NCBI RefSeq assembly: GCF_000948285.1
Contig: NZ_JYBP01000003.1
Location: forward strand, 3,100,001 to 3,164,000
Source: Geobacillus kaustophilus
GTDB taxonomy: Bacteria > Bacillota > Bacilli > Bacillales > Anoxybacillaceae
Length of the DNA stretch: 64,000 nt
Reading direction: 5' to 3'
Part shown: piece after piece, positions 1-64,000 of the stretch
Numbering within the stretch: position 1 is the first letter of the stretch
How the letters are laid out: each line of letters starts with the position of its first letter
The notes under the pieces: generated by a model
The model's input: the letters and a program-made list of their open reading frames with translations, nothing else
Told to the model about the DNA's origin: nothing
Database searches by the model: none
Position numbers and translations under genes: made by a program

Positions 1-1
1 A

Positions 2-1459
2 GTGATGATCGTTGACCCGTTCACCGGCCGGGTGATGGAAGGACGCTCGTTCAGCGACGGCCTGCACCAAGCCATTGAAGCGAAAGAAGGCGTGGAAATC
101 ACCGAAGAAAACGACATCCAAGCGACGATTACAATCCAAAACTATTTTCGCATGTATGAGAAGTTAGCCGGGATGACGGGAAGCGCCACGCCGTCGAAAG
201 AAGAATTTTGGCAAACGTACCGGCTGCGCGTCATTACGATTCCGACGAACCGCCCGTCCCGCCGCATTGACTGGGACGACCTCGTCTATGACACATACGA
301 GGCAAAAGTGAAAAAAGTGATTGAGGAAGTCAAAAAAATGAACGCCATCGGCCGCCCCGTTCTCATCGGCACAACATCAATCGCCCAATCGGAACGGTTG
401 TCGGAAGAGCTTTCGAAAGCGGGCATTCCCCACCATCTGCTCAACGCCAAAACAGAGGAAGAAGAAGCGCGCATCATCGCGACCGCCGGGCAAAAAGGGC
501 AAGTGATGATCGCCACCAATATGGCCGGGCGCGGGACCGACATTTTGCTTGGGGAAGGCGTCAAGGAACTTGGCGGGCTGCACATCATCGGCACAGAGCG
601 CCATGAAAGCCATCGCATCGATATGCAGCTGCGCGGCCGGGCGGGACGCCAAGGGGATCCTGGGTCTTCCCAGTTTATCATTTCGCTCGACGACGATTTA
701 TTCCGTTTGTATGATCAAGACGAATTGAAAAAATGGCGAAGCAAAGTCGAGACGGATGAAACCGGGCGCATCGTGTCGCCTGACCCGATCAAGTTCGTCC
801 AAAAGGTGCAAAAGACGATCGAAAACGCCCATTATTCAGCGCGGCTGCATTTATTGAAACTGGACACGGTCATCGACCAGCAAAGCAAAGTCATCTACCA
901 TATGCGCGACCGCGTTCTGGCGCTAAAGCATGAAGACGTGCTGTCCGAGCTCCTTCAGCACATCCAGCGCCATATGACGCAAACGATCGACCGTTATTGT
1001 CCGGAGGACATCTTTTTTGAAGAGTGGAACATCGAAGGGCTGCACAACGAGCTGGGCCGTGCATTCTTCCAGTTTACCTATCCGCTCGATGATCTTCGCC
1101 ATAAGCAAAAAGAAGAAATCGCCCAGCTCGTTGCGGACGAATACGAATCGCTCAAAGCGGCGCTCGCCGACCTTCCGTGCGACGAAGAGCAAACGATGCG
1201 GCTTAGGCATTTGATGGTCGAAACGATTGACGCCCATTGGATTCGCCACTTAAATCAACTGAATTTATTAAAAGAAGGGATTCATTTGCGCAGCTACGGG
1301 CAAGAGGATCCGTACCGCGCCTTTGAAATGGACGCCTACCGCGAATTTGTCGCGCTGCAACAAGCGATCGACGCCGACATTTGCACAACAGCGATGAACT
1401 ATTTGAAAAGCCAGTTTGTCATCGATGACGAAGCGGCCGCCGCGGCGAACGAAACGTAA
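2..1459 (+). CDS. secA2: Accessory Sec translocase ATPase SecA2 (5'-truncated by window edge)
   Basis: Motor ATPase that drives a subset of exported proteins through SecYEG. The visible 485 residues are the C-terminal part of a SecA: the [12 protein letters not shown] stretch, the second helicase-like nucleotide-binding domain with NMAGRGTDI and [13 protein letters not shown], then the helical scaffold and wing. The protein ends in an Ala-rich tail and lacks the Cys-rich zinc-binding C-terminus of housekeeping SecA, as is usual for SecA2. slaP follows 38 bp downstream on the same strand. In Bacillus anthracis this pair is known to export S-layer proteins, so the assignment as SecA2 rests on both tail and neighbour. 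The 5' end lies outside the window. Confidence 0.93.
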
Positions 1460-1497
1460 CCACGGCGCAACATGCCGCCCCGTAAAGGAGGTTCTCC

Positions 1498-2400
1498 ATG
1501 ATTTTCCGACGAAAACAACGCACAGAGCTAGAGGCCAAGCCGCCGGCGCTACACGCTGAACAGCCGAAACAGCCGGAGGCCGGGACGAAGACGACGCTGT
1601 CGTTCCATCCAGACTGGCAGCTGTCTCCGGAAGAAACGTACGTCTATCGCTTTTACCACGAACAGCTGCCGCCGCTTCAGCCAAACCAAATTTCCATTTC
1701 CGGCATCAAGCTGATCGAATACAACGATGGATTTGTCGCTGTCGCCATATTGCGAAACACGCTGCCGAAGCCGGTCCGCTTTGAACGCGTTCGCCTGTTG
1801 CTGCTTGGCGAGGATGGCACAGCCATTGCCCGCAAGGAGTTTGATATGAGTTCTTTTGGTGAACTGCCGCCGATGACGGCCCGCCCGTGGCGGTTCTTGT
1901 TCGCCGCCGAGGACAAGCTCGTCGACCAGCTACCGACAGAAAACTGGAAGATCGCCTTTGAACTGAAGCCGGCGCACCGTCTTGATCTAGAAAAAAGCTG
2001 GGAGCAGGCGCTCTCGGCCGAGCAGCGCCAACAGCTGCAAACCCTCGTCGACTCGGTTCCGCCTCCCGCTCCTGGCGAGGTGAACTTCATGGGCATTGAA
2101 GCGAAACAGCTGCCTTCCGGTGAACTGGGCGTCACGTTGCTCATTCGCAACGGCAGCGACAAACACATCCATTTTGAGCAAATCCCGCTTGAAGTGTGGG
2201 ATCATACTGGCGACATGGTCGCCCGCGGATTATTTCCCTGCCATCTGGAAGTGAAAGCCCACACCAGCAAACCATGGACGTTCCTCTTTCCACCGGAATT
2301 GCTGCACAAAGCAGAACCGGATTGGACGTCCTGGAAGGTGACGATCCCATCCTCCCCGGCACAGAGCGAAAAGCAAGAAACGCCGTCAAGCGACGAGTAA
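1498..2400 (+). CDS. slaP: Accessory Sec system S-layer assembly protein SlaP
   Basis: Cytosolic partner of SecA2 needed for S-layer protein export in B. anthracis. The 300-residue product has no signal peptide or membrane segment. It contains two copies of a beta-rich SLAP repeat, roughly residues 35-155 and 190-285, each with a hydrophobic-strand pattern followed by a PWRFLF or PWTFLF motif. A strong AAAGGAGG site lies 7-8 bp before the ATG, 38 bp after the secA2 stop, so the two genes form an operon. A bidirectional-looking hairpin follows immediately. The tail beyond residue 290 is low complexity. Function is inferred from family and context. Confidence 0.9.
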   Translation: MIFRRKQRTELEAKPPALHAEQPKQPEAGTKTTLSFHPDWQLSPEETYVYRFYHEQLPPLQPNQISISGIKLIEYNDGFVAVAILRNTLPKPVRFERVRLLLLGEDGTAIARKEFDMSSFGELPPMTARPWRFLFAAEDKLVDQLPTENWKIAFELKPAHRLDLEKSWEQALSAEQRQQLQTLVDSVPPPAPGEVNFMGIEAKQLPSGELGVTLLIRNGSDKHIHFEQIPLEVWDHTGDMVARGLFPCHLEVKAHTSKPWTFLFPPELLHKAEPDWTSWKVTIPSSPAQSEKQETPSSDE

Positions 2401-2406
2401 CCTACA

Positions 2407-2453
2407 AAAAGCTGGCCCCCATGGTCGCCAAACGACCGATGGAGGCCAGCTTT
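2407..2453 (+). terminator. Rho-independent terminator after secA2-slaP
   Basis: Arms AAAAGCTGGCC and GGCCAGCTTT enclose an inner imperfect stem (CCATGGTCG with CGACCGATGG), followed by TTTCTTT. It begins 6 bp after the slaP stop. Confidence 0.85.
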
Positions 2454-2573
2454 CTTTGCATCGTTCCGTTCAAAACGGCCGCGCTCCCGCTGCCGGCCGA
2501 GCCTTAGGCGAAGCAGCCGAACTTTGCACCATCAAGAGCAGACGGCTATCCAACACATCTCGACGGGAAGGCC

Positions 2574-3986
2574 TTATTTCGTAGAAGCAGCGGTTTGAAT
2601 CTCCATGTAAGCACCTTTTTTCATCGCCACGCCGTCTTTGCTTTTTAACAACGGCGGAATGACCAATAAATAGCTCTGCCCTTTGGCCAGCTTCGCTGCC
2701 GGTTTGATCACCAGCTCCGTCCCCCGGCGGATTTGCGCCGTCACCGCTACTTCCTGTCCGCCTAATTGATACAATTTCACTCCGCTTACTGCGGTATTGG
2801 CGAGCGGACGAGAGAAGCGGACGACAAACGTCTTATCGACCGGCGCATTGCGCAGTTTGCCGAGCGACTGATACCCTTTCAGCTGACCAATAAGGAAATC
2901 GCGGTGAGCGGCGTACAGCTCTTTACCGACAACCGTCGGCACATCCGGCTTCACCCCAACGTTATGAATCGGCGTCCCTTTTGGCGAGAAAAAGTGGGCG
3001 ACGGTCAACTTCAACATGCTGCCGTCTGACAGCTCAAACATTTCCTGCATCGACCCTTTGCCAAACGTCCGCTGTCCATACAAAACGGCCGCCTTTTGCT
3101 CCTTCACTGCCGCCGCCAGCATTTCCGACGCGCTAGCGCTCGACGCGTTGACAAGCAGCCGGATCGGTCCTGCCATTTGCACCGGCTGTTTGACAGCCGC
3201 GTACACTTCCGGCCGATTCGAACGGTCGCGCAGCTGAAACGCCTGTTTCACATTCGGGAAAAAGCCGGCGATTTGCTGAGCGGTTTCGACATATCCTCCC
3301 GGATTGTCGCGGAGGTCAAAAATCCAACCTTTCACTCCGCTTAACGAGCGGATGGCGCGTTCAATGTCAGCGACCGCTGTTTCGTCAAAACTGTACAGCT
3401 GAATGTAGCCGACATTCCCCGCCAATCGCTTAAACTCGACGTTCGGCCAGTCGATTTTTTCCCGCTTGATGGTGACGCTGACGATTTCCTCAGTCGACGG
3501 CCGCCAAATGGTTACTGCCACCGTCGTTCCTTCTTCCCCTGCAATCAAACTCAATACTTTTTCCATTGTCTCATTCGTTACCGGCTTCCCGTCAACAGCC
3601 TGAATCACATCGCCCACCTGCAGTCCGGCGCGGGCGGCTGGCCCATTGTCCAAGACAGACATGATGTGGACGCCGTCCTCATCTTCCTTAACCATCACAC
3701 CGATGCCGACAGACTCCATATTGATCGATTCCAAAAACTCTTTATACTCTTCCGCCGTCATATAAGTCGAATACGGATCAAGCTGCTTGACGATCTCCTG
3801 CGGGGTGCTCGCTTTCAGTACGCTTTCATTCACCGGATCGACGTAATATTGCCGAACAAGCTCCCGCACCTCTTCAAGCACCTTCGTTGACGCCGGAGCC
3901 GTCGCCGCCTCCGCCGGCGGACTCCAAACCGAAAATGAAGCCGCAAGCAACATAAGAGCCGCCGCCCATCGCTGAATCACGTTCAT
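2574..3986 (-). CDS. Secreted S41-family (CtpA-like) serine protease with PDZ and C-terminal Ig-like domain
   Basis: Predicted carboxyl-terminal processing protease acting outside the cell. From the chosen ATG (AGGAG site 8-10 bp upstream) the protein is about 470 residues: a signal peptide ending near PAEAAT, a PDZ domain at about 85-160, then the S41 catalytic core with the serine in NASSASASE and the lysine in GQRTFGKGSMQ. The last about 85 residues (from VDKTFVVRFSRPLA) resemble the Ig-like domain of the S-layer protein SbsA, which is unusual for a CtpA. A longer upstream in-frame start would not encode a leader. It lies 32 bp downstream of the SbsC-like gene and probably shares its mRNA. 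Surface processing of SecA2/SlaP cargo is an inference. Confidence 0.85.
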   Translation of the reverse strand: MNVIQRWAAALMLLAASFSVWSPPAEAATAPASTKVLEEVRELVRQYYVDPVNESVLKASTPQEIVKQLDPYSTYMTAEEYKEFLESINMESVGIGVMVKEDEDGVHIMSVLDNGPAARAGLQVGDVIQAVDGKPVTNETMEKVLSLIAGEEGTTVAVTIWRPSTEEIVSVTIKREKIDWPNVEFKRLAGNVGYIQLYSFDETAVADIERAIRSLSGVKGWIFDLRDNPGGYVETAQQIAGFFPNVKQAFQLRDRSNRPEVYAAVKQPVQMAGPIRLLVNASSASASEMLAAAVKEQKAAVLYGQRTFGKGSMQEMFELSDGSMLKLTVAHFFSPKGTPIHNVGVKPDVPTVVGKELYAAHRDFLIGQLKGYQSLGKLRNAPVDKTFVVRFSRPLANTAVSGVKLYQLGGQEVAVTAQIRRGTELVIKPAAKLAKGQSYLLVIPPLLKSKDGVAMKKGAYMEIQTAASTK

Positions 3987-4017
3987 ATTTGTCTCTCCTC
4001 TCCCGACATGCACCGGT

Positions 4018-4758
4018 TTATTCTATATCGACATCTAAGACAACCGGGGCTTTAAAATCGTCGATATACACCGCCAACTGCTTGCGCGTCGCCGCATCCG
4101 CCACTTTTGGCAGCCACCGGTCGCAAAGCGACAGCAACCGTTCCGCCCGCCCGATATCCCCTTCATCGTACGCGTCAAGCAGCTTGTCCATCGCGATCAT
4201 GATGTTGATCGGATCATACGCGCGCTGTTGCACCGAAAGCGCCGGGCGTTGAAACCATCCTTCCATCTTTTCGCGCAGCGCTGCTCCCGGAACGCGGCCG
4301 ATGAGAATCGCTGTTTTGCGGATTTGGTATTGCAACGGGGCATAAGAATCGTACACGACGTCCACATCCCCCGTCCGCAACGCCCGGTCGACGTTGGCCG
4401 TCAAGGCGCGCAGCCGCTCGCCGCTCTCTACGGCGCTGATATAAGCGGAAGCTTTTTTGATCGTCTGCTCTCCGGCGGCCAACCGTTTTTCCAGCTGCGC
4501 CCTTGCCGTTTGATGGCGCACGCGCGCCACTTCTTTTTTCGCCGCCTCATAATCATTTTTGACTTGATTCAAGAGACGGTACGGCTTGGACCATTGATCC
4601 GCTTTCATCGCCCGCTCAAGCTGGGCTGCGTGCTGCTCAAGCCGCTCCACATTCGGGAATGGGGCCGCTTCCGCCTGAACGGCCAACAGCGAAAACGATA
4701 AACAAAACACCGCCAGCCATCCGATGATTGAAAATGCTTTTCTCCGTTTTCTCCTCAC
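4018..4758 (-). CDS. Secreted helical protein resembling the wall-binding N-terminal domain of S-layer protein SbsC
   Basis: 246 residues with a GTG start (AGGTGA site upstream) and a signal peptide ending at AEAAPF. The rest is all-helical and charged. The segment around residues 120-215 (LQYQIRKTAILIGRVPG and DEGDIGRAERLLS) lines up by eye with the SbsC region that binds secondary cell wall polymer: SYELKTRTVILDRVYG, then AVKAGNLDKAKAAL. Here the domain stands alone instead of heading a large S-layer protein. Its gene leads a two-gene operon with the S41 protease, so it may tether or present that protease. The similarity is recalled, not computed. Confidence 0.7.
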   Translation of the reverse strand: MRRKRRKAFSIIGWLAVFCLSFSLLAVQAEAAPFPNVERLEQHAAQLERAMKADQWSKPYRLLNQVKNDYEAAKKEVARVRHQTARAQLEKRLAAGEQTIKKASAYISAVESGERLRALTANVDRALRTGDVDVVYDSYAPLQYQIRKTAILIGRVPGAALREKMEGWFQRPALSVQQRAYDPINIMIAMDKLLDAYDEGDIGRAERLLSLCDRWLPKVADAATRKQLAVYIDDFKAPVVLDVDIE

Positions 4759-4874
4759 ACTTTCACCTGCTATCTATGAAAATATCAAATATGTATTTCA
4801 ATTTTACTGGAAAAGAAACAAAATGAAAATATGCTCTGAAAAAAATCGAACTGAAACCCTTCAAGGAATAAAAT

Positions 4875-4919
4875 AAGGCCGACTCTTCAGCCACCTTTTT
4901 GACTGTCAGAGTCAGCCTT
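4875..4919 (-). terminator. Terminator of the 133-residue hypothetical gene
   Basis: Arms AAGGCCGACTCT and AGAGTCAGCCTT (one mismatch) with a U-rich tail on the minus strand, 2 bp after the stop at 4922. Confidence 0.8.
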
Positions 4920-4921
4920 GA

Positions 4922-5323
4922 TCAACTAAAGTCCGGCCAATGGGTTTGCTGCTTGTCCCCGTCAATTTTGCTTAGCGTCCGGTAACGAAACGGAACGACT
5001 TCCTGTTCCGGTTTGCCAAGAAACTCTTTTGCCCATTCAAACGGAATCAAATCGAACTGCTCTTTATTTTCTGCAATGAAATAGACGCCGACCACTTTTC
5101 CTTTTTCGTTAAGATCAATCGTCAAAAAAGCCGGATAGTACGTGCCGTCTTGCGCCCGCAGCACCGCCTTGGCCGTCACCCGGCCGCCCCCTTCGTCTTC
5201 CACATCCGGATTGGCGATTCGCTCCAACACTTTGATCGCCCATCCTTGTTTTTTATATCCTCCAACCAGCTTCGGAGGATGTTTCCGAAACTGCTCCAAC
5301 AACGTTTGCTCGTCCATCGTCAA
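4922..5323 (-). CDS. Conserved hypothetical protein, 133 residues
   Basis: Not recognised. The product is soluble and mixed alpha/beta, with no signal peptide or membrane segment. It starts with a short helix (DEQTLLEQF), then KKQGWAIKV and a strand pattern YPAFLTIDL / VVGVYFIAE that suggests a small cystatin- or NTF2-like fold. TTG is chosen as start because GGGAGG lies 7 bp upstream; an ATG two codons in is the alternative. It is monocistronic, with its own terminator and an AT-rich promoter region near 5360 (TATAAAACG on the minus strand). Confidence 0.6.
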   Translation of the reverse strand: MTMDEQTLLEQFRKHPPKLVGGYKKQGWAIKVLERIANPDVEDEGGGRVTAKAVLRAQDGTYYPAFLTIDLNEKGKVVGVYFIAENKEQFDLIPFEWAKEFLGKPEQEVVPFRYRTLSKIDGDKQQTHWPDFS

Positions 5324-5396
5324 GCTTTTGCCTCCCTTGCGGTTTGCCTATCCACTCGTTTTATAATATATACAATACTTTTCAGAGAAATGCAAA

Positions 5397-5516
5397 TGCC
5401 TAGAAGGACGGCGAAAAACTAGAAGCTTCTTCGAAATTGTTGCTCTTGGGTCAAAAGAAAAGCAGCATGCAAGGACTTTCTCGATTATCGATAAGCAATC
5501 ACCATCCTTCTAGGCA
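5397..5516. repeat. Short element with 15-bp terminal inverted repeats
   Basis: TGCCTAGAAGGACGG at 5397-5411 and CCATCCTTCTAGGCA at 5502-5516 are inverted repeats with one mismatch about 90 bp apart. They sit just downstream of the glycosidase stop. I see no convincing target duplication. It could be a small MITE or a long-range RNA stem. Confidence 0.45.
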
Positions 5517-5535
5517 AGCAGGGAAGGCGAATGCA

Positions 5536-7494
5536 TCAACGGAAGATGGCGCGAAGGTCGTCGATGTAAATCGCCCCGGCGTTTTTCCGCCCCGCTTCCG
5601 TTTCCATATAGCGCACCGACACCTCCAGCATGAGCGGCAGTGCGACATCGTCAGGCACAGCGGCGCTCACATATTTCCAACCGGTCCAATCGACATGGCG
5701 GGCAAAATCGATCCAGATGCGGCGCCCGCTTCCATCCCGCAGCTGGGCGCGAAGCCAATGGCCGCTTCCGTCGCCGTACACCCACATACCGATCGTTTGC
5801 GGCCGCTTCGAAATCCAAATCGCTTCCTCCCGACTAGCGTAGACGCCGGATGTCCCTGGCATCCCGCGGAAATCGTATGAAATTTTCAGCGCCTGCTTTC
5901 CTTCTCTCACCTTCTCCATCGTCCGCTCGACCGCCGCAGACACATAGTTGACACCCGATGCATTCCACTTTGACTCCGTTTCAAAGTCGTCAAGCACTTC
6001 TTCGCTTTCCCCGTTCTCTTGCGTCTCTTTGTACACAACAAGAAGGGCATTCGAAACCGGACGCGCAAATCCATCAGACGGTTTGTTTTCGACTTTGAGC
6101 TGCCCGTTCGGCTGGCGGACGACAAATGTCGAAGACCCCCCGCCATCGAGCGTCATCGCATCAACCGCGCCTAGTTCATTCATCAGCTTGGCCATCTCGT
6201 TCAATGTCATTCCTTGGCTATGCGCAGGTTGACGGCCATCGACAACGACGAGCATGACGTTTCCGTTCTTGTCAATGCCGACCGCTGTGCGGGGATGCGC
6301 TCCGGCAATGGCGAACGACTGCACTTGCCCATTCGCCACCAACCGATAGCGGCCGCCAATCGCTTCTTTCACCCCGCTCCATTCGGGCTGGTCATACTGA
6401 AGAGAAATTTCCACTGCATCCCCTTCTTTCGCCTGCCGCAAATAGTCGCTCGCCCGGCCATGGCCCGACAACACGAGTTCTCCGGGTTGAAGCGATTCAT
6501 TGCCTTGACCAACCACCACTTTCTTCACCGTTCCGGTGACCGTTCCATTCCCGTTCAGCACCCCCTGCACATTCGTCAGCACGACTTCCATCCCAAGGGC
6601 ATTCGTTTTGGTGGAAGCGGCGAAATACGGGGTGTACAAAATCAACTGGTGGGCGCGCCGCGGCTTGTTGATGCCATCGACGGGGTATGCGTTTCCTTGT
6701 CCAATTCGAACGTGAATTTGGACATCTGGGTTTCCGATCATCGGCTTCCCATCAGCGCTGATCCCAAAAATCGTCCGTTCCACCGCCGGCGTCGTATTCG
6801 TCATCACGATTTCCCCGCGATGCACCATCAAATCGGTCGGTGAACCATGCTCTTTGAAATAATCGCCGTTCACCGCCGCCAGCACCGTCCCGTCGCGGCC
6901 GTCGTACCGCTCTGCCTGCTCAAGCACCGGCTCGATGCCAAGCACTTGATCATTGGACAGCGCCGTCTCAATGGCCAGCTTCTCATTGGACGTGTCAATG
7001 TCAAGCTTGTACACGTGCTGCTTGCCGCGTGTTCCCACAATTTCCATCTCTTCTTTTTCCACCCCAGGCGCCACGCGCGTCGACGACTCCTTCACCACTG
7101 TGCCGACCGCCAGCTGCTTCGCTCCGTACCGACCCGGATTGACAAGCTTCAACTTCTCTTTGGAGGGCGTTTTGTACAAAACGTACCCTTTCATGTTCGT
7201 GACGTAATACCCGCCGCCGACCCCGTATTGTCCCCCGAACGCTTCATCATACGAATACACCCGGTACTGTTCTCCAGGCTGCAGCACGCGGACAAACGTC
7301 AGCGCCCCGTTTTCCCGTTTCCATAGATTAATAGGTTTCACGATCTCCAGTTTTCCAATTTGCCCCTGCACAAGGCGCATGCCTTCCCAGTAGACAACGT
7401 TCGCCCCGGCGTCCGCTCCGGTTGCTTGCAACGCCGTCCATGTAGCCAACACAGCCCCGACCCCGATGCGGATGATGTTCTTCGTTCTTCCCAC
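5536..7494 (-). CDS. Secreted phosphodiester glycosidase (NAGPA-type) with N-terminal GQIG/YETPSK module
   Basis: 652 residues with a GTG start (GAGAGGAA upstream) and a signal peptide ending near TGADAG. Residues about 32-120 carry the island's shared module (YWEGMRLVQGQIGKLEI, YRVYSYDEAFGGQYGVGGG, YKTPSKEKLKLV). The catalytic domain follows (about 150-500), with NAGPA-family landmarks GDYFKEHGSPTDLMVHRG, HPRTAVGID and MTLDGGGSSTF. Homologues cleave phosphodiester-linked sugars or act in exopolysaccharide and teichoic-acid metabolism. The last about 150 residues form a beta-sandwich carbohydrate-binding-like domain (LDDFETESKW to YIDDLRAIF). Likely role is remodelling of surface polymers; the substrate is unknown. 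Confidence 0.85.
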   Translation of the reverse strand: MGRTKNIIRIGVGAVLATWTALQATGADAGANVVYWEGMRLVQGQIGKLEIVKPINLWKRENGALTFVRVLQPGEQYRVYSYDEAFGGQYGVGGGYYVTNMKGYVLYKTPSKEKLKLVNPGRYGAKQLAVGTVVKESSTRVAPGVEKEEMEIVGTRGKQHVYKLDIDTSNEKLAIETALSNDQVLGIEPVLEQAERYDGRDGTVLAAVNGDYFKEHGSPTDLMVHRGEIVMTNTTPAVERTIFGISADGKPMIGNPDVQIHVRIGQGNAYPVDGINKPRRAHQLILYTPYFAASTKTNALGMEVVLTNVQGVLNGNGTVTGTVKKVVVGQGNESLQPGELVLSGHGRASDYLRQAKEGDAVEISLQYDQPEWSGVKEAIGGRYRLVANGQVQSFAIAGAHPRTAVGIDKNGNVMLVVVDGRQPAHSQGMTLNEMAKLMNELGAVDAMTLDGGGSSTFVVRQPNGQLKVENKPSDGFARPVSNALLVVYKETQENGESEEVLDDFETESKWNASGVNYVSAAVERTMEKVREGKQALKISYDFRGMPGTSGVYASREEAIWISKRPQTIGMWVYGDGSGHWLRAQLRDGSGRRIWIDFARHVDWTGWKYVSAAVPDDVALPLMLEVSVRYMETEAGRKNAGAIYIDDLRAIFR

Positions 7495-7596
7495 TGGTCT
7501 TCTTTTCCTCTCTTTCTATCATTGTTGTTACAATCGATTCTATTATACGAAAAACTTCTACAAAAAGGGCATTATTTTCCATTTATTCTGCAAAAA

Positions 7597-7732
7597 GGCT
7601 CTTCACCAAAAGTTGTACTTGATTTTTTCTGAACATACCCTATTTACGCTTGTGAGGGAAAATCAGCACGTTTTGCATATCTTTGTGCAGGAAACCGTAT
7701 TGCTTGTCAAGTACATGTTGTGGTGAAGAGCC
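7597..7732. mobile_element. 136-bp MITE with ISL3-type ends and 8-bp target duplication
   Basis: The ends begin GGCTCTTCACCA and are inverted over about 26 bp with a few mismatches. Identical 8-bp direct repeats TGCAAAAA flank the element (7589-7596 and 7733-7740). The terminal GGCTCTT and an 8-bp duplication are typical of the ISL3 family. The interior has no gene. It lies about 100 bp upstream of the glycosidase gene. Confidence 0.8.
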
Positions 7733-7788
7733 TGCAAAAAAACGCCCGGCGGCGCCGGAACGTTCTTGAAACATGAAAAACCGTGCCA

Positions 7789-9021
7789 TTACGGGGTGTA
7801 AAACTCTTGAGAGTAGTAGGGTTGATGAAAGGAATTGAACGCCACCCCGACGCCAAGGCGGGTAAAGTCCGGGTATAAAAGATTTTGCCGATGCCCAAGC
7901 GAGTGCATCCACGCTTCATGGACAAAAATCGCATCGTATTGTCCGTAGGCGATGTTCTCCCCCGCCACCCGATAAACGATGCCATGGCGCTTCAGGCGGT
8001 CAAACGGCGACAATCCTTGCAAGTTCGTATGAGAGAAGTAGTGATGGATCGCCATATCTTCGCTATGTTGACGGGCGGCCGCCGCTGCCTTCGCATCCCA
8101 CGCGAGCGCCGGAAGTCGGTGCAAGCGGCGCGCAGCATTCGCCAGATCAAAAATTTGATATTCATAGGCCGTGCGCAGCTCCTCTGTCGGCGTTCCATAA
8201 AATCCAGGTTTTTCATCTTCCAGTGCACGATTCACCACCAGCACGCCATCGACCCGATTGTTGTCATACCGGTCATAAAAGAACGTGACATAGCGGCCAT
8301 TGACAAGATACGTATCGTACTCATCATTTTGGATGCTGTAAAGGCCATCCTTTTTTTGAATCGCCGCAAGCGCCCGGCCGTAGCGCGCTTCCACCACCGT
8401 TTTCGCTGTTCCGATGCCCGTTCCTTTTTTCGTTTGGACGATCGGCTGGTTCGTGTAAATCGCCGCCACCCGATCGCGGTCGTAGCTCACCATCAAAAAG
8501 TTTTTGTAACCACCTTGATCATACGTCCCCCAATATAAGCCGTAGGCGTTTTTCGTCTTCCTCTTTGCCTTGCCGTATATCGCTTCAACCTTGACGCGCG
8601 GGTCGCCGATGGCCACCCCGTTCATCGTGACATCAGCCAGGTGAGCCCTCGCCCGCTGCACACATAAAGCAGCGGTCAACTTCTCTTTTGACGGCGTTTC
8701 ATAGCGGATGCGGGCATCGTTCTTGATCGCATATCCTCCGCCGACATCGAAATAGCCGCCGCGCAACGCATACACGCGGTACACCGCGCCGCGCGGCAAC
8801 ATCTTCACTGCTTTGTTCGACAACCATAGCTCTGTCGGCGCTATGACCGTCAGTCGGCCGATTTGCCCGGGCTTCAGCTCAGCGCCGTCCCACCACACTT
8901 TTTCCGTTCCGACAAGCTCCCCGCAATCCTCCGCCTTGACCATTGGTGAACTCGGCATCAAAAGCCATCCGGCCGCAGCCAACAGCATTCTGATTGCCAC
9001 CGCCTGCACCCATTTTCTCAC
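7789..9021 (-). CDS. Secreted CAP/SCP-domain protein with N-terminal GQIG/YETPSK module
   Basis: 410 residues, GTG start with AAAGGAG 9 bp upstream, signal peptide at the N-terminus. Residues about 38-115 hold the shared module (WWDGAELKPGQIGRLTV, YRVYALRGGYFDVGGGY, YETPSKEKL). A middle region with repeats of the VTMNGVAIGDPRVKVEAIYG type matches CAP-associated domains, as in B. subtilis YlbC. The C-terminal CAP domain (about 285-410) keeps HSEDMA, YFSHTN, GENIAYG and HEAWMHSLGHRQNLL. Bacterial CAP proteins are extracellular with poorly known activity. The C-terminus FYTP is complete and the gene looks intact. Confidence 0.88.
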   Translation of the reverse strand: MRKWVQAVAIRMLLAAAGWLLMPSSPMVKAEDCGELVGTEKVWWDGAELKPGQIGRLTVIAPTELWLSNKAVKMLPRGAVYRVYALRGGYFDVGGGYAIKNDARIRYETPSKEKLTAALCVQRARAHLADVTMNGVAIGDPRVKVEAIYGKAKRKTKNAYGLYWGTYDQGGYKNFLMVSYDRDRVAAIYTNQPIVQTKKGTGIGTAKTVVEARYGRALAAIQKKDGLYSIQNDEYDTYLVNGRYVTFFYDRYDNNRVDGVLVVNRALEDEKPGFYGTPTEELRTAYEYQIFDLANAARRLHRLPALAWDAKAAAAARQHSEDMAIHHYFSHTNLQGLSPFDRLKRHGIVYRVAGENIAYGQYDAIFVHEAWMHSLGHRQNLLYPDFTRLGVGVAFNSFHQPYYSQEFYTP

Positions 9022-9144
9022 TTCCGCCCGCTCCTTTCTTTGTCTCTTTTTCTTTCATCATAGATGTCTTTCCATCAAAAGAAAAGAGAAAAAAGGTATC
9101 CATTCAGCCCAATGCTAGCGAGATTTTTAGAATCCAGCACCCAT

Positions 9145-9172
9145 AGGGCATTTCCCGTATCGAAAATGCCCT
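9145..9172 (-). terminator. Hairpin at the 3' end of the IS66 transposase gene
   Basis: AGGGCATTT and AAATGCCCT form a 9-bp stem overlapping the transposase stop codon. No long T-run follows, so it may be an element-end structure instead of a terminator. Confidence 0.45.
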
Positions 9173-10433
9173 AGGAGGAATGGAGAATCGTTTGGAGAGA
9201 CTCCCCACTTAGAAGTCTTTGCAACGATTCCCAAACCGGCTTTCCGTGTTTTTGCAGGGTAGAAATGACGCTGCGCATGACACAGAAAGCCTCGGCATCG
9301 TCTTCCTGACGAAACGTTCCGGAAATTTTTTGTTTGACTTTCACCATCCGCAAATCGCGCTCGGCTTGGTTGTGGTCAAACGGTACTTCTTTCTTTCGCA
9401 GGAAGAGAAGCGCTTCTTGCTTACGCTTTTCTAGACGCTGGATGAAATTCTGCGCGTTGCGGGCGCCTTCATGCTTGCCTTGTCGGCAACGCTCCTCGAG
9501 TTCTCGGCGACCATTCGCTAGAAGCTCGTCGTACACGGCTTCCCAATACCGGACTTCCTCTTCCGGTAGAGCTCCGCCCGCGTTCTCCACCGCCTGTTTC
9601 ATCTCTAACAGCGCTTCGGTCATCTCTTTCGACCATGAATGGCCGTAAAGTTCTGTATATGCCCGAAGCTCCCGGAGATGATGGGCGTGGCAAAGCGCAT
9701 GGCTCGCCTCTGTGTACATCGGGTACACCGAATACGCATCGTGTACCATCGTTCCTTTGTACCGTGGCAAGATCCCGATGTCGTCCGTCGCTTTCTTTCC
9801 ACGAGAGCGATGAAGTCCGTATCGGGTGACCTTGGCAGTGGAAGCCACGTGCACCCATTGGTTCTTTCCGTTCACACGCAAACTTGTTTCATCGACGTGC
9901 AACGTCTTGGAAGCGAGCAACGCCGCGTCGATCTCTTTGATCGCTGCTTCTACCACAGGCTGCCACCGTCTCGTCATGTTCACGACTGTGCCTGCACTCA
10001 TTGAGTGATTCACTAACGCTTTGACCATCTCCGTGACACGCTCGTACGGGATCAACTGCGCATGATTCCAGTATAAAACAAGGGAAGTGATGGCTGGACC
10101 GTACTGGACATGATTTGTGACATAAAAAGGGAACTCCGCCTGCTGGACGAGATGACATTCCGGACACCCCTTTACTTCCCGTTCGTGTTGAGTCACTTCC
10201 ATGCGAACCACGGGAAGGTCGAACACTTGGCGAATGTCTACTTGAAGCGGAGCAACATGTTCTAGAGAGTGACCACATCCTTTGCATTGGGTCACGCGGT
10301 GAAGGACTCGGTGGTCAGGGTTTGGTACTTGGCGGAGCGTCGTTCCTCGGTGCCCCGGCTGCCCTCCCGGCTGTTTCTGCGACGGTTGGCGAGAAGGAGA
10401 TTTCGCCACAAACCGGTCAGAAGACGGCGGCAA
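9171..10433 (-). CDS. IS66-family transposase, main part (frameshifted from its N-terminus)
   Basis: Carries the IS66 TnpC signature: LPPSSD at the start, a zinc-finger-like CxxC pair (CKGCG ... CPEC), the DDE domain with HVDETSLRV, VHDAYSVY, CHAHHLRELR and DHNQAERDLRMVKVKQKISGTFR. No tnpA or tnpB accompanies it, as in the ISBst12 subgroup known from B. stearothermophilus. The conserved reading frame actually starts a few codons earlier, just after an A9 run at 10450-10458. It is out of frame by one base with the upstream coiled-coil segment. Terminal inverted repeats could not be placed. Confidence 0.88.
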   Translation of the reverse strand: MPPSSDRFVAKSPSRQPSQKQPGGQPGHRGTTLRQVPNPDHRVLHRVTQCKGCGHSLEHVAPLQVDIRQVFDLPVVRMEVTQHEREVKGCPECHLVQQAEFPFYVTNHVQYGPAITSLVLYWNHAQLIPYERVTEMVKALVNHSMSAGTVVNMTRRWQPVVEAAIKEIDAALLASKTLHVDETSLRVNGKNQWVHVASTAKVTRYGLHRSRGKKATDDIGILPRYKGTMVHDAYSVYPMYTEASHALCHAHHLRELRAYTELYGHSWSKEMTEALLEMKQAVENAGGALPEEEVRYWEAVYDELLANGRRELEERCRQGKHEGARNAQNFIQRLEKRKQEALLFLRKKEVPFDHNQAERDLRMVKVKQKISGTFRQEDDAEAFCVMRSVISTLQKHGKPVWESLQRLLSGESLQTILHSS

Positions 10434-10437
10434 ATGG

Positions 10438-10650
10438 CTATGGGTGCTGTTTTTTTTTCGTACGGGCTTCTAATTCTGCAATACGTGCTTTCAATTTTTG
10501 ATTTTCTTGACGAAGTTGCTGGTTTTCTTGTCTTAATTGTTCGTTTTCTTTGATGAGTTTTTCGATGGTTTGTGCTTGGCGCTCGATTTTTGCGACCATG
10601 CTTTCGAGTGTAAAAACGGCTTGTTGGAAATCAAAAACAACGGTTGCCAT
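10438..10650 (-). CDS. IS66-family transposase, N-terminal coiled-coil segment
   Basis: About 70 residues from the ATG after AAGGGAGGTG. They form a leucine-zipper-like coiled coil (IEKLIKENEQLRQENQQL) typical of the IS66 TnpC N-terminus. It ends at a stop shortly after nine A residues on the coding strand. Removing one A would join it to the main transposase through KKNSTHSHLPPSSD. Either the copy is inactivated by a homopolymer insertion, or expression depends on slippage at the A9 run. Confidence 0.8.
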   Translation of the reverse strand: MATVVFDFQQAVFTLESMVAKIERQAQTIEKLIKENEQLRQENQQLRQENQKLKARIAELEARTKKKQHP

Positions 10651-10907
10651 CCTTTTCACCTCCCTTGTCTTGGATGGTACTAGTATAGACAAGGGGAGCA
10701 AGAATAAACCCGATCTTGTAAACTTTTTCTATGTAACGGCTGAATAGTTACGAAAAAAGAATGATTTCAAAGAAAAAGAGGCCGCTTTGGTTGTGCAAAT
10801 TTCGAAATTTCGTCAAACAAGCTTCTCGCCCACTTGGCTAAGGGGCGAAATATAGGTTAAAATGGATCATATTATTCTTCCATTTTCGTGAGAGAGGAGC
10901 ATACTTT

Positions 10908-11651
10908 ATGAAGATCATGAAAAAATTCCTAACAGTTTCAGCGCTAAGCGCCGGAATCCTTCTGTCACCATTTCACGCCCACGATGCGCAAGCAAAAGTT
11001 TGGTGGAATGGCATGGAATTAGTAGAGGGACAGATCGGCAAGTTGACCGTTTTAAAAGACACAGAGCTTTATAAGTTACAAGGAGAGAAGAAAGTTTACA
11101 TAAAAACGTTAAAAGCCGGTGGAGTCTACCGCATTTACACGTTTAAACCGGGCATGTTAGGGTTAGGCGGCGGATATTATGTCGATCGCGATACCCGGGT
11201 AAAATACGAAACTCCTTCCAAAGCGAAACTCAATCAAGTCAAAATGGAACAGCTGTTCCGTGGGGTAAAACTCGGCATGTCCGCTTCTCAAGTCAAGAAA
11301 TTGGAAACAGCGAAATTTCTCCTGCAAGAAAAGATAGACGGCGGCCAAGCCTGGGTCTACTCTACTTCTCTTTTCGGATATCATACGCTGCTCGTCTATG
11401 GATTTGAGAACGGAAAGCTGGCCTTCTACGGCTACTCATTCGATGCTGGACAGGAGTATACAAAAGATCAGCTCACCGCTATTTATAACAATCTGAAACA
11501 ACAGCTCATCACGCTATTCGGCAATCAGTATGAACAGTCCGATTCTGGACAAGGCTACCCGCCTGCACTCGCCTTTCACCATGACGGCCTTGTGATCGCT
11601 CTTTCCTACGATGCAGACGGGTTGGCTGTCACGGTCACTAGTGAACAATAA
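10908..11651 (+). CDS. Small secreted protein with GQIG/YETPSK module
   Basis: 247 residues with a GAGAGGAG site 8 bp before the ATG and a signal peptide ending at AQAKVWW. Residues about 28-105 are the shared module (WWNGMELVEGQIGKLTV, YRIYTF, LGLGGGYYV, YETPSKAKL). The remaining 135 residues include FRGVKLGMSASQVKKLE, a GMS-x-x-x-V-K pattern also seen in CAP-associated domains, but I cannot name the domain. It is the only module gene on the plus strand. A strong hairpin follows 10 bp after the stop. Confidence 0.75.
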   Translation: MKIMKKFLTVSALSAGILLSPFHAHDAQAKVWWNGMELVEGQIGKLTVLKDTELYKLQGEKKVYIKTLKAGGVYRIYTFKPGMLGLGGGYYVDRDTRVKYETPSKAKLNQVKMEQLFRGVKLGMSASQVKKLETAKFLLQEKIDGGQAWVYSTSLFGYHTLLVYGFENGKLAFYGYSFDAGQEYTKDQLTAIYNNLKQQLITLFGNQYEQSDSGQGYPPALAFHHDGLVIALSYDADGLAVTVTSEQ

Positions 11652-11660
11652 CATGCAAAA

Positions 11661-11695
11661 AGGGAGGCTGTCCGAATGAATCGGACAGCCTCCCT
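11661..11695 (+). terminator. Terminator of the 247-residue module gene; left copy of a 35-bp duplication
   Basis: Perfect stem AGGGAGGCTGTCCGA with TCGGACAGCCTCCCT. The identical 35 bp recur at 13238-13272 on the other side of the IS1182 element. It was probably one bidirectional terminator shared with the truncated module gene before insertion. Confidence 0.85.
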
Positions 11696-13237
11696 CAGAC
11701 TGTTGACAAAATGGTTATAAGACAGTTGTCTTATAACCATTTTGTTCCATTTTTAAGGTTGTTTTTCTTGATGAACGAACCAAAATAGATGCATACTCGA
11801 ATACATACAGAAAGGAGAGGCCCTTTCTCCACAAGTAGTTCGCCAATTTCTTTAAATTCATGGCAGCACAAACAAGCATCGCCTGCATCTGGTTTCTTTC
11901 CAATCCTCGGTAATTCGTCCAGCGCAGACCATGCTTCTCTTTTAAATCTGCAAAATTCCGTTCAATCGTCTGTTTCCTTAATTCATACAACTCGCGATGT
12001 TCTGGTACATATCGTAAATGTTCGGCTTCTTCGTAATACTCTTGCCAAACATGGCGTGTCACGACTTTCGTATGATTTTTGCTTGCTGTACACTTTTGAA
12101 GGGATGGACATCCCTGACAGATGGATGGATCTGATTTATACTCCCGATAGCCTTCCCGATTCGTTGTTGAATAAGATAACACTTGGTGATTGGGACAAAG
12201 GTAACAGTCAAAATGTTCGTCATATGCAAATTCAGATTTTCGGAAGAACCCATCTTTCGTCTTTGGACGAGTATATGGCCAAATCGGATGGATCTCTTGT
12301 TCTAATAGGTATTTCGCAATCGCTGGCGTTTTATATCCGGCATCGATGCACACATCTGTTGGGCATCCTTTGATTTCTTGCTTCACTCGCTCAAACAGTT
12401 CAAAAAACGCTTGGCTATCATGAACATTGGCGGCAGTGACATACGTGTGTAATATCCAACCATGTCGGTCACAAGCGGTGTGATAAGAGTAAGCAAATAC
12501 CCGTTCACGTTCATTTTTCACAAACATCCCACTGTCTGGATCTGTTTTACTGACTTTGATTTCTCGTTTTTTTTTATCATTTTCTGGCGGTAGTGGGGAT
12601 TTCCCATGAGCGATGCGATCTCGCTCAATTTCTTTTTCTAATTCATCTTGATAAGCTTTCGCTTCCACTTCTGCCATTTCTGTTGTGAATTTTCTTTTGT
12701 TCGCACTCGCCTTCACATGAGTAGAATCGACAAATACGACACTTGGATCCACAAGCCCGTGTTGAAAGGCTTCTTCCAAGATTCTTGAAAAAATCTTTTG
12801 AAAAACATCGGTTCCCGCAAAACGTCGCGTGTAGTTTTTACTTGGTGTCGAATGATGGGGCACAGGATCATGCAGACTCAATCCCAAAAACCAACGATAA
12901 GCCACATTTGTTCGAATCTGTTCTACGGTTTCACGCATCGAACGAATCCCAAAGATGTAACGAATCAAATACATTTTGAACAGCACAACGGGATCAAGAC
13001 TTGGTCGTCCATGGTTAGGAGAATACAAATCCTTGACCATATCGTAGATAAAGGAGAAGTCAATGGCTTTTTCTAGTTTACGAACAAGGTGGTCTTCAGG
13101 AACAAGATCATCAATTTTTACCGTTGTTTCGATATGTCTCCGATCTTCTTGGTAACGTTGAAGCATCTTATTCCACTCCTTCAAGATACCCTTATACCTA
13201 TATATTAAAACAGCTTGTCGACTTTGTCGACAAGCTG
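11696..13237 (-). mobile_element. IS1182-family insertion sequence, 1542 bp, with 35-bp target duplication
   Basis: Bounded by imperfect inverted ends (CAGACTGTTGACAAAATGG versus CAGCTTGTCGACAAAGTCG read inwards, 14 of 19 identical). Both ends carry subterminal hairpins: an AAAATGGTTATAAGACA palindrome at the left and CAGCTTGTCGAC/GTCGACAAGCTG at the right. The flanking 35-bp direct repeat is an entire transcription terminator. Confidence 0.8.
11715..13166 (-). CDS. IS1182-family transposase
   Basis: About 483 residues from the ATG preceded by GAAGGAG. Landmarks are the N-terminal LVRKLEKAIDFSFIYD, SLDPVVLFKMYLIRYIFG, the catalytic VFVDSTHVKASANK, DAGYKTPAIAKY, the Cys pattern CYLCPNHQ ... 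CQGCPSLQKC, and the C-terminal ERNFADLKEKHGLRWTNYRG. These identify the DDE transposase of IS1182/DUF772 type. The frame is intact and full length, so the copy may be active. Base composition is lower in GC than the surrounding surface genes. Confidence 0.92.
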   Translation of the reverse strand: MLQRYQEDRRHIETTVKIDDLVPEDHLVRKLEKAIDFSFIYDMVKDLYSPNHGRPSLDPVVLFKMYLIRYIFGIRSMRETVEQIRTNVAYRWFLGLSLHDPVPHHSTPSKNYTRRFAGTDVFQKIFSRILEEAFQHGLVDPSVVFVDSTHVKASANKRKFTTEMAEVEAKAYQDELEKEIERDRIAHGKSPLPPENDKKKREIKVSKTDPDSGMFVKNERERVFAYSYHTACDRHGWILHTYVTAANVHDSQAFFELFERVKQEIKGCPTDVCIDAGYKTPAIAKYLLEQEIHPIWPYTRPKTKDGFFRKSEFAYDEHFDCYLCPNHQVLSYSTTNREGYREYKSDPSICQGCPSLQKCTASKNHTKVVTRHVWQEYYEEAEHLRYVPEHRELYELRKQTIERNFADLKEKHGLRWTNYRGLERNQMQAMLVCAAMNLKKLANYLWRKGLSFLYVFEYASILVRSSRKTTLKMEQNGYKTTVL

Positions 13238-13272
13238 AGGGAGGCTGTCCGAATGAATCGGACAGCCTCCCT
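13238..13272 (-). terminator. Right copy of the duplicated 35-bp terminator
   Basis: Identical to 11661-11695. It now stands directly downstream of the truncated module copy ending at 13280. Confidence 0.85.
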
Positions 13273-13279
13273 TTCTTGT

Positions 13280-13607
13280 TTACTCCCCATTCACCAGCTT
13301 CAACTTCTCCTTTGACGGCGTTTCGTAGCGGATGTGCGTGTCGATGTCTGTCACGTAATACCCGCCGCCGACCGCGTACTGCCCGCCGAAGCGCGCGTCA
13401 TACCCATAGACGCGGTACACTTCCCCTGGCTTTAGGACGCGGACGAACACAAGGCGCCCATCCTTCGTCCGTTTCCATAGATTGATCGGCTTTTGCACCG
13501 TCAAGCGGCCGATTTGCCCTTTTTTCAGCTCCACGCCATCCCAGTAGACTTTTTTCGCCTGGCCTGGAGGAATGGTTGGCTTCTCTGGCTGCTTTGGCGG
13601 GTTGGAC
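13280..13607 (-). pseudogene. Truncated C-terminal GQIG/YETPSK module (gene remnant)
   Basis: Encodes the linker QPEKPTIPPGQAKK and a complete module ending KLKLVNGE, with no start codon or signal peptide. Homology to the nucleotidase and amylopullulanase 3' ends stops abruptly at 13607. The linker is nucleotidase-like while the last 25 codons match the amylopullulanase, so the fragment is a mosaic. It is probably the tail of a lost surface protein. Confidence 0.75.
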
Positions 13608-13759
13608 TCCCTATCTGAAGTATGCAGATTTCATGGCAATTATTGTAATGAAAAATACTCATCTACAGTTATCTAGTTTTTATCAGGCTCTCAGACATTG
13701 CTGTGCAATTCATTTCGTCTACCCTATGCTTTTCTAATTTTGGAGCTGTTGTCTTCTTA
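13608..13759. other. AT-rich junction without a gene
   Basis: Sequence composition changes here from GC-rich island DNA to the AT-rich toxin-antitoxin segment. No gene, terminator or clear repeat was seen. Confidence 0.5.
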
Positions 13760-14671
13760 TCACTCCCATTTAAGAGTCCGGCTATTCCACATTTTCCAAT
13801 ATTCATTTTCTTTTAAAATTGAGTCATATACAGGCAAAAGAAAATCCCGAATTTTCTCCATGACGAAGGGAAACTGTAGATCTTCTTTTATACCCGTTCT
13901 TTGCAAAAATGCCTTCCATTGTTTGTTTCGGCTTTCATCTTCTGCAAAAGAAGGTGAAAACACAGGATGTTCTTTTTCTAAATTCGTTCCACGTCTTTGA
14001 AAGGTTTCAAATATTGCTTCCCATAAAACACGTCCATCAAAATTCTCGGTTGATAAAAGCGTGAAAACATCATAAAAATCCTTCATTCTACTGTTGACAA
14101 CAGATAGTGAGATCATCGCCTCAAACTTTTCAGCTATTACTGAATAAGTTGAGTAGACTCGAATTTCCGGGGGCTTCATATTTAATAAAGTAGGATACTG
14201 CATCTCTTGTGGTTTTGGAATCACGACATCACCAAACCCAATATCCAGTTGCAATTGCTTTTTTATTTTGCCAAGTGATGCCAGAATTTTAATACGAATC
14301 CCTTCATAATCAGCACCCTCTTTAATTCGTTCAGCCGTAATGCCGTTTACATCAAATTCGACTCCATCTTCTTCAACGGTTAAAGCACAAATTGACTCAA
14401 ACGCAGCCTTAATATATTGTATATCATTCGAAATTTGTTTGGCTAAAAAGTCAATATCTTTTGTTGGTCTAGATTTAAATTGTGTTAAGGAAAATAAAAA
14501 GAGCCCGCCTTTTAGAACAAATTTATCCCGATAATTAGAAATGGAAAGGCGATATAGCAACCTTTCTTGAAAATACAACAATAAAATAAAATCAAAGGTT
14601 TTGCCGCTTTGTTTGGCAATATTCTTTAGTCTTTCTCCAACTGAAGCAGGTATATTTTTAACATTTCCCAT
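13760..14671 (-). CDS. AbiEii/AbiGii-type nucleotidyltransferase toxin
   Basis: 303 residues. Contains the nucleotidyltransferase signature FVLKGGLFLFSL followed by SRPTKDIDFLAK, typical of the toxin half of type IV AbiE systems, and YSVIAEKFEAMISL further on. AbiE toxins modify tRNA or similar targets with nucleotides and give phage abortive infection. The ATG overlaps the antitoxin stop (TAATG), implying translational coupling. The pair is clearly AT-richer than its neighbours and lies between an IS and palindromic DNA, which suggests horizontal acquisition. Confidence 0.88.
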   Translation of the reverse strand: MGNVKNIPASVGERLKNIAKQSGKTFDFILLLYFQERLLYRLSISNYRDKFVLKGGLFLFSLTQFKSRPTKDIDFLAKQISNDIQYIKAAFESICALTVEEDGVEFDVNGITAERIKEGADYEGIRIKILASLGKIKKQLQLDIGFGDVVIPKPQEMQYPTLLNMKPPEIRVYSTYSVIAEKFEAMISLSVVNSRMKDFYDVFTLLSTENFDGRVLWEAIFETFQRRGTNLEKEHPVFSPSFAEDESRNKQWKAFLQRTGIKEDLQFPFVMEKIRDFLLPVYDSILKENEYWKMWNSRTLKWE

Positions 14672-15279
14672 TATAAAAGCACCTCTAAGTATTTTAATAA
14701 AACGGTCTTGATGCGCATTTTCTCAGCACATTCCACCAATTTATTTATGTTTTTTTCAGGACTTTGTAAATAATTTCGCAAACCTTCTTTCATTAAATCG
14801 ATTCCTATTTTTTCTCTGTATCGAATAATGTCGCAAATCGTTTTTTCACGATTATAAATGCTTACTTTATGGCCGCCTACTTCCACTTCTTCAATTCCAT
14901 ATTCAAACTGTTTTTTTGAAAAATAGAAAATTTTAATTGGTGGATAATCAGGTAAACTGGGTTTCCTTGATTTTCTTTCAATAGCAATTTGGTACTCCCA
15001 CGGGTTATAAGTTGTTAACTCATAAAAAGACAATGCCGACAAAAGACAAAGAACACCATTCGGGATCACTTTTGATACTTCAACCATTTCTTCATTTTGG
15101 TTATTTTCAAATTCAGCATAACGGTACAGCCCACGTTTTATCCTAATGATTTCTCCATTTTGCTCGAACTTTCGAATATAATATTTGCTCACTCCTTCTC
15201 TGGTTAAGTCTTCTGTCTTCGCAAATCCTTTTTGACGCACAAAAATATCTTTTATTATCTTGCTTACTTCTTTATTCAT
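14671..15279 (-). CDS. AbiEi-type antitoxin / transcriptional regulator
   Basis: 202 residues with an N-terminal winged-helix (FAKTEDLTREGVSKYYIRKFEQNGEIIRIKRG in shortened view: KYYIRKFEQNG, IRIKRGLYRY) and a C-terminal antitoxin region (SALSFYELTTYNPWEYQIAI, NREKTICDIIRYREKIG). This is the usual AbiEi layout, in which the protein both represses the operon and neutralises the toxin. It is the first gene of the pair; the promoter should lie in the AT-rich stretch at about 15290-15420. Confidence 0.85.
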   Translation of the reverse strand: MNKEVSKIIKDIFVRQKGFAKTEDLTREGVSKYYIRKFEQNGEIIRIKRGLYRYAEFENNQNEEMVEVSKVIPNGVLCLLSALSFYELTTYNPWEYQIAIERKSRKPSLPDYPPIKIFYFSKKQFEYGIEEVEVGGHKVSIYNREKTICDIIRYREKIGIDLMKEGLRNYLQSPEKNINKLVECAEKMRIKTVLLKYLEVLL

Positions 15280-15602
15280 TCATTATCACCACTCTTTTCA
15301 CCTAAACGTCGGCATTTATCATTCATTGCAAACGTTTAATATACTTATTCTCGATTATTCACAAATATCCCTCTTTTTTCACCTTAATGCATTCACTTAT
15401 TATTATATGCCGACAATAAGTAAAATTCCCGCCGTTATTTTCACATATCATATTGAACCATTTGGCTCATGAAAACATGATCCACTCCCGGAAAGACATC
15501 GTGTTAATCATGGAGGGAGTGGTTGCCTCTCGAAATATCTTCATATATCGTCATTCGAGCAAAATAATGCCTATGGAGGCTCCATATCATACTGACTGTA
15601 CT

Positions 15603-15860
15603 CCATACATTGTCCTTGGTGTTTATTGCAAAATAAAAATGCAGAGATCTGCAGAGAATTTGGCTTAGGCCAACTTGACATGGAGTGGGGGGCGTGATAG
15701 CCTTTTTAGGCATAGCCAGCCCTTGATATTGCTGGCTTCCTGGCTTTTTAATCACGCCCCCAGAGGCTCCATGTCAAGTTGTCATTCTCTGCACTTTTCC
15801 TTGCAAAACTCTGTATTTTTTCTTTGCAGAAAACACCTTGGTCAACCGCAATGTCTATGG
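15603..15860. repeat. About 258-bp palindromic element
   Basis: Nested inverted repeats share one centre near 15726: CAACTTGACATGGAG (15671) with CTCCATGTCAAGTTG (15767), GGGGGCGTGAT (15688) with ATCACGCCCCC (15751), GCAGAGAAT (15651) with ATTCTCTGC (15784), and a looser outer stem TTGGTGTTTATTGCAAAA with its partner near 15825-15842. No open frame fills it. Either a MITE or a locus for a long hairpin RNA. Confidence 0.65.
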
Positions 15861-15906
15861 CTATAGCAGCGACGTCACTGCCACTGACTATTACTCCGTC
15901 AAATGA
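15826..15906 (+). pseudogene. Possible C-terminal gene remnant
   Basis: An in-frame stretch reads about NTLVNRNVYGYSSDVTATDY then YSVK and a stop. It looks protein-like but has no start or upstream frame. It may be the end of a gene interrupted by the palindromic element. Not recognised. Confidence 0.2.
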
Positions 15907-15951
15907 TTTGAACTGTGAACATCATAACACCTTCATTAATTACCACCTAAC

Positions 15952-16112
15952 TTGAACGCTCTCCCCATGCGCTTAGAGGGGGAGATTCTTGGGAACCCCC
16001 GCGGCAGGCTATGAACCAAGCCATCCCCGTGCGTCCCACGGCTGGGCTGTCTTGCGAAGACAGCGATTCATCCCCCACTTATGCTCAGGCGTATAAGTGA
16101 GGGCTTCTCGGT
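15952..16112 (+). ncRNA. PATE-like element with TnpB guide-RNA-like scaffold, copy A
   Basis: Begins TTGAACGCTCTCCCC and ends GGGCTTCTCGGT. It contains hairpins CCGTG/CACGG, GCTGTCTT/AAGACAGC and CACTTAT/ATAAGTG. A homologous unit occurs at 39502-39649 (minus) and a longer one at 36750-37114. Fused left and right ends of an IS200/IS605-type element without tnpA or tnpB fit palindrome-associated transposable elements described in Geobacillus, where the right end is the omegaRNA scaffold. Sequence diverges exactly after CTTCTCGGT, as a guide would. Confidence 0.55.
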
Positions 16113-16135
16113 TCGGAATGATAAACATGCCAAAA

Positions 16136-16168
16136 GCGAGGCTGCCCCATTTATTCGGACAGCCTCGC
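16136..16168 (-). terminator. Terminator of the amylopullulanase gene
   Basis: GCGAGGCTGCC and GGACAGCCTCGC form the stem; CTTTT follows on the minus strand. It begins 9 bp after the stop and is related to the 35-bp terminator at 13238. Confidence 0.8.
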
Positions 16169-16176
16169 TTTCTTGT

Positions 16177-19100
16177 TTACTCCCCATTCACCAACTTCAA
16201 CTTCTCCTTTGACGGCGTTTCGTAGCGGATGTGCGTGTCGATGTCTGTCACGTAATACCCGCCGCCGACCGCGTACTGCCCGCCGAAGCGCGCGTCATAC
16301 CCATAGACGCGGTACACTTCCCCTGGCTTTAGGACGCGGACGAACACAAGCCGCCCATCCTTCGTCCGTTTCCATAGATTGATCGGCTTTTGCACCGTCA
16401 AGCGGCCGATTTGCCCTTTTTTCAGCTCCACGCCATCCCAGTAGACTTTTTTCGCTTGGCCTGGAGGAGTGGTTGGCTTTTTCGGTTTCTCTTTTGGTTT
16501 CGATGGAGACGGTTTTTGCGGCGATGCTGATGGAGGTGCTCCGTTTCCCGGCGGAGCTGTGCCGCCCGGCGGAACGCTCCCCCCAGGGGATGTGCCATCC
16601 GATGGACCGCCGCTACCCGGAGAGGTGCCGTTGCCTGGTGTTGTCCCTCCGTCATGGGACGGCGTTTCGCTGCCCGGCCAACCGCTTCCTGGAGAATCGC
16701 CGTTGCTTGGCGGCGTTGTCAACGTCCCTTCGCGCAATTGCTTCGTTTCTAAATTCAGCACGTAATCTTTCGTGTTTTTCGCAATCGCTCCGCCGTCGTT
16801 GTTGAAAATGGCTGTTTTGCTTTCGGCCGATGGTTCGATATGGATCGACACTTCTTTTTGATGGTTGGCCGGCGCAAACGTGTACGAGAATGCCATCCGG
16901 CCATCAATCGGCACCCGCTCGCCATTGATCGTCAAAACACCGTTTTTAATGGCATTGCCCTTGATCGTCACTTGACTCCCTTGTTTTTGTACCTCTTCGA
17001 TGACGACCGGCATATCGATCCAGCGCAAAATACGGTCTTGCACAACCATCGTATTGTTTCCTTCATTGTGGACCGTCACTTTCAAATCGGTGCCAATCGA
17101 TCCGTAGCCGTAGTAGCTCACGTCATCATCGCCAACATCGTCACGCGTATGGTCAGCGAGCCCTTCCTGATCCCACGATCCGCCTTTCACATACTTATAG
17201 GTGATCGTTTCCCCTTCCTGCACCTCGACGGTAAATTGCCAATCGGGCGTCACCGCACCGTTGCGCGACATCTCCCACGCTCCTGTGTTCCAGCCGTTCA
17301 AGCTGTTCGGAATCGTAATTCGGGCATCCAACGGTGTGTAATCCGGCGCTCTCACTTTAAAAATGACTTTCACCATCACAATGTCCGGCGTCACCTTGAC
17401 CGTGTTCGACGCCACAACATTGCCGGCGCGGTCATACAACTTGACAACATACGTGTACTCGGTGCCGTTTTCGACATCGTAGTCTGTAAATGAATCGCCG
17501 ATCGAAGTGGTTGTATGCACGATATCACCGTTGCGGTCGATGGCTAACAAATAAGCATCCCCATCTTTTTTCCCAATAAACGTCCATGATAAATTCACTT
17601 GTCCCGATTCAACCGCAGGTTGCCGCAACTCGATGGCTTCCGCCGGCGCTATTTGGTCGCTGTTGTCTGCCGCAAACGTCACTTGCTTCTCTTCTGTATA
17701 CACCCACTCCTCGCCGAGGTTGGTCGTCAGCGCATAACGATACGTATACGTCCCTGCGGCAAGCGGAGTGAAGGCAGCTCGGAACACGTTGGCGTCGCCG
17801 TCTTGTCCTTGGTAAGCCGCTCTGTATTCTTTCCATGTTTCGTTATGGGGGCCTTTTACTTGCAACACCGCTTGCAACCCATCGGCTGCTCCTTTGCTTG
17901 TCACATTGTCGATGTTGACATTGACATCCACTTGCTGCGGTTTTGACAAATCCAGTGTGGCGTCGCTTAACGTTGTCACGAACTGGACATTGTCGCTCGT
18001 CAGCGGATAATGAGGAACGACGCGATTCGTTTCAACCTTCGGTGATTCATTCCCGTTTTCATCGACCGCCGCAACAGCAAAGTAATAGGCTGTTCCGTTC
18101 GTCAACGAACCGATCGTGGCCGAAGGTGTTTCCGTCTCTTGCACCATCGTATAACCGGCCCCTTTTAACGTGGACTCGTAAATTCGGTATTTCGGCGCAT
18201 TCCCTTCCCACGTTAACGTCACACGTCCATTCGAAGCGCTCGCCTGCAAATTTCTGACTGCTGCCGGCATTTCCGCCGTCACCGTTCCAAACATCATCCG
18301 TCCATCCAGGGCCGGAATCGTGACCGTCAACGTTCCGCTAGCGACCGTGGCTTTCCCGCCATCATGCAACTCATCCGTCAGCACGGTGCCGTTCGGAAGC
18401 AACGAAGCGACGTCAAGCGCCACCGTCTTGTCCTCATTGCCGCGGTTGACGGCAATGAGCGCCACTTCACGCCCGTATTGGCGGGCAAATACGTATACAT
18501 CCCCTTGCGCATACACCGTCTTGATGTCGCCATGGGCCAACAACAATTGATGATGCTGGCGAATGTGCCCCACTTTCTGATAATGGGCCAACAGATTTTG
18601 ATCTTCTTTGCCCCACGGATACGTGCGGCGGTTGTCCGGGTCTTTTGAGCCTGTTACTCCCGCTTCATCGCCGTAATAAATCGTCGGCGCTCCCGGGTAT
18701 CCCATCTGAAAAATCGCCGCCAGCTTGAGCCGCTTTTTCCCAAGTTCTTCATTATAATTCGGATCAAGCTCCGCCCGCTCGGATGAATCCGTTCCGTTCC
18801 CAAGCAGAAAGACCGCCCGCGCCGTGTCATGCGAACCAATTAAGTTCATCAGCGCATAAAACGCTTCACTTGGGTAGTCTTCCCGTATGGCCGTCAGCCG
18901 TTTGTCCGCCTCTTCTGCATTTCCGTTTTTCAAAAAGTCAAGCACCGCCCCGCGGAACCGGTAGTTCATCACAGAATCGTACTGGTCGCCTAGAAAATAT
19001 TTCGATGCGTCATCCCAAATTTCCCCTAAAATGAGCGGCTGCTCCCCCTCTTTTAACGTCGGACCGCGGTCGTACGACCCTTGAAGCAATTCTTGGCGAA

Positions 19101-21123
19101 ACTCGCGCCAAAACGCCGGATCCACCTCATTGGCCACATCCAACCGCCAGCCGGAGGCGCCGCGGGCAATCCAGCTTTTCGCCACTGAATCCGATTCACG
19201 GAAAATGTAATTCGCGAGCGCATCGTTGTTCAATTCACTCGGATGCGGCACTTTCTCCCCCGTCACTGACTTAAACTCCGGCAGGCTGTCATAGCCCCAC
19301 CATGATTGGTATTTATAATGGCCATCGACTTTTTCGTTTTCAATATTGAACCAAAGGTGAAACCCATACGGACTGAACGTCTGCCCCTCTTGTTTGAACT
19401 TCTCTTCCGCTTGTTTCCGCGCTTCCTCCTCGCTCACTCCTTTTTCATTCATCAAATCGTAAACCGCTTCCCAGTATTCATACGCGCCAACGGTCGGATA
19501 GCGGTGATAGCGGTCAAAGTAAATCGAATCGTCGGATACGTGGTTGAACACCCCGTCTAAGATGAGATGCATCCCCCGGTTCGCAAGCGCCTGCACAAAC
19601 GATTGGAATTCTTCCGGAGAACCGAACATCGGATCCAATTCTTTGTAATTGCTCGCATCATATTTATGGTTCGATGGCGCATTGGCGATCGGATTTAAGT
19701 AAATCGTGTTCACCCCAAGCGACTGCAAATAATCCAACTTTTGTTCAATTCCGGCGATGTCTCCGCCGAAAAAGTCATTCGACCATTCGCCGTCGCCCTC
19801 GTAGCCGCTCGTCCCTTTCAGGCGCGGATTATCGGGCAAATCCGACCAATCGCGATGCTCAATCGGCTGCACCCCGCGTGCCTGCTGCTTGCTGTTGTCA
19901 TTTGAAGGGTTGCCGTTAAAGAACCGATCCGGGAAAATTTGATACACAACCGCTTCTTTCATCCAATCCGGTGTTTTGTAATTCGGATCATAAACGGTCA
20001 GCTGAAACAGCTCCGCATTTTTGTCGAACGCCCTCCCCCATTGTCCTTCTTTCGCATCTTCGCCATATTCCGCCTTCATCCCGGCATCGACAGCGATAAA
20101 TTTATAACCGTATATCCCCGGCGCAGAAGGGGTGAACGCGGCCTCCCAATATTCATCATCCCCGAGCACGCCGACTTTTTCCATCGTGTAGACTTTGGCG
20201 GTTCCGGTCGTCGCATTTTTCACATACACATCCGCTTTTGTCAAATCGCCTTTTTTCGCCGCAAGACGAAGCGTCACCTTCGTTCCCGCTTTCACCGCGC
20301 CAAACGGCTGGCGGTACAGCGCATCCCATGTATTGTGTTTTAACCGGTCTTTCTGAACAACACCGTCAGAGCCATTGGGGCTGTAGTCGGTGTACACCTC
20401 TTTTGTTTTCGCATTGAAGAAGAATGTAATGGTCGTCGTTTCCAAAACGTTTAAGCGTGCATTCTCTTGTGGGTAGCTCTCATTCCAATTGTTCCCGAGG
20501 GCAATTTTATATTCATACGATCCTTTCGGCACCTGCGCCGTAAACGTGTACACCGAGTCAAAATCATCATCGGTCAACAGCGCAGTCGATGTCCCTGGGG
20601 TCCATCCGTTGTTCTCCCCCTCATAGCCGATGGCCGGCAGCACCGTCCCGACAAGACGCGGCTGTTTCTCCTTCGCAATCGCCGTATACCATGTCGAATC
20701 AGCGATCGCATGCGTCCGATCATTATAGTAAAACGTCACGTCCGTTTGCCGATCCAGTTTCAACACCAGATTTGCGCCATTGCGGCCACCGGCGCCGTAA
20801 TTTTCATCCCAACTGCCGTTGACCGCAATTTTGTACTCATAGGTCCCGGCTGGCAGCGTCCCGGTGAATGTATAAAGCCCATTCCCTTCATCATGCATCC
20901 TCGTCGCCAATGCCGCCGGATCCCATTCCTTCGTATGGCCCAACTCATCTTGCAACGTGCCGACAAGCGTGATTGTTCGCTCAGACGAAGCAGCCATGCC
21001 AGCGGCTGACAGTTTCCCTCCGTTTCCATAAGCAACGGCAGCTGAATAGAATGGGGAAAAGACCAACCACACTGCCGCCACAAGCCATCCCACCCGTCTC
21101 CTCATCAACCGTCGTTCTTTCAA
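16177..21123 (-). CDS. apu: Secreted amylopullulanase (type II pullulanase, GH13) with C-terminal GQIG/YETPSK module
   Basis: 1648 residues, TTG start with AGAGAGGTG 9 bp upstream, signal peptide ending near AVAYG. Order: two starch-binding CBM-like repeats (about 45-240), a CBM34-like N-domain (about 265-385), the GH13 core (about 390-900) with VFNHVSDD, GWRLDVANEVD (nucleophile D), ILGEIWDD (acid E) and IGSHDTAR, two fibronectin III domains, a CBM20-like domain (about 1250-1370), a long Gly/Ser/Pro linker, and the shared module at about 1568-1648. It hydrolyses alpha-1,4 and alpha-1,6 bonds of starch and pullulan. The C-terminal module replaces the SLH domains seen in some homologues. It is divergent from amyS across a region with catabolite-control sites. 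Confidence 0.93.
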   Translation of the reverse strand: MKERRLMRRRVGWLVAAVWLVFSPFYSAAVAYGNGGKLSAAGMAASSERTITLVGTLQDELGHTKEWDPAALATRMHDEGNGLYTFTGTLPAGTYEYKIAVNGSWDENYGAGGRNGANLVLKLDRQTDVTFYYNDRTHAIADSTWYTAIAKEKQPRLVGTVLPAIGYEGENNGWTPGTSTALLTDDDFDSVYTFTAQVPKGSYEYKIALGNNWNESYPQENARLNVLETTTITFFFNAKTKEVYTDYSPNGSDGVVQKDRLKHNTWDALYRQPFGAVKAGTKVTLRLAAKKGDLTKADVYVKNATTGTAKVYTMEKVGVLGDDEYWEAAFTPSAPGIYGYKFIAVDAGMKAEYGEDAKEGQWGRAFDKNAELFQLTVYDPNYKTPDWMKEAVVYQIFPDRFFNGNPSNDNSKQQARGVQPIEHRDWSDLPDNPRLKGTSGYEGDGEWSNDFFGGDIAGIEQKLDYLQSLGVNTIYLNPIANAPSNHKYDASNYKELDPMFGSPEEFQSFVQALANRGMHLILDGVFNHVSDDSIYFDRYHRYPTVGAYEYWEAVYDLMNEKGVSEEEARKQAEEKFKQEGQTFSPYGFHLWFNIENEKVDGHYKYQSWWGYDSLPEFKSVTGEKVPHPSELNNDALANYIFRESDSVAKSWIARGASGWRLDVANEVDPAFWREFRQELLQGSYDRGPTLKEGEQPLILGEIWDDASKYFLGDQYDSVMNYRFRGAVLDFLKNGNAEEADKRLTAIREDYPSEAFYALMNLIGSHDTARAVFLLGNGTDSSERAELDPNYNEELGKKRLKLAAIFQMGYPGAPTIYYGDEAGVTGSKDPDNRRTYPWGKEDQNLLAHYQKVGHIRQHHQLLLAHGDIKTVYAQGDVYVFARQYGREVALIAVNRGNEDKTVALDVASLLPNGTVLTDELHDGGKATVASGTLTVTIPALDGRMMFGTVTAEMPAAVRNLQASASNGRVTLTWEGNAPKYRIYESTLKGAGYTMVQETETPSATIGSLTNGTAYYFAVAAVDENGNESPKVETNRVVPHYPLTSDNVQFVTTLSDATLDLSKPQQVDVNVNIDNVTSKGAADGLQAVLQVKGPHNETWKEYRAAYQGQDGDANVFRAAFTPLAAGTYTYRYALTTNLGEEWVYTEEKQVTFAADNSDQIAPAEAIELRQPAVESGQVNLSWTFIGKKDGDAYLLAIDRNGDIVHTTTSIGDSFTDYDVENGTEYTYVVKLYDRAGNVVASNTVKVTPDIVMVKVIFKVRAPDYTPLDARITIPNSLNGWNTGAWEMSRNGAVTPDWQFTVEVQEGETITYKYVKGGSWDQEGLADHTRDDVGDDDVSYYGYGSIGTDLKVTVHNEGNNTMVVQDRILRWIDMPVVIEEVQKQGSQVTIKGNAIKNGVLTINGERVPIDGRMAFSYTFAPANHQKEVSIHIEPSAESKTAIFNNDGGAIAKNTKDYVLNLETKQLREGTLTTPPSNGDSPGSGWPGSETPSHDGGTTPGNGTSPGSGGPSDGTSPGGSVPPGGTAPPGNGAPPSASPQKPSPSKPKEKPKKPTTPPGQAKKVYWDGVELKKGQIGRLTVQKPINLWKRTKDGRLVFVRVLKPGEVYRVYGYDARFGGQYAVGGGYYVTDIDTHIRYETPSKEKLKLVNGE

Positions 21124-21187
21124 AATCGAGACACCTCTCTTTTGCCAAGTTTCCTTTCCAATTTCCTTCTCCCCCTTCCGATTTTTA

Positions 21188-21201
21188 TGCTAACGTTTGC
21201 A
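21188..21201 (-). promoter_or_regulatory. cre-like CcpA site upstream of the amylopullulanase gene
   Basis: TGCTAACGTTTGCA matches the cre consensus at about 12 of 14 positions on the minus strand. It lies 65 bp upstream of the apu start. Confidence 0.5.
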
Positions 21202-21212
21202 CTAACAGGAAG

Positions 21213-21226
21213 AGAAAACGTTTTCT
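21213..21226 (-). promoter_or_regulatory. Palindromic cre-like site
   Basis: AGAAAACGTTTTCT is a perfect palindrome with the cre core and matches the consensus except the outermost bases. It is placed between the two divergent starch genes. Confidence 0.5.
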
Positions 21227-21337
21227 CATATCTCATATTATAAGAATAGGCAAAATATTTCAACTATATTTTTTCGCATGTGATAATATCCCTTTTTCAC
21301 AACAGTAACTATAGTTTGTTCATCAGAATATTCATTA

Positions 21338-21366
21338 TTGAAAGCGCTAACAATATTGGCTATAAT
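21338..21366 (+). promoter_or_regulatory. amyS promoter with overlapping cre site
   Basis: TTGAAA (21338-21343), a 17-bp spacer and TATAAT (21361-21366). TGAAAGCGCTAACA at 21339-21352 matches the CcpA cre consensus fully and overlaps the -35 box and spacer, which predicts glucose repression. Confidence 0.85.
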
Positions 21367-21370
21367 GTAG

Positions 21371-23134
<1,764 letters not shown>

Positions 23135-23181
23135 TGCCTGCGATCGCGTTGTGAAGACATGCCGCTCTATCATTGAGACAA

Positions 23182-23228
23182 AAAACACTGCCTTGCGCCG
23201 CCATTCATAGCGGGCAAGGCAGTGTTTT
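23182..23228. terminator. Bidirectional terminator between amyS and the nucleotidase gene
   Basis: AAAACACTGCCTTGC and GCAAGGCAGTGTTTT are a perfect 15-bp stem with A and T tails on both sides, serving both convergent genes. Confidence 0.92.
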
Positions 23229-23231
23229 ATG

Positions 23232-25559
23232 TTACCATCCATTTACTTGCTTCAACTTTTCCTTCGATGGAGTTTCGTAGAGGATATAGGCATTGATGTT
23301 TGTCACGTAATACCCGCCGCCGACCGCGTACTGCCCGCCGAAGCGCGCGTCATACCCATAGACGCGGTACACTTCCCCTGGCTTTAGGACGCGGACGAAC
23401 ACAAGGCGCCCATCCTTCGTCCGTTTCCATAGATTGATCGGCTTTTGCACCGTCAAGCGGCCGATTTGCCCTTTTTTCAGCTCCACGCCATCCCAGTAGA
23501 CTTTTTTCGCTTGGCCTGGAGGAATGGTTGGCTTCTCTGGCTGCTTTGGCGGGTTGGGCTTTTCTTCCTTCCAAAGCGGCAAGGCAAATTCATATTGGGC
23601 AAATCCGCTCGGCAAGGCGGTGACATAGCGGATGCTGCCGTCTTGAGGCAAGTGTTTTTGTGCTTCCGGCGACGATTCAAAGGAAACCGTCACCGGTGCT
23701 TTTCCTTTCACCGGCGCAAACTGCCAGTTGCCATCCGCCGACGGGTTGATCGTTCCGTTTTCCCGAATGTAATCGATGATCACTTGCCGGTTTTCATCCG
23801 GCGCGGCCAAAATCGTGTTTTTCCCGCCCGGATTGATGATCCGGTTCGTCGTCGCCCGATAGTTGTTCGTTGCGACGATAAATTCCATGTTCGGCGTCAC
23901 TGGCTTGCCTTCGAATTTCAAGTTTTTAATCCGGTTCGCGTTCGGATGGATCACATTTTGGTTTTTGTCGTATTTCGCCGGTTCGGTCACATCGATTTCA
24001 TACGTTACGCCGTCAATAATATCGAAGTTGTACGTTGGGAAGTCATTGTTGACGAGCGGCTGAACGTCTGTCTTGTTCGGGTCAATTTGGTTGAATTGCC
24101 CCGCCGACCACTCAAGCCATTCTTTCAACTCGGCTCCCGTAATTTTCAGCGCATACACCGTGTTCGGATACAAGTACAAATCGGCGACGTTTTTAATGGC
24201 GATTTCCCCTGCCGGGATGTCGGTATAATAGCTCGCCCCGCCGCGTCCGCCTGCTTTGAACGGAGCGCCGGCCGACAGCACCGGAAGGCCTTCATATTTC
24301 GTCCCTTTCAACATCTTTTCGACATACCATTTTTGCGCGTTCGTGACGATTTGCACCGACGGATCGTCTTTTATGAGTGCAAAATAACTGTTGATCGGGC
24401 TCGTCGTTTTCCCAACCGGGCTGCGGACGTACTGAATCGTCGCTTCATGTTCCGCCTGGATCGCCTGCTCAACAGCCGGGTCGCTGTCGACAAGCGGCGT
24501 TTTCGTCGCCTTGTCATACACTGGACGGAGTTGGGCTTTCGCTTGCGTCACTTTCCATTTTCCGTCGACTTGCTCGACCGTCAAGTCGATCACGCCGAGC
24601 GTATCGCCCCATGAACCCGGCATCGTCACTGGAACACCGTTAATCGTTCCGGTTTCATTGTTGATTCCGTTTCCGTCCGGAAAATCTGGTGTCGTGCCTG
24701 GAAGGGCCGGGAATTTTTTATGCTGGTGGCCGGTCAACACGGCGTCGACCCCCGGAATTTGCGTCAAATAATACGATGCATTTTCCATGTTCGGGCTGTT
24801 TCCGCCTGTCTCAATGCCCGAGTGCGATAGCACGACGATCAAATCGGCCCCTTCCGCTTTCATTTTTGGAATATACTTTTGCGCCGACTGCACAATGTCT
24901 TTCGCAATCACTTTCCCTTGCAAATTCGCTTTGTCCCAATCCATAATTTGCGGCGGCACAAAGCCGATGACGCCGATCTTCAGCGTATGTTTCTCCCCGT
25001 CTTCATCAACGACTTCTTTCTCTAAAATTTGATACGGCGTGAAATAGTTGACATCGTTATCCGGATTTTGATCATGATCGTCACGGTACACGTTCGCATT
25101 CACGATCGGCAGCTTGGCATCGTCATACACTTCATTGAGGAAATCCAAGCCGTAGTTGAACTCATGGTTCCCAACCGTTGCCGCATCGTACTTCAACAAG
25201 TGCAGCAACTTCACCGCCGGATGCACTTCTCCGTCTTGCAGCGGCTTCACTTTGGCCACATAGTCGCCAAGCGGAGTTCCTTGAATCAAATCCCCGTTGT
25301 CAAACAGAAGCGTATTCGGCTGCTCAGCGCGCGCCAGCTCGATCAAACGCGCCGTTTTCGACAACCCGAACTCATTCGTCGGACTGTCTTTGAAATAATC
25401 GTAGTTGACGAGATTCATATGTACATCCGTCGTCTCTAAAATGCGTAGCTTGACGACATCTCGGTTTTCCGCGCCCGCTGCTGTCGGCAACACAACCGGA
25501 GCAAGCAGCCCCAACGCCAACACCACGCTCGCCGCTGAGTATTTCTTCCGTGTTTTCAA
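23232..25559 (-). CDS. Secreted 2',3'-cyclic-nucleotide phosphodiesterase / nucleotidase with C-terminal GQIG/YETPSK module
   Basis: 775 residues, TTG start (GAGGGGG 7 bp upstream), signal peptide ending at TAAGAENRD. The metallophosphatase domain (about 35-330) shows ETTDVHMN, FDNGDLIQGTP, VGNHEFNYG, VLSHSGIE and LTGHQHK. The 5'-nucleotidase C-terminal domain (about 355-610) includes APFKAGGRGG and ATNNYRA. This is the CpdB/YfkN family, which scavenges phosphate and nucleosides outside the cell. The last about 80 residues are the shared module after a Pro-rich linker (NPPKQPEKPTIPPGQ). Most of that module's DNA is nearly identical to the amylopullulanase copy. Confidence 0.9.
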   Translation of the reverse strand: MKTRKKYSAASVVLALGLLAPVVLPTAAGAENRDVVKLRILETTDVHMNLVNYDYFKDSPTNEFGLSKTARLIELARAEQPNTLLFDNGDLIQGTPLGDYVAKVKPLQDGEVHPAVKLLHLLKYDAATVGNHEFNYGLDFLNEVYDDAKLPIVNANVYRDDHDQNPDNDVNYFTPYQILEKEVVDEDGEKHTLKIGVIGFVPPQIMDWDKANLQGKVIAKDIVQSAQKYIPKMKAEGADLIVVLSHSGIETGGNSPNMENASYYLTQIPGVDAVLTGHQHKKFPALPGTTPDFPDGNGINNETGTINGVPVTMPGSWGDTLGVIDLTVEQVDGKWKVTQAKAQLRPVYDKATKTPLVDSDPAVEQAIQAEHEATIQYVRSPVGKTTSPINSYFALIKDDPSVQIVTNAQKWYVEKMLKGTKYEGLPVLSAGAPFKAGGRGGASYYTDIPAGEIAIKNVADLYLYPNTVYALKITGAELKEWLEWSAGQFNQIDPNKTDVQPLVNNDFPTYNFDIIDGVTYEIDVTEPAKYDKNQNVIHPNANRIKNLKFEGKPVTPNMEFIVATNNYRATTNRIINPGGKNTILAAPDENRQVIIDYIRENGTINPSADGNWQFAPVKGKAPVTVSFESSPEAQKHLPQDGSIRYVTALPSGFAQYEFALPLWKEEKPNPPKQPEKPTIPPGQAKKVYWDGVELKKGQIGRLTVQKPINLWKRTKDGRLVFVRVLKPGEVYRVYGYDARFGGQYAVGGGYYVTNINAYILYETPSKEKLKQVNGW

Positions 25560-26062
25560 TGCCCATCCCCCTCACTCAGATCAAATCATTGTCATCTCCA
25601 TCATATTACCATAAAAGCAACAAAATTTTGATAGAAAAAACAAAAGAAATAGGGGAAATAAACAGACAATATCGAAAGAGATAGAGAAAAGCACAATGTC
25701 CTATTCTTGTTTATAGTTGATCTTTCCAATCTTCCTTTCCACATTCATGCTGTATATTATCATTGAAACCGCCGTCCGACGAGCGATTGACAGCTCGACA
25801 TTAGCAGAACACATCAAAAAAAACCGTTGGAAGATAGGGAAAGAAGGAATGACAGCCGACATTAAAGGCATAACACGCATCGTTAAGAGGAGTAGATAAG
25901 GAAGGAGAAAAGCTGTTCAAATAATCCATTATCCGCAGAAAGAATACGCCTTTAAGAACTGTCTTTTCTAAAAGAGCAAGAAAAGAAGCAGCCCAAACAA
26001 AAATAGAAAATCGCCATTGCAATACAAAGAAGAGCGCCCTCCACTAGCGCCCTTCCTTATCT
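25560..26062. other. Intergenic stretch without a supported gene
   Basis: About 500 bp of AT-rich DNA between the nucleotidase start and the coiled-coil gene end. Short frames present have no ribosome-binding site or recognisable content. No clear terminator for the coiled-coil gene was seen. Confidence 0.5.
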
Positions 26063-26791
26063 CTATAGCAAAAGCAAATTGAGCAACGCCTTTTTGTTCG
26101 CTTGAACTTGTTCGTTCAACGCATGGACTTTTTCTTTTACCTTCTGAATGTCTGCGTTGTTGGCGCCGACTTTCTTTTCAAGGGCGCGAATTTCATTCGT
26201 CACCGCCCGCAGCTGGTTGGACAGCGCGATGAGCTGGCCGATGAGGCCATCGATTTGCTCTTGTTTTTCCTCATCGAGCTCCGCTTGATCCTCATCAACA
26301 GGCTGTTGAGAAGTCGGAGACGGCGCCTCTGTTACAGTTTGCCCGCTGGAAGCCGGAGCTGCAGCGTCATTGGCCGCTACGGCTTGTCCGCTCGGAGCGT
26401 CAGTTGCTGCTGTGGCTGTCGGTTGAGAAGTGGACGGCTCGCCCGTTGACGCCGAATCAGCAGGCCCCGGCGAGGCTCGCGTGTCCGTTGCCGGTTCCGC
26501 TTCACTTAACGCTTGAATGTGAGCGGTCACTTTGTCTAGCCGCTCTTCAATTTGGCTTACTTTTTTATTTAACTGCGCCAACTTTTGCGCAAGCATTTTT
26601 TGCTGCTTGGACGTTTCCTGTTTTTTCTTCGCCTCTGTTTCCTTTTGTTCCGTCTGCTTCTTGATGACGATTTCCACTTTCTTCACAGTCATCTCGCGTT
26701 CATGCGCTTTGCCTGCAGGTTTGGCGGCCGCCCACGTCGGAGAGGCGACGAGCATCGACGCCACCAAAATCGGCCATCCTTTCTTTAACAT
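26063..26791 (-). CDS. Secreted coiled-coil protein with Ala/Thr/Ser/Pro-rich centre
   Basis: 242 residues from the ATG preceded by AAAGGAGG; the longer upstream frame overlaps the riboswitch and is rejected. Signal peptide ends near PTWAAAKP. Residues about 40-110 and 170-240 are charged coiled coils with heptads (LAQLNKKVSQIEERLDKV; NQLRAVTNEIRALEKKV). The centre is a low-complexity Ala/Pro/Ser/Thr stretch, a likely glycosylated or extended stalk. It ends in LLNLLLL with no sorting signal. A surface fibre, adhesin or wall-spanning role is inferred from composition. Control by c-di-GMP through the leader fits genes that switch between motile and attached states. Confidence 0.7.
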   Translation of the reverse strand: MLKKGWPILVASMLVASPTWAAAKPAGKAHEREMTVKKVEIVIKKQTEQKETEAKKKQETSKQQKMLAQKLAQLNKKVSQIEERLDKVTAHIQALSEAEPATDTRASPGPADSASTGEPSTSQPTATAATDAPSGQAVAANDAAAPASSGQTVTEAPSPTSQQPVDEDQAELDEEKQEQIDGLIGQLIALSNQLRAVTNEIRALEKKVGANNADIQKVKEKVHALNEQVQANKKALLNLLLL

Positions 26792-26815
26792 TACCAATTC
26801 CTCCTTTATTTTTTT

Positions 26816-26891
26816 GGTAATGGCAGCTGGCTGGCATAGGTTTCCCCTTAGCCCCTGTAGCTTTGTGACGCTAAGTTTCCTTAGCCGTACC
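26816..26891 (-). ncRNA. Cyclic-di-GMP-I (GEMM) riboswitch
   Basis: Read on the minus strand: P1 5' strand GGTACGGC, a CTAAG-GAAA-CTTAG stem with the docking tetraloop, the ACAAAGC core, AGGGGCTAAGG, a GAAA-capped second stem, ATGCCAGCCAGCTGCC, and the P1 3' strand GCCATTACC. This order matches class I aptamers. The 3' strand CATTACC is also perfectly complementary to GGTAATG, which contains the start codon of the coiled-coil gene, with the Shine-Dalgarno in the loop. Ligand binding would free the start codon. Confidence 0.8.
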
Positions 26892-26997
26892 TTTATCATG
26901 ATTGTACCATGATTTTCTTCGCGAGGAAGCGAGGCGAAATGACTATTTTCGACCGTTGAACCATTTCATATATGTCTCAAACATTCCTGGTTCACAA

Positions 26998-27462
26998 TTA
27001 AATCCCTAATTGAAGTTCGTGTACAGTATATTTGCTTTTTGTCACAACTCCCGGGTTCCGCAATGTTTCATGCACTTTCTCATTATACAAGCGAACGTTT
27101 TCATTCATGACCTTCCACTCAACCGACCGTTGATGGCAAAACCCATCGTTATCATTGTCAAGATGTTTCACGTAGCGATAGGGGCCGACGATCCCGATGC
27201 TGAGCAATGCTCCATTACGAACCAACACGATATCCCCTTGTTCCATCGTGTTTACAAATGCCCAGATCGCGCCAAGAGCGTTGCCAAGCTTCGCCCCCGA
27301 ATAATGGTACACGTTGCGCAATCGCTCTCTCAATTCATCTTTGCTTATGCCGTCCAAATTGCCAATCAGCGGCCAACCAATCCCAATGACCTGGTCACGA
27401 ATAAATTCGTCGTACCGCTGAAACCCATGCGGTTTTGTTTTGATTTGAAATACATGCGCCAT
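26998..27462 (-). CDS. Small PUA/EVE-like domain protein of unknown function
   Basis: 154 residues, ATG with GGGGGATTAGG upstream, no signal peptide. The pattern IGIGWPLIGNLDGISKDELR, then IWAFVNTMEQGDIVLVRNG and LSIGIVGPYRYV resembles PUA-superfamily (EVE-like) domains that often head restriction or other defence nucleases. Here the domain stands alone. It lies next to a broken gene and several insertion sequences, so it may be the surviving part of a defence locus. The family call is by eye. Confidence 0.5.
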   Translation of the reverse strand: MAHVFQIKTKPHGFQRYDEFIRDQVIGIGWPLIGNLDGISKDELRERLRNVYHYSGAKLGNALGAIWAFVNTMEQGDIVLVRNGALLSIGIVGPYRYVKHLDNDNDGFCHQRSVEWKVMNENVRLYNEKVHETLRNPGVVTKSKYTVHELQLGI

Positions 27463-27543
27463 TCCTAATCCCCCGTTTCCCTTTCAACCTCCGCCTTAGC
27501 CACACCGTCCCATCCATCGAAAAGCGACAGGCACGTAACCATT

Positions 27544-27967
27544 TCAACTTCTTGCATGCTTCTTAAGAACGGCAGTAATCGCCTCAATCGTTTCTTTGGC
27601 GGCATCCGTCAACGCTTCAAACTTAAAGGCTATCGACTGGGCGCTTGGATTGATGGACGGGCCTTCGTTTTGATCTCTGCGAAACGCGGTGATCGCCTCT
27701 AAGTCTTGTTTGAGGCCATCCGGAAGCGACGCTCGTTCGAACCTCCAACTGACGATATGGGGCTCTTTCGTTGCGTAATCGTTGCTTCCTTCATAATTGT
27801 ATGGCCCCGATGCGCTTCTTTCCTTTCTCGGAAGCCGTATCATTCATAAACAACTGCACTGTTTGTTTCGCATTGCCATCACATAAATGCAAGCCTGCTT
27901 CCATCGATTTGTTTGCAATCAAATGAAAAATGGGTGCAACGGCAAAGGGGTACTCGAGCACCTTCAT
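27544..27967 (-). pseudogene. Frameshifted unknown gene
   Basis: An ATG at 27967 with AAAGGAGA opens a 58-residue frame (MKVLEYPFAVAPIFHLIANK ...) that stops at 27791. A second frame, shifted by one base, runs from 27843 to 27544 (99 residues ending IEAITAVLKKHARS) and looks coding. The two overlap and probably come from one gene broken by a frameshift. Neither half is recognised. The upstream leader is homologous, in inverted orientation, to the leader of the IS982 copy at 29340. Confidence 0.4.
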
Positions 27968-27976
27968 CTTTTCGTC

Positions 27977-28097
27977 TCCTTTCTAATGTTAGGTGAGCAC
28001 TTTCATTCTAAAAGGAGATTTTCATACAAGGACTATTTTTATGTTCGTCTGATTTTATCTATATAAATGCACCTTGAAAAGTTAACTTTTCGATTAC
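27977..28097. repeat. Left arm of about 118-bp inverted repeat around IS630
   Basis: Aligns with the reverse complement of 29221-29340 along its whole length by eye, about three quarters identical. Longest shared blocks are GCACTTTCATTCTA, CTATTTTTATG and ATCTATATA, and the inner end holds AAGTTAACTTT of the IS630 terminus. Confidence 0.7.
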
Positions 28098-28633
28098 GCG
28101 GAACACCCCAAGCGCCGCAACACTTCCTCCGGGCGTTCCTGAATGTAATGAGCAAATCGTTGAACCGCTTGCAGGATCTCGTGGCGGTCTTTGTGAAAGG
28201 CGTTGGCGATCACCGTATCCTTCAGCCATTTCCACAAACGCTCGATCGGGTTGAGCTGCGGCGAGCAGGGCGGCAGATACAGGAAATGAAAACATTGTCC
28301 TTCTTCTCGCAAAAAGTCCTTCACCATTCGAGCGTGATGAATCCGGGCATTGTCCAAGACGAGCGCAATGATCCGGTTGGGATGCCGCTCTTTGAGCAGG
28401 CGCAAGAAATCCAAGAATGTCGCGGCGTTGGCGGCTTCTGCTTGGTGAAGCACGATGTCCCCATCGTGGACGTTCACCGCGCCAAATACCGAAACATGGG
28501 CATGATGGCCGAATGTCGGCACACGTTTTTGACGGCCGACCTCGGACCAAGTGGATCGCAAGACATGATAAGAGCGGATATGCGTTTCATCGATGTACAG
28601 AAGAACGGCATCTTCTGTCTCCTTGGTGATCAA
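28094..28633 (-). CDS. IS630-family transposase, catalytic part
   Basis: Carries the DDE core of IS630/Tc1-like enzymes: LLYIDETHIRS, ALVLDNARIHHA and YLPPCSPQLNPIERLWKWLK. It begins in the -1 frame relative to the N-terminal frame and shares the A8 slippery run at 28635-28642. Fusion by -1 frameshifting gives DLIKK-NLITKETED, the normal order for this family, so both parts together are probably functional. Confidence 0.9.
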   Translation of the reverse strand: MITKETEDAVLLYIDETHIRSYHVLRSTWSEVGRQKRVPTFGHHAHVSVFGAVNVHDGDIVLHQAEAANAATFLDFLRLLKERHPNRIIALVLDNARIHHARMVKDFLREEGQCFHFLYLPPCSPQLNPIERLWKWLKDTVIANAFHKDRHEILQAVQRFAHYIQERPEEVLRRLGCSA

Positions 28634-29160
28634 GTTTTTTTTATCAAATCCATTTGCTTTTCAAATTGCTTTTGCTCATCCGGATTCCCTTTCGCCAGCG
28701 TGTACGCAGGGCGAGTCCATGACAGACCTTGACGGTGCAGGAGTTTTCGCAGCGCTTCACGGGAAAGGCAAACACCAAAGTGCTTTTCGACATAGGATTG
28801 CAGGAGTTTGGTGTTCCACGCCGAAGCGGCGTCCCAGCCCAGTTCCGCGGGAGTGGCGGTCAACACAAGCTGTTTGATCTCTTCCTGCTGTTCTTCGGTA
28901 AGAAACGGCTCCCGTCCGGGGGCGAAATCCCGATGAAGCAAGAGCTCCAGACCGCCTTCGTTGAACAGCGGCACATAATGGGAAACGGTTTGTTGGCACA
29001 CGTTGACCATGGAGGCCGCCTCTTTGCCCAAATAACCTTCCATGACCAAGCGAACGGCCATCACCCGTTGGCGAAGAAGCGCGTTTTTGATTTTCCGTTC
29101 CTGTTTGCGAAGCGTCCGTGGCGTCCATCCGTGATCATGGGTGATGTTGAGACGTTTCAT
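28630..29160 (-). CDS. IS630-family transposase, N-terminal DNA-binding part
   Basis: 176 residues with a helix-turn-helix region: RQRVMAVRLVMEGYLGKEAA, then VNVCQQTVSHYVPLFNEGGLE, and a second winged-helix-like segment. A ribosome-binding site (AGGAAACC/AAAAGGAGCGGG) precedes the ATG. It stops right after an A8 run where the catalytic frame takes over. Confidence 0.88.
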   Translation of the reverse strand: MKRLNITHDHGWTPRTLRKQERKIKNALLRQRVMAVRLVMEGYLGKEAASMVNVCQQTVSHYVPLFNEGGLELLLHRDFAPGREPFLTEEQQEEIKQLVLTATPAELGWDAASAWNTKLLQSYVEKHFGVCLSREALRKLLHRQGLSWTRPAYTLAKGNPDEQKQFEKQMDLIKKT

Positions 29161-29220
29161 GAATGATCCCGCTCCTTTTCCATAGGTTTCCTTGGGAACA
29201 GGATAACCGGAGTGTGCACC

Positions 29221-29340
29221 GGTTATACGAAAGTTAACTTTTTAATGAGCATGTATATAGATGAAATCCGACAAGCATAAAAATAGCCCTTGCCTGCGGA
29301 TCTCCTGTAGAATGAAAGTGCCAACAAACACTCGAAAGGA
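29221..29340. repeat. Right arm of about 118-bp inverted repeat around IS630
   Basis: Partner of 27977-28097. Its outer part is also the leader and ribosome-binding site of the IS982 transposase copy. Confidence 0.7.
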
Positions 29341-29348
29341 GAATCCCC

Positions 29349-30214
29349 ATGCAAGAGCACTTTCATTTTACTACAGATCAAGCCAAACTGCAAAAACAAT
29401 ATGCCGCCATTTTCTGTTTTGTTTCTGCCCAACTGTCGTTGATTCAAATGTATCTTCATCGCCGCAGCCGTCACTTGGTCAAGCAAGAAGACGAAGTGGT
29501 CATAGCGGTTCACCTTTTGGGGAAGCTGCTGGGCTTTTCTTCCGAACGAACCTGGCATCGCTTTGTCACGGGCAATTGGTCCCCCATGGTCGTCGATTTC
29601 TTGAACGGTCCCGGTATAACCGACGCTGCCGGGCGCTTGGCTTTGCGGTCAAATGGATCCGTCATGAAACGGGCGAAACGCGGCCAGCATCATGCTTAGG
29701 CCATCGTCGACAGTTTGCCCCTCCCGTTGTGCCATCCCGCAAGAATGCAACGCGTGAAGCGATTTCGAGGGATCGCAGATATGGGGTATTGTGCTTCCAA
29801 AAAACAATGGTGCTACGGATTCAAATTGCATCTTCAAGTGACGGATCAAGGGCTGCCCATGGGCTATGTCGTGACGGAAGCGTCTTGCCGCGGCGTCAAA
29901 GCGGCCGAAACGGTGATGACCCAAATCCCTCATCCCCGCAACATGGGAGACAAAGGATGCATCAGCCGTGCTCTTCGGGAAAAACTGTACGAAAAACACC
30001 GGGTCGCGTTTTGGACACCATCCCGACACAATCCAAAACACCACTCATCCGACACATGGGAAGAATGGATCAAGAAAAAACGCAAAGGCGATTCTCGTGG
30101 ATCAATACCGGATCAACCGACATTCGGGCGAATTCCGTGGCCGGGTTTGAGGTGGCGCTCGATGGCATCTTGTTGGTGTATTCCCTGGTCACACTAGAGC
30201 TAGTTGAGCGCTAG
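29349..30214 (+). pseudogene. IS982-family transposase, multiply frameshifted
   Basis: The N-terminal frame (MQEHFHFTTDQAKLQKQYAA ..., to 29699) is followed in another frame by the catalytic part (LCHPARMQRVKRFRGIADMG, KKQWCYGFKLHLQVTDQG, MGDKGCISRALREKLYEK). The conserved end (TDIRANSVAGFEVALDGILL, VYSLVTLELVER) sits in a third frame. At least three frameshifts separate the pieces, so this copy is dead. The start has GAAAGGAG upstream. Confidence 0.85.
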
Positions 30215-30225
30215 CGCTCAACTAG
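30200..30225 (+). terminator. 26-bp perfect palindrome at the IS982 3' end
   Basis: The half-site CTAGTTGAGCGCT is repeated perfectly in inverse. T6 follows 10 bp later. It contains the transposase stop codon and likely terminates plus-strand transcripts. Confidence 0.65.
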
Positions 30226-30240
30226 CACCACAGGTTTTTT

Positions 30241-30351
30241 AGAGAATATGGCGTTGAAATTATTTCCATCAATGGCGGCATTGATATGAATATGCTGGAA
30301 ATCAGAATGTTAGAACGATATTTTTGCAGATTAATGGGTTTCGTTTTGTAA
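30241..30351 (+). pseudogene. Possible coding remnant
   Basis: In-frame REYGVEIISINGGIDMNM then LEIRMLERYFCRLMGFVL and a stop. No start codon or upstream frame. Looks like the tail of a gene cut by the IS982 insertion; not recognised. Confidence 0.25.
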
Positions 30352-30357
30352 AAAACA

Positions 30358-31137
30358 TCAATCGTTTTTCTTCACCGTGACGTTCATCGGTTGGCCGAGC
30401 GCCATTTTGACGACGTCATAGCGGCCGTCCAAGTACAAATCAAGAAAGTGGAACTGGCCTGAAAATTGTTCCGGGCTGTTCGTGATGGAAAATTGCAGCT
30501 GCATTTGGTAATCTCTGCTGTTGGCAAGCTGCTCGGCAATTTTTTCGATTTCGTCTTTCGGCACATTGTACGCCTTCAAGTAAGAGATCGAATCGGCAAT
30601 GGCCTCAACATTGTCGTTAAAGTAAATATCAAGCGTCACAGTGGAGTCGCTGATGCGCCCTTCGATCGGCAAGGACATATTTTTGCCGTATAAGTACCAG
30701 CCAAACAGACGGCTGCCTTTTTGCCGCTCGATGACAAACAGGACGGATTCATTTCCTGCCTGCAGAATGTACTGCCCTTTCAATGAGCGGGTGACAAGGG
30801 CGAGAAGCTCGTCTTTTGTGAACGGCACGTACTGGATGGCGTCCCCTTGTTTGGCATACAGCCCGCCGCCGAGGCTGTAATAGACGGCGCCGCCTGCCCG
30901 TTTTTGGCTGTAGACGCGATACTCGCGCCCTTGTTTCGCTGTCATGGCGGGCTGCCATGTCGTTCCGTTCAGGCGGTACAGGGACGTGTCGCGCAAAATG
31001 ACGACTTTGCCGATCATCCCTTGTTTCCATTGGACTTGCCCCCATTGGACGGCGGCGTCAGCCGTTTGCCCATTTCCTCCGAGGGCGATGGCGGCGGCGA
31101 GGCAGACGGCGGCCGCCATTCGCGATGCATGCTTCAT
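30358..31137 (-). CDS. Secreted protein with divergent GQIG/YETPSK module
   Basis: 259 residues, ATG after GAGGAGGAA, signal peptide ending near TADAAVQW. The module at about 30-108 is the most divergent copy: WKQGMIGKVVILRDTSLYRL, YRVYSQK, YSLGGGLYAK, YVPFTKDEL. The C-terminal 150 residues are beta-rich (LFGWYLYGKNMSLPIEGRI; MQLQFSITNSPEQFSGQ) and not recognised. It lies 43 bp downstream of the NlpC/P60 gene on the same strand, so the two are likely co-transcribed and act at the wall. Confidence 0.7.
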   Translation of the reverse strand: MKHASRMAAAVCLAAAIALGGNGQTADAAVQWGQVQWKQGMIGKVVILRDTSLYRLNGTTWQPAMTAKQGREYRVYSQKRAGGAVYYSLGGGLYAKQGDAIQYVPFTKDELLALVTRSLKGQYILQAGNESVLFVIERQKGSRLFGWYLYGKNMSLPIEGRISDSTVTLDIYFNDNVEAIADSISYLKAYNVPKDEIEKIAEQLANSRDYQMQLQFSITNSPEQFSGQFHFLDLYLDGRYDVVKMALGQPMNVTVKKND

Positions 31138-31180
31138 TTTCTGTTCCTCCTCACTTGATCATCGTGGCCGTTTTGGCATG

Positions 31181-32542
31181 CTAGAACAATCGTTTCGCCC
31201 CTAAATACCGCTGCTTCCAATACGATTGGTCCAGGCGGCTGATCGTCACTCCAGTGGAGGCGCCGCTGTGGACGAACTGGCCGTTGCCGATATAGATGCC
31301 GGCGTGCGATGGGCCGTTGGTTGTCGTGGCGAAAAAGACGATGTCGCCGACTTCCGGGGCGGAAACGGCCGTGCCCGCATTCCACATCAAGGCGACGGTG
31401 CGCGGCACGGTGACGCCTTGTTGCTGGAAAAGGTAGAAAATGAAGCCACTGCAGTCAAATCCCTCTTCCGGCGTATCGCCGCCCCAAACGTACGGAGCGC
31501 CGAGTAGCTCGGCCGCATCAGCAACAAGTTCGATGACGTCGAGCTTGGTGGCAGGGGCTTGGCCAATAAGGCGCTCGTACGTCGTGCTGTCGACGACGCC
31601 GGTCACTTGGAGTTTTGCGTCTTTTTGGAAGCGGCGAACCGCATCCGCAGTAATCGTTCCGTAATAGCCCGTAATCATGGGATATGTAAAATAGCCGAGC
31701 TGTTTCAATTTCGCCTGCACACGCTCGACCTCTTCGCCGCGTGCACCGATGGTCAAATGTATGGCGGGGCGGTTACCTTCAGCTGGCGGGGTGGTTTTTT
31801 TCTTTGTTGCATCGGCAATGCGCGTAAACGTCACCTCGTCAGCCGAGCCGGTTGCCGGCAAACCGTTGTCTTTTTGGAAGCGGCGAACCGCATCTGCGGT
31901 AATCGTTCCATAATACCCAGTGATCGTTGGATATGTAAAATAGCCAAGAAGCTTTAGGTTGGTTTGCAGCTGGCTGACTTGAGAGCCGCGCGAACCGATT
32001 TTTAATGTGGCCAACGAAGGCAATACAACATCAACCTGTTGGTTGGTTGCCTGCTCAAGCCGTTCAAGCGTCGTCTGATCCGCCCGCCCGGTTTCGGGAA
32101 GCCCGTTCGCCCGCTGAAACTGCTTCACTGCATCCGCGGTCACCGCTCCATAGTAGCCGGTGATTTGTGGGTAGCGAAAATAGCCGAGCTGTTTCAGCCG
32201 GCGCTGCAAATCGCTGACGGCCGCGCCGCGCGAACCGACTGCCAACGCGTCGTTTGACGCAGGCGCGCTTTTGAGCTTAGCGTAGGTGGCGTCATCGACG
32301 ATGCCGGTGGCCGGCAAATTCATCGCCCGTTGGAACGCTTTGACCGCTTCTTCAGTGATTGCGCCAAAGTAGCCGGTCGCTTGCGGATACGTGAAAAAGC
32401 CTTTTTCTTTCAAGCGCTGCTGGAGCTGTTTGATTTCAGGGGAACTCATGCCTTTTTTCCATTCCGCCGCTTGGCTGTCATCCGGCGCCAAAAAGAACGC
32501 TGAAGCCATCGCAGCGGTGAAAATGATATGGCTCGGTTTCAC
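31181..32542 (-). CDS. Secreted NlpC/P60 peptidoglycan endopeptidase with four PG-binding repeats
   Basis: About 453 residues from a GTG preceded by GGGAGAGG; the ATG 21 bp upstream covers that site and is less likely. Signal peptide ends near SQAAEW. Four peptidoglycan-binding_1 repeats of about 75 residues follow, each with the GYFxYPxxTGYxGAxT core and an AVxxFQ helix. The C-terminal NlpC/P60 domain has the catalytic Cys in FDCSGFIFYLF, His in SHAGIYIGNG and the third residue in FVHSG. It should cleave stem peptides between D-Glu and the diamino acid during wall turnover. The repeats are similar enough to recombine. Confidence 0.93.
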   Translation of the reverse strand: MKPSHIIFTAAMASAFFLAPDDSQAAEWKKGMSSPEIKQLQQRLKEKGFFTYPQATGYFGAITEEAVKAFQRAMNLPATGIVDDATYAKLKSAPASNDALAVGSRGAAVSDLQRRLKQLGYFRYPQITGYYGAVTADAVKQFQRANGLPETGRADQTTLERLEQATNQQVDVVLPSLATLKIGSRGSQVSQLQTNLKLLGYFTYPTITGYYGTITADAVRRFQKDNGLPATGSADEVTFTRIADATKKKTTPPAEGNRPAIHLTIGARGEEVERVQAKLKQLGYFTYPMITGYYGTITADAVRRFQKDAKLQVTGVVDSTTYERLIGQAPATKLDVIELVADAAELLGAPYVWGGDTPEEGFDCSGFIFYLFQQQGVTVPRTVALMWNAGTAVSAPEVGDIVFFATTTNGPSHAGIYIGNGQFVHSGASTGVTISRLDQSYWKQRYLGAKRLF

Positions 32543-32735
32543 GGTTGCACCCTCTCCCTTCATCGTTCTGTTTCTTTTTTATCCTAGCTTTTCCTGTTTC
32601 GAATCGTCTGCATGGCCAGCTCACGGCAAAAAAACGACAATGTTCTTAATTTTAAGTATAGCGAACATTTACCGCGAAAGGAAACGTTTTTTCTACTTGG
32701 AAAAAACAAGGGAGGGGTTGCTAGACGCCGGGATG

Positions 32736-33230
32736 TTATATTTTTCGTTTCGGACGCGACAGATTGGCGAACAAGTGCGACACACGCCGATCATCGACAA
32801 GATAAATCGACTGCAGCACTTCATAAATGAGCTGTTTTTCCATCGCCAGCCATTCGTCAACGCGGATCGGGATGTATTTTTGCTTCGGTTCGTTCCACTC
32901 GTAGAGGGCGACGGTAAACTTTTTTTGGCGAAGGTCGAGCTTGACGATAAACATGTACAACTGGCTCGTGCATTTAAACACAAAATAGAGCTGAGCTTCG
33001 GACGAGCACGTGATCGTGCGAAACAGCGCCTCGCCTTCAGACGAAAATCGCATCCGTCCACCTTCGTTTTTCAGCGAGCGGAGTGAATCGGTGAAACTGG
33101 CCGGGGCGATCGTTTTCAGCCGAACGGAAAACGGATTTTTCATTTCCTTAATGTAGATATGGTACATTTTTTGCGTATGCTTCTGCCCGTTTCGTTCACA
33201 AATGACAAAATCGGCAAGATAAATGTTCAC
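32736..33230 (-). CDS. Hypothetical protein, 164 residues
   Basis: Not recognised. GTG start with AGAGGGGG upstream. The product begins MNIYLADFVICERNGQK and is mixed alpha/beta with a strand-rich middle (LFRTITCSSEAQLYFVFKC, MFIVKLDLRQKKFTVALYEW) and a basic tail (LSRPKRKI). No signal peptide or membrane segment. Monocistronic between the NlpC gene and the divergent XRE regulator. Confidence 0.55.
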   Translation of the reverse strand: MNIYLADFVICERNGQKHTQKMYHIYIKEMKNPFSVRLKTIAPASFTDSLRSLKNEGGRMRFSSEGEALFRTITCSSEAQLYFVFKCTSQLYMFIVKLDLRQKKFTVALYEWNEPKQKYIPIRVDEWLAMEKQLIYEVLQSIYLVDDRRVSHLFANLSRPKRKI

Positions 33231-33438
33231 CTTGACCCCCTCTTTTTGCTTATAAATTTCCCATTTTTAACTAATTGTACTATGTCTTTCCTGGGCAAAA
33301 AAGATGCCGAACGACGGAATAACCGACAAATTCGTTCTGATTTTGAAACAAAAAGATAAACGGTCTAAAAAGGAACGGTTATTGACTCCATGCTTTTCTA
33401 TCTTTAAAGAGTAATGATGAAAAGCGTGGTGACGAACG

Positions 33439-33846
33439 ATGATAAACCTTGGGGAGACGCTCAAACGATTGCGGAAACAACGGCGCTGGACACAGGAAGA
33501 GTTGGCCGAGCAGCTGAACGTGTCGCGTTCGCAAATCAGCAAATGGGAAAACGGCAGCTTGCTTCCGGATGTGCAGTCGCTTGAGAAGCTATGCCAGTTG
33601 TTTGACGTCAGCGCCGATTTTTTGCTTGGCGGCGAAACGCGCCAGCGCGAGCTGCTTCGCGAAGTGACGGACGTGTACGGAACGGCGGACGTGCACGAAA
33701 CGGCGCTCGCGGCGTTGGATTACTTGCTCCGGAGCCGGGAGATGAGCGAAGCGGTGTACGCGCTCGCGAAGCTGCCGGATAAAAAGCGGAAACATGTCGA
33801 AACGATGATCGTGACGATCGTGAAAGAGTGCTCCGAGCTCATTTAG
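33439..33846 (+). CDS. XRE-family transcriptional regulator
   Basis: 135 residues. The N-terminal Cro/CI helix-turn-helix is clear: LGETLKRLRKQRRWTQEELA, EQLNVSRSQISKWENGSLLP, LEKLCQLFDVSADFLLGG. The C-terminal half is helical and probably mediates dimerisation. Single gene with its own terminator; target genes unknown. Confidence 0.88.
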   Translation: MINLGETLKRLRKQRRWTQEELAEQLNVSRSQISKWENGSLLPDVQSLEKLCQLFDVSADFLLGGETRQRELLREVTDVYGTADVHETALAALDYLLRSREMSEAVYALAKLPDKKRKHVETMIVTIVKECSELI

Positions 33847-33903
33847 CTCCCCAATGCTGAAAAAAGCGCTAACAACGATGTGCTAGCGCCATCAGTTGGG
33901 GAG
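33847..33903 (+). terminator. Two-tier hairpin after the XRE gene
   Basis: Outer arms CTCCCCAA and TTGGGGAG, middle CTGA/TCAG, inner GCGCTA/TAGCGC. The outer arm starts at the stop codon. No strong T-run, so termination efficiency is uncertain. Confidence 0.55.
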
Positions 33904-33964
33904 TATTTGGGGACACGTTCTTTCTCTTGGGGATTCGCTTTGAAAGGCGTGTATGGGGAAACGA

Positions 33965-34324
33965 CTATACGTGCTCCGGCCATTCTGGTTTCTTTCCGGA
34001 GTGAAGAAATTGGACGGACTGTGCGACGACTTCGGTGACATAGACGCGTTGACCGTCTTTTTTATCGTAGCGGCGCGTCTGAATTCTCCCCGTCACCGCC
34101 ACCATCGAGCCTTTTCGGCAATAATTGGCGGTATGCTCCGCCGTTTTCCGCCATAAAACGCACGGAACGAAATCGGCATCAATCCCTCCTTCCGCGTTGC
34201 GGAAATTTCTCGCCACCGCCAGCGTGACGGTCGCGACCGCGGCTCCTTCGGCCGTGTAGCGAAGCTCTGGGTCTTTCGTCAACCGGCCGACCAATATGAC
34301 TTGGTTGATCATGTGTCGGCGCAT
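33965..34324 (-). CDS. ssbB: Single-stranded DNA-binding protein SsbB-like
   Basis: 119 residues with a single OB fold: [71 protein letters not shown]. It lacks the long Gly-rich linker and acidic tip of housekeeping SsbA, so it corresponds to B. subtilis SsbB (YwpH), which coats incoming DNA in competent cells. The neighbouring ywpF supports orthology. ATG at 34324 has GGAGG 9 bp upstream; a second ATG four codons in is possible. A poly-G run lies between. Confidence 0.88.
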
Positions 34325-34411
34325 CCCCCCCTTTCCTCCACCGCATCTTTATGATAACGGATCCCGTTTTTTGCCGTAAAATCGCGATTTTTGCATTTTT
34401 TTGCGCGATCT

Positions 34412-34597
34412 ATGAATCAATATCGCGAAAAAGGCGAAATCTTCGTCGACAATGACGGGGCAAAATGGCGTTTTTGCCATCCGACGGAAAAAATGCAGAT
34501 CGTTTTTCAGCAACAGGGACGGCATCCCGTTTTTCTTCCCCCGTCCGCCTGTGCTATAATCTTGGATAAGACAACGGTAACGAGGTGGACGAGATGA
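34412..34597 (+). CDS. Possible small protein (61 residues) coupled to ywpF
   Basis: An open frame MNQYREKGEIFVDNDGAKWR ... ends in TGA overlapping the ywpF ATG as ATGA. It has no visible Shine-Dalgarno, and a TATAAT at 34553-34558 that probably belongs to the ywpF promoter lies inside it. Coding status is uncertain. Confidence 0.3.
   Translation: MNQYREKGEIFVDNDGAKWRFCHPTEKMQIVFQQQGRHPVFLPPSACAIILDKTTVTRWTR
34553..34558 (+). promoter_or_regulatory. Likely -10 box of ywpF
   Basis: TATAAT 35 bp before the ywpF ATG. A good -35 at 17 bp is not evident. Confidence 0.45.
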
Positions 34598-35034
34598 AAA
34601 CGTTCAAGCTTGTCGGGCTCTCGGTCATCGACGACGGGATGCACCGCCAAGACATCCCATTTATTGACGGGCTGATCATCAACAAAGAAGACGGGCAAAA
34701 CCGCTGGCTCGTAGAGGCGTATTTGGATGACGACTATGAGCCGATGTTTGTGAGCCTGCAGCGGCGGCCGGAGTTTCAATTGCAAGTGACGATCACCCAC
34801 ACGAGCAACGACCCGGCCAACATGCTCGTCGCCGTCCGTTCGATCACGAAAATGAATGGCCATATCAGCGTCTTGATGGAAGGGCTCATGATCCCGCGGC
34901 GCACCCATTTGGCGGAAGCCGTGCTGGCCGGTCTTGTCAAGAAAGGGCTGCAAGGCGAGGCGCTGCTTCAAGAGTTTCGCCAGCAAATGCATGAGCGAAT
35001 CGACGCCAAGGCGCCGCATGAACGAAAAAGGTAA
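34594..35034 (+). CDS. ywpF: YwpF-like family protein
   Basis: About 146 residues from the ATG after GAGGTGG. Starts MKTFKLVGLSVIDDG and contains LIINKEDGQNRWLVEAYLD and MLVAVRSITKMNGHISVLME, the pattern of B. subtilis YwpF. Function is unknown; in B. subtilis it lies near ssbB as here. Cytosolic, with a helical C-terminus. The gene has its own promoter and terminator. Confidence 0.85.
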   Translation: MKTFKLVGLSVIDDGMHRQDIPFIDGLIINKEDGQNRWLVEAYLDDDYEPMFVSLQRRPEFQLQVTITHTSNDPANMLVAVRSITKMNGHISVLMEGLMIPRRTHLAEAVLAGLVKKGLQGEALLQEFRQQMHERIDAKAPHERKR

Positions 35035-35064
35035 AAGGCTGGAGAGCGCGCTTTCCAGCCTTTT
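35033..35064 (+). terminator. Terminator of ywpF
   Basis: AAAAGGCTGGA and TCCAGCCTTTT form the stem, followed by TGTTTG. Overlaps the stop codon. Confidence 0.88.
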
Positions 35065-35090
35065 TGTTTGCCTTCCTGCAGGCAAGTGGA

Positions 35091-35720
35091 TCATTCTCTT
35101 GGAAACACCACGGCATCAACCCGGACCGGGCGGGCGGTGACGATGCAGCGCTTCGGGGCGCGGCCGATGAGGCGAAACGGGTAGCACGTCGTCACCGTCA
35201 ACGTCGGGCGCGCTTTGTCGACCAAAACGGTTCGGTCGTCGTCATCGACGATGCGGATGTTGATGATGCGGTAATGAATGGCAGCGCGGGTTGTCCGAAT
35301 GATGAGCGCATCGCCGATCTCAAGCTCGCCAAAGCGGCGGAACACAGTATCGCGGTGCCCGGATAACACGACATGCCCTTTTTCCCCCGGCCAATCGCTC
35401 GCCGGATAATGGCCGACACCACGGCGCAATTCTTGTTCGCGGACGCCTTCATACACCGGAATCGCCGCCCCGAGCTTCGGAATGGCGAGTTCGCCAAGGT
35501 AGACGCCAAGCGGCGCGTCTTTTTGCGCCGAACGTTCGGCTGGAAGGCTTGCGGCCGGCGGTGAGGAAGGCTGAGGGGCATCCCGCTTGACCGCCATCCG
35601 GCCGACAGTGTACCAATAACCGTTCCATCCAGCCATCGCCGTTCCGATGACGATCGCCGCCAGCGCCGCCCATTGGGCGGCCCGGCGCTTCCACGAAAAC
35701 CGCGTGGGCTTGCCGTTCAC
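35091..35720 (-). CDS. srtD: Class D sortase
   Basis: 209 residues: a short cytosolic N-terminus, one membrane segment (about 15-31), a Pro/Ser linker, then the sortase barrel. Catalytic residues are visible at H122 (LSGHRDTVF), C179 (VTTCYPF) and R191 (KRCIVTA). The TTCYPF motif and size fit class D. GTG start lies 6 bp after the upstream gene's stop, with AAGGA within the junction. The upstream gene encodes a protein with an LPETA sorting signal, its evident substrate. The enzyme should attach it to the wall. Confidence 0.92.
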   Translation of the reverse strand: MNGKPTRFSWKRRAAQWAALAAIVIGTAMAGWNGYWYTVGRMAVKRDAPQPSSPPAASLPAERSAQKDAPLGVYLGELAIPKLGAAIPVYEGVREQELRRGVGHYPASDWPGEKGHVVLSGHRDTVFRRFGELEIGDALIIRTTRAAIHYRIINIRIVDDDDRTVLVDKARPTLTVTTCYPFRLIGRAPKRCIVTARPVRVDAVVFPRE

Positions 35721-35726
35721 TTTCCT

Positions 35727-36638
35727 TCACCCTTTCAGCCGCCCGACCTGCCGGTAAAGAAGGAAGCCGGCGGAAGCGAGCAGCAGCCCGGCCAATGTAT
35801 GGGTTAAATACGGCGACGCCGTCTCCGGCAGTTTTTCCCCATACATCTTTCCTTTCATCTCGACAGCGAGCAGCCCGGCGTCAATGCCTTTCTCCCCAAC
35901 GCGGACGATGTAGCCCGATGTCAACATCTCCCGCGTTATGGCGATATCAGCGACCTCCTCGCCTCGGCGGTTGTACAGTCGGACGCGGATCGGCTCCGCC
36001 CCTGCCTCCTTTATGCCCGACCCGTCAGATGGAAGGTTCGCCTTAAGCTCGAGCAAGCGAAGCCCCTCTTCCCATATCGCCCGCAGTTGGCGGCGCTCTG
36101 TTTCCGTCCACGGCCCTTCCGTCTCCGCAAATGGGCGCAGCCGCTCACGAAGCGCCAAAAGCCGCCCAGCTAACTGCGGGTCGTCAAGCGAGGCCATATG
36201 GCGGATGAAGGCGCGCACTTCCTGTTCCGTCATCCCAATGGCCCCAAGCAAGTCGTTGATTTGCTGCATGGCGGCATTGTGCTGCGAGTAAAAACGAATG
36301 GCCCGGTCTAAGTCTTCGACAAATGTGTAGTCCTGCACCGTTTCACCAAACTGGCCAAGCAGCGCCTCGAGCTCCTCGACCGTCAGTCCGTGCTGGCGCA
36401 GCACGGCGTGAAGCTGCTCGTCGGTGATGGGCGTGCCAAGCCATTGTTTCAGCTCATCCATCGTGCGAAAATCGGCGATCGTCAAGCCGTATTGATCCAA
36501 ATAAGCCAACAGGTCGCTCACCGTCCAGCCGACGCTCTCGGCGTACTGCTCAAGCTCGCTTCGGCTGATGGCCGCCGCCTCAGCCGGAAACGAAGCGAAA
36601 ACAGCGACAAGCACAGCCATTCCCAGCCATTGCCGCAT
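35727..36638 (-). CDS. Processed acidic surface protein with LPETA sorting signal
   Basis: 303 residues from the ATG after GGGAGG; signal peptide ends at AEAAAIS. The body has three related helical repeats (SRSELEQYAESVGWTVSDLL, ITDEQLHAVLRQHGLTVEEL, TEQEVRAFIRHM), mostly acidic, and then a beta-rich domain. The C-terminus is a standard sorting signal: LPETA at about 270, a hydrophobic segment (LAGLLLASAGFLLY) and a basic tail. It matches the family of processed acidic surface proteins that pair with class D sortases using LPXTA. It is the first gene of a two-gene operon with the sortase. Confidence 0.9.
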   Translation of the reverse strand: MRQWLGMAVLVAVFASFPAEAAAISRSELEQYAESVGWTVSDLLAYLDQYGLTIADFRTMDELKQWLGTPITDEQLHAVLRQHGLTVEELEALLGQFGETVQDYTFVEDLDRAIRFYSQHNAAMQQINDLLGAIGMTEQEVRAFIRHMASLDDPQLAGRLLALRERLRPFAETEGPWTETERRQLRAIWEEGLRLLELKANLPSDGSGIKEAGAEPIRVRLYNRRGEEVADIAITREMLTSGYIVRVGEKGIDAGLLAVEMKGKMYGEKLPETASPYLTHTLAGLLLASAGFLLYRQVGRLKG

Positions 36639-36749
36639 TCGCTCTTCCTCCCTTCCGCTTTCTTTGGCGTACATTGGTAGTATTTTCCGAACATGCCGCT
36701 CTTATGTACGCCAACCAGCGAAAAAAGAAGAAAGTCCGGCTTAGAGCGC

Positions 36750-37114
36750 TTGAATGCTCACCCGTCTACACAAACGCTTAGAAGACTGGTGATTTAACAG
36801 AAAATGAGGTTCAATCATGTCACTTCTCAAATTGAGAAACCTTATAAGTGTTGCTCTGCTCGCCACTCAAGAATCATCGGTTTAGAGGAAATGACGGTTT
36901 TTCACCGGCCTTTTAGAGGCGGAAGATTGTTGGGGACGCCTGCCCCACGGCAGGCTCTGCCAGCCAAGCCATCCCCGGTCTGTCCCTGCGATTTGGCTGT
37001 CTCAACGACGTCCTTCTTTCAATATATTTTGGGCGGCGTTGGGGGAACATTCATGATGGAAGACGCTGATCCATCCCCCCTTCCGCTGATCGCGTGAAAG
37101 TGGGGCTTCTCGGT
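36750..37114 (+). ncRNA. PATE-like element with TnpB guide-RNA-like scaffold, copy B (long)
   Basis: Left end TTGAATGCTCACCC, right end GGGGCTTCTCGGT. Internal blocks CCACGGCAGG, AGCCAAGCCATCCCC and GCTGATCGCGTGAAAG are shared with copies A or C. At 365 bp it is about twice as long as the others, with extra sequence of unknown origin after the left end. No tnpA or tnpB frame remains. Confidence 0.5.
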
Positions 37115-37124
37115 GCATAACAAT

Positions 37125-37147
37125 AGGCGCCCGAGTTTCGGACGCCT
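37125..37147 (-). terminator. Terminator of the aspartokinase gene
   Basis: AGGCGCCCGA and TCGGACGCCT (one mismatch) around a 3-base loop, 9 bp after the stop. The minus-strand tail is only weakly T-rich. Confidence 0.65.
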
Positions 37148-37155
37148 GTTTCGCG

Positions 37156-38532
37156 TTAGGAAAGGCGGCTTACGGTTGCCTGTTGGAAATAGGCGTTGTA
37201 CAAGGCGCGAACCGCCTCGTTGACGACTTCTTCCTTCACGCCGAACATCATGCTCACTTCAGATGAACCTTGGTTGATCATCTCTAGGTTGATGTTGGCG
37301 TTGGCGAGCGCGGTGGTGGCTTTCGCCGCCATCCCGATCGTTTTTTCCATCCCTTCGCCGACGACCATAATGAGCGCCAAGCCGTACTCAATCGTCACCT
37401 CATCGACCGCCAGCTCTTCGCGGATGCGGGCGAGGATGCGCTCATCTTTTCCGTCCGCGAGCTGATCCGCCCGCAAAATGATCGACATGTTGTCGATGCC
37501 GGACGGCGTATGTTCGTAGGAGATGCCTTCGTCTTCTAAAATTTGCAGCACGCGCCGGCCAAAGCCAATCTCACGGTTCATTAAGTATTTGCTGATGTTG
37601 ATGCTGCAAAAGCCGGTGTCGCTCGCAATGCCGGCGACCGGTTCGTCGATATGGTTGCGCTTGGCGACGATCCACGTCCCTGGAGCGGCCGGGTTGTTCG
37701 TGTTTTTCACGCAAACGGGAATGCCGGCGCGATAGACCGGCTCGAGCGCCTCGTCATGAAAGACGGAAAATCCGGAATACGACAGCTCACGCATCTCGCG
37801 GTACGTGATTTCTTTCAACTTGCGGGCATCGGCGACGATCGACGGGTTGACGCAATAAATCGAGTCGACGTCAGTAAAGTTTTCGTACACGTCCGCTTTG
37901 ACGCCTGCGGCGACGATCGAGCCCGTGATATCCGATCCGCCGCGCGGGAACGTGACGATATGGCCGGATCGGGAATAGCCGAAAAATCCTGGAATGACCA
38001 AAACGCCGCGCCGTTCGCGCAGCTGCTTCAGTTTGTCATAAGACTCTGGAAGCACTTGGGCGTTGCCTGGCTCATCGGTGACGATAATGCCCGCTTCAAG
38101 CGGGCTGACGTAGCTCGCCTCAAGCCCGCGATCTTGCAGATAAAGCGCCATGAGCCTTGCGTTATGGTCTTCGCCGCTCGCTTTCATGGCGTCAAACAAC
38201 CGAGGCGGCTCGCTTCGATAGGCGCTGATTTTCGACTGCAAGTCATCGACAAGCTCGGCCAAAAAGCTGTCAGCTTCCAGCCCCAGCTCATTGGCGATGT
38301 CAGCGTACCGCTTCACGATCGCTTCCATCGTTTCCCCATGCGGCTCGCCAGCCGCGACTTGTTCGGCCAGCTGGATGAGCATATCGGTCACTTTCACATC
38401 GTCTTTGTACCGTTTTCCGGGCGCCGACACGACGACGATGCGGCGCTCGATATCCGAACTGATGATATCGGCCACTTTGCGGAACTGCGCGGCGCTCGCC
38501 ACCGAACTTCCACCGAATTTGGCTACCTTCAT
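37156..38532 (-). CDS. yclM: Aspartate kinase (YclM/ThrD type)
   Basis: Phosphorylates L-aspartate, the first step towards lysine, threonine and methionine. 458 residues: the kinase domain opens MKVAKFGGSSVASAAQFRKV, with VVVSAPGKRYKDD, FGYSRSGHIVTFPRGGSDIT and DVYENFTDVDSIYCV. Two ACT domains follow from about 310 (INISKYLMNREIGFGRRVL; IMVVGEGMEKTIGMAAKATT). Length and GGSSVA-start match B. subtilis YclM, whose orthologues are inhibited by threonine plus lysine. Single gene. No lysine or T-box riboswitch is visible in the 250 bp upstream; a TATGAT -10 lies near 38573. Confidence 0.92.
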   Translation of the reverse strand: MKVAKFGGSSVASAAQFRKVADIISSDIERRIVVVSAPGKRYKDDVKVTDMLIQLAEQVAAGEPHGETMEAIVKRYADIANELGLEADSFLAELVDDLQSKISAYRSEPPRLFDAMKASGEDHNARLMALYLQDRGLEASYVSPLEAGIIVTDEPGNAQVLPESYDKLKQLRERRGVLVIPGFFGYSRSGHIVTFPRGGSDITGSIVAAGVKADVYENFTDVDSIYCVNPSIVADARKLKEITYREMRELSYSGFSVFHDEALEPVYRAGIPVCVKNTNNPAAPGTWIVAKRNHIDEPVAGIASDTGFCSINISKYLMNREIGFGRRVLQILEDEGISYEHTPSGIDNMSIILRADQLADGKDERILARIREELAVDEVTIEYGLALIMVVGEGMEKTIGMAAKATTALANANINLEMINQGSSEVSMMFGVKEEVVNEAVRALYNAYFQQATVSRLS

Positions 38533-38796
38533 CGTTCATGACCCTTTCTGTCGAAAGTCTCTATAATTGCTTATCATATCACATTTTCCCGCCCATGGAA
38601 CCATTCATTTTTTAGAAATTTCCGCGGACGTCCAAAACCGTCGCCATCGCCGGCCATGAATCCCTTCAAAACAGATGGAGACATGTCGGAAAGACAGCGC
38701 TGCAACACACTCCCCGCCTTGACGAACGGGTGATGGTTCAGCGCAGCACCGTGTTTCCATCGTCCTTCGCTGCTTTTTCCGAAAATGACATCCTTC

Positions 38797-39231
38797 TCAC
38801 GTTTGCGCTACATTGCCGCGGCGGACGTTGGCGATTCCTTCTTTGCAGACGCCGTACGGCAGCCACGAGCAGTGGCGGCACAACTCGTCCAAATCATCCG
38901 GCTTGACCCGTTCCGCCGTCCGCCGGATCAGTTCGGACTTCCAATACACGTTGCCCGGTTCCAAGCCTAAATGGCGAATGACGTTTCCATCGAGCGAACG
39001 GACGTGGGCATCCGAATCCGGTCCGGCTTCACACGCCGTTTCCCCATGATGCGGGCAAGCGAGGCACGCCTCATCGAGCGCCGCGACGACTTCAATCAGA
39101 AAATCGTCGTTTTCGTCGCGAATGCGGGCCACGATCTCCCACATTTTTTCCACAAACGACAGGCTGTAGCCCATGCCGCGAAATCCGTGCACACAAAGCA
39201 AATGATGGCCGCGCAAACGAACCGGTTTCAT
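38797..39231 (-). CDS. DUF1284-family protein
   Basis: About 144 residues from the ATG after AGGGGAGA. Begins MKPVRLRGHHLLCVHGFRGM, which is diagnostic for DUF1284, and carries several Cys in pairs (ACLACPHHGETAC, LCRHCSWLPYGVC) that could bind a metal or iron-sulfur cluster. Function unknown. An upstream in-frame ATG at 39309 would add 26 residues with no support. Confidence 0.82.
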   Translation of the reverse strand: MKPVRLRGHHLLCVHGFRGMGYSLSFVEKMWEIVARIRDENDDFLIEVVAALDEACLACPHHGETACEAGPDSDAHVRSLDGNVIRHLGLEPGNVYWKSELIRRTAERVKPDDLDELCRHCSWLPYGVCKEGIANVRRGNVAQT

Positions 39232-39501
39232 CTTCTCTCCCCTTTCTTTTTTCTCTTCAAGCATATGCCGCCCCGCCTCCATTATTTCGATCGTCTTTGC
39301 CTCCATCATACGTCAACTCTTGTCATTCAGCAATCGAAACATAGACCGCCGCATTTTTTCAACCATTGAAGGAGCGAACAACACCGCTTTTAGGCCCATG
39401 CGCGTCTGTAAAGCGATTGGTTTCACGCCTTGGCTTACCTCCAAAGAGAAAAAATAGGCCAACGCTATGCAAAACGTTCTTGCTTGTATGCATCATCTCT
39501 A

Positions 39502-39649
39502 ACCGAGAAGACCCCCTCTTTCACGCGATCAGCATAAGTGAGAACAGCAGAACCGCAGGGCGCATGGGGATGGCTTGATCAACAACCTGCCGTGGGGCAG
39601 ATGCTCCCAAGAAGATCCCACCTCGAAGCGTAGGTGGGAGAGCGTTCAA
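39502..39649 (-). ncRNA. PATE-like element with TnpB guide-RNA-like scaffold, copy C
   Basis: On the minus strand it runs from TTGAACGCTCTCCCACC to GTCTTCTCGGT. Blocks CCACGGCAGG, TCAAGCCATCCCC, TCACTTATGCTGATCGCGTG are shared with A or B. It lies just upstream of the gene at 39713. Confidence 0.55.
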
Positions 39650-39712
39650 ATAGACAGCCGTCATGATACAATGAGAAAAGGAACGATGTTGCTGAGAAAG
39701 GACTGGCTGATC

Positions 39713-40273
39713 ATGACGAAAGAAGAATTGACGCACTCGCTTTCCGTCTTGCTTCATGAACTGACGAAATCATGGCGGAAAGAAAAAATTCATTCCGATG
39801 TGCTTGAAATCATTATGAAGCTGCGCATTCAAACCGATGACGACGAGCAATACGCTGCCGATCTGCTCGGCAACATCGCGTTTGCGAGCGAATCGGCCCA
39901 TGCGCTCAAGCAAATTTGGGGCTATATGCTGCGCGAGCAAACGTTTTTGTCGCCAGAGACGATCGAGGCGATGCTCGCGGACGCCCAGCGCAAAATCCAG
40001 CGCCGCTTGTCGGAGATGACGGCCCGCTATGAGCGTCCGTTTTTGTCCATCGACGACCCGCTCGAGCGGAAACGCCAGCTTGAGCGCTCCTACAGCGCCC
40101 TTCTTTTGTTCAACCGGATCGCCACCGATTTTTTGCTCGAGTTCGTCCGCGAGGAAAACGAAGCGGCCGCAAGCACCTTTTTTGCCGCTGATCCGAACGA
40201 GGCGATCGAAGTGTTCCATCATCTTTGCAGCGTCTACGCGAGCCGCTTGCTTGAAGGTCTGGAAGTCGATTGA
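39713..40273 (+). CDS. Conserved hypothetical helical protein
   Basis: Not recognised. 186 residues from MTKEELTHSLSVLLHELTKS; the alternative ATG at 39686 (MLLRKDWLIM) has AAAAGGAA upstream and is equally plausible. The product is all-helical and soluble, rich in Leu, Glu and Arg. A possible -10 (GATACAAT near 39663) precedes it, immediately beyond the PATE-like element. The frame extending back to 39575 reads into that element and is not real. Confidence 0.55.
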   Translation: MTKEELTHSLSVLLHELTKSWRKEKIHSDVLEIIMKLRIQTDDDEQYAADLLGNIAFASESAHALKQIWGYMLREQTFLSPETIEAMLADAQRKIQRRLSEMTARYERPFLSIDDPLERKRQLERSYSALLLFNRIATDFLLEFVREENEAAASTFFAADPNEAIEVFHHLCSVYASRLLEGLEVD

Positions 40274-40312
40274 TGGACAAACCGTCGATCGAAGTCCTTG
40301 AAGCTAACCAAG

Positions 40313-40337
40313 GGTGCCCCAAACGCAACGGGGCGCC
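40313..40337 (+). terminator. Terminator of the helical hypothetical gene
   Basis: GGTGCCCC and GGGGCGCC with a 9-base loop, followed by TTTTCTC. Confidence 0.8.
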
Positions 40338-40379
40338 TTTTCTCATCACCATCTATACTGCCGCATTGGCATTTTCGAT

Positions 40380-40408
40380 TTGACAGTATTGTCCAGCCAT
40401 GATATTGT
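40380..40408 (+). promoter_or_regulatory. Promoter of the aldehyde dehydrogenase gene
   Basis: TTGACA, a 17-bp spacer and TATTGT, about 78 bp before the start codon. Confidence 0.7.
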
Positions 40409-40486
40409 ATTCATGAGAAAGAATTTTTATAATATTATTTCTTTTGTAAGCGAATACAAAAAACTTAAATGGAGGAGGAGTCGGGT

Positions 40487-42007
40487 ATGATCTACGCACA
40501 ACCAGGCCAGCCAGGCGCGCTTGTCACGTTCAAAAAGCGCTACGAAAACTTCATCGGCGGCAAATGGGTGCCGCCGGTCGACGGCGAGTATTTCGAAAAT
40601 ATCACGCCGATCACCGGGCAGCCGTATTGCGAAGTGCCGCGCTCCAAAGCGGCGGACATCGAACTGGCGCTTGACGCCGCCCATGCGGCAAAAGACGCAT
40701 GGGGACGCACGTCTCCAGCCGAGCGCGCCCGTTTGCTGAACAAAATTGCCGATCGAATGGAAGAGAACTTGGAAATGCTCGCTGTCGCGGAAACATGGGA
40801 AAACGGCAAGCCGATCCGCGAGACGCTCGCGGCTGACATTCCGCTCGCGATCGACCATTTCCGCTACTTCGCCAGCTGCATCCGCGCGCAAGAAGGCACG
40901 ATTTCGGAAATCGATCACGACACGGTCGCCTATCACTTCAAAGAACCGCTCGGCGTCGTCGGGCAAATCATCCCGTGGAACTTCCCGATTTTAATGGCGG
41001 CCTGGAAACTCGCTCCAGCGCTCGCGGCCGGCAACTGCGTCGTCTTGAAACCGGCGGAGCAAACGCCGACGTCGATCCTCGTTCTCATCGAACTCATTGA
41101 AGATTTGCTTCCACCTGGCGTCGTCAACATCGTCAACGGCTTTGGCCTAGAAGCCGGCAAACCGCTCGCCTCGAATCCGCGCGTGGCGAAAGTGGCGTTC
41201 ACCGGTGAAACGACGACCGGACGGCTCATCATGCAATACGCCTCGCAAAACATCGTGCCGGTCACGCTTGAGCTTGGCGGCAAGTCCCCGAACATTTTCT
41301 TCGCTGATGTGATGGACAAAGACGACGAGTTTCTCGATAAAGCGCTCGAAGGGTTTACGATGTTCGCTCTAAACCAAGGCGAAGTGTGCACATGCCCGTC
41401 GCGCGCCCTCATCCACGAGTCGATTTACGATGCCTTTATGGAACGGGCGCTTGAGCGCGTCAAGCAAATCAAGCAAGGCAATCCGCTCGATACGGAAACG
41501 ATGATCGGCGCCCAAGCCTCCTCCGAACAGCTCGAGAAAATTTTGTCATATATTGATATCGGCAAACAAGAAGGAGCTGAGCTCTTGATCGGCGGCGAGC
41601 GGAACATGCTTGAAGGGGAACTCGCCGGCGGCTATTACGTCAAGCCGACCGTTTTCAAAGGGCATAACAAAATGCGCATTTTCCAAGAAGAAATTTTCGG
41701 CCCGGTGCTCGCGGCCACGACGTTTCAAGATCATGACGAAGCGCTTTCGATCGCCAATGAAACGCTGTACGGCCTTGGCGCCGGCGTCTGGACGCGCGAC
41801 ATCAACACCGCGTACCGCTTCGGCCGCGGCATCCAAGCCGGCCGCGTCTGGACGAACTGCTATCACGTCTATCCGGCCCACGCGGCGTTTGGCGGCTACA
41901 AGATGTCCGGCATCGGCCGCGAAACGCACAAAATGATGCTCGACCATTACCAACAAACGAAAAACTTGCTTGTTAGCTACTCTCCGAAAAAACTCGGGTT
42001 GTTCTAA
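40487..42007 (+). CDS. NAD-dependent aldehyde dehydrogenase (acetaldehyde-type, AcoD/ExaC-like)
   Basis: 506 residues from the ATG after GGAGGAGG. Standard ALDH fold: [23 protein letters not shown] (cofactor domain, shortened here to [12 protein letters not shown]), [27 protein letters not shown], the Glu in [11 protein letters not shown], the catalytic Cys in [13 protein letters not shown], and [10 protein letters not shown]. The start [21 protein letters not shown] is shared by the acetaldehyde dehydrogenases of the AcoD/ExaC group, which oxidise acetaldehyde to acetate. A DUF779 gene follows, a pairing often seen with this group. A strong 16-bp terminator stem separates them. Confidence 0.92.
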
Positions 42008-42030
42008 CATTGGCCCACCCGCTCTTCATA

Positions 42031-42066
42031 CGGGCAAAAGGCAGCGCGCCGGCGCTGCCTTTTGCC
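42031..42066 (+). terminator. Terminator of the aldehyde dehydrogenase gene
   Basis: GGGCAAAAGGCAGCGC and GCGCTGCCTTTTGCCC are a perfect 16-bp stem with a 4-base loop. Confidence 0.85.
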
Positions 42067-42213
42067 CACTGTTGCATCCGTCGCCGCCAAAACCACGCAA
42101 ACGCCTTTTGATGATGGAATGGAAAACGACGCAGCAGCCGTTCCATTCGACGAATCCAGCAGAGCTGCTCTAGGAGCCTGTCTTTGGCCATGATGCGAAA
42201 GGAGGTGCATCCG

Positions 42214-42573
42214 ATGCCTGATGAACCGAAAGTCATCGCCACCGAAGCAGCGTTAGAATTGATTGAAAAATTAAAGGCGAAATACGGTCCGCTCATGTTC
42301 CACCAATCCGGCGGCTGCTGCGACGGCAGCTCGCCGATGTGCTACCCGCTCGGCGAGTTGATCGTCGGCGATTCCGATGTTTTGCTTGGCGAAATCGGCG
42401 GCTGCCCGTTTTACATCTCTAAGGCGCAATACGAATATTGGAAGCATACGCAGCTCATCATTGACGTCGTCCCCGGGCGCGGCGGCATGTTTTCGCTCGA
42501 AGGCCCGGAAGGCGTCCGCTTTCTCACCCGCTCGCGCGTCTTCGGCCAAAGCGCGGATGCGGGCGCAACGTAA
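42214..42573 (+). CDS. DUF779-family protein
   Basis: 119 residues from the ATG after AAAGGAGGTG. Contains the family core FHQSGGCCDGSSPMCYPLGEL and EIGGCPFYISKAQYEYWKHT, with conserved Cys that may bind metal. Function is unknown, but DUF779 genes commonly neighbour aldehyde dehydrogenases as here, which suggests a supporting role in aldehyde metabolism. Confidence 0.88.
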   Translation: MPDEPKVIATEAALELIEKLKAKYGPLMFHQSGGCCDGSSPMCYPLGELIVGDSDVLLGEIGGCPFYISKAQYEYWKHTQLIIDVVPGRGGMFSLEGPEGVRFLTRSRVFGQSADAGAT

Positions 42574-42689
42574 CCAGCCATTGCGGATCGTCACCGTGAA
42601 ACCGCCATGCGCCGGGCATCACGTCGATGCGAAACCGCCTGGCGAAATGGGCCGCACGGAGCGAGCCGCCGGCTTCCATTGGCACCTCA

Positions 42690-42716
42690 CCCCCGGATGT
42701 CTCATCGCTCCGGGGG
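42690..42716 (+). terminator. Terminator of the DUF779 gene
   Basis: CCCCCGGA and TCCGGGGG with an 11-base loop, followed by AGTTTTGTT. Confidence 0.8.
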
Positions 42717-42749
42717 AGTTTTGTTCGTCGCCGTCAAACAGAAAGGCGG

Positions 42750-42793
42750 TCCGCCGCCTGAGCGAATGAGGCGCGGTCCGCCGTTTTCTTTTC
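42750..42793 (-). terminator. Likely terminator of the MFS gene
   Basis: GGCGGTCCGCCGCCT and AGGCGCGGTCCGCC can pair with small mismatches; A and T tracts on both sides allow use in both directions. Confidence 0.55.
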
Positions 42794-42808
42794 TTCATTC
42801 GCATGCCG

Positions 42809-44425
42809 CTAGGCCTTCCCCTCTGCCTGCTTCAACTGCTTCATCGCCTCGGTCCGATCAGACAAGGTGATCCTTTTCAAACCGAACACCAACAACAAGC
42901 CCACCGCGATAAACACGAGCCCGAACAAAAAGACGGATTGCAGGGAATCGACAAGCGACTGCTTCAGCACCGGCACAAACATGTCCCTAAGCGGCGCTGG
43001 AATCTTGGCCATCGCTTCCGGACTGAGCAAGACGGAATACAAGCCTTGCGGGTCGGTATGAATCATATCGGCAAAGCGGTCGACAAGCCCCTTCGCCTGC
43101 TCCGGCAGCGCTTCAAGCTTCGGCATAAGCCTTTCATCAAGCAAGGTGCTGGAGCGATGGTTCATGATGGCGCCAAGCACCGTCATCCCAAACGTCCCGC
43201 CAATCGAACGGAAAAACTGGCTCGAAGAGGTGACAACGCCAAGCTCTGATTTCGGGAAGCTTTCTTGCAAAGCGAGCGTCAAAATCGGCATGACCAAACC
43301 AGTGCCAAGCCCCAGAATAATCATATAGAACGTCGCCATCCATTTTGACGTATCGACATCCATCGTGCTAAGCAAGCCAAATGCCGCGGCCATAATGACC
43401 ATGCCAGCGATCAATTGCGTTTTCACCCCGATCCGGTACACCAAGCGGCCGCCAAGGATGCTGCCGATAATCATCGTGATCATCATCGGGGTCATAATCG
43501 TCCCGGATTGGGTGGCGCTCACACCGATGATGCCTTGCATAAAAAACGGCACAAACATAATCGCGCCAAACATGCCGACGCTCATGAAAAAGCCGATGCC
43601 ATTGAGCAGCGTAAACGTCCGATTGCGGAACAACCAAAGCGGAATGATCGGCTCCTCGGCTCGCTTTTCCGCCCAAACGAACAAAGCGAAAAAGACAGAC
43701 GCGGCCACAAAGAGAGAGACGATTTGCCACGACCCCCACGGATATCGGTCGCCGCCAAACGTCAGCCCCAAAAGCAAGCTGACGACGCCCACGGTCAACG
43801 TCGCCATGCCGGCAAGGTCAAATTTGACTGGACCCTCGGCTTTATATTTGCTTAATCCCATCGCAATCAACACCGTCGCAACAATTCCCACCGGCAAATT
43901 GATGTAAAACACCCAGCGCCAGGTCAAATGGTCGACGATAAAGCCGCCGATTTGCGGACCGAGCACAGAGGCGAGGCCGTACAAGCCGCCGAACACCCCT
44001 TGCCATTTCGCCCGCTCTTTGCCGGTGAACACATCCCCAATGACAATCATCGCCATCGGCATCATAATCCCGCCGCCTAGTCCTTGAATGCCGCGGTAAA
44101 TGATGAGCTCAGTCATATCGTTCGCCATGCCGCACAGCGCTGATCCGGCCATAAAAATGACAAGCCCGCTCATATACACAAGCCGACGGCCCAATAAGTC
44201 GGCGAGCTTGCCGGCGATCGGCACAACCGTCGTTGACGTCAACATATATGCCGTCGTCAGCCACGTCATGACGCCGAGCCCGCCGAGTTCCCCGACAATG
44301 CGCGGCATCGCCGTGCCGACGATCGTTCCATCAAGCGCCGCAAACAACATCGCAATGATAAGTCCGGCGATGAGCAGCGGGCGATGACGAATGGTGCTCG
44401 CTGGCGCTATTATCGCTTTTTCCAT
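42809..44425 (-). CDS. MFS drug efflux transporter, DHA2 (EmrB/QacA) family, 14 TMS
   Basis: About 538 residues from the ATG after GGGAGAGAGG. The first loop motif and LDGTIVGTAMPRIVGELGGL (motif D1) mark the DHA2 family; GKLADLLGRRLVYMSG is the loop 2-3 motif A and GVFGGLYGLASVLGPQIGG is the antiporter motif C. It exports drugs or other toxic compounds by proton exchange. The start overlaps the tetR stop by 16 bp, so both are in one operon and the transporter should be induced when TetR binds a ligand. Confidence 0.93.
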   Translation of the reverse strand: MEKAIIAPASTIRHRPLLIAGLIIAMLFAALDGTIVGTAMPRIVGELGGLGVMTWLTTAYMLTSTTVVPIAGKLADLLGRRLVYMSGLVIFMAGSALCGMANDMTELIIYRGIQGLGGGIMMPMAMIVIGDVFTGKERAKWQGVFGGLYGLASVLGPQIGGFIVDHLTWRWVFYINLPVGIVATVLIAMGLSKYKAEGPVKFDLAGMATLTVGVVSLLLGLTFGGDRYPWGSWQIVSLFVAASVFFALFVWAEKRAEEPIIPLWLFRNRTFTLLNGIGFFMSVGMFGAIMFVPFFMQGIIGVSATQSGTIMTPMMITMIIGSILGGRLVYRIGVKTQLIAGMVIMAAAFGLLSTMDVDTSKWMATFYMIILGLGTGLVMPILTLALQESFPKSELGVVTSSSQFFRSIGGTFGMTVLGAIMNHRSSTLLDERLMPKLEALPEQAKGLVDRFADMIHTDPQGLYSVLLSPEAMAKIPAPLRDMFVPVLKQSLVDSLQSVFLFGLVFIAVGLLLVFGLKRITLSDRTEAMKQLKQAEGKA

Positions 44426-45333
44426 GACCCTCTCTCCCATCCATTTAGTCGTTGATACTCTTCCATTTCTTGGATCAGTGCGTCCAAAGCCGACGCAAGT
44501 CGAGGCGCCTGTTGATGCCGCAAATACAAAAGCATCGCTTCGACGATATAAGCGCGCGGCGGTTCATCGCGCCGAAGCAGCTCTTCCTCCAGCGCCGCCG
44601 CGGCCTCAAGCACATCGTTCGCCCGCTTCGGATCGAGCCCGTTTGCGGCCTCCCGGACGGCCGCAAACGCCGAAGCCAACCGCTCCCGGCGGCGCTCGCG
44701 CTCACGCTCCTCCAGTTTCATCCATGGCGCGAGCGCCTCCTCGGTCAAAAGCGGGCGCTCATCAGCCGTGAAGCTGGCGACAATGGCATCAATGCGGCGC
44801 ATGAGAAAACGGGCCGCCTCGTCCGCATCAAACGCCTCCTCGCGAAAAAAGAAGTAAAACAAATATTGCCGGATCATGCCGTTCGTCATCATGGCGACAT
44901 CATACACATACGGACCGACTGCCTCTCCATACACCTCCGCCAGACGGGTGCAATACCATAAAAAAAGACGCCCATGCTGGCGGAACATATACCGTTCCAC
45001 TTCCGGATTGACTTTCGGCAATTGCTCCGACATCATCATACGCAAAAAATCTTTGTACTCGCGAATGTGAGAAAAATGGACAGCCAGCTGGCGTACAAAC
45101 CGCTCTTTTTCCGTCCCTTCCCCGCCGTCCGCCATGAAATCCGCGACCATTTTTTCACTGTAGTAGCGTAGCACCGCCAAGAGCAACTCTTCTTTCGAAG
45201 CGAAGTGGTGGTAAAACGCTCCTTTGGAAATGCCCCATGCCTCGACCAAATCTTGAATCGACGTCTCATGATACCCTTTTTCGGCAAACAATTTCATTGC
45301 CGCCTCAATAAATTGGGCGCGCCGTTCATCCAT
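44410..45333 (-). CDS. TetR-family transcriptional repressor
   Basis: 307 residues, longer than the usual about 200. The N-terminal helix-turn-helix is typical: FIEAAMKLFAEKGYHETSIQ, DLVEAWGISKGAFYHHFASK. The long C-terminal ligand domain has an extra charged helical region (LEERERERRRERLASAFAAV). It precedes and overlaps the MFS gene and likely represses the operon at palindromes TGACCAAATAGTCA (45490) and TGACTAAACGGTCA (46815). A small open frame overlaps its start. Confidence 0.9.
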   Translation of the reverse strand: MDERRAQFIEAAMKLFAEKGYHETSIQDLVEAWGISKGAFYHHFASKEELLLAVLRYYSEKMVADFMADGGEGTEKERFVRQLAVHFSHIREYKDFLRMMMSEQLPKVNPEVERYMFRQHGRLFLWYCTRLAEVYGEAVGPYVYDVAMMTNGMIRQYLFYFFFREEAFDADEAARFLMRRIDAIVASFTADERPLLTEEALAPWMKLEERERERRRERLASAFAAVREAANGLDPKRANDVLEAAAALEEELLRRDEPPRAYIVEAMLLYLRHQQAPRLASALDALIQEMEEYQRLNGWERGSWKKR

Positions 45334-45466
45334 GGCAACGACTCATTCCTTTCCCGTTCGCCGCTAGCCATTGCGGGTAAGACGCCAACAACGCGCGCGG
45401 CTTTACAAAATCGGCCCGCACACCGCGCTGCCGGAGCCATTCGACTAGTCTTCGAACATCGGCCAT
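45326..45466 (-). CDS. Small open frame (46 residues) overlapping the tetR start
   Basis: MADVRRLVEWLRQRGVRADF ... starts 8 bp after GGAGG and ends in a TGA that overlaps the tetR ATG by 8 bp. It lies between the operator and tetR, so it will be on the tetR mRNA. It could be a real small protein or a leader that couples ribosomes to tetR. No homologue recognised. Confidence 0.4.
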   Translation of the reverse strand: MADVRRLVEWLRQRGVRADFVKPRALLASYPQWLAANGKGMSRCHG

Positions 45467-45489
45467 TGTCCTCGCCTCCATACGTTCTA

Positions 45490-45538
45490 TGACCAAATAG
45501 TCAAGATTATTATAAACCATGATTATAAAATTATTCAA
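45490..45538 (-). promoter_or_regulatory. tetR operon promoter and operator
   Basis: Minus strand: TTGAAT (45533-45538), 18-bp spacer, TATAAT (45509-45514), then palindrome TGACTATTTGGTCA (45490-45503) at the expected start of transcription. An IS4 element ends 10 bp upstream of the -35. Confidence 0.65.
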
Positions 45539-45547
45539 CTAAAAAAC

Positions 45548-46796
45548 CAGGCGTGTTGATTATCCAATAAAATCCAAAGGGTATAGAAAAAAGAGCACCT
45601 TTCCTGTAGAATGTGAGTAGCGACACAAACAAACCCAGGAGGTGCTCTCTATGAACAAGCATACCACACTCCCGAATTTGATGCAAAAACTTGTTTCGGA
45701 TGAAGAGATTCAACTGATTGCCGAAGCGGTTGGGTATCGTGATTCGTCTCGAACCTTTACGTTGCGCGAGTTGATTCACTTCTTCCTGCTGGCCGCCATG
45801 CATCAATGGAAAAGCTTTCGCCACGGAGCCGATGTGGGGCCTCTGTATGGATTGCCGCGATTCCATTATTCAACTGTATCCAAGAAAGCGAAAGAAGTTC
45901 CCTATGACATCATGAAACGCTTGTTGGCGTTGATCATTTCCAAGTGCAACCGCCAAACCCGCCGTTCGCTTCGGTTTCCCAAACCGCTTCGGGTGGTGGA
46001 TTCGACGACCGTCACGGTCGGGAAAAACCGCCTGCCATGGGCGCCGTATCACGGCGAACGCGCCGGAGTGAAGCTGCACGTCGCGTATTCGCCGGAATCC
46101 TCGTTGCCGGCAGACGTGGTGGAAACCATCGGACTGCGTCATGATGGCCCGGTGGGAGAACAGTTGACGAACGCTCAACAAGTGCTGGTGGAAGACCGGG
46201 CGTATTTCAAAATCGAACGCCTCGATCGATTTGTGGAGCAGCATCAGCTCTTTGTCATTCGGATGAAGGACAACATCGAACTTCATCAGAAAAAAAGCTT
46301 GAAACGCCTTTCCAGCACATCCTCATCGGTTCAAGCCGACTTCACGTGCCAGTTGGGGACGAAACAATGCCGCTCCACCAAGCGTCACCGGGTGGTGATC
46401 TTTCGAGATGCGAATGGCCGCGACATTCGGGTCGTGACGAACCTCTTCCATGCGTCTGCGGAAACCATTGCCGACATGTACCAACAACGTTGGACTGTTG
46501 AGGTCTTTTTCCGTTGGGTGAAGCAATATCTGAATGTCCCGACCTTGTTTGGCACGACGGAAAATGCGGTATACAACCAACTGTTTGCGGCGTTCATCGC
46601 GTATGTGTTGCTGCGATGGCTGTATGATCAAACCAAAAAACAGACGAACGTCTCTCTTTCCTTCATTTCGTTCGTTCGCCGTTTTTTCTCTGGGCAGCTT
46701 CCTCTCGATTGGAAATCCGGGATGGCCGCTGCTTTGTTTGAGTATGCCCAAATTTATGGAAGGCGTATGTATAATTTTGGATAATCAACACTCGTG
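45548..46796 (+). mobile_element. IS4-family insertion sequence, 1249 bp
   Basis: Ends CAGGCGTGTTGATTATCC and the inverse of CACGAGTGTTGATTATCC (16 of 18 identical). The 9-bp direct repeat CTAAAAAAC flanks it at 45539-45547 and 46797-46805. Complete element. Confidence 0.92.
45651..46784 (+). CDS. IS4-family transposase
   Basis: 377 residues from the ATG after AGGAGGTG. DDE catalytic residues lie in RVVDSTTVTVG, VLVEDRAYFKIERLD and the YREK-type motif YQQRWTVEVFFRWVKQYL. Frame intact with complete flanking ends, so potentially active. Confidence 0.93.
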   Translation: MNKHTTLPNLMQKLVSDEEIQLIAEAVGYRDSSRTFTLRELIHFFLLAAMHQWKSFRHGADVGPLYGLPRFHYSTVSKKAKEVPYDIMKRLLALIISKCNRQTRRSLRFPKPLRVVDSTTVTVGKNRLPWAPYHGERAGVKLHVAYSPESSLPADVVETIGLRHDGPVGEQLTNAQQVLVEDRAYFKIERLDRFVEQHQLFVIRMKDNIELHQKKSLKRLSSTSSSVQADFTCQLGTKQCRSTKRHRVVIFRDANGRDIRVVTNLFHASAETIADMYQQRWTVEVFFRWVKQYLNVPTLFGTTENAVYNQLFAAFIAYVLLRWLYDQTKKQTNVSLSFISFVRRFFSGQLPLDWKSGMAAALFEYAQIYGRRMYNFG

Positions 46797-46814
46797 CTAA
46801 AAAACAATATTTTT

Positions 46815-46828
46815 TGACTAAACGGTCA
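46815..46828. promoter_or_regulatory. Second TetR-type operator, separated by the IS
   Basis: TGACTAAACGGTCA matches the operator at 45490 (TGACTATTTGGTCA) at 11 of 14 positions, differing only in the central three bases. A further half-site TGACTA occurs at about 46855 on the minus strand. Confidence 0.55.
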
Positions 46829-46869
46829 TTATTAAACCTATATCTGTCGAACGATTAGTCAAAAAAATA

Positions 46870-46906
46870 GCTGTCTATGGCTCTGTTGTTAAAAACCATA
46901 GACAGC
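46870..46906 (-). terminator. Terminator of the fructokinase gene
   Basis: GCTGTCTATGG and CCATAGACAGC with T7 on the minus strand, 9 bp after the stop. Confidence 0.9.
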
Positions 46907-46914
46907 CGTCCCTG

Positions 46915-47787
46915 CTATTTTCTTGCTTGGGCAGCGAGCGCCAACGCGCCCGCGATGCCGGCGTTGTCGCCAAGCCCTGGGAGGACGATGTACTCATCGA
47001 TCTTCTCGAGAATCGCTTCATGCTGAATATAGCCGCCAAGCAATTCCTGCACATGGCGGCGCACAAGCGGCAACACATGCGTCTGCTTCATGACGCCCCC
47101 ACCGATGATCACCTTTTCCGGCGATAAAATAAGGATGTAATTGGCGACCGCCTGCGCCAAATAAAACGCCTCAAGCTCCCACACTTCCGACTGGTCGGTC
47201 AGCTCCGCCCCCTTTTTCCCCCAGCGCCGCTCAATCGCGGGACCAGACGCCATGCCTTCCAAGCAGTCGCCATGGTACGGGCAAACGCCGGCGAACGCAT
47301 CATCCGGATGGCGGCGGACCAAAATGTGGCCCATCTCCGGGTGAAGGAGCCCATGCAGCAAGCGGCCTTCGACGACCGCCCCAACGCCGATGCCGGTGCC
47401 GACCGTCATGTACAGGCAGCTGTCAAGCCCCCGCGCCGCCCCCCAGCGCTGTTCGCCAAGCGCGGCCGCGTTCACGTCGGTGTCAAAGCCGATTGGCACA
47501 GGAAAATGCTGCTTCATCGCGCCGACAAAATTGAAATTTGCCCACGCCTGTTTCGGCGTGCTCGTAATGCACCCGTACGTCGGGCTGTCCGGGCGCAAAT
47601 CGATCGGGCCGAACGACCCGATGCCGATCGCCTCGATGCGGTGCGGGCGGAAAAAGTCGATGACGTGCGCCATCGTCTCTTCCGGCGCCGTCGTCGGAAA
47701 CACCGCCCGTTCATGGATGTTCCCATGTTCATCGCCGATGGCGCAGACAAATTTCGTGCCTCCAGCTTCAATCGCTCCTAGGATCAT
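46915..47787 (-). CDS. ROK-family fructokinase
   Basis: Phosphorylates fructose (or a related hexose) with ATP. 290 residues: phosphate-binding LGAIEAGGTKFVCAIG, substrate region GFDTDVNAAALGE, second ATP loop YMTVGTGIGVGAVVEG, and the zinc-binding ROK signature HPEMGHILVRRHPDD ... GVCPYHGDCLEGMASG. It resembles B. subtilis GmuE/YdhR and ScrK. It lies downstream of an ABC sugar transporter on the same strand, beyond a terminator, and may handle hexose released by that system. Confidence 0.9.
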   Translation of the reverse strand: MILGAIEAGGTKFVCAIGDEHGNIHERAVFPTTAPEETMAHVIDFFRPHRIEAIGIGSFGPIDLRPDSPTYGCITSTPKQAWANFNFVGAMKQHFPVPIGFDTDVNAAALGEQRWGAARGLDSCLYMTVGTGIGVGAVVEGRLLHGLLHPEMGHILVRRHPDDAFAGVCPYHGDCLEGMASGPAIERRWGKKGAELTDQSEVWELEAFYLAQAVANYILILSPEKVIIGGGVMKQTHVLPLVRRHVQELLGGYIQHEAILEKIDEYIVLPGLGDNAGIAGALALAAQARK

Positions 47788-47862
47788 ATGTACGCCTCGC
47801 TTTCTTCATCTGCTCTTTTCTTGTATCTATCTTACTAGAAAAAGGGAGGGGGCATCAATGAC

Positions 47863-47888
47863 AAAAAGCCGCTGATCAGCGGCTTTTT
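47863..47888 (-). terminator. Terminator of the ABC transporter operon
   Basis: AAAAAGCCGCTGA and TCAGCGGCTTTTT, a perfect palindrome with T5. Confidence 0.9.
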
Positions 47889-47949
47889 GAAACATAGTGC
47901 AATCGATTCTATTGTCTGCCGGGTTTGTTGATCTACACTGCTGATTGGC

Positions 47950-48774
47950 TCACCCCTTCACCGAACCGGCAAGCAAGCCGCGGACAAAATATTTGCCGAG
48001 GAAGATGTATACGAGCAATGTCGGCAGCGCAGCGAGCAAGGCGCCTGCCATTTGCACGTTCCATTGCACGATTTGGCTGCCGGATAAGTTTTGCAGGGCG
48101 ACCATGATCGGCTGTTTGTCCGATGTCGTGATCGTCACCGCGAACAAAAACTCGTTCCAAATGTTTGTAAACTGCCAAATGGCGACAACGACAAAGCCGG
48201 TGATCGACAGCGGCAGCATAATATAACGAAAAATGCGGACAAACCCAGCGCCGTCGATTTTCGCTGATTCGATCATCTCATCCGGTATCGCGGCGTAAAA
48301 ATTGCGGAACATGAGCGTCGTAATCGGAATGCCGTAGACGACATGGACAAACACGAGCCCCGGGATCGTGTTGTACAGCCCGATTTCACGCAAAAACTGG
48401 ATGAGCGGAATAAGAATGCTTTGATACGGGATGAACATGCCGAACAAAATGAGCGTAAAGAGCGTATCCGCTCCTTTAAACTTCCATTTCGACAGCACGT
48501 AGCCGTTGAGCGCCCCAAGCAGCGCGGATAACAACGTCGCTGGCACGACGAGCAAAATCGAATTCCAAAAGTTCGGGGCGAGCTTGTCAAACGCCGTCGC
48601 GTAGCTGCTCCAGTCAATCGTTGACGGCAGCTTCCACATGTCGGCCAATGTCACTTCATCGAGCGGCTTCAAGCTCGTTGCGATCATGACATACACCGGC
48701 AACAGGAAAAACACGCTCATGGCGAGGGCCAATAAATACAAAAACGGCCGTGCCCACACGGATCTCGCCATCAC
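47950..48774 (-). CDS. Carbohydrate ABC transporter permease (MalG type)
   Basis: 274 residues with six membrane segments. The permease EAA motif is [20 protein letters not shown], followed by the typical [26 protein letters not shown] region (core WNEFLFAV). The C-terminus LLAGSVKG is conserved in this family. It starts within the end of the MalF-type gene (4-bp overlap). No ATPase gene lies here; a shared MsmX-type ATPase elsewhere is the likely energy source. Confidence 0.93.
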
Positions 48775-49745
48775 GATCCCCCCTTGCGGCTTGAGATGAG
48801 ATACGGAACGATAAAGATGGCGACCGACAGCAGCATCACGATCGCGATCGCCGCGCCGTTCGCATAATAGTTGCCGCGGAACGTCGTTTCAAACATGTAC
48901 ACGCCCGGCACATCGGTGACAAAGTTCGCTCCCGGCCCGGTCATGGCGTAAATCAAGTCGAAAATTTTCAGCGAAATATGGGCCATGATGATGATGACGC
49001 TCACAGTAATCGGCCGCAACAGCGGCAAAATGATTTTCCAATACAATTGAAACTCGGTCGCTCCGTCCATCCGCGCCGCTTCCCGCACTTCATCCGGAAT
49101 GGCGCGCAGGCCGGCGAGATACATCGCAACCGCAAATCCCGTCATTTGCCAGACGGCGGCAACCACGACGGCAATGATGGCCACCGGGATGCCGAATTCA
49201 ATTTTGCCCCAATGAAATCCGCCGAGAATTGTGGTGTCGGTATACCATTTGGAGTCCAAGCCGAGCGGCTTTAAAAACAAGTTGACGCCGGTTGACGGGT
49301 TGAACAGCCATTGCCACACGACCCCGGTGACGACAAATGACAAGGCCATCGGGAAGAAGAAAATGTTGCGGAACAGCGACTCGCCGCGCAGATTTTGGTC
49401 AAGCAAAATGGCAAGCAACTGTCCGAGCACAATGACAGCGGCGATAAACAGCACCGTAAACACAAGCGTATTGCGCAAATCGGCTTGGAAGCGGAAATCA
49501 TGAAACAAATACCAATAGTTTTTCAACCCGGCAAACGACCAATCCGGCACGAGCGAATTCCAGTTGCTCAAGGACACATACCCTGTCCAAGCGATAAACC
49601 CGTAGACAAACAAGAAAATCAGAATGACCGATGGCGCTAAAAACGCTGCTGCCAGCCAATGGTCGGCCGTCCATTTTCGCTTTTTCCGGACGGCTGGAAC
49701 AGCCGCTGTCTTCTCTGCCGGCGTGATGTTGACCTTTTCCACCAT
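48771..49745 (-). CDS. Carbohydrate ABC transporter permease (MalF type)
   Basis: About 324 residues with six or seven membrane segments and the EAA motif [20 protein letters not shown]. The second of two adjacent ATG codons is preferred because AGGAGG lies only 1 bp before the first. Partner of the MalG-type permease; together they form the membrane channel for a sugar or oligosaccharide. Confidence 0.92.
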
Positions 49746-49765
49746 CATCCCTCCTCATGATGACG

Positions 49766-49798
49766 AAAAGGGGAAGAGAATGGCTCCCGTCCCCTTTT
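49766..49798 (-). terminator. Stem-loop between binding-protein and permease genes
   Basis: AAAAGGGGA and TCCCCTTTT flank a 15-base loop directly after the binding-protein stop. Such stems often stabilise the upstream message and reduce read-through, giving excess binding protein. Confidence 0.7.
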
Positions 49799-49803
49799 CC
49801 TGA

Positions 49804-51099
49804 TTATTTCTTCAGTTCTGTTGCGGCCGATGCCAACGTGTCGATGAACGTTTTCACATCTTTTTGCGTCACGAAAATGTTGACGGCTTGATTGACCTTC
49901 GTGACAAAGCCTTCCGGCGCTGCTGAACCGTGCGCTAAGCTTGGCGCCAGCTCCGCCGTTTTGAAATCTTGCATCGTTTGTTTGCCGTATTCATCGTACT
50001 TGGACGGATCGGCGTCGATGCGGGCCGGGATGGAGCCTTTCAGCGGATTGAACGCATCTTGTCCTTCCACCGAACCAAGCACCGCTAAAAATTTCTTCAC
50101 ATCGTCCGGGTTTTTCACGCCTTTCGGCAGGCCGAACGTATCGGTGATGACCATAAACTTGCCTTCCGTATTCGGCACCGGCACATAGCCGAAGTCTTCG
50201 TTCACCTTCAATTTCAAATCGTTGACAAAATAGCCTTTCACCCAGTCTCCCATCACGTACATGGCCGCTTTTCCTTCGGCAACAAGCTGGGCGGCGTCTT
50301 GCCAGTTGCGCGAGCTATGGTCTTCGTTAATATAGTTGAGCATTTTCTTAAATGTCTCAACGGCTTGTTTCACTTGCGGATCGTTAAACGACAATTCGCC
50401 CGTCCAAAGCTTTTTGTAGTTTTCCGTTCCGAGCGTGCCAAGGAGCACGTTTTCAAACAAGTGCGTTGCGGCCCACGGCTCTTTGTCGCCCAAGGCGAGC
50501 GGCGTGATGCCTTTTGCTTTCAGTTTGTCCGCCACTTGGAAAAACTCGTCGAACGTTTTCGGCGGCTGTAGTCCGTTGTCAGCAAAGAGTTTTTTGTTGT
50601 ACCAGAGCACGTTGCCGCGGTGAATGTTGACGGGCACGGAGTAAATGTTGCCGTCTTTGCTTACCATATCGATGAGCGCTTTCGGGAATTTGTCCATCCA
50701 GCCTTCTTTTTCATATAAATCGTTGAGCGGCTCCATTTTGCCGGCGGCCACCCAACCTTCATTGAGTTCTGCTCCGCCGTGCACTTGGAACGTCGATGGC
50801 GGATCGTTCCCTTGCATGCGGCTCGCTAAGACCGCCTTGGCGTTCGTCCCCGCCCCGCCAGCGACCGCGGCGTTTTCGACTTCAATATCCGGATATTTTT
50901 CTTGGAACAGTTTGATGAGCGCTTTTAAGCCGTCTTCCTCGCCGGCTCCGGTCCACCAGCTGAAAATCTCGAGCTTCTCTCCCGCTTTTTGGCTGCCTTG
51001 TTTGGCGTTATCGGATGAAGAGTTCGAGCTGCTGCAGCCCGACAGCGCCATCCCAATTCCAAGCGCAAGCGCAAGCCATGCGGATGCTTTCTTTCTCAT
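49804..51099 (-). CDS. Sugar ABC transporter substrate-binding lipoprotein
   Basis: About 431 residues from the ATG after GGGGGAGAA. Lipobox LALGIGMALSGCSSS places the Cys at about 23. The mature part is a class-1 extracellular solute-binding protein (EIFSWWTGAGEEDGLKALIK, ASRMQGNDPPSTFQVHGGAE, KAAMYVMGDWVKGYF), typical of oligosaccharide or glucose/mannose systems. It is the first gene of the transporter operon, preceded by a likely response-regulator site. Confidence 0.92.
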   Translation of the reverse strand: MRKKASAWLALALGIGMALSGCSSSNSSSDNAKQGSQKAGEKLEIFSWWTGAGEEDGLKALIKLFQEKYPDIEVENAAVAGGAGTNAKAVLASRMQGNDPPSTFQVHGGAELNEGWVAAGKMEPLNDLYEKEGWMDKFPKALIDMVSKDGNIYSVPVNIHRGNVLWYNKKLFADNGLQPPKTFDEFFQVADKLKAKGITPLALGDKEPWAATHLFENVLLGTLGTENYKKLWTGELSFNDPQVKQAVETFKKMLNYINEDHSSRNWQDAAQLVAEGKAAMYVMGDWVKGYFVNDLKLKVNEDFGYVPVPNTEGKFMVITDTFGLPKGVKNPDDVKKFLAVLGSVEGQDAFNPLKGSIPARIDADPSKYDEYGKQTMQDFKTAELAPSLAHGSAAPEGFVTKVNQAVNIFVTQKDVKTFIDTLASAATELKK

Positions 51100-51145
51100 G
51101 ATTCTCCCCCTTTGCATCTGTTTTTTGAAACCCCTTTCAATGTTG

Positions 51146-51151
51146 AGTGTA
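51146..51151 (-). promoter_or_regulatory. Candidate -10 of the transporter operon
   Basis: TACACT on the minus strand, 31 bp downstream of the direct repeats and 47 bp before the start codon. No good -35, as expected for an activated promoter. Confidence 0.4.
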
Positions 51152-51181
51152 CCATGCGCCGCTCATCAAACTGCGGCTTGA

Positions 51182-51217
51182 TTTCTTCACTTTTTTGCGT
51201 TTTTCTTCACTTTTTTG
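51182..51217. promoter_or_regulatory. 16-bp direct repeat, likely site for the YesN-type regulator
   Basis: TTTCTTCACTTTTTTG occurs identically at 51182-51197 and 51202-51217, a 20-bp period (two helical turns). AraC-type regulators bind such tandem sites next to the -35 region. Confidence 0.6.
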
Positions 51218-51293
51218 TTTTCCGTTCTCCTGTCGGGCAAACAAAAGGCTCTCTGGTACCAGCTAGCAGCCATTTCGCTTCCATGGCGTGAAA

Positions 51294-51326
51294 GAAGCCC
51301 GTCTCCCCATCAAGGGATCGGGCTTC
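51294..51326 (-). terminator. Terminator after the two-component operon
   Basis: GAAGCCCG and CGGGCTTC with a CTTTC tail on the minus strand, about 110 bp after the regulator stop. Confidence 0.6.
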
Positions 51327-51434
51327 GTTTCGGGCGCCGGAAGAGGGCGGGGCAACCCGCTTCGTTTGTGGGACTTGTCCGTTCTCCTTTTGACTCGCCA
51401 TCCACCTTCTTTGTTGGAGACAGCACTCCCCTTG

Positions 51435-52976
51435 TCAGCGCGCCTGTACTTTTTTCCGGTATTCGCTCGGCGATAAGCCGGTCTGCTTTTTAAAGACGCG
51501 GCTGAAATAGTTTGGGTCGTTGTAGCCGACAGAAAAACAAATTTCTTTTAAACTGAGATCGGTGCGGGCGAGCGCCTCCTTCGCCCGTTCGATGCGCACG
51601 TTCGTCACGTAGTCGATAAAGGTGATGCCAAAATGCTCTTTGAACAGTTTGCTGAAGTAGTACGGACTGATGCCCGCTTGTTCAGCCACTTCCTCAAGCG
51701 TCAGCGGTTCGGCGTAATGACGGTCAATGTAGTCTTTCGCCTTGCCGAGTTTGCCATACGCTTGCTGCTGGCGCCAAACCTCGAGATCAGCCGCGATGCA
51801 GTCCAGTTCATCAAGCGCCGCCCGCTTCAATTCTGCCGCCGATCGGCAGGAAGCAAAGGAAGTGAGCCGCTCGTAACGAATGCCCAGCTCTGATAGAAGA
51901 CGCCCGAGCCACACAAAGGTCTCTTCCGCTTTGCGACCGGCGGCCGGCAGTGAATGAGAAGAGGCCAGTTCCTCTATATACGCGAGACCAATCAGCCGTG
52001 CTTGCTCGATGTCGCCAAGGCGCAGCGCTTCAAACAGCTGTTTATCCCGTTCCGCTTCCCCGCCGGCGCGCGTCGCTTCCGCCGGCAGAAACCCCACTTG
52101 CGCTTTTTGCCGGTCGGCGTAATAATGTGCAGCCGACAGCGCCTCATAGTACGAGGAACGAAGTTGGTCAAGGCGGGAAAACGGGGAGCCGAGCCCGATA
52201 TACAGCGCGACGCCGTACCGAGCTGAAAACTGCCGCGCCAAATCGAGCGCCAATGCCTGGATGACGGGCTTCCAGGCCGGCTCGCCATCGTTTGGGCTGC
52301 GGAAAAACAAGACCGGCAGGCGCCGGTTCGCCATCCGCCCGATCCAATAGCGCGTTGGCGCCCGCCCGCTGAGCTGCTTGTCCAGCCATGATTTCCATTC
52401 GTCAGCCACCTCTGCATCCGGAAACTGAATGACGAGGAACATCCCCGACGCAATCGAAAACGGCAGCAGCTCCTTCCACCGCTCCCACTCATCAGCCGAT
52501 ACGTCTTCTGTCATGAGGACGGACAGCCATTCGCTTTCCACAAGCGTCTGCAGCCGGCGAATCTGCTCCTCGAGCTGGCGGCTGCTCTCCTCTTGTCGCC
52601 GCTTGGCCGCCACTTCTTGGCTGACCCGTTCCAAAGCCGAAATGACCTCCTCCTTCCGGCTTGGTTTCAATAAATATTCCTTGACGCCAAACCGCATCGC
52701 TTGTTTCGCATAGTCGAACAAATCAAACGCCGATACAATAATGAACTCGAGATCCAATCCGTCTTGGCGAATCGCTTCGATCGCTTGCAGCCCGTCAAGG
52801 CCGGGCATTTTGATGTCAATGAGCATCACATCCGGACAATATTGCTTGGCAATGTCAATGGCCTCGCGCCCGTTGGCGCCTTCGGCGACCACCTCGATGT
52901 CCGGAAGGTGGTCGTTGATCATTTTGCAAAGCGCTCTTCGCTCCAACGCCTCATCATCGACGATCGCCACTTTCAC
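51435..52976 (-). CDS. YesN-type response regulator with AraC DNA-binding domain
   Basis: 513 residues. The receiver domain begins [20 protein letters not shown] with the phosphorylation site D54 ([11 protein letters not shown]) and the Lys in [12 protein letters not shown] long middle region precedes two AraC helix-turn-helix motifs ([40 protein letters not shown]). The start overlaps the kinase stop by 23 bp. It likely activates the adjacent transporter operon through the 51182-51217 repeats. Confidence 0.94.
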
Positions 52977-54423
52977 CGTTCATCCCCCCTTGCCATCTTG
53001 GCAGCCATAACCGCACCGTCGTTCCTTTTCCTGGTGCAGACTCGATTTCGGCCACATCCATCACTCCGTAAAACAGCTGCAGCCGGCGAATGACATTGCG
53101 CAAGCCGATGCCGGTCGAATGGCCGCGCCCTTGTTCGCGGCGCGCCGGCGGTTCTTCGCCGCGGATCAACGCGTCAAGCTCCGCTTTCACCTGCTCATCC
53201 ATGCCCACGCCATTGTCGCGCACTTCCACAACGACCCGCTCGTTTTCGACGAAAACGGACACGGCCAGCTCGGCTCCCTGCTCGTACGTCTCAATGCCAT
53301 GGATGAATGCATTTTCAATCAGCGGCTGCAACGTGAGCGGCGGAAGCGGTTGATCGAGGCAAGATGGTTCCGCCTCTAACGAAAACTTGATCCGATCAAA
53401 AAACCGCGTCTGCTGGATGAAGAAATATTCACGGGCGATGCGCACCTCATCGGCAAGCGTCACCGTCCGCTGCAAATCGCCCAAGTTGTAGCGCAAAATG
53501 GCCGCCACCGCTTCAATCAGCCGCGACGTTTGCTGGGCGTCTTCCAAGTACGCCATCTTCGCAACCGTGTTCAGTGTATTGAATAAAAAATGCGGGTTGA
53601 TTTGGCTCTGCAAGCTTTTGAGTTCCAGCTCCTTCACCAGCCGGTCGAGCTCAGCCTTTTGTTTCATCTCTGCAATCAGCTGCTTTAAATTGCGGCGCAT
53701 GTCATTAAACGTGATCGTCAACAGCCGCAGCTCATCGTTGGTCATCGGCTCAATATCCGGCCCATCCAGCCGCCCGTCAGCGATGGATCGAGCCGCGCGC
53801 GAGAGAAGAATGATCGGCCTTGTCAAGTGGCCGGAAAAGAACGCCGCCAGCAAGGCGCCAAGCAGCAAGGTTGTGACAAACAATCCCATTCCCATATAAC
53901 GGAAATAGCGGTTGCGCCGCTCCACTTCATCGTACCGCCGTTGGTAGGCCGTCAGCTCATCGTCAATCAAGTTTAACGTTTCCTCTTGCAAAAAGGACGC
54001 AATGTTCATCGTTTCATGCAAGTGGGACGAGTACAAGCCAATATTTCCAGCTTGAAAATGATAGACCGTCAGCGCCGCCTCCTCCAGCAAACTTTCAATC
54101 ATATGCTCATAGTTTTCCGCCGCCAGCCGGTCGGACAGCACGGGCAAGATGGCGCCGAGCTGCCGGCGGTGTTGCTGCAGCCAGCGGTATTCTTGCTCAT
54201 ACGCGCGCGCATATCGCCCCTCTTTTTCGGACACATACGCGTTCAACTGCTCGGTCAACCGATTCGTCCTTTGCGAAATTTCATTCAGCAGCAACAATCG
54301 GCGCATCCGTTGATCATAATCGCTCATCATCTCTTCGCTCGTCTGGTATAAAAGAAACACCGCTCCGTTGAGCAAAAGCAAAAAAACGGTAAAACAAAGC
54401 AGCATCTTCGTCCGAATGTTCAT
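52954..54423 (-). CDS. YesM-type sensor histidine kinase
   Basis: 489 residues: first membrane segment at about 9-26, an extracytoplasmic helical domain, a second segment near 178-200, a HAMP linker ([19 protein letters not shown]), the phospho-acceptor region [20 protein letters not shown] with His, and the HATPase domain (NAFIHG N-box, [20 protein letters not shown]). Start is ATG within a compact operon. The upstream gene encodes a membrane-anchored sugar-binding protein that may supply the ligand. Confidence 0.94.
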
Positions 54424-54579
54424 CTCGATTCCACCCCGCTGTCACCGGCGCTTTGCCGCCTGCATCGCCCTGCCGCTTCAAACCGAACGTGTTCGAACGT
54501 CAAAGACGGCCCTCTCTCATGCTTTAGCGGCGTTCGCCAACCTTTAGCCCCCTCCCTGCGGTGGGACTGGCAGGCGCCT

Positions 54580-55593
54580 TCATGGCATGTTGGCCTCATA
54601 ATTGCGCGCCGGGCGCAGCGGCAAGTCTTTTTTCCGAATGACTTTCGTCTCCGTATTCGTCACCGCCGGCACGTCTCTCCCGGCGACGATCTCGGTCATC
54701 ATTTTGACCGCCTTGTATCCCATTTCATACGGCTCCTGCACGACCGTCGCCGCAATCGTTCCTTTTTGCAAATAGCGGATCGTCTCCGGCAGCGTATCAA
54801 AACCGATAATATACGTCTTTTGCTCGCGGTGAAACTGTTCAACCACTTTGGCAATGCCGATCGCATCAAGTGCGCTCGTGCCGTAAAACGCGTTCACGTC
54901 CGGGTGCTTTTTCAAAATCGTATACGCCTTTTCCGCGGCTTGCACACGCGTAATGTGCGACTCTTCGATGGCAACGATGCGGATTCCTTTTTCCTGTCTC
55001 ACTGCATCCTCAAATCCGCGCACTCGCAGCTGTTGGTGCGCCGCCGTCAAACTGCCGGTAATAATCGCGACCGTCGCCTTGCCCTTTGTATCCTCAGCCA
55101 ACGCCCGTCCCGCGAGAAAACCGGCATAATAATTATCCGTTCCCACATAGGCGACGCGTCGGCTCGTTGGAGCATCCGTATCGATCGTCACCACAGGAAT
55201 ATTCTTGTCCGTGATTTCGTTAATCACTGGGACAAATTCCGCTTCCGTCAACCCTTGGGTGATGATCCCATCGACTTTCGCTGCCGCGGCTTTTTTCAAA
55301 ATGCGCAAATGCTCATCAATATTCGCCTGCCGCGGGCCGATATACTCGAGGTCAACCCCCAGTTCTTTCGCCGCCGCTTTCGCTCCTTTTTCCACGAGCC
55401 GCCAGTAATCATTATCGAGTTCCTCCGGCACAAGCACGAAATGATAGGCCTCTTTTGTTGTTTCCGGAACCCGTTCCTTTTCTGATTTCGGATACGCATA
55501 CACGTTCCAAGCGCAATAGGCGGTGAAGGAAGCGCTTCCAATCAGCGCGGCGATGCCGCCCCCGTAAAACAGCCGTTTCCACCAATCGCGCAT
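54580..55593 (-). CDS. Membrane-anchored periplasmic-type sugar-binding protein (sensor partner)
   Basis: 337 residues from the ATG after GTAGGAGGGAT. One N-terminal membrane segment (about 8-28), not a lipobox, then a type 1 periplasmic binding fold: FVLVPEELDNDYWRLVEKGA, DGIITQGLTEAEF, VVTIDTDAPTSRRVAYVGTD, IITGSLTAAHQQLRVRGFE, GTSALDAIGIAKVV, VVQEPYEMGYKAV. It leads the operon with the histidine kinase and regulator. This trio is known in Firmicutes, where the binding protein presents the sugar to the kinase instead of to a transporter. Confidence 0.85.
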   Translation of the reverse strand: MRDWWKRLFYGGGIAALIGSASFTAYCAWNVYAYPKSEKERVPETTKEAYHFVLVPEELDNDYWRLVEKGAKAAAKELGVDLEYIGPRQANIDEHLRILKKAAAAKVDGIITQGLTEAEFVPVINEITDKNIPVVTIDTDAPTSRRVAYVGTDNYYAGFLAGRALAEDTKGKATVAIITGSLTAAHQQLRVRGFEDAVRQEKGIRIVAIEESHITRVQAAEKAYTILKKHPDVNAFYGTSALDAIGIAKVVEQFHREQKTYIIGFDTLPETIRYLQKGTIAATVVQEPYEMGYKAVKMMTEIVAGRDVPAVTNTETKVIRKKDLPLRPARNYEANMP

Positions 55594-55761
55594 CTTGATC
55601 CCTCCTACCGCCATTGTACACGAACGTCGGGGCGCTAGCCTAGACAAAAGAAAATGGATGAATTGCATCTATATGAAATCCAAATAGGGGTCAGTCCGGC
55701 CGGCATCATTCGCCATACGGCGATGGCCATGCCCATCATCAAGTGCAGAGCGAGCAAAAAA

Positions 55762-55800
55762 ACCCCGTTCCGAAACAAGCTCGCTGCATCGGAACGGGGT
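55762..55800 (-). terminator. Terminator of the Rpn-type gene
   Basis: ACCCCGTTCCGA and TCGGAACGGGGT with T7 on the minus strand, 12 bp after the stop. Confidence 0.92.
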
Positions 55801-55812
55801 CTCTCCACTCGT

Positions 55813-56691
55813 TTATCCTTTCAACTTTTCCACTGCCTCAACCGACAGTCCAGTCAATTCACAAATCGTTGGCACATCATATCCTTTCCCTAGCATCCGT
55901 TTCGCGATGTCCATCTTGCCTTTTTCGATTCCTTTTTCGATTCCTTTTTCGATTCCCTTTTCCATCCCCCGTTGCTCATACGACACGATGAGATCCGTCA
56001 CTTTTTTCGCTTCCTTCGTTCCCATTTGGTTCACCTCGTTTCGCAATTGGATTTCCTCTTGTTCGGACAGCGTCAAATACGTCTCGAAAAATCCAAACAA
56101 CAGCCGCTGTTTCGCTTCGTCAAGCTCCAAGCGGACGAGCATGCGCAAAAATTCTCTTTTCACTGCCACTCTCTCACTTTCATTATACCCCATTTTGCTT
56201 AACAAGGCGGCCGCGACCGGGTTGTCGCGGCGAATGTACTCACGCCATGGCTGTTTGCGCAGTTCAACAGTAAGAAAGCGGAAATCGACAACGGTTAGGA
56301 ACGGAAACTTGATGGTGAACGAGGACGGTTCATCGCGGTGTTCGTCATAGCTGAAGATGGCAATGGGAAGAATGCGACGGCGGTATTTTTGAAACAAACG
56401 GCTGACATAAATGAACATGCGCTCGGGAAACGTCGGCTGCGTGTAACTTTGGTGTTCGATATGGACGATGATCAGCCCATCTTCCCCTTTCAATTTTGTT
56501 TCCACCAATAGATCCACACGGTGCTTTTCGCCGGCCGCCACATCCGTAAACACCTCTTCGGACAAAAAGGAGACGTGGCGGAAGTCGACTTGTTCATACA
56601 CGTGCGGAAAAAACAGAAGCAAAAACTCTTCAAAAAACGTCGACAGCAACTCCTTAAACAACCGGTCGTGATCGATTCGCGTTTCGGACAC
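55813..56691 (-). CDS. Rpn-family recombination-promoting nuclease / transposase-like protein
   Basis: About 292 residues from a GTG after AAGGAGGG; upstream extension to 56844 is unsupported. The N-terminal half is a PD-(D/E)XK-type fold: RLFKELLSTFFEEFLLLFFP, HRVDLLVETKL, LIIVHIEHQSYTQP, the pattern of the Rpn/PDDEXK_2 family. Near the C-terminus are four EKGI repeats (MEKGIEKGIEKGIEKGK), encoded by a 12-bp tandem repeat that can change length without breaking the frame. Such repeats are typical of this family and hint at variable length. Confidence 0.85.
   Translation of the reverse strand: MSETRIDHDRLFKELLSTFFEEFLLLFFPHVYEQVDFRHVSFLSEEVFTDVAAGEKHRVDLLVETKLKGEDGLIIVHIEHQSYTQPTFPERMFIYVSRLFQKYRRRILPIAIFSYDEHRDEPSSFTIKFPFLTVVDFRFLTVELRKQPWREYIRRDNPVAAALLSKMGYNESERVAVKREFLRMLVRLELDEAKQRLLFGFFETYLTLSEQEEIQLRNEVNQMGTKEAKKVTDLIVSYEQRGMEKGIEKGIEKGIEKGKMDIAKRMLGKGYDVPTICELTGLSVEAVEKLKG
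55917..55968. repeat. 12-bp tandem repeat in the Rpn-type gene
   Basis: TTTTTCGATTCC and close variants repeat about four times in frame, encoding GIEK units. Confidence 0.8.
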
Positions 56692-56852
56692 GGTCTCCCT
56701 CCTTGTGATATTTGAACTTTCTTTATTTTCTTCGCCGCGCCTTGGGCAAAATCCTGCCGAAAAGGCTGGTGAAAAGCATTGATTTTGTCTAAAATAAGGG
56801 GAATGTGAATGGGAAGAAAGCCCTTGTGTTGTGCGGCTTTTCACGATGAAAT

Positions 56853-56885
56853 GACAAAGCCGCCCCGGCGACAGGCGGCTTTGTC
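56853..56885 (-). terminator. Terminator of the GH4 gene
   Basis: GACAAAGCCGCC and GGCGGCTTTGTC, perfect 12-bp stem, 20 bp after the stop; T-run weak. Confidence 0.8.
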
Positions 56886-56904
56886 AATCGCTTTTCCAAA
56901 CGAT

Positions 56905-58248
56905 TTAGTTTCCAGCTACTGTTTTGGCCTGTTTAAAAAACTGCGGCAAATGTTCTTTATGCGCTTCAAGCATTTCGTCCAACATTTGTTTGGCGATGGT
57001 GTCAGACGGGACAAGCGGGTTGATCGTCATGGCGACGAGCGCGGTTTGGTAGTCGCCGGTGACCGCGGCCTCGGCAGCGACGCGCTCGAACGACTTGATT
57101 TGCTGGACGAGCCCACGCACCGCGACCGGCAAATCGCCGACGGCGATCGGTTTCGGTCCATCTTTCGTGATGACGCAGTTTACCTCCACCGCCGATTCCG
57201 GAGGGATGCTCGCAATGGCGCCGTTGTTTCTCGTGTTGACCGGCTGAATGTCGCGCTTGTCGTTGTAAATGGAGCTGATCAAGCTGCACGCGGCGTCGCT
57301 GTAGTACGCCCCACCACGCTGTTCGAGCTGCGGCGGCTTGATGGCCAAGTTCGGGTCTTTGTACAGCTCGAACAGCTCTTTTTCGAGCTGCTGCACAACC
57401 TCGGCGCGCGTCCCTTTCGTTTTCGCCGCCTCCAGCTCCTCGGCGAGCATTTTGTCTGTTTGGTAGTAATACCGGTGGTACGGGCAAGGCAGCACCTTCA
57501 ACCCTTTTAAGAAATCCGGCTCCCAGCCAAGGTCAACGATGTTTTTCATCGTCACACCGGAGCGGTCTGGATGGGCGACGAGATCAATCACCTTTTCGGT
57601 CACCTCGACGCCGTCCAGATAGACGTGCAAGCCAAACACCATATGGTTCAAGCCGGCAAAATCAATGTGCACGCGGTCGGCATCAACGCCAAGCAGCTTG
57701 GCGACGCCCATGCGCATGCCGATCGGCACGTTGCACAACCCGACGACTTTCTCCTGCTTCGTATAGCGCAAGACGGCTTCTGTCACCATCCCAGCCGGGT
57801 TCGTGAAGTTGATCAGCCATGCATCAGGGCAAAGCTCTTCCATATCGCGAATGATGTCCAAAATGACCGGAATCGTCCGCAATCCCTTAAACAATCCGCC
57901 CGGGCCGTTTGTCTCCTGGCCGATCACCCCGTATTTGAGCGGGATGCGCTCGTCTTTCGCCCGTGCCTCTAGGCCGCCGACACGAAATTGCGTCGTAACA
58001 AAGTCTGCTCCTTCCAAGGCCCGGCGGCGGTCTAGTGTCAAATGAATCTCAATGGGCACACCGGCTTTTTCGACCATCCGTTTGGCCAGTGCGCCAACGA
58101 TTTCGAGTTTTTCTTTGCCTTCCGGAATATCGACAAGCCACAATTCCCCGACCGGCAATTCATGATAACGCTTGATCAACCCTTCGACCAATTCCGGCGT
58201 GTAGCTCGACCCGCCGCCGATCGTCGCCATTTTCAATCGTTTATCCAT
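56905..58248 (-). CDS. licH: 6-phospho-beta-glucosidase, GH4 (LicH-like)
   Basis: Hydrolyses 6-phospho-beta-glucosides such as cellobiose-6-phosphate by the NAD- and metal-dependent GH4 mechanism. 447 residues from the ATG after GGGGAAGAGGAG. Landmarks: NAD site KMATIGGGSSYTPELVEGLI, FRVGGLEARAKDE, INFTNPAGMVTEA, the metal-binding Cys in VGLCNVPIGMRM and His in AGLNHMVFG, and the catalytic region RGGAYYSDAA. A MurR/RpiR regulator is divergent and a GH1 enzyme is nearby. No PTS genes are in the window. Confidence 0.92.
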   Translation of the reverse strand: MDKRLKMATIGGGSSYTPELVEGLIKRYHELPVGELWLVDIPEGKEKLEIVGALAKRMVEKAGVPIEIHLTLDRRRALEGADFVTTQFRVGGLEARAKDERIPLKYGVIGQETNGPGGLFKGLRTIPVILDIIRDMEELCPDAWLINFTNPAGMVTEAVLRYTKQEKVVGLCNVPIGMRMGVAKLLGVDADRVHIDFAGLNHMVFGLHVYLDGVEVTEKVIDLVAHPDRSGVTMKNIVDLGWEPDFLKGLKVLPCPYHRYYYQTDKMLAEELEAAKTKGTRAEVVQQLEKELFELYKDPNLAIKPPQLEQRGGAYYSDAACSLISSIYNDKRDIQPVNTRNNGAIASIPPESAVEVNCVITKDGPKPIAVGDLPVAVRGLVQQIKSFERVAAEAAVTGDYQTALVAMTINPLVPSDTIAKQMLDEMLEAHKEHLPQFFKQAKTVAGN

Positions 58249-58278
58249 ACTCCTCTTCCCCTTTCGCCCTGTTGGGCA

Positions 58279-58287
58279 TGGTATAAT
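58279..58287 (+). promoter_or_regulatory. Extended -10 promoter of the RpiR gene
   Basis: TGGTATAAT, an extended -10, about 85 bp before the start; -35 is poor. Confidence 0.45.
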
Positions 58288-58372
58288 CAATGTAGGAATC
58301 AACCAGTGGGCTTGGAAGCGCCATCCTTTCCCAGCTATCGCACGTTCCGTCCCATGAAAGCGAGGTGTCCCG

Positions 58373-59128
58373 ATGTTCACTCCTGAACAAATCGCCCAGT
58401 TCTCCGAGCTCGACTACGCCATTTACGACTATGTGATGAAACATCCTCATGAAGTCGCGTACATGCGCATTCGCGAGCTCGCCGAGGCCGTCCATGTCTC
58501 GCCGCCGACCGTGCTCCGCTTTTGCAAAAAGGTCGGATGCGAAGGGTTCAGTGAATTTAAAACGAAATGGAAGCTGTATTTGCGCGAGACAAAGCGAACC
58601 GCGATCATCAGCAGTCAAGAGGCGCTTAAGGAATTTTTCGAACGGACGCTGACCGCCGATTACGAGCGGACCATTCTGGATGCGGCAGCCGCGATCGCCC
58701 GGGCGGATCACGTGATTTTTGTCGGCTCCGGCAGCTCCGGCATTTTGGCTGAATACGGATCGCGCTATTTTTCTGCCTTTCAAAAGTTTTCCGTCTACAT
58801 CAAGGACCCGTTTTTTCCGATTTACGGCCATTATTTCCACAACTGCGCCGTGATCGCCTTGTCGGTGTCTGGAGAGACGTCATATACGCTCGCCCAAGTG
58901 CACCGGTTCAAGGAAAACGGCAGCACGATCATCAGCATCACCAACCGGAAACATTGCACACTCGCGAACATCTCGGACTACAACTTGACGTATTATGCCA
59001 CCGCCGAGCGGATGGGACAGACGGATGTGACAACACAACTGCCGGTCGTTTATTTGCTTGAGCGGCTCGCGAAGGAAATGTACCGGTTGCTGCCGACGCA
59101 GACTGACCGCGGGCCGAGCGGGCGGTGA
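58373..59128 (+). CDS. MurR/RpiR-family transcriptional regulator
   Basis: 251 residues, ATG with GCGAGGTG upstream. N-terminal helix-turn-helix (MRIRELAEAVHVSPPTVLRF, CKKVGCEGFSEFK) and a C-terminal SIS sugar-phosphate-binding domain (VIFVGSGSSGILAEYGSRYF, VIALSVSGETSYTLAQVHRF). It likely senses a phosphosugar and controls the divergent GH4 gene and the convergent GH1 gene. Confidence 0.92.
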   Translation: MFTPEQIAQFSELDYAIYDYVMKHPHEVAYMRIRELAEAVHVSPPTVLRFCKKVGCEGFSEFKTKWKLYLRETKRTAIISSQEALKEFFERTLTADYERTILDAAAAIARADHVIFVGSGSSGILAEYGSRYFSAFQKFSVYIKDPFFPIYGHYFHNCAVIALSVSGETSYTLAQVHRFKENGSTIISITNRKHCTLANISDYNLTYYATAERMGQTDVTTQLPVVYLLERLAKEMYRLLPTQTDRGPSGR

Positions 59129-59133
59129 CAAAG

Positions 59134-60570
<1,437 letters not shown>

Positions 60571-60943
60571 TCAGATCGTCTCCTTTCTCGCAACAACGTC
60601 GATGAATCATTCTATCACCAATAAACCGTGTTTGGCGAAAAAAGTAAAGGGCGCGGCGGCTTTTTGTAACGAGACGAACGTGAAAAACAATTGTTTCTTC
60701 GGAGTAACAAACTGTTACAAAAAGGATAAGAAAAGCAAGCGCGCAGTATGCAAAAAGCAACCGTGAGGACGTTTCATGAAATGCGAGCAACGGCACTCTC
60801 CATCCTTGTAGAGAAACACAAGAAGAAAAAGGTGCTCCGTTCCATTGAGAGCACCCTTTTCCCCATAAAGGCCCGTCTTCAGCCCATTTATGTTTGGGAG
60901 AAATATTCAACCTAATCCATCGAGCCGCCATACAGATGAAGCG
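60571..60943. other. Intergenic region upstream of bglC
   Basis: Holds the bglC promoter region, with GTAACAGTTTGTTAC (an interrupted palindrome near 60705-60720) as a possible operator, and the terminator at 60831. No gene supported. Confidence 0.4.
60831..60855 (-). terminator. Terminator of the FAD-oxidase gene
   Basis: GGTGCTC and GAGCACC with T5 on the minus strand, about 90 bp after the stop. Confidence 0.7.
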
Positions 60944-62311
60944 TTACGGCAAAAAGATTTTTCCCGGATTGAGAATGCCGTTCGGGTCAAACAGCTGTTT
61001 CAACCGTTTCATCCAAAGCACGGCGTCTCCTTTTTCTTCACACAAAAACGCCCGTTTGCCAATGCCGATGCCGTGCTCTCCCGTGCACGTGCCGCCGCGC
61101 GATAAGGCATAGCGGACGATATGGGTGTGCACCTGTTCAATCCGCGCCATCTCCTCCGGATCGTTCGGGTCAAAGGCAAGCACCGTATGGTAATTGCCGT
61201 CGCCGACATGGCCGAAAATCGCGGCGGTCATCTTCTGCTCGTCAACGAGCCGGCGCGTATCGGCGATCGCCCCTGGCAGTTCTGACAGGGGGACGCACAC
61301 ATCGGTCGACAGCATCGCCTTGCCTGGATACGCCGCTTGAATGGCGAACGCCGCATGATGGCGCGCTTCCCATAGCTTCGCGCGGGCGAGCGAGTCGGTT
61401 TCAACCGTGAATGAAACAGCACCCTCCGCTTCACACAATTCGTTGACAAGCTCTGTTCCGTCCTCGACGCTTGATGGGCTGCCGCTCAGTTCAATAAACA
61501 GCGTCGGCTTCACCGGATAATCGGTTTTTTTGTACGCATTGACCGCTGCGATCGTCGCTTCGTCAACGAGCTCGATTTTCCCTGGGCCGACGCCGGCCTT
61601 CAACACCGCAAACGCTGCTTGCGCCGCCGCCTCAAGCGATGGAAAGTACACTTTGATAGCGTTCGTCGCTTCCGGAATGCCGTGCAGGCGGACGATGAGG
61701 CAAGTGAACACGCCAAGCGTCCCTTCCGATCCGACGAACAAGCCGGTCAAGTCATATCCGGCCGACGATTTTACCGCCAAGCTGCCCGTCTGCATGACCG
61801 AACCGTCAGCGAGCACCACCTCTAATCCGAGCACTTGATCGCGCATGACGCCGTATTTCACGCAGTTCGTGCCGCTCGCATTCGTCGCCGCCATGCCGCC
61901 GATCGTCGCGTCCGCCCCCGGATCGACCGGAAAAAACAACCCATATCGCTTCAGCGCCTCATTCAGTTGCAGCCGCGTCACTCCCGGCTCGACGATGGCG
62001 AGAAAATCGTCCGGGCGAATATCGATGATACGGTTCATGAGCGTCAAATCCAAGCTGATGCCGCCCGCAACCGGAATGACATGCCCTTCCAAGCTCGTGC
62101 CGGCGCCAAACGGCGTAACGGGAATGCGGTGTTCGTTGGCAAACGCCATCACCCGGCTCACTTCCTCTGCTGTCTTCGGAAAGACGACGACATCAGGCGC
62201 ATGCGGCGCATGGTAGGCGATGCCTTTGCTGTGGTGTTCGAGCACCGTTTCATTGATGCTCACCCGCTCGCGGTCGCCGATCAATTCCAGCAGTGATTCG
62301 TATACGTTCAT
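60944..62311 (-). CDS. FAD-linked oxidoreductase, GlcD type (glycolate oxidase / D-lactate dehydrogenase)
   Basis: 455 residues from the ATG after GAGGAGGAGAA. The PCMH-type FAD domain has VVFPKTAEEVSRVMAFANEH, VTPFGAGTSLEGHVIPVAGG, PGADATIGGMAATNASGTNC; the C-terminal domain ends with GGTCTGEHGIGIGKRAFL. The family oxidises D-2-hydroxy acids such as glycolate or D-lactate. It follows the 2-oxoacid dehydrogenase E1 genes on the same strand after about 110 bp. Substrate is not decided by sequence. Confidence 0.9.
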   Translation of the reverse strand: MNVYESLLELIGDRERVSINETVLEHHSKGIAYHAPHAPDVVVFPKTAEEVSRVMAFANEHRIPVTPFGAGTSLEGHVIPVAGGISLDLTLMNRIIDIRPDDFLAIVEPGVTRLQLNEALKRYGLFFPVDPGADATIGGMAATNASGTNCVKYGVMRDQVLGLEVVLADGSVMQTGSLAVKSSAGYDLTGLFVGSEGTLGVFTCLIVRLHGIPEATNAIKVYFPSLEAAAQAAFAVLKAGVGPGKIELVDEATIAAVNAYKKTDYPVKPTLFIELSGSPSSVEDGTELVNELCEAEGAVSFTVETDSLARAKLWEARHHAAFAIQAAYPGKAMLSTDVCVPLSELPGAIADTRRLVDEQKMTAAIFGHVGDGNYHTVLAFDPNDPEEMARIEQVHTHIVRYALSRGGTCTGEHGIGIGKRAFLCEEKGDAVLWMKRLKQLFDPNGILNPGKIFLP

Positions 62312-62420
62312 CGTTCTCCTCCTCACCCGATCGGATCAAGCGGTGCCATCCATCGATGCGCCACCTTTTCTCTTGACGCACTCTGATGGTGGATCGATCG
62401 ACCCGGATGGCATGGTTCGT

Positions 62421-63398
62421 TTAGTATCGCAGCAGCGTTTCGATCCCTTCCACGATGCGTTCGGCGTTCGGCAGCCAATCATCCTCGACCGACGGCACCG
62501 GGTACGGCGTGTCGTAGCCGGCGATGCGCACGATGGGGGCCGAGAGGGCGAATAGCGCCCGCTCGCTGATCAAGGCCGCCACTTCCGCGCCAAACCCGCC
62601 TGTTTTCACCGCTTCATGGACGATCATCACCCGCCCCGTTTTTTCGACCGAGGCGAGGATGGCATCGATATCGAGCGGCTGAAGGCAGCGCAGATCGATC
62701 ACTTCCGCGTCAATCCCTTTCGTCCGCATCTCATCGGCCAGTTTGGCGACAAGCGGTACGGTCGGCCCCCACGTGAGGATCGTCACATCTTCTCCTTCTT
62801 TGACGACCCGCGCTTGGCCGAGCGGAATCGTGTACGGTTCTTCCGGCACCTCCATCCGAAACGCCCGGTACAGCTTCATCGGCTCCAAAAACAAAACCGG
62901 GTCTTCATCGCGAATGGCGGAAATCAATAGCCCTTTCGCATCGTAAGGATTGGACGGCATGACCACTTTTAAGCCTGGGGAATGGGCAAACAGCGCCTCG
63001 AGCGCATCCGAATGCAATTCGGGCGTCCGCACCCCGCCGCCGTACGGGCTGCGCACAACGATGGGGCACGAAAACCTCCCGGCGGAGCGGAAGCGGATGC
63101 GCGCCGCCTGGGCCGCCAGCTGGTCCATCGCCTGGTACACAAACCCGAGAAACTGAATTTCGGCAATCGGCCGCATGCCATTGATCGCCAAACCGATTGA
63201 CGTGCCGATAATGCCCGATTCCGCAAGCGGCGTATCAAACACACGCCCCTCGCCAAATTGCTCAAGCAGCCCGTCCGTCGCCCGGAAAACGCCGCCGTTT
63301 TCGCCGACATCCTCGCCAAGCACGATGATGCGCGAATCGCGCTCCATCTCCTGGCGCATCGCTTCATTGATCGCTTCAATCATCGTCAGCTCGGCCAT
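62421..63398 (-). CDS. 2-oxoacid dehydrogenase E1 component, beta subunit
   Basis: 325 residues of the E1 beta type: MIEAINEAMRQEMERDSRII, VLGEDVGENGGVFRATDGL, LAESGIIGTSIGLAINGMRP, RSPYGGGVRTPELHSDALEA. With E1 alpha it decarboxylates pyruvate, a branched-chain 2-oxoacid or acetoin using thiamine diphosphate. The ATG abuts the E1 alpha stop. No E2 or E3 gene lies downstream; instead an FAD oxidase follows, so the E2 must come from elsewhere or upstream. Which complex it belongs to cannot be decided here. Confidence 0.9.
   Translation of the reverse strand: MAELTMIEAINEAMRQEMERDSRIIVLGEDVGENGGVFRATDGLLEQFGEGRVFDTPLAESGIIGTSIGLAINGMRPIAEIQFLGFVYQAMDQLAAQAARIRFRSAGRFSCPIVVRSPYGGGVRTPELHSDALEALFAHSPGLKVVMPSNPYDAKGLLISAIRDEDPVLFLEPMKLYRAFRMEVPEEPYTIPLGQARVVKEGEDVTILTWGPTVPLVAKLADEMRTKGIDAEVIDLRCLQPLDIDAILASVEKTGRVMIVHEAVKTGGFGAEVAALISERALFALSAPIVRIAGYDTPYPVPSVEDDWLPNAERIVEGIETLLRY

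Positions 63399-64000
<602 letters not shown>

Follow-up and report, generated by a model that had tools for sequence, protein, structure and literature searches.

A basic SH3-like module on secreted proteins beside secA2-slaP in Geobacillus is a probable cell wall anchor in the place of SLH domains

Beside secA2-slaP in Geobacillus kaustophilus, six genes for secreted proteins and a further gene remnant have in common a module of about 85 residues. The module probably serves as a non-covalent anchor to a secondary wall polymer that would be acidic and non-pyruvylated and, together with SecA2/SlaP, would form a cassette standing where other genomes have SLH and CsaB. The window (the whole stretch of DNA analysed, 64,000 nucleotides) and its relevant genes are summarised in Table 1. 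An earlier sequence-only reading had located seven module loci next to secA2 and slaP, and all seven were recovered at these places, with both neighbours matching their TIGRFAM models.

Table 1. Genes of the locus and position of the module within them
Feature	Coordinates	Strand	Evidence and module position
secA2, 3' part, cut by window start	2..1459	+	TIGR04397 E=3e-215
slaP, accessory Sec S-layer assembly protein	1498..2400	+	TIGR04399 398.9 bits, cut-off 250
Short secreted protein, SbsC-type domain	4018..4758	-	PF18058 E=1e-25
NAGPA-type phosphodiester glycosidase carrier	5536..7494	-	PF09992 E=2e-44; module N-terminal 7138-7395, E=4e-40
CAP-family carrier	7789..9021	-	PF14504, PF00188; module N-terminal 8671-8901, E=4e-34
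247-aa carrier, no Pfam partner domain	10908..11651	+	Module N-terminal 10995-11246, E=5e-38
Remnant, linker and module only	13283..13630	-	Module 13286-13552; no start, no enzyme
GH13 amylopullulanase carrier	16177..21123	-	PF00128; module C-terminal 16183-16449, E=1e-42
2',3'-cyclic-nucleotide 2'-phosphodiesterase/3'-nucleotidase carrier	23232..25559	-	NF006938 over cut-off; module C-terminal 23238-23504, E=5e-42
259-aa carrier, no Pfam partner	30358..31137	-	Module N-terminal 30799-31053, E=1e-34

A profile built from the six intact window copies recognised seven places in the whole 3.68-Mb genome with E<1e-33, which together span no more than 24 kb, and one further place at chance level (E=0.36). 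The odds of such clustering are about 5e-13 if the places are independent, but duplicates are not independent, so that this figure excludes scatter only. Each window carrier has one module copy. It directly follows the signal peptide (called by eye) in four proteins; in the amylopullulanase, the nucleotidase, and the remnant a Pro-rich linker precedes it and it forms the extreme C-terminus. This is the arrangement originally described. The partners described as unrelated (NAGPA, CAP, GH13, and metallophosphatase/5'-nucleotidase) are likewise present by Pfam; the 247-aa carrier has only a chance-level Pfam match (E=0.09). The remnant probably derives from the 3' end of a carrier gene that has decayed, and a transposase gene adjoins it (by eye). 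The landmarks of the module are less fixed than first claimed: read by eye, YR[VI]Y and a GGG followed by Y within two residues are present in all seven copies, GQIG[RK]L in six, and W-x-G-x-E-L (exact) and YETPSKxKL in five each, the most divergent copy being that of the 259-aa carrier. No SLH domain was found in the carriers by Pfam, as expected from the sequence-only reading, nor anywhere in the window genome at E up to 0.001, and no LPXTG motif was seen in the carriers by eye.

AlphaFold2 predicted a bacterial SH3 (SLAP-like) fold for the nucleotidase copy (pLDDT 95.3), with ten short strands and a C-terminal helix. SH3b rows are on top of the structural list (VIA-align) for this model, a predicted SH3-like barrel; similar folds in the list include the peptidoglycan-binding SH3b of lysostaphin and the lipoteichoic-acid-binding SlpA. 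The module is basic. In sequence searches of the window carriers, curated families (NCBIfam, Pfam) gave only chance-level matches over the module (lowest E=0.09), PHROGs matched one of the six modules (E=0.083), the PDB sequence search with all six copies gave no match, and neither PF03217 (SLAP/SlpA; 0/6) nor any SH3 Pfam model matched at E up to 1. A wider set of 76 modules, aligned without the representative L093:18901-19218 and with two intact near-copies replacing the window remnant, includes four PF03217 matches at E up to 1. At least one of these, a module of the 259-aa carrier type in genome G015 (L106:4060-4338), passes the gathering cut-off of the Pfam SlpA model (23.9 versus 23 bits; three of the four matches were traced). 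Calling the module unnamed is only partly right: the window carriers have no PF03217 match, but the module sits at the edge of the SLAP/SlpA domain family within the bacterial SH3 fold. SH3_3 matched two of the 76, both phage tail proteins, which we treated as cross-hits; weak module matches in G018 and G331 were left out of the counts, the proteins being phage tail GpU plus SH3_3.

More than a dozen types of enzyme, unrelated to one another, carry the module across Bacillales, and phage endolysins bear it at their C-terminus. In homologues of amylopullulanase, GDSL lipase, NlpC/P60, and subtilase it occupies the position of SLH; for example, the amylopullulanase homologue of SLH-type Geobacillus ends in SLH, whereas the window version ends in the module. 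Module presence is also opposite to SLH richness among slaP-positive genomes. Of the 37 slaP-positive genomes in the family, 16 have a WbpB-like gene, which belongs to a putative pathway for a diacetamido-mannuronate polymer. All 16 have the module, and none exceeds five SLH matches; the 21 without this gene all have at least ten SLH matches, and only one of them has the module. Anchoring, one of two roles proposed in the sequence-only reading, is well supported, as judged from sequence comparison and a structural model, by the predicted fold, the basic charge, the unrelated enzymes, the replacement of SLH in homologues, and the phage endolysins.

SbsC-type domains belong to the SLH-free S-layer proteins of Geobacillus, and within the family strong matches to them accompany the module: at E<1e-15, PF18058 picks out the 16 slaP-positive, WbpB-positive genomes and no others, with four further genomes matching at E 1e-6 to 1e-7. 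The proposed link to SecA2/SlaP is supported for this main group. In the 16 sampled genomes that combine slaP with a close WbpB homologue, no more than 8 kb lies between slaP and the nearest module, the SlaP tree splits by wall type rather than genus (monophyly of Geobacillus rejected, p=1.5e-9), and the window SlaP falls into the same lineage as that of other module-type genomes. The link is not general, however: among the other 14 slaP-positive carriers, two have the module about 19 kb from slaP, nine on other contigs or more than 100 kb away, and three are without placement. Carriers free of secA2/slaP, named beforehand as counter-evidence, are there in part: among 42 carrier genomes, slaP was missing (E<1e-40) from 12, and these mostly hold few and divergent copies, with one or two copies in 11 of the 12 and divergent copies only in ten. 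Divergent copies in other genomes also depart from the wall-type pattern, some being in genomes without a WbpB-like gene. Two simple rules were rejected: the module does not equal SecA2/SlaP, as slaP is far more widespread, and WbpB does not imply the module, as at least six genomes have homologues of 54-64% identity beside slaP and no module.

According to the mechanism we favour, a carrier would leave the cell by ordinary signal-peptide export, and the module would then tether the enzyme to a polymer containing 2,3-diacetamido-2,3-dideoxy-mannuronic acid, doing the job of the three SLH repeats in relatives with a CsaB-pyruvylated polymer. For G. stearothermophilus NRS 2004/3a, the title of a 1999 paper names a polymer containing diacetamidodideoxyuronic acid. 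The ligand may be a sugar of the wall polymer; binding itself, the sugar recognised, a selective help by SecA2/SlaP, and a full polymer pathway in genomes other than that of the window are putative. Genes for the carriers, for SecA2/SlaP, and for the polymer pathway would pass between species as one wall-type cassette. A broader proposal, for which we see an even balance, is that Bacillales swap two alternative whole surface systems as cassettes, each accessory secretion lineage being tuned to its own anchor class. One would comprise CsaB, the pyruvylated polymer, SLH anchors, and an SLH-type SecA2/SlaP; the other would comprise the diacetamido-mannuronate polymer, SbsC-type S-layers, the module, and its own SlaP lineage, with its phages carrying the module on their lysins.

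The module could instead anchor proteins to peptidoglycan or to a teichoic-acid-like phosphate polymer, the diacetamido-mannuronate link being hitch-hiking in one cassette. We consider this rather unlikely, even if lysostaphin SH3b and SlpA are among the similar folds, divergent copies occur in genomes without a WbpB-like gene, and G011 has a core copy but no such gene. Of the 22 genomes whose WbpB homologue reaches at least 65% identity, 15 have core copies, against none of 375 others, and a peptidoglycan ligand would not predict the opposition to SLH richness. Binding of the module to the lattice of S-layer protein and not to a wall polymer seems very improbable. An SbsC-type S-layer protein gene directly follows the gene for a carrier of the 259-aa type in G028 and G026, and the co-occurrence of SbsC-type matches in the family fits this idea too; yet the window genome keeps six intact carriers while its best match to the S-layer protein of the G028/G026 type, the short SbsC-type protein of Table 1, reaches only E=2e-6, and phage endolysins carry the module.

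The second role proposed in the sequence-only reading, export recognition by SecA2/SlaP, is not supported because 127 of 156 slaP-positive genomes have no module and most of these use SLH proteins for that role. Tight slaP linkage in the main group and the coincidence of the SlaP lineage with module genomes would suit such a signal, which we nevertheless hold to be highly doubtful: the module is C-terminal in several carriers, their signal peptides look ordinary by eye, and carrier genomes without slaP and phage lysins bear it as well.

As a putative wall polymer anchor, the module resembles several known systems. SLH domains with a CsaB-pyruvylated secondary wall polymer occur on homologous enzymes, several with the same terminal position, and at an equivalent locus beside secA2-slaP; they differ in their unrelated helical fold (PMC8559796), in usually being present in three copies, in their absence from the window genome, and in their opposite distribution in the family. 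The teichoic-acid-binding SLAP/SlpA domain (PF03217) of Lactobacillus has an SH3-like fold, is also basic (SLAPTAG pI 9.92; PMC10293925), and occurs on surface proteins other than those of the S-layer (PMC11181022). The phosphate-binding motif given for it, YxY....KxxN (PMC11181022), was found as a loose pattern in eight of the 76 modules, three of them in the window. SlpA has two copies, unlike the window carriers with one each, and the hosts of the module are Bacillales with a putative uronic-acid polymer. The SbsC/SgsE N-terminal anchor of Geobacillus S-layer proteins is present in the same genomes; however, it is helical and found on S-layer and related proteins, whereas enzymes carry the module, which has a mainly beta structure, and no module carrier in the window matches PF18058. 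The lysin LysBT1 (PMC12285257) is a phage endolysin with a host-type surface anchor, as the module lysins would be, but its anchor is SLH, with demonstrated binding.

If correct, Bacillales have a further way, besides SLH and SbsC-type domains, to keep secreted enzymes on the wall, tied to one polymer type. Wall type could then be guessed from the genome, the role of SlaP would become testable through a tree that follows wall type rather than genus, and thermophiles would gain a candidate single-domain display tag. The openly accessible literature searched gave no description of the module or of the cassette swap. HMMA of G. stearothermophilus ATCC 12980 is, by the title of the 2009 work of Ferner-Ortner-Bleckmann, an amylase that reportedly interacts with wall components via three binding regions. 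PMC4428132 treats it as a different protein from the amylopullulanase that accompanies amyS. The SH3b domains with which endolysins and lysostaphin bind the wall share with the module the fold class and the C-terminal position on amidases, but differ in that the window carriers lack an SH3 Pfam match. Separately, SH3-like repeats located upstream of the window are missed by the module profile and resemble, by eye, ordinary SH3b repeats.

All positions read from the sequence alone were borne out: those of the six secreted carriers, of secA2 and slaP, and of the gene remnant. The window occupies positions 3,100,001-3,164,000 on the largest contig of a 3.68-Mb genome. When this genome was searched with a profile built from the six intact copies, seven places came out at E<1e-33, all inside 24 kb, and just one chance-level place outside them. 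The landmark motifs proposed for the module recur as family traits but are not constant, and the protein encoded at 30358-31137 deviates from most of them. Apart from the final ~60 bases of the nucleotidase one, the three C-terminal copies are nearly identical in DNA; this suggests that they were duplicated, or underwent gene conversion, recently. Near the cluster, a sortase gene adjoins a putative secreted protein that has no Pfam match and, by eye, ends in a hydrophobic stretch plus a basic tail; perhaps they are a separate covalent anchoring pair.

Features in the window and in compared loci
Feature	Position	Remark
Short protein	4018-4758	weak S-layer match
NAGPA carrier	5536-7494	
CAP carrier	7789-9021	
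Carrier	10908-11651	
Remnant module	13283-13630	C-terminal copy
AbiEi/AbiEii toxin-antitoxin pair	13760-15279	PF13338, PF08843; within carrier cluster
Amylopullulanase module	16180-16530	C-terminal copy
Nucleotidase module	23235-23585	C-terminal copy
Transposase-like genes	28059-30235	by eye
Carrier	30358-31137	
Sortase gene	in 35091-36674	PF04203
Two-module protein, G392	L140:10823-13486	
Two-module protein, G295	L141:11510-14170	
Amidase with SH3b-like repeats, SH3b-like protein, SpoIID/LytB-like protein	L110:12-4670	by eye; upstream of polymer cluster
Prophage-like stretch (L116)	G027:C1:1475001-1495000	

The module, a basic SH3-like domain, occurs in 17 of the 41 genomes of the window's GTDB family and, with two phage-tail-type cross-hits removed, in 42 of 397 genomes sampled across the order. 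An eighteenth family match, in G018, was dropped: the protein belongs to a phage tail and has SH3_3. Partners include NAGPA, CAP, GH13, nucleotidase, GDSL lipase, transglutaminase, GH18, subtilase, NlpC/P60, LysM, glucosaminidase, L,D-transpeptidase, peptidase C39, M23, PdaC, and SpoIID, in part joined to divergent copies, and some genomes hold from 10 to at least 13 modules. Joining to many unrelated enzymes is a pattern typical of anchors, and we consider it very probable that the module acts as one. Neither the fold class nor non-covalent anchoring as such is new. As far as our literature search reaches, what is new is that the module substitutes for SLH, that it is tied to a single polymer gene set, that a SlaP lineage matches it, and that phage lysins carry it. 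Two genomes encode 887-888-aa proteins with two modules at the N-terminus; the one from G392 has no clear Pfam partner, and both could be module-anchored S-layer or propeller proteins. Genomes of family f44 have divergent modules (L075-L079, L081-L084), which in the loci scanned sit on a PdaC-like (L077) and a SpoIID (L084) protein; copies are few and not close to slaP wherever both are placeable, and their ligand may differ.

Homologous proteins exchange the module for SLH, the classical wall anchor. About 8 kb from its own secA2, the SLH-type Geobacillus G023 encodes a homologue of the window amylopullulanase; the two proteins are 88% identical across 226 residues of the C-terminal part that they share, and three SLH repeats close the G023 protein where the module closes the window one. 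Further swaps, compared with both anchors masked, were found in GDSL lipases (37-39% identity, anchor C-terminal, partly across species within genus g92), NlpC/P60 proteins (48-59%, C-terminal), subtilases (43-45%, C-terminal), and NAGPA proteins (about 30%, anchors at opposite ends). The module thus takes the place of SLH in these proteins.

Whole genomes divide in the same manner. In the family, slaP is found at E up to 1e-10 in 37 of 41 genomes (36 over the cut-off; in G013 it is in two pieces at contig ends). All 16 that also have a WbpB-like gene carry the module, at most five SLH matches and a strong SbsC-type S-layer match (E<1e-15), and none has CsaB, which pyruvylates the SLH polymer, over the cut-off. 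The 21 without a WbpB-like gene all have at least 10 SLH matches and no strong SbsC-type match; CsaB is over the cut-off in 16 and at E<1e-49 in the remaining five, and only G011 has the module. Three WbpB-like-positive genomes lacking slaP (G018, G021, G037) have no module. Across the order, core modules (best E below 1e-27) occur in 15 of the 22 genomes whose WbpB homologue reaches at least 65% identity and in 0 of the other 375 (Fisher p=3e-22), and among 156 slaP-positive genomes 0 of 13 core carriers versus 110 of 143 others are SLH-rich (at least 8 matches, the highest counts being at least 17; p=3e-8), p-values that overstate the case because genomes are not independent. All 16 genomes with slaP and such a WbpB homologue carry the module, three of them (G154, G370, G371) as divergent copies only, C-terminal and in tandem where seen. 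Some results run counter to this division: four f44 genomes (G177, G294, G353, G409) are SLH-rich yet each hold four divergent copies, at least six genomes have slaP and a WbpB homologue (54-64% identity) no more than 30 kb apart but lack the module, and in SLH genome G011 an M23 peptidase bears a core module.

Better evidence than the p-values comes from within-genus contrasts and the SlaP tree. Both wall types occur within five genera (g1, g92, g47, g54, g80), although no full slaP is present in the g54 module genomes and the g80 module genome has divergent copies only. A SlaP tree with 40 rows (31 family proteins, nine from the rest of the order) and several long branches places 15 rows on a module side and 23 SLH rows plus G011 and G154 on an SLH side, each with 100/100 support, and the split cuts across genera. 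Constraining all ten Geobacillus rows together was rejected (AU p=1.5e-9), whereas constraining all 16 module rows, G154 included, was not (p=0.08); SlaP, an accessory secretion protein, therefore travels with wall type. The 16 genomes with slaP and a WbpB homologue of at least 65% come from seven GTDB families; in them 0.2-7.9 kb separates slaP from the nearest module, a closeness with a chance of about 3-5% for one genome.

The association with secA2/slaP proposed in the sequence-only reading holds in part: 12 of the 42 carrier genomes lack slaP at E<1e-40. Among the 14 slaP-positive carriers outside that group of 16, two have a module about 19 kb from slaP (G068, G240), nine have it on other contigs or >100 kb away, and in three the distance is not placeable. 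That the module is an export signal, the other role first considered, seems very improbable. As an anchor, it would act after export: the carrier would leave through its signal peptide, perhaps aided by SecA2/SlaP, and fold outside the cell, and the basic domain would dock on an acidic wall polymer and keep the enzyme at the surface. The S-layer lattice could be thought the docking partner instead. An SbsC-type S-layer gene comes next after the 30358-type carrier in G028 and G026; the window's alignment to both stops at 30,235, with transposase-like genes from there. Against their S-layer protein the window genome gave only a weak match (E=2e-6), whereas in the eight further module genomes of the genus that were searched it matches at E below 1e-110. 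This gene seems to be lost from the window strain, and the six carriers remain intact, which argues for the wall, not the lattice, as ligand.

A polymer cluster lies directly upstream of secA2 in the window's genome, encoding a TagO/WecA-type transferase, aminotransferase, oxidoreductase, hexapeptide acyltransferase, NDP-sugar dehydrogenase, 2-epimerase, flippase (by eye), polymerase, and glycosyltransferases. The epimerase matches UDP-2,3-diacetamido-2,3-dideoxy-glucuronate 2-epimerase at E=4e-130 and classical UDP-GlcNAc 2-epimerases such as 1o6c much more weakly (E=1.5e-42); 4neq, labelled UDP-GlcNAc 2-epimerase, is intermediate (1e-103), and NCBIfam TIGR00236 gives the protein that name. 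The aminotransferase has WbpE among its best matches; the best PDB matches of the oxidoreductase and acyltransferase are an unnamed oxidoreductase and QdtC. We infer a diacetamido sugar pathway of the WbpA/B/D/I type, enzymes that we take to form one pathway; its WbpB-like gene alone was searched in other genomes. A diacetamido-mannuronate polymer is probably the module's ligand. In G. stearothermophilus, SbsC-type S-layer proteins are reported to interact with a polymer made up of GlcNAc, glucose, and diacetamido-mannosamine uronic acid (PMC8559796), whereas the polymer of SLH strains is pyruvylated (PMC2571106).

Phages use the module as well. The C-terminal domain of a lysin is its usual wall binder, and modules in this place give independent support for anchoring. 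Two of 50,697 records match it: in Psychrobacillus phage PVJ1 it forms the C-terminus of an amidase lysin (44% identity, E=9e-11) that neighbours a holin, and Perkons has a partial module inside a tail tape-measure protein. Two viral contigs bear it at the C-terminus of lysin-like proteins, one with Amidase_2 (L179) and one adjoining a holin (L178); in the L178 lysin-like protein the N-terminal part matched no Pfam family. The endolysin LysBT1 is a known parallel; its SLH domain binds cells (PMC12285257). In a prophage-like stretch of the Geobacillus G027, the module is on a tail lysozyme and on an Amidase_2 protein that follows an XhlA-like gene (match below cut-off); adjoining genes resemble nucleoside phosphorylase pieces (by eye). 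Locus L180 encodes a tape-measure-like protein that includes M23 and glucosaminidase domains.
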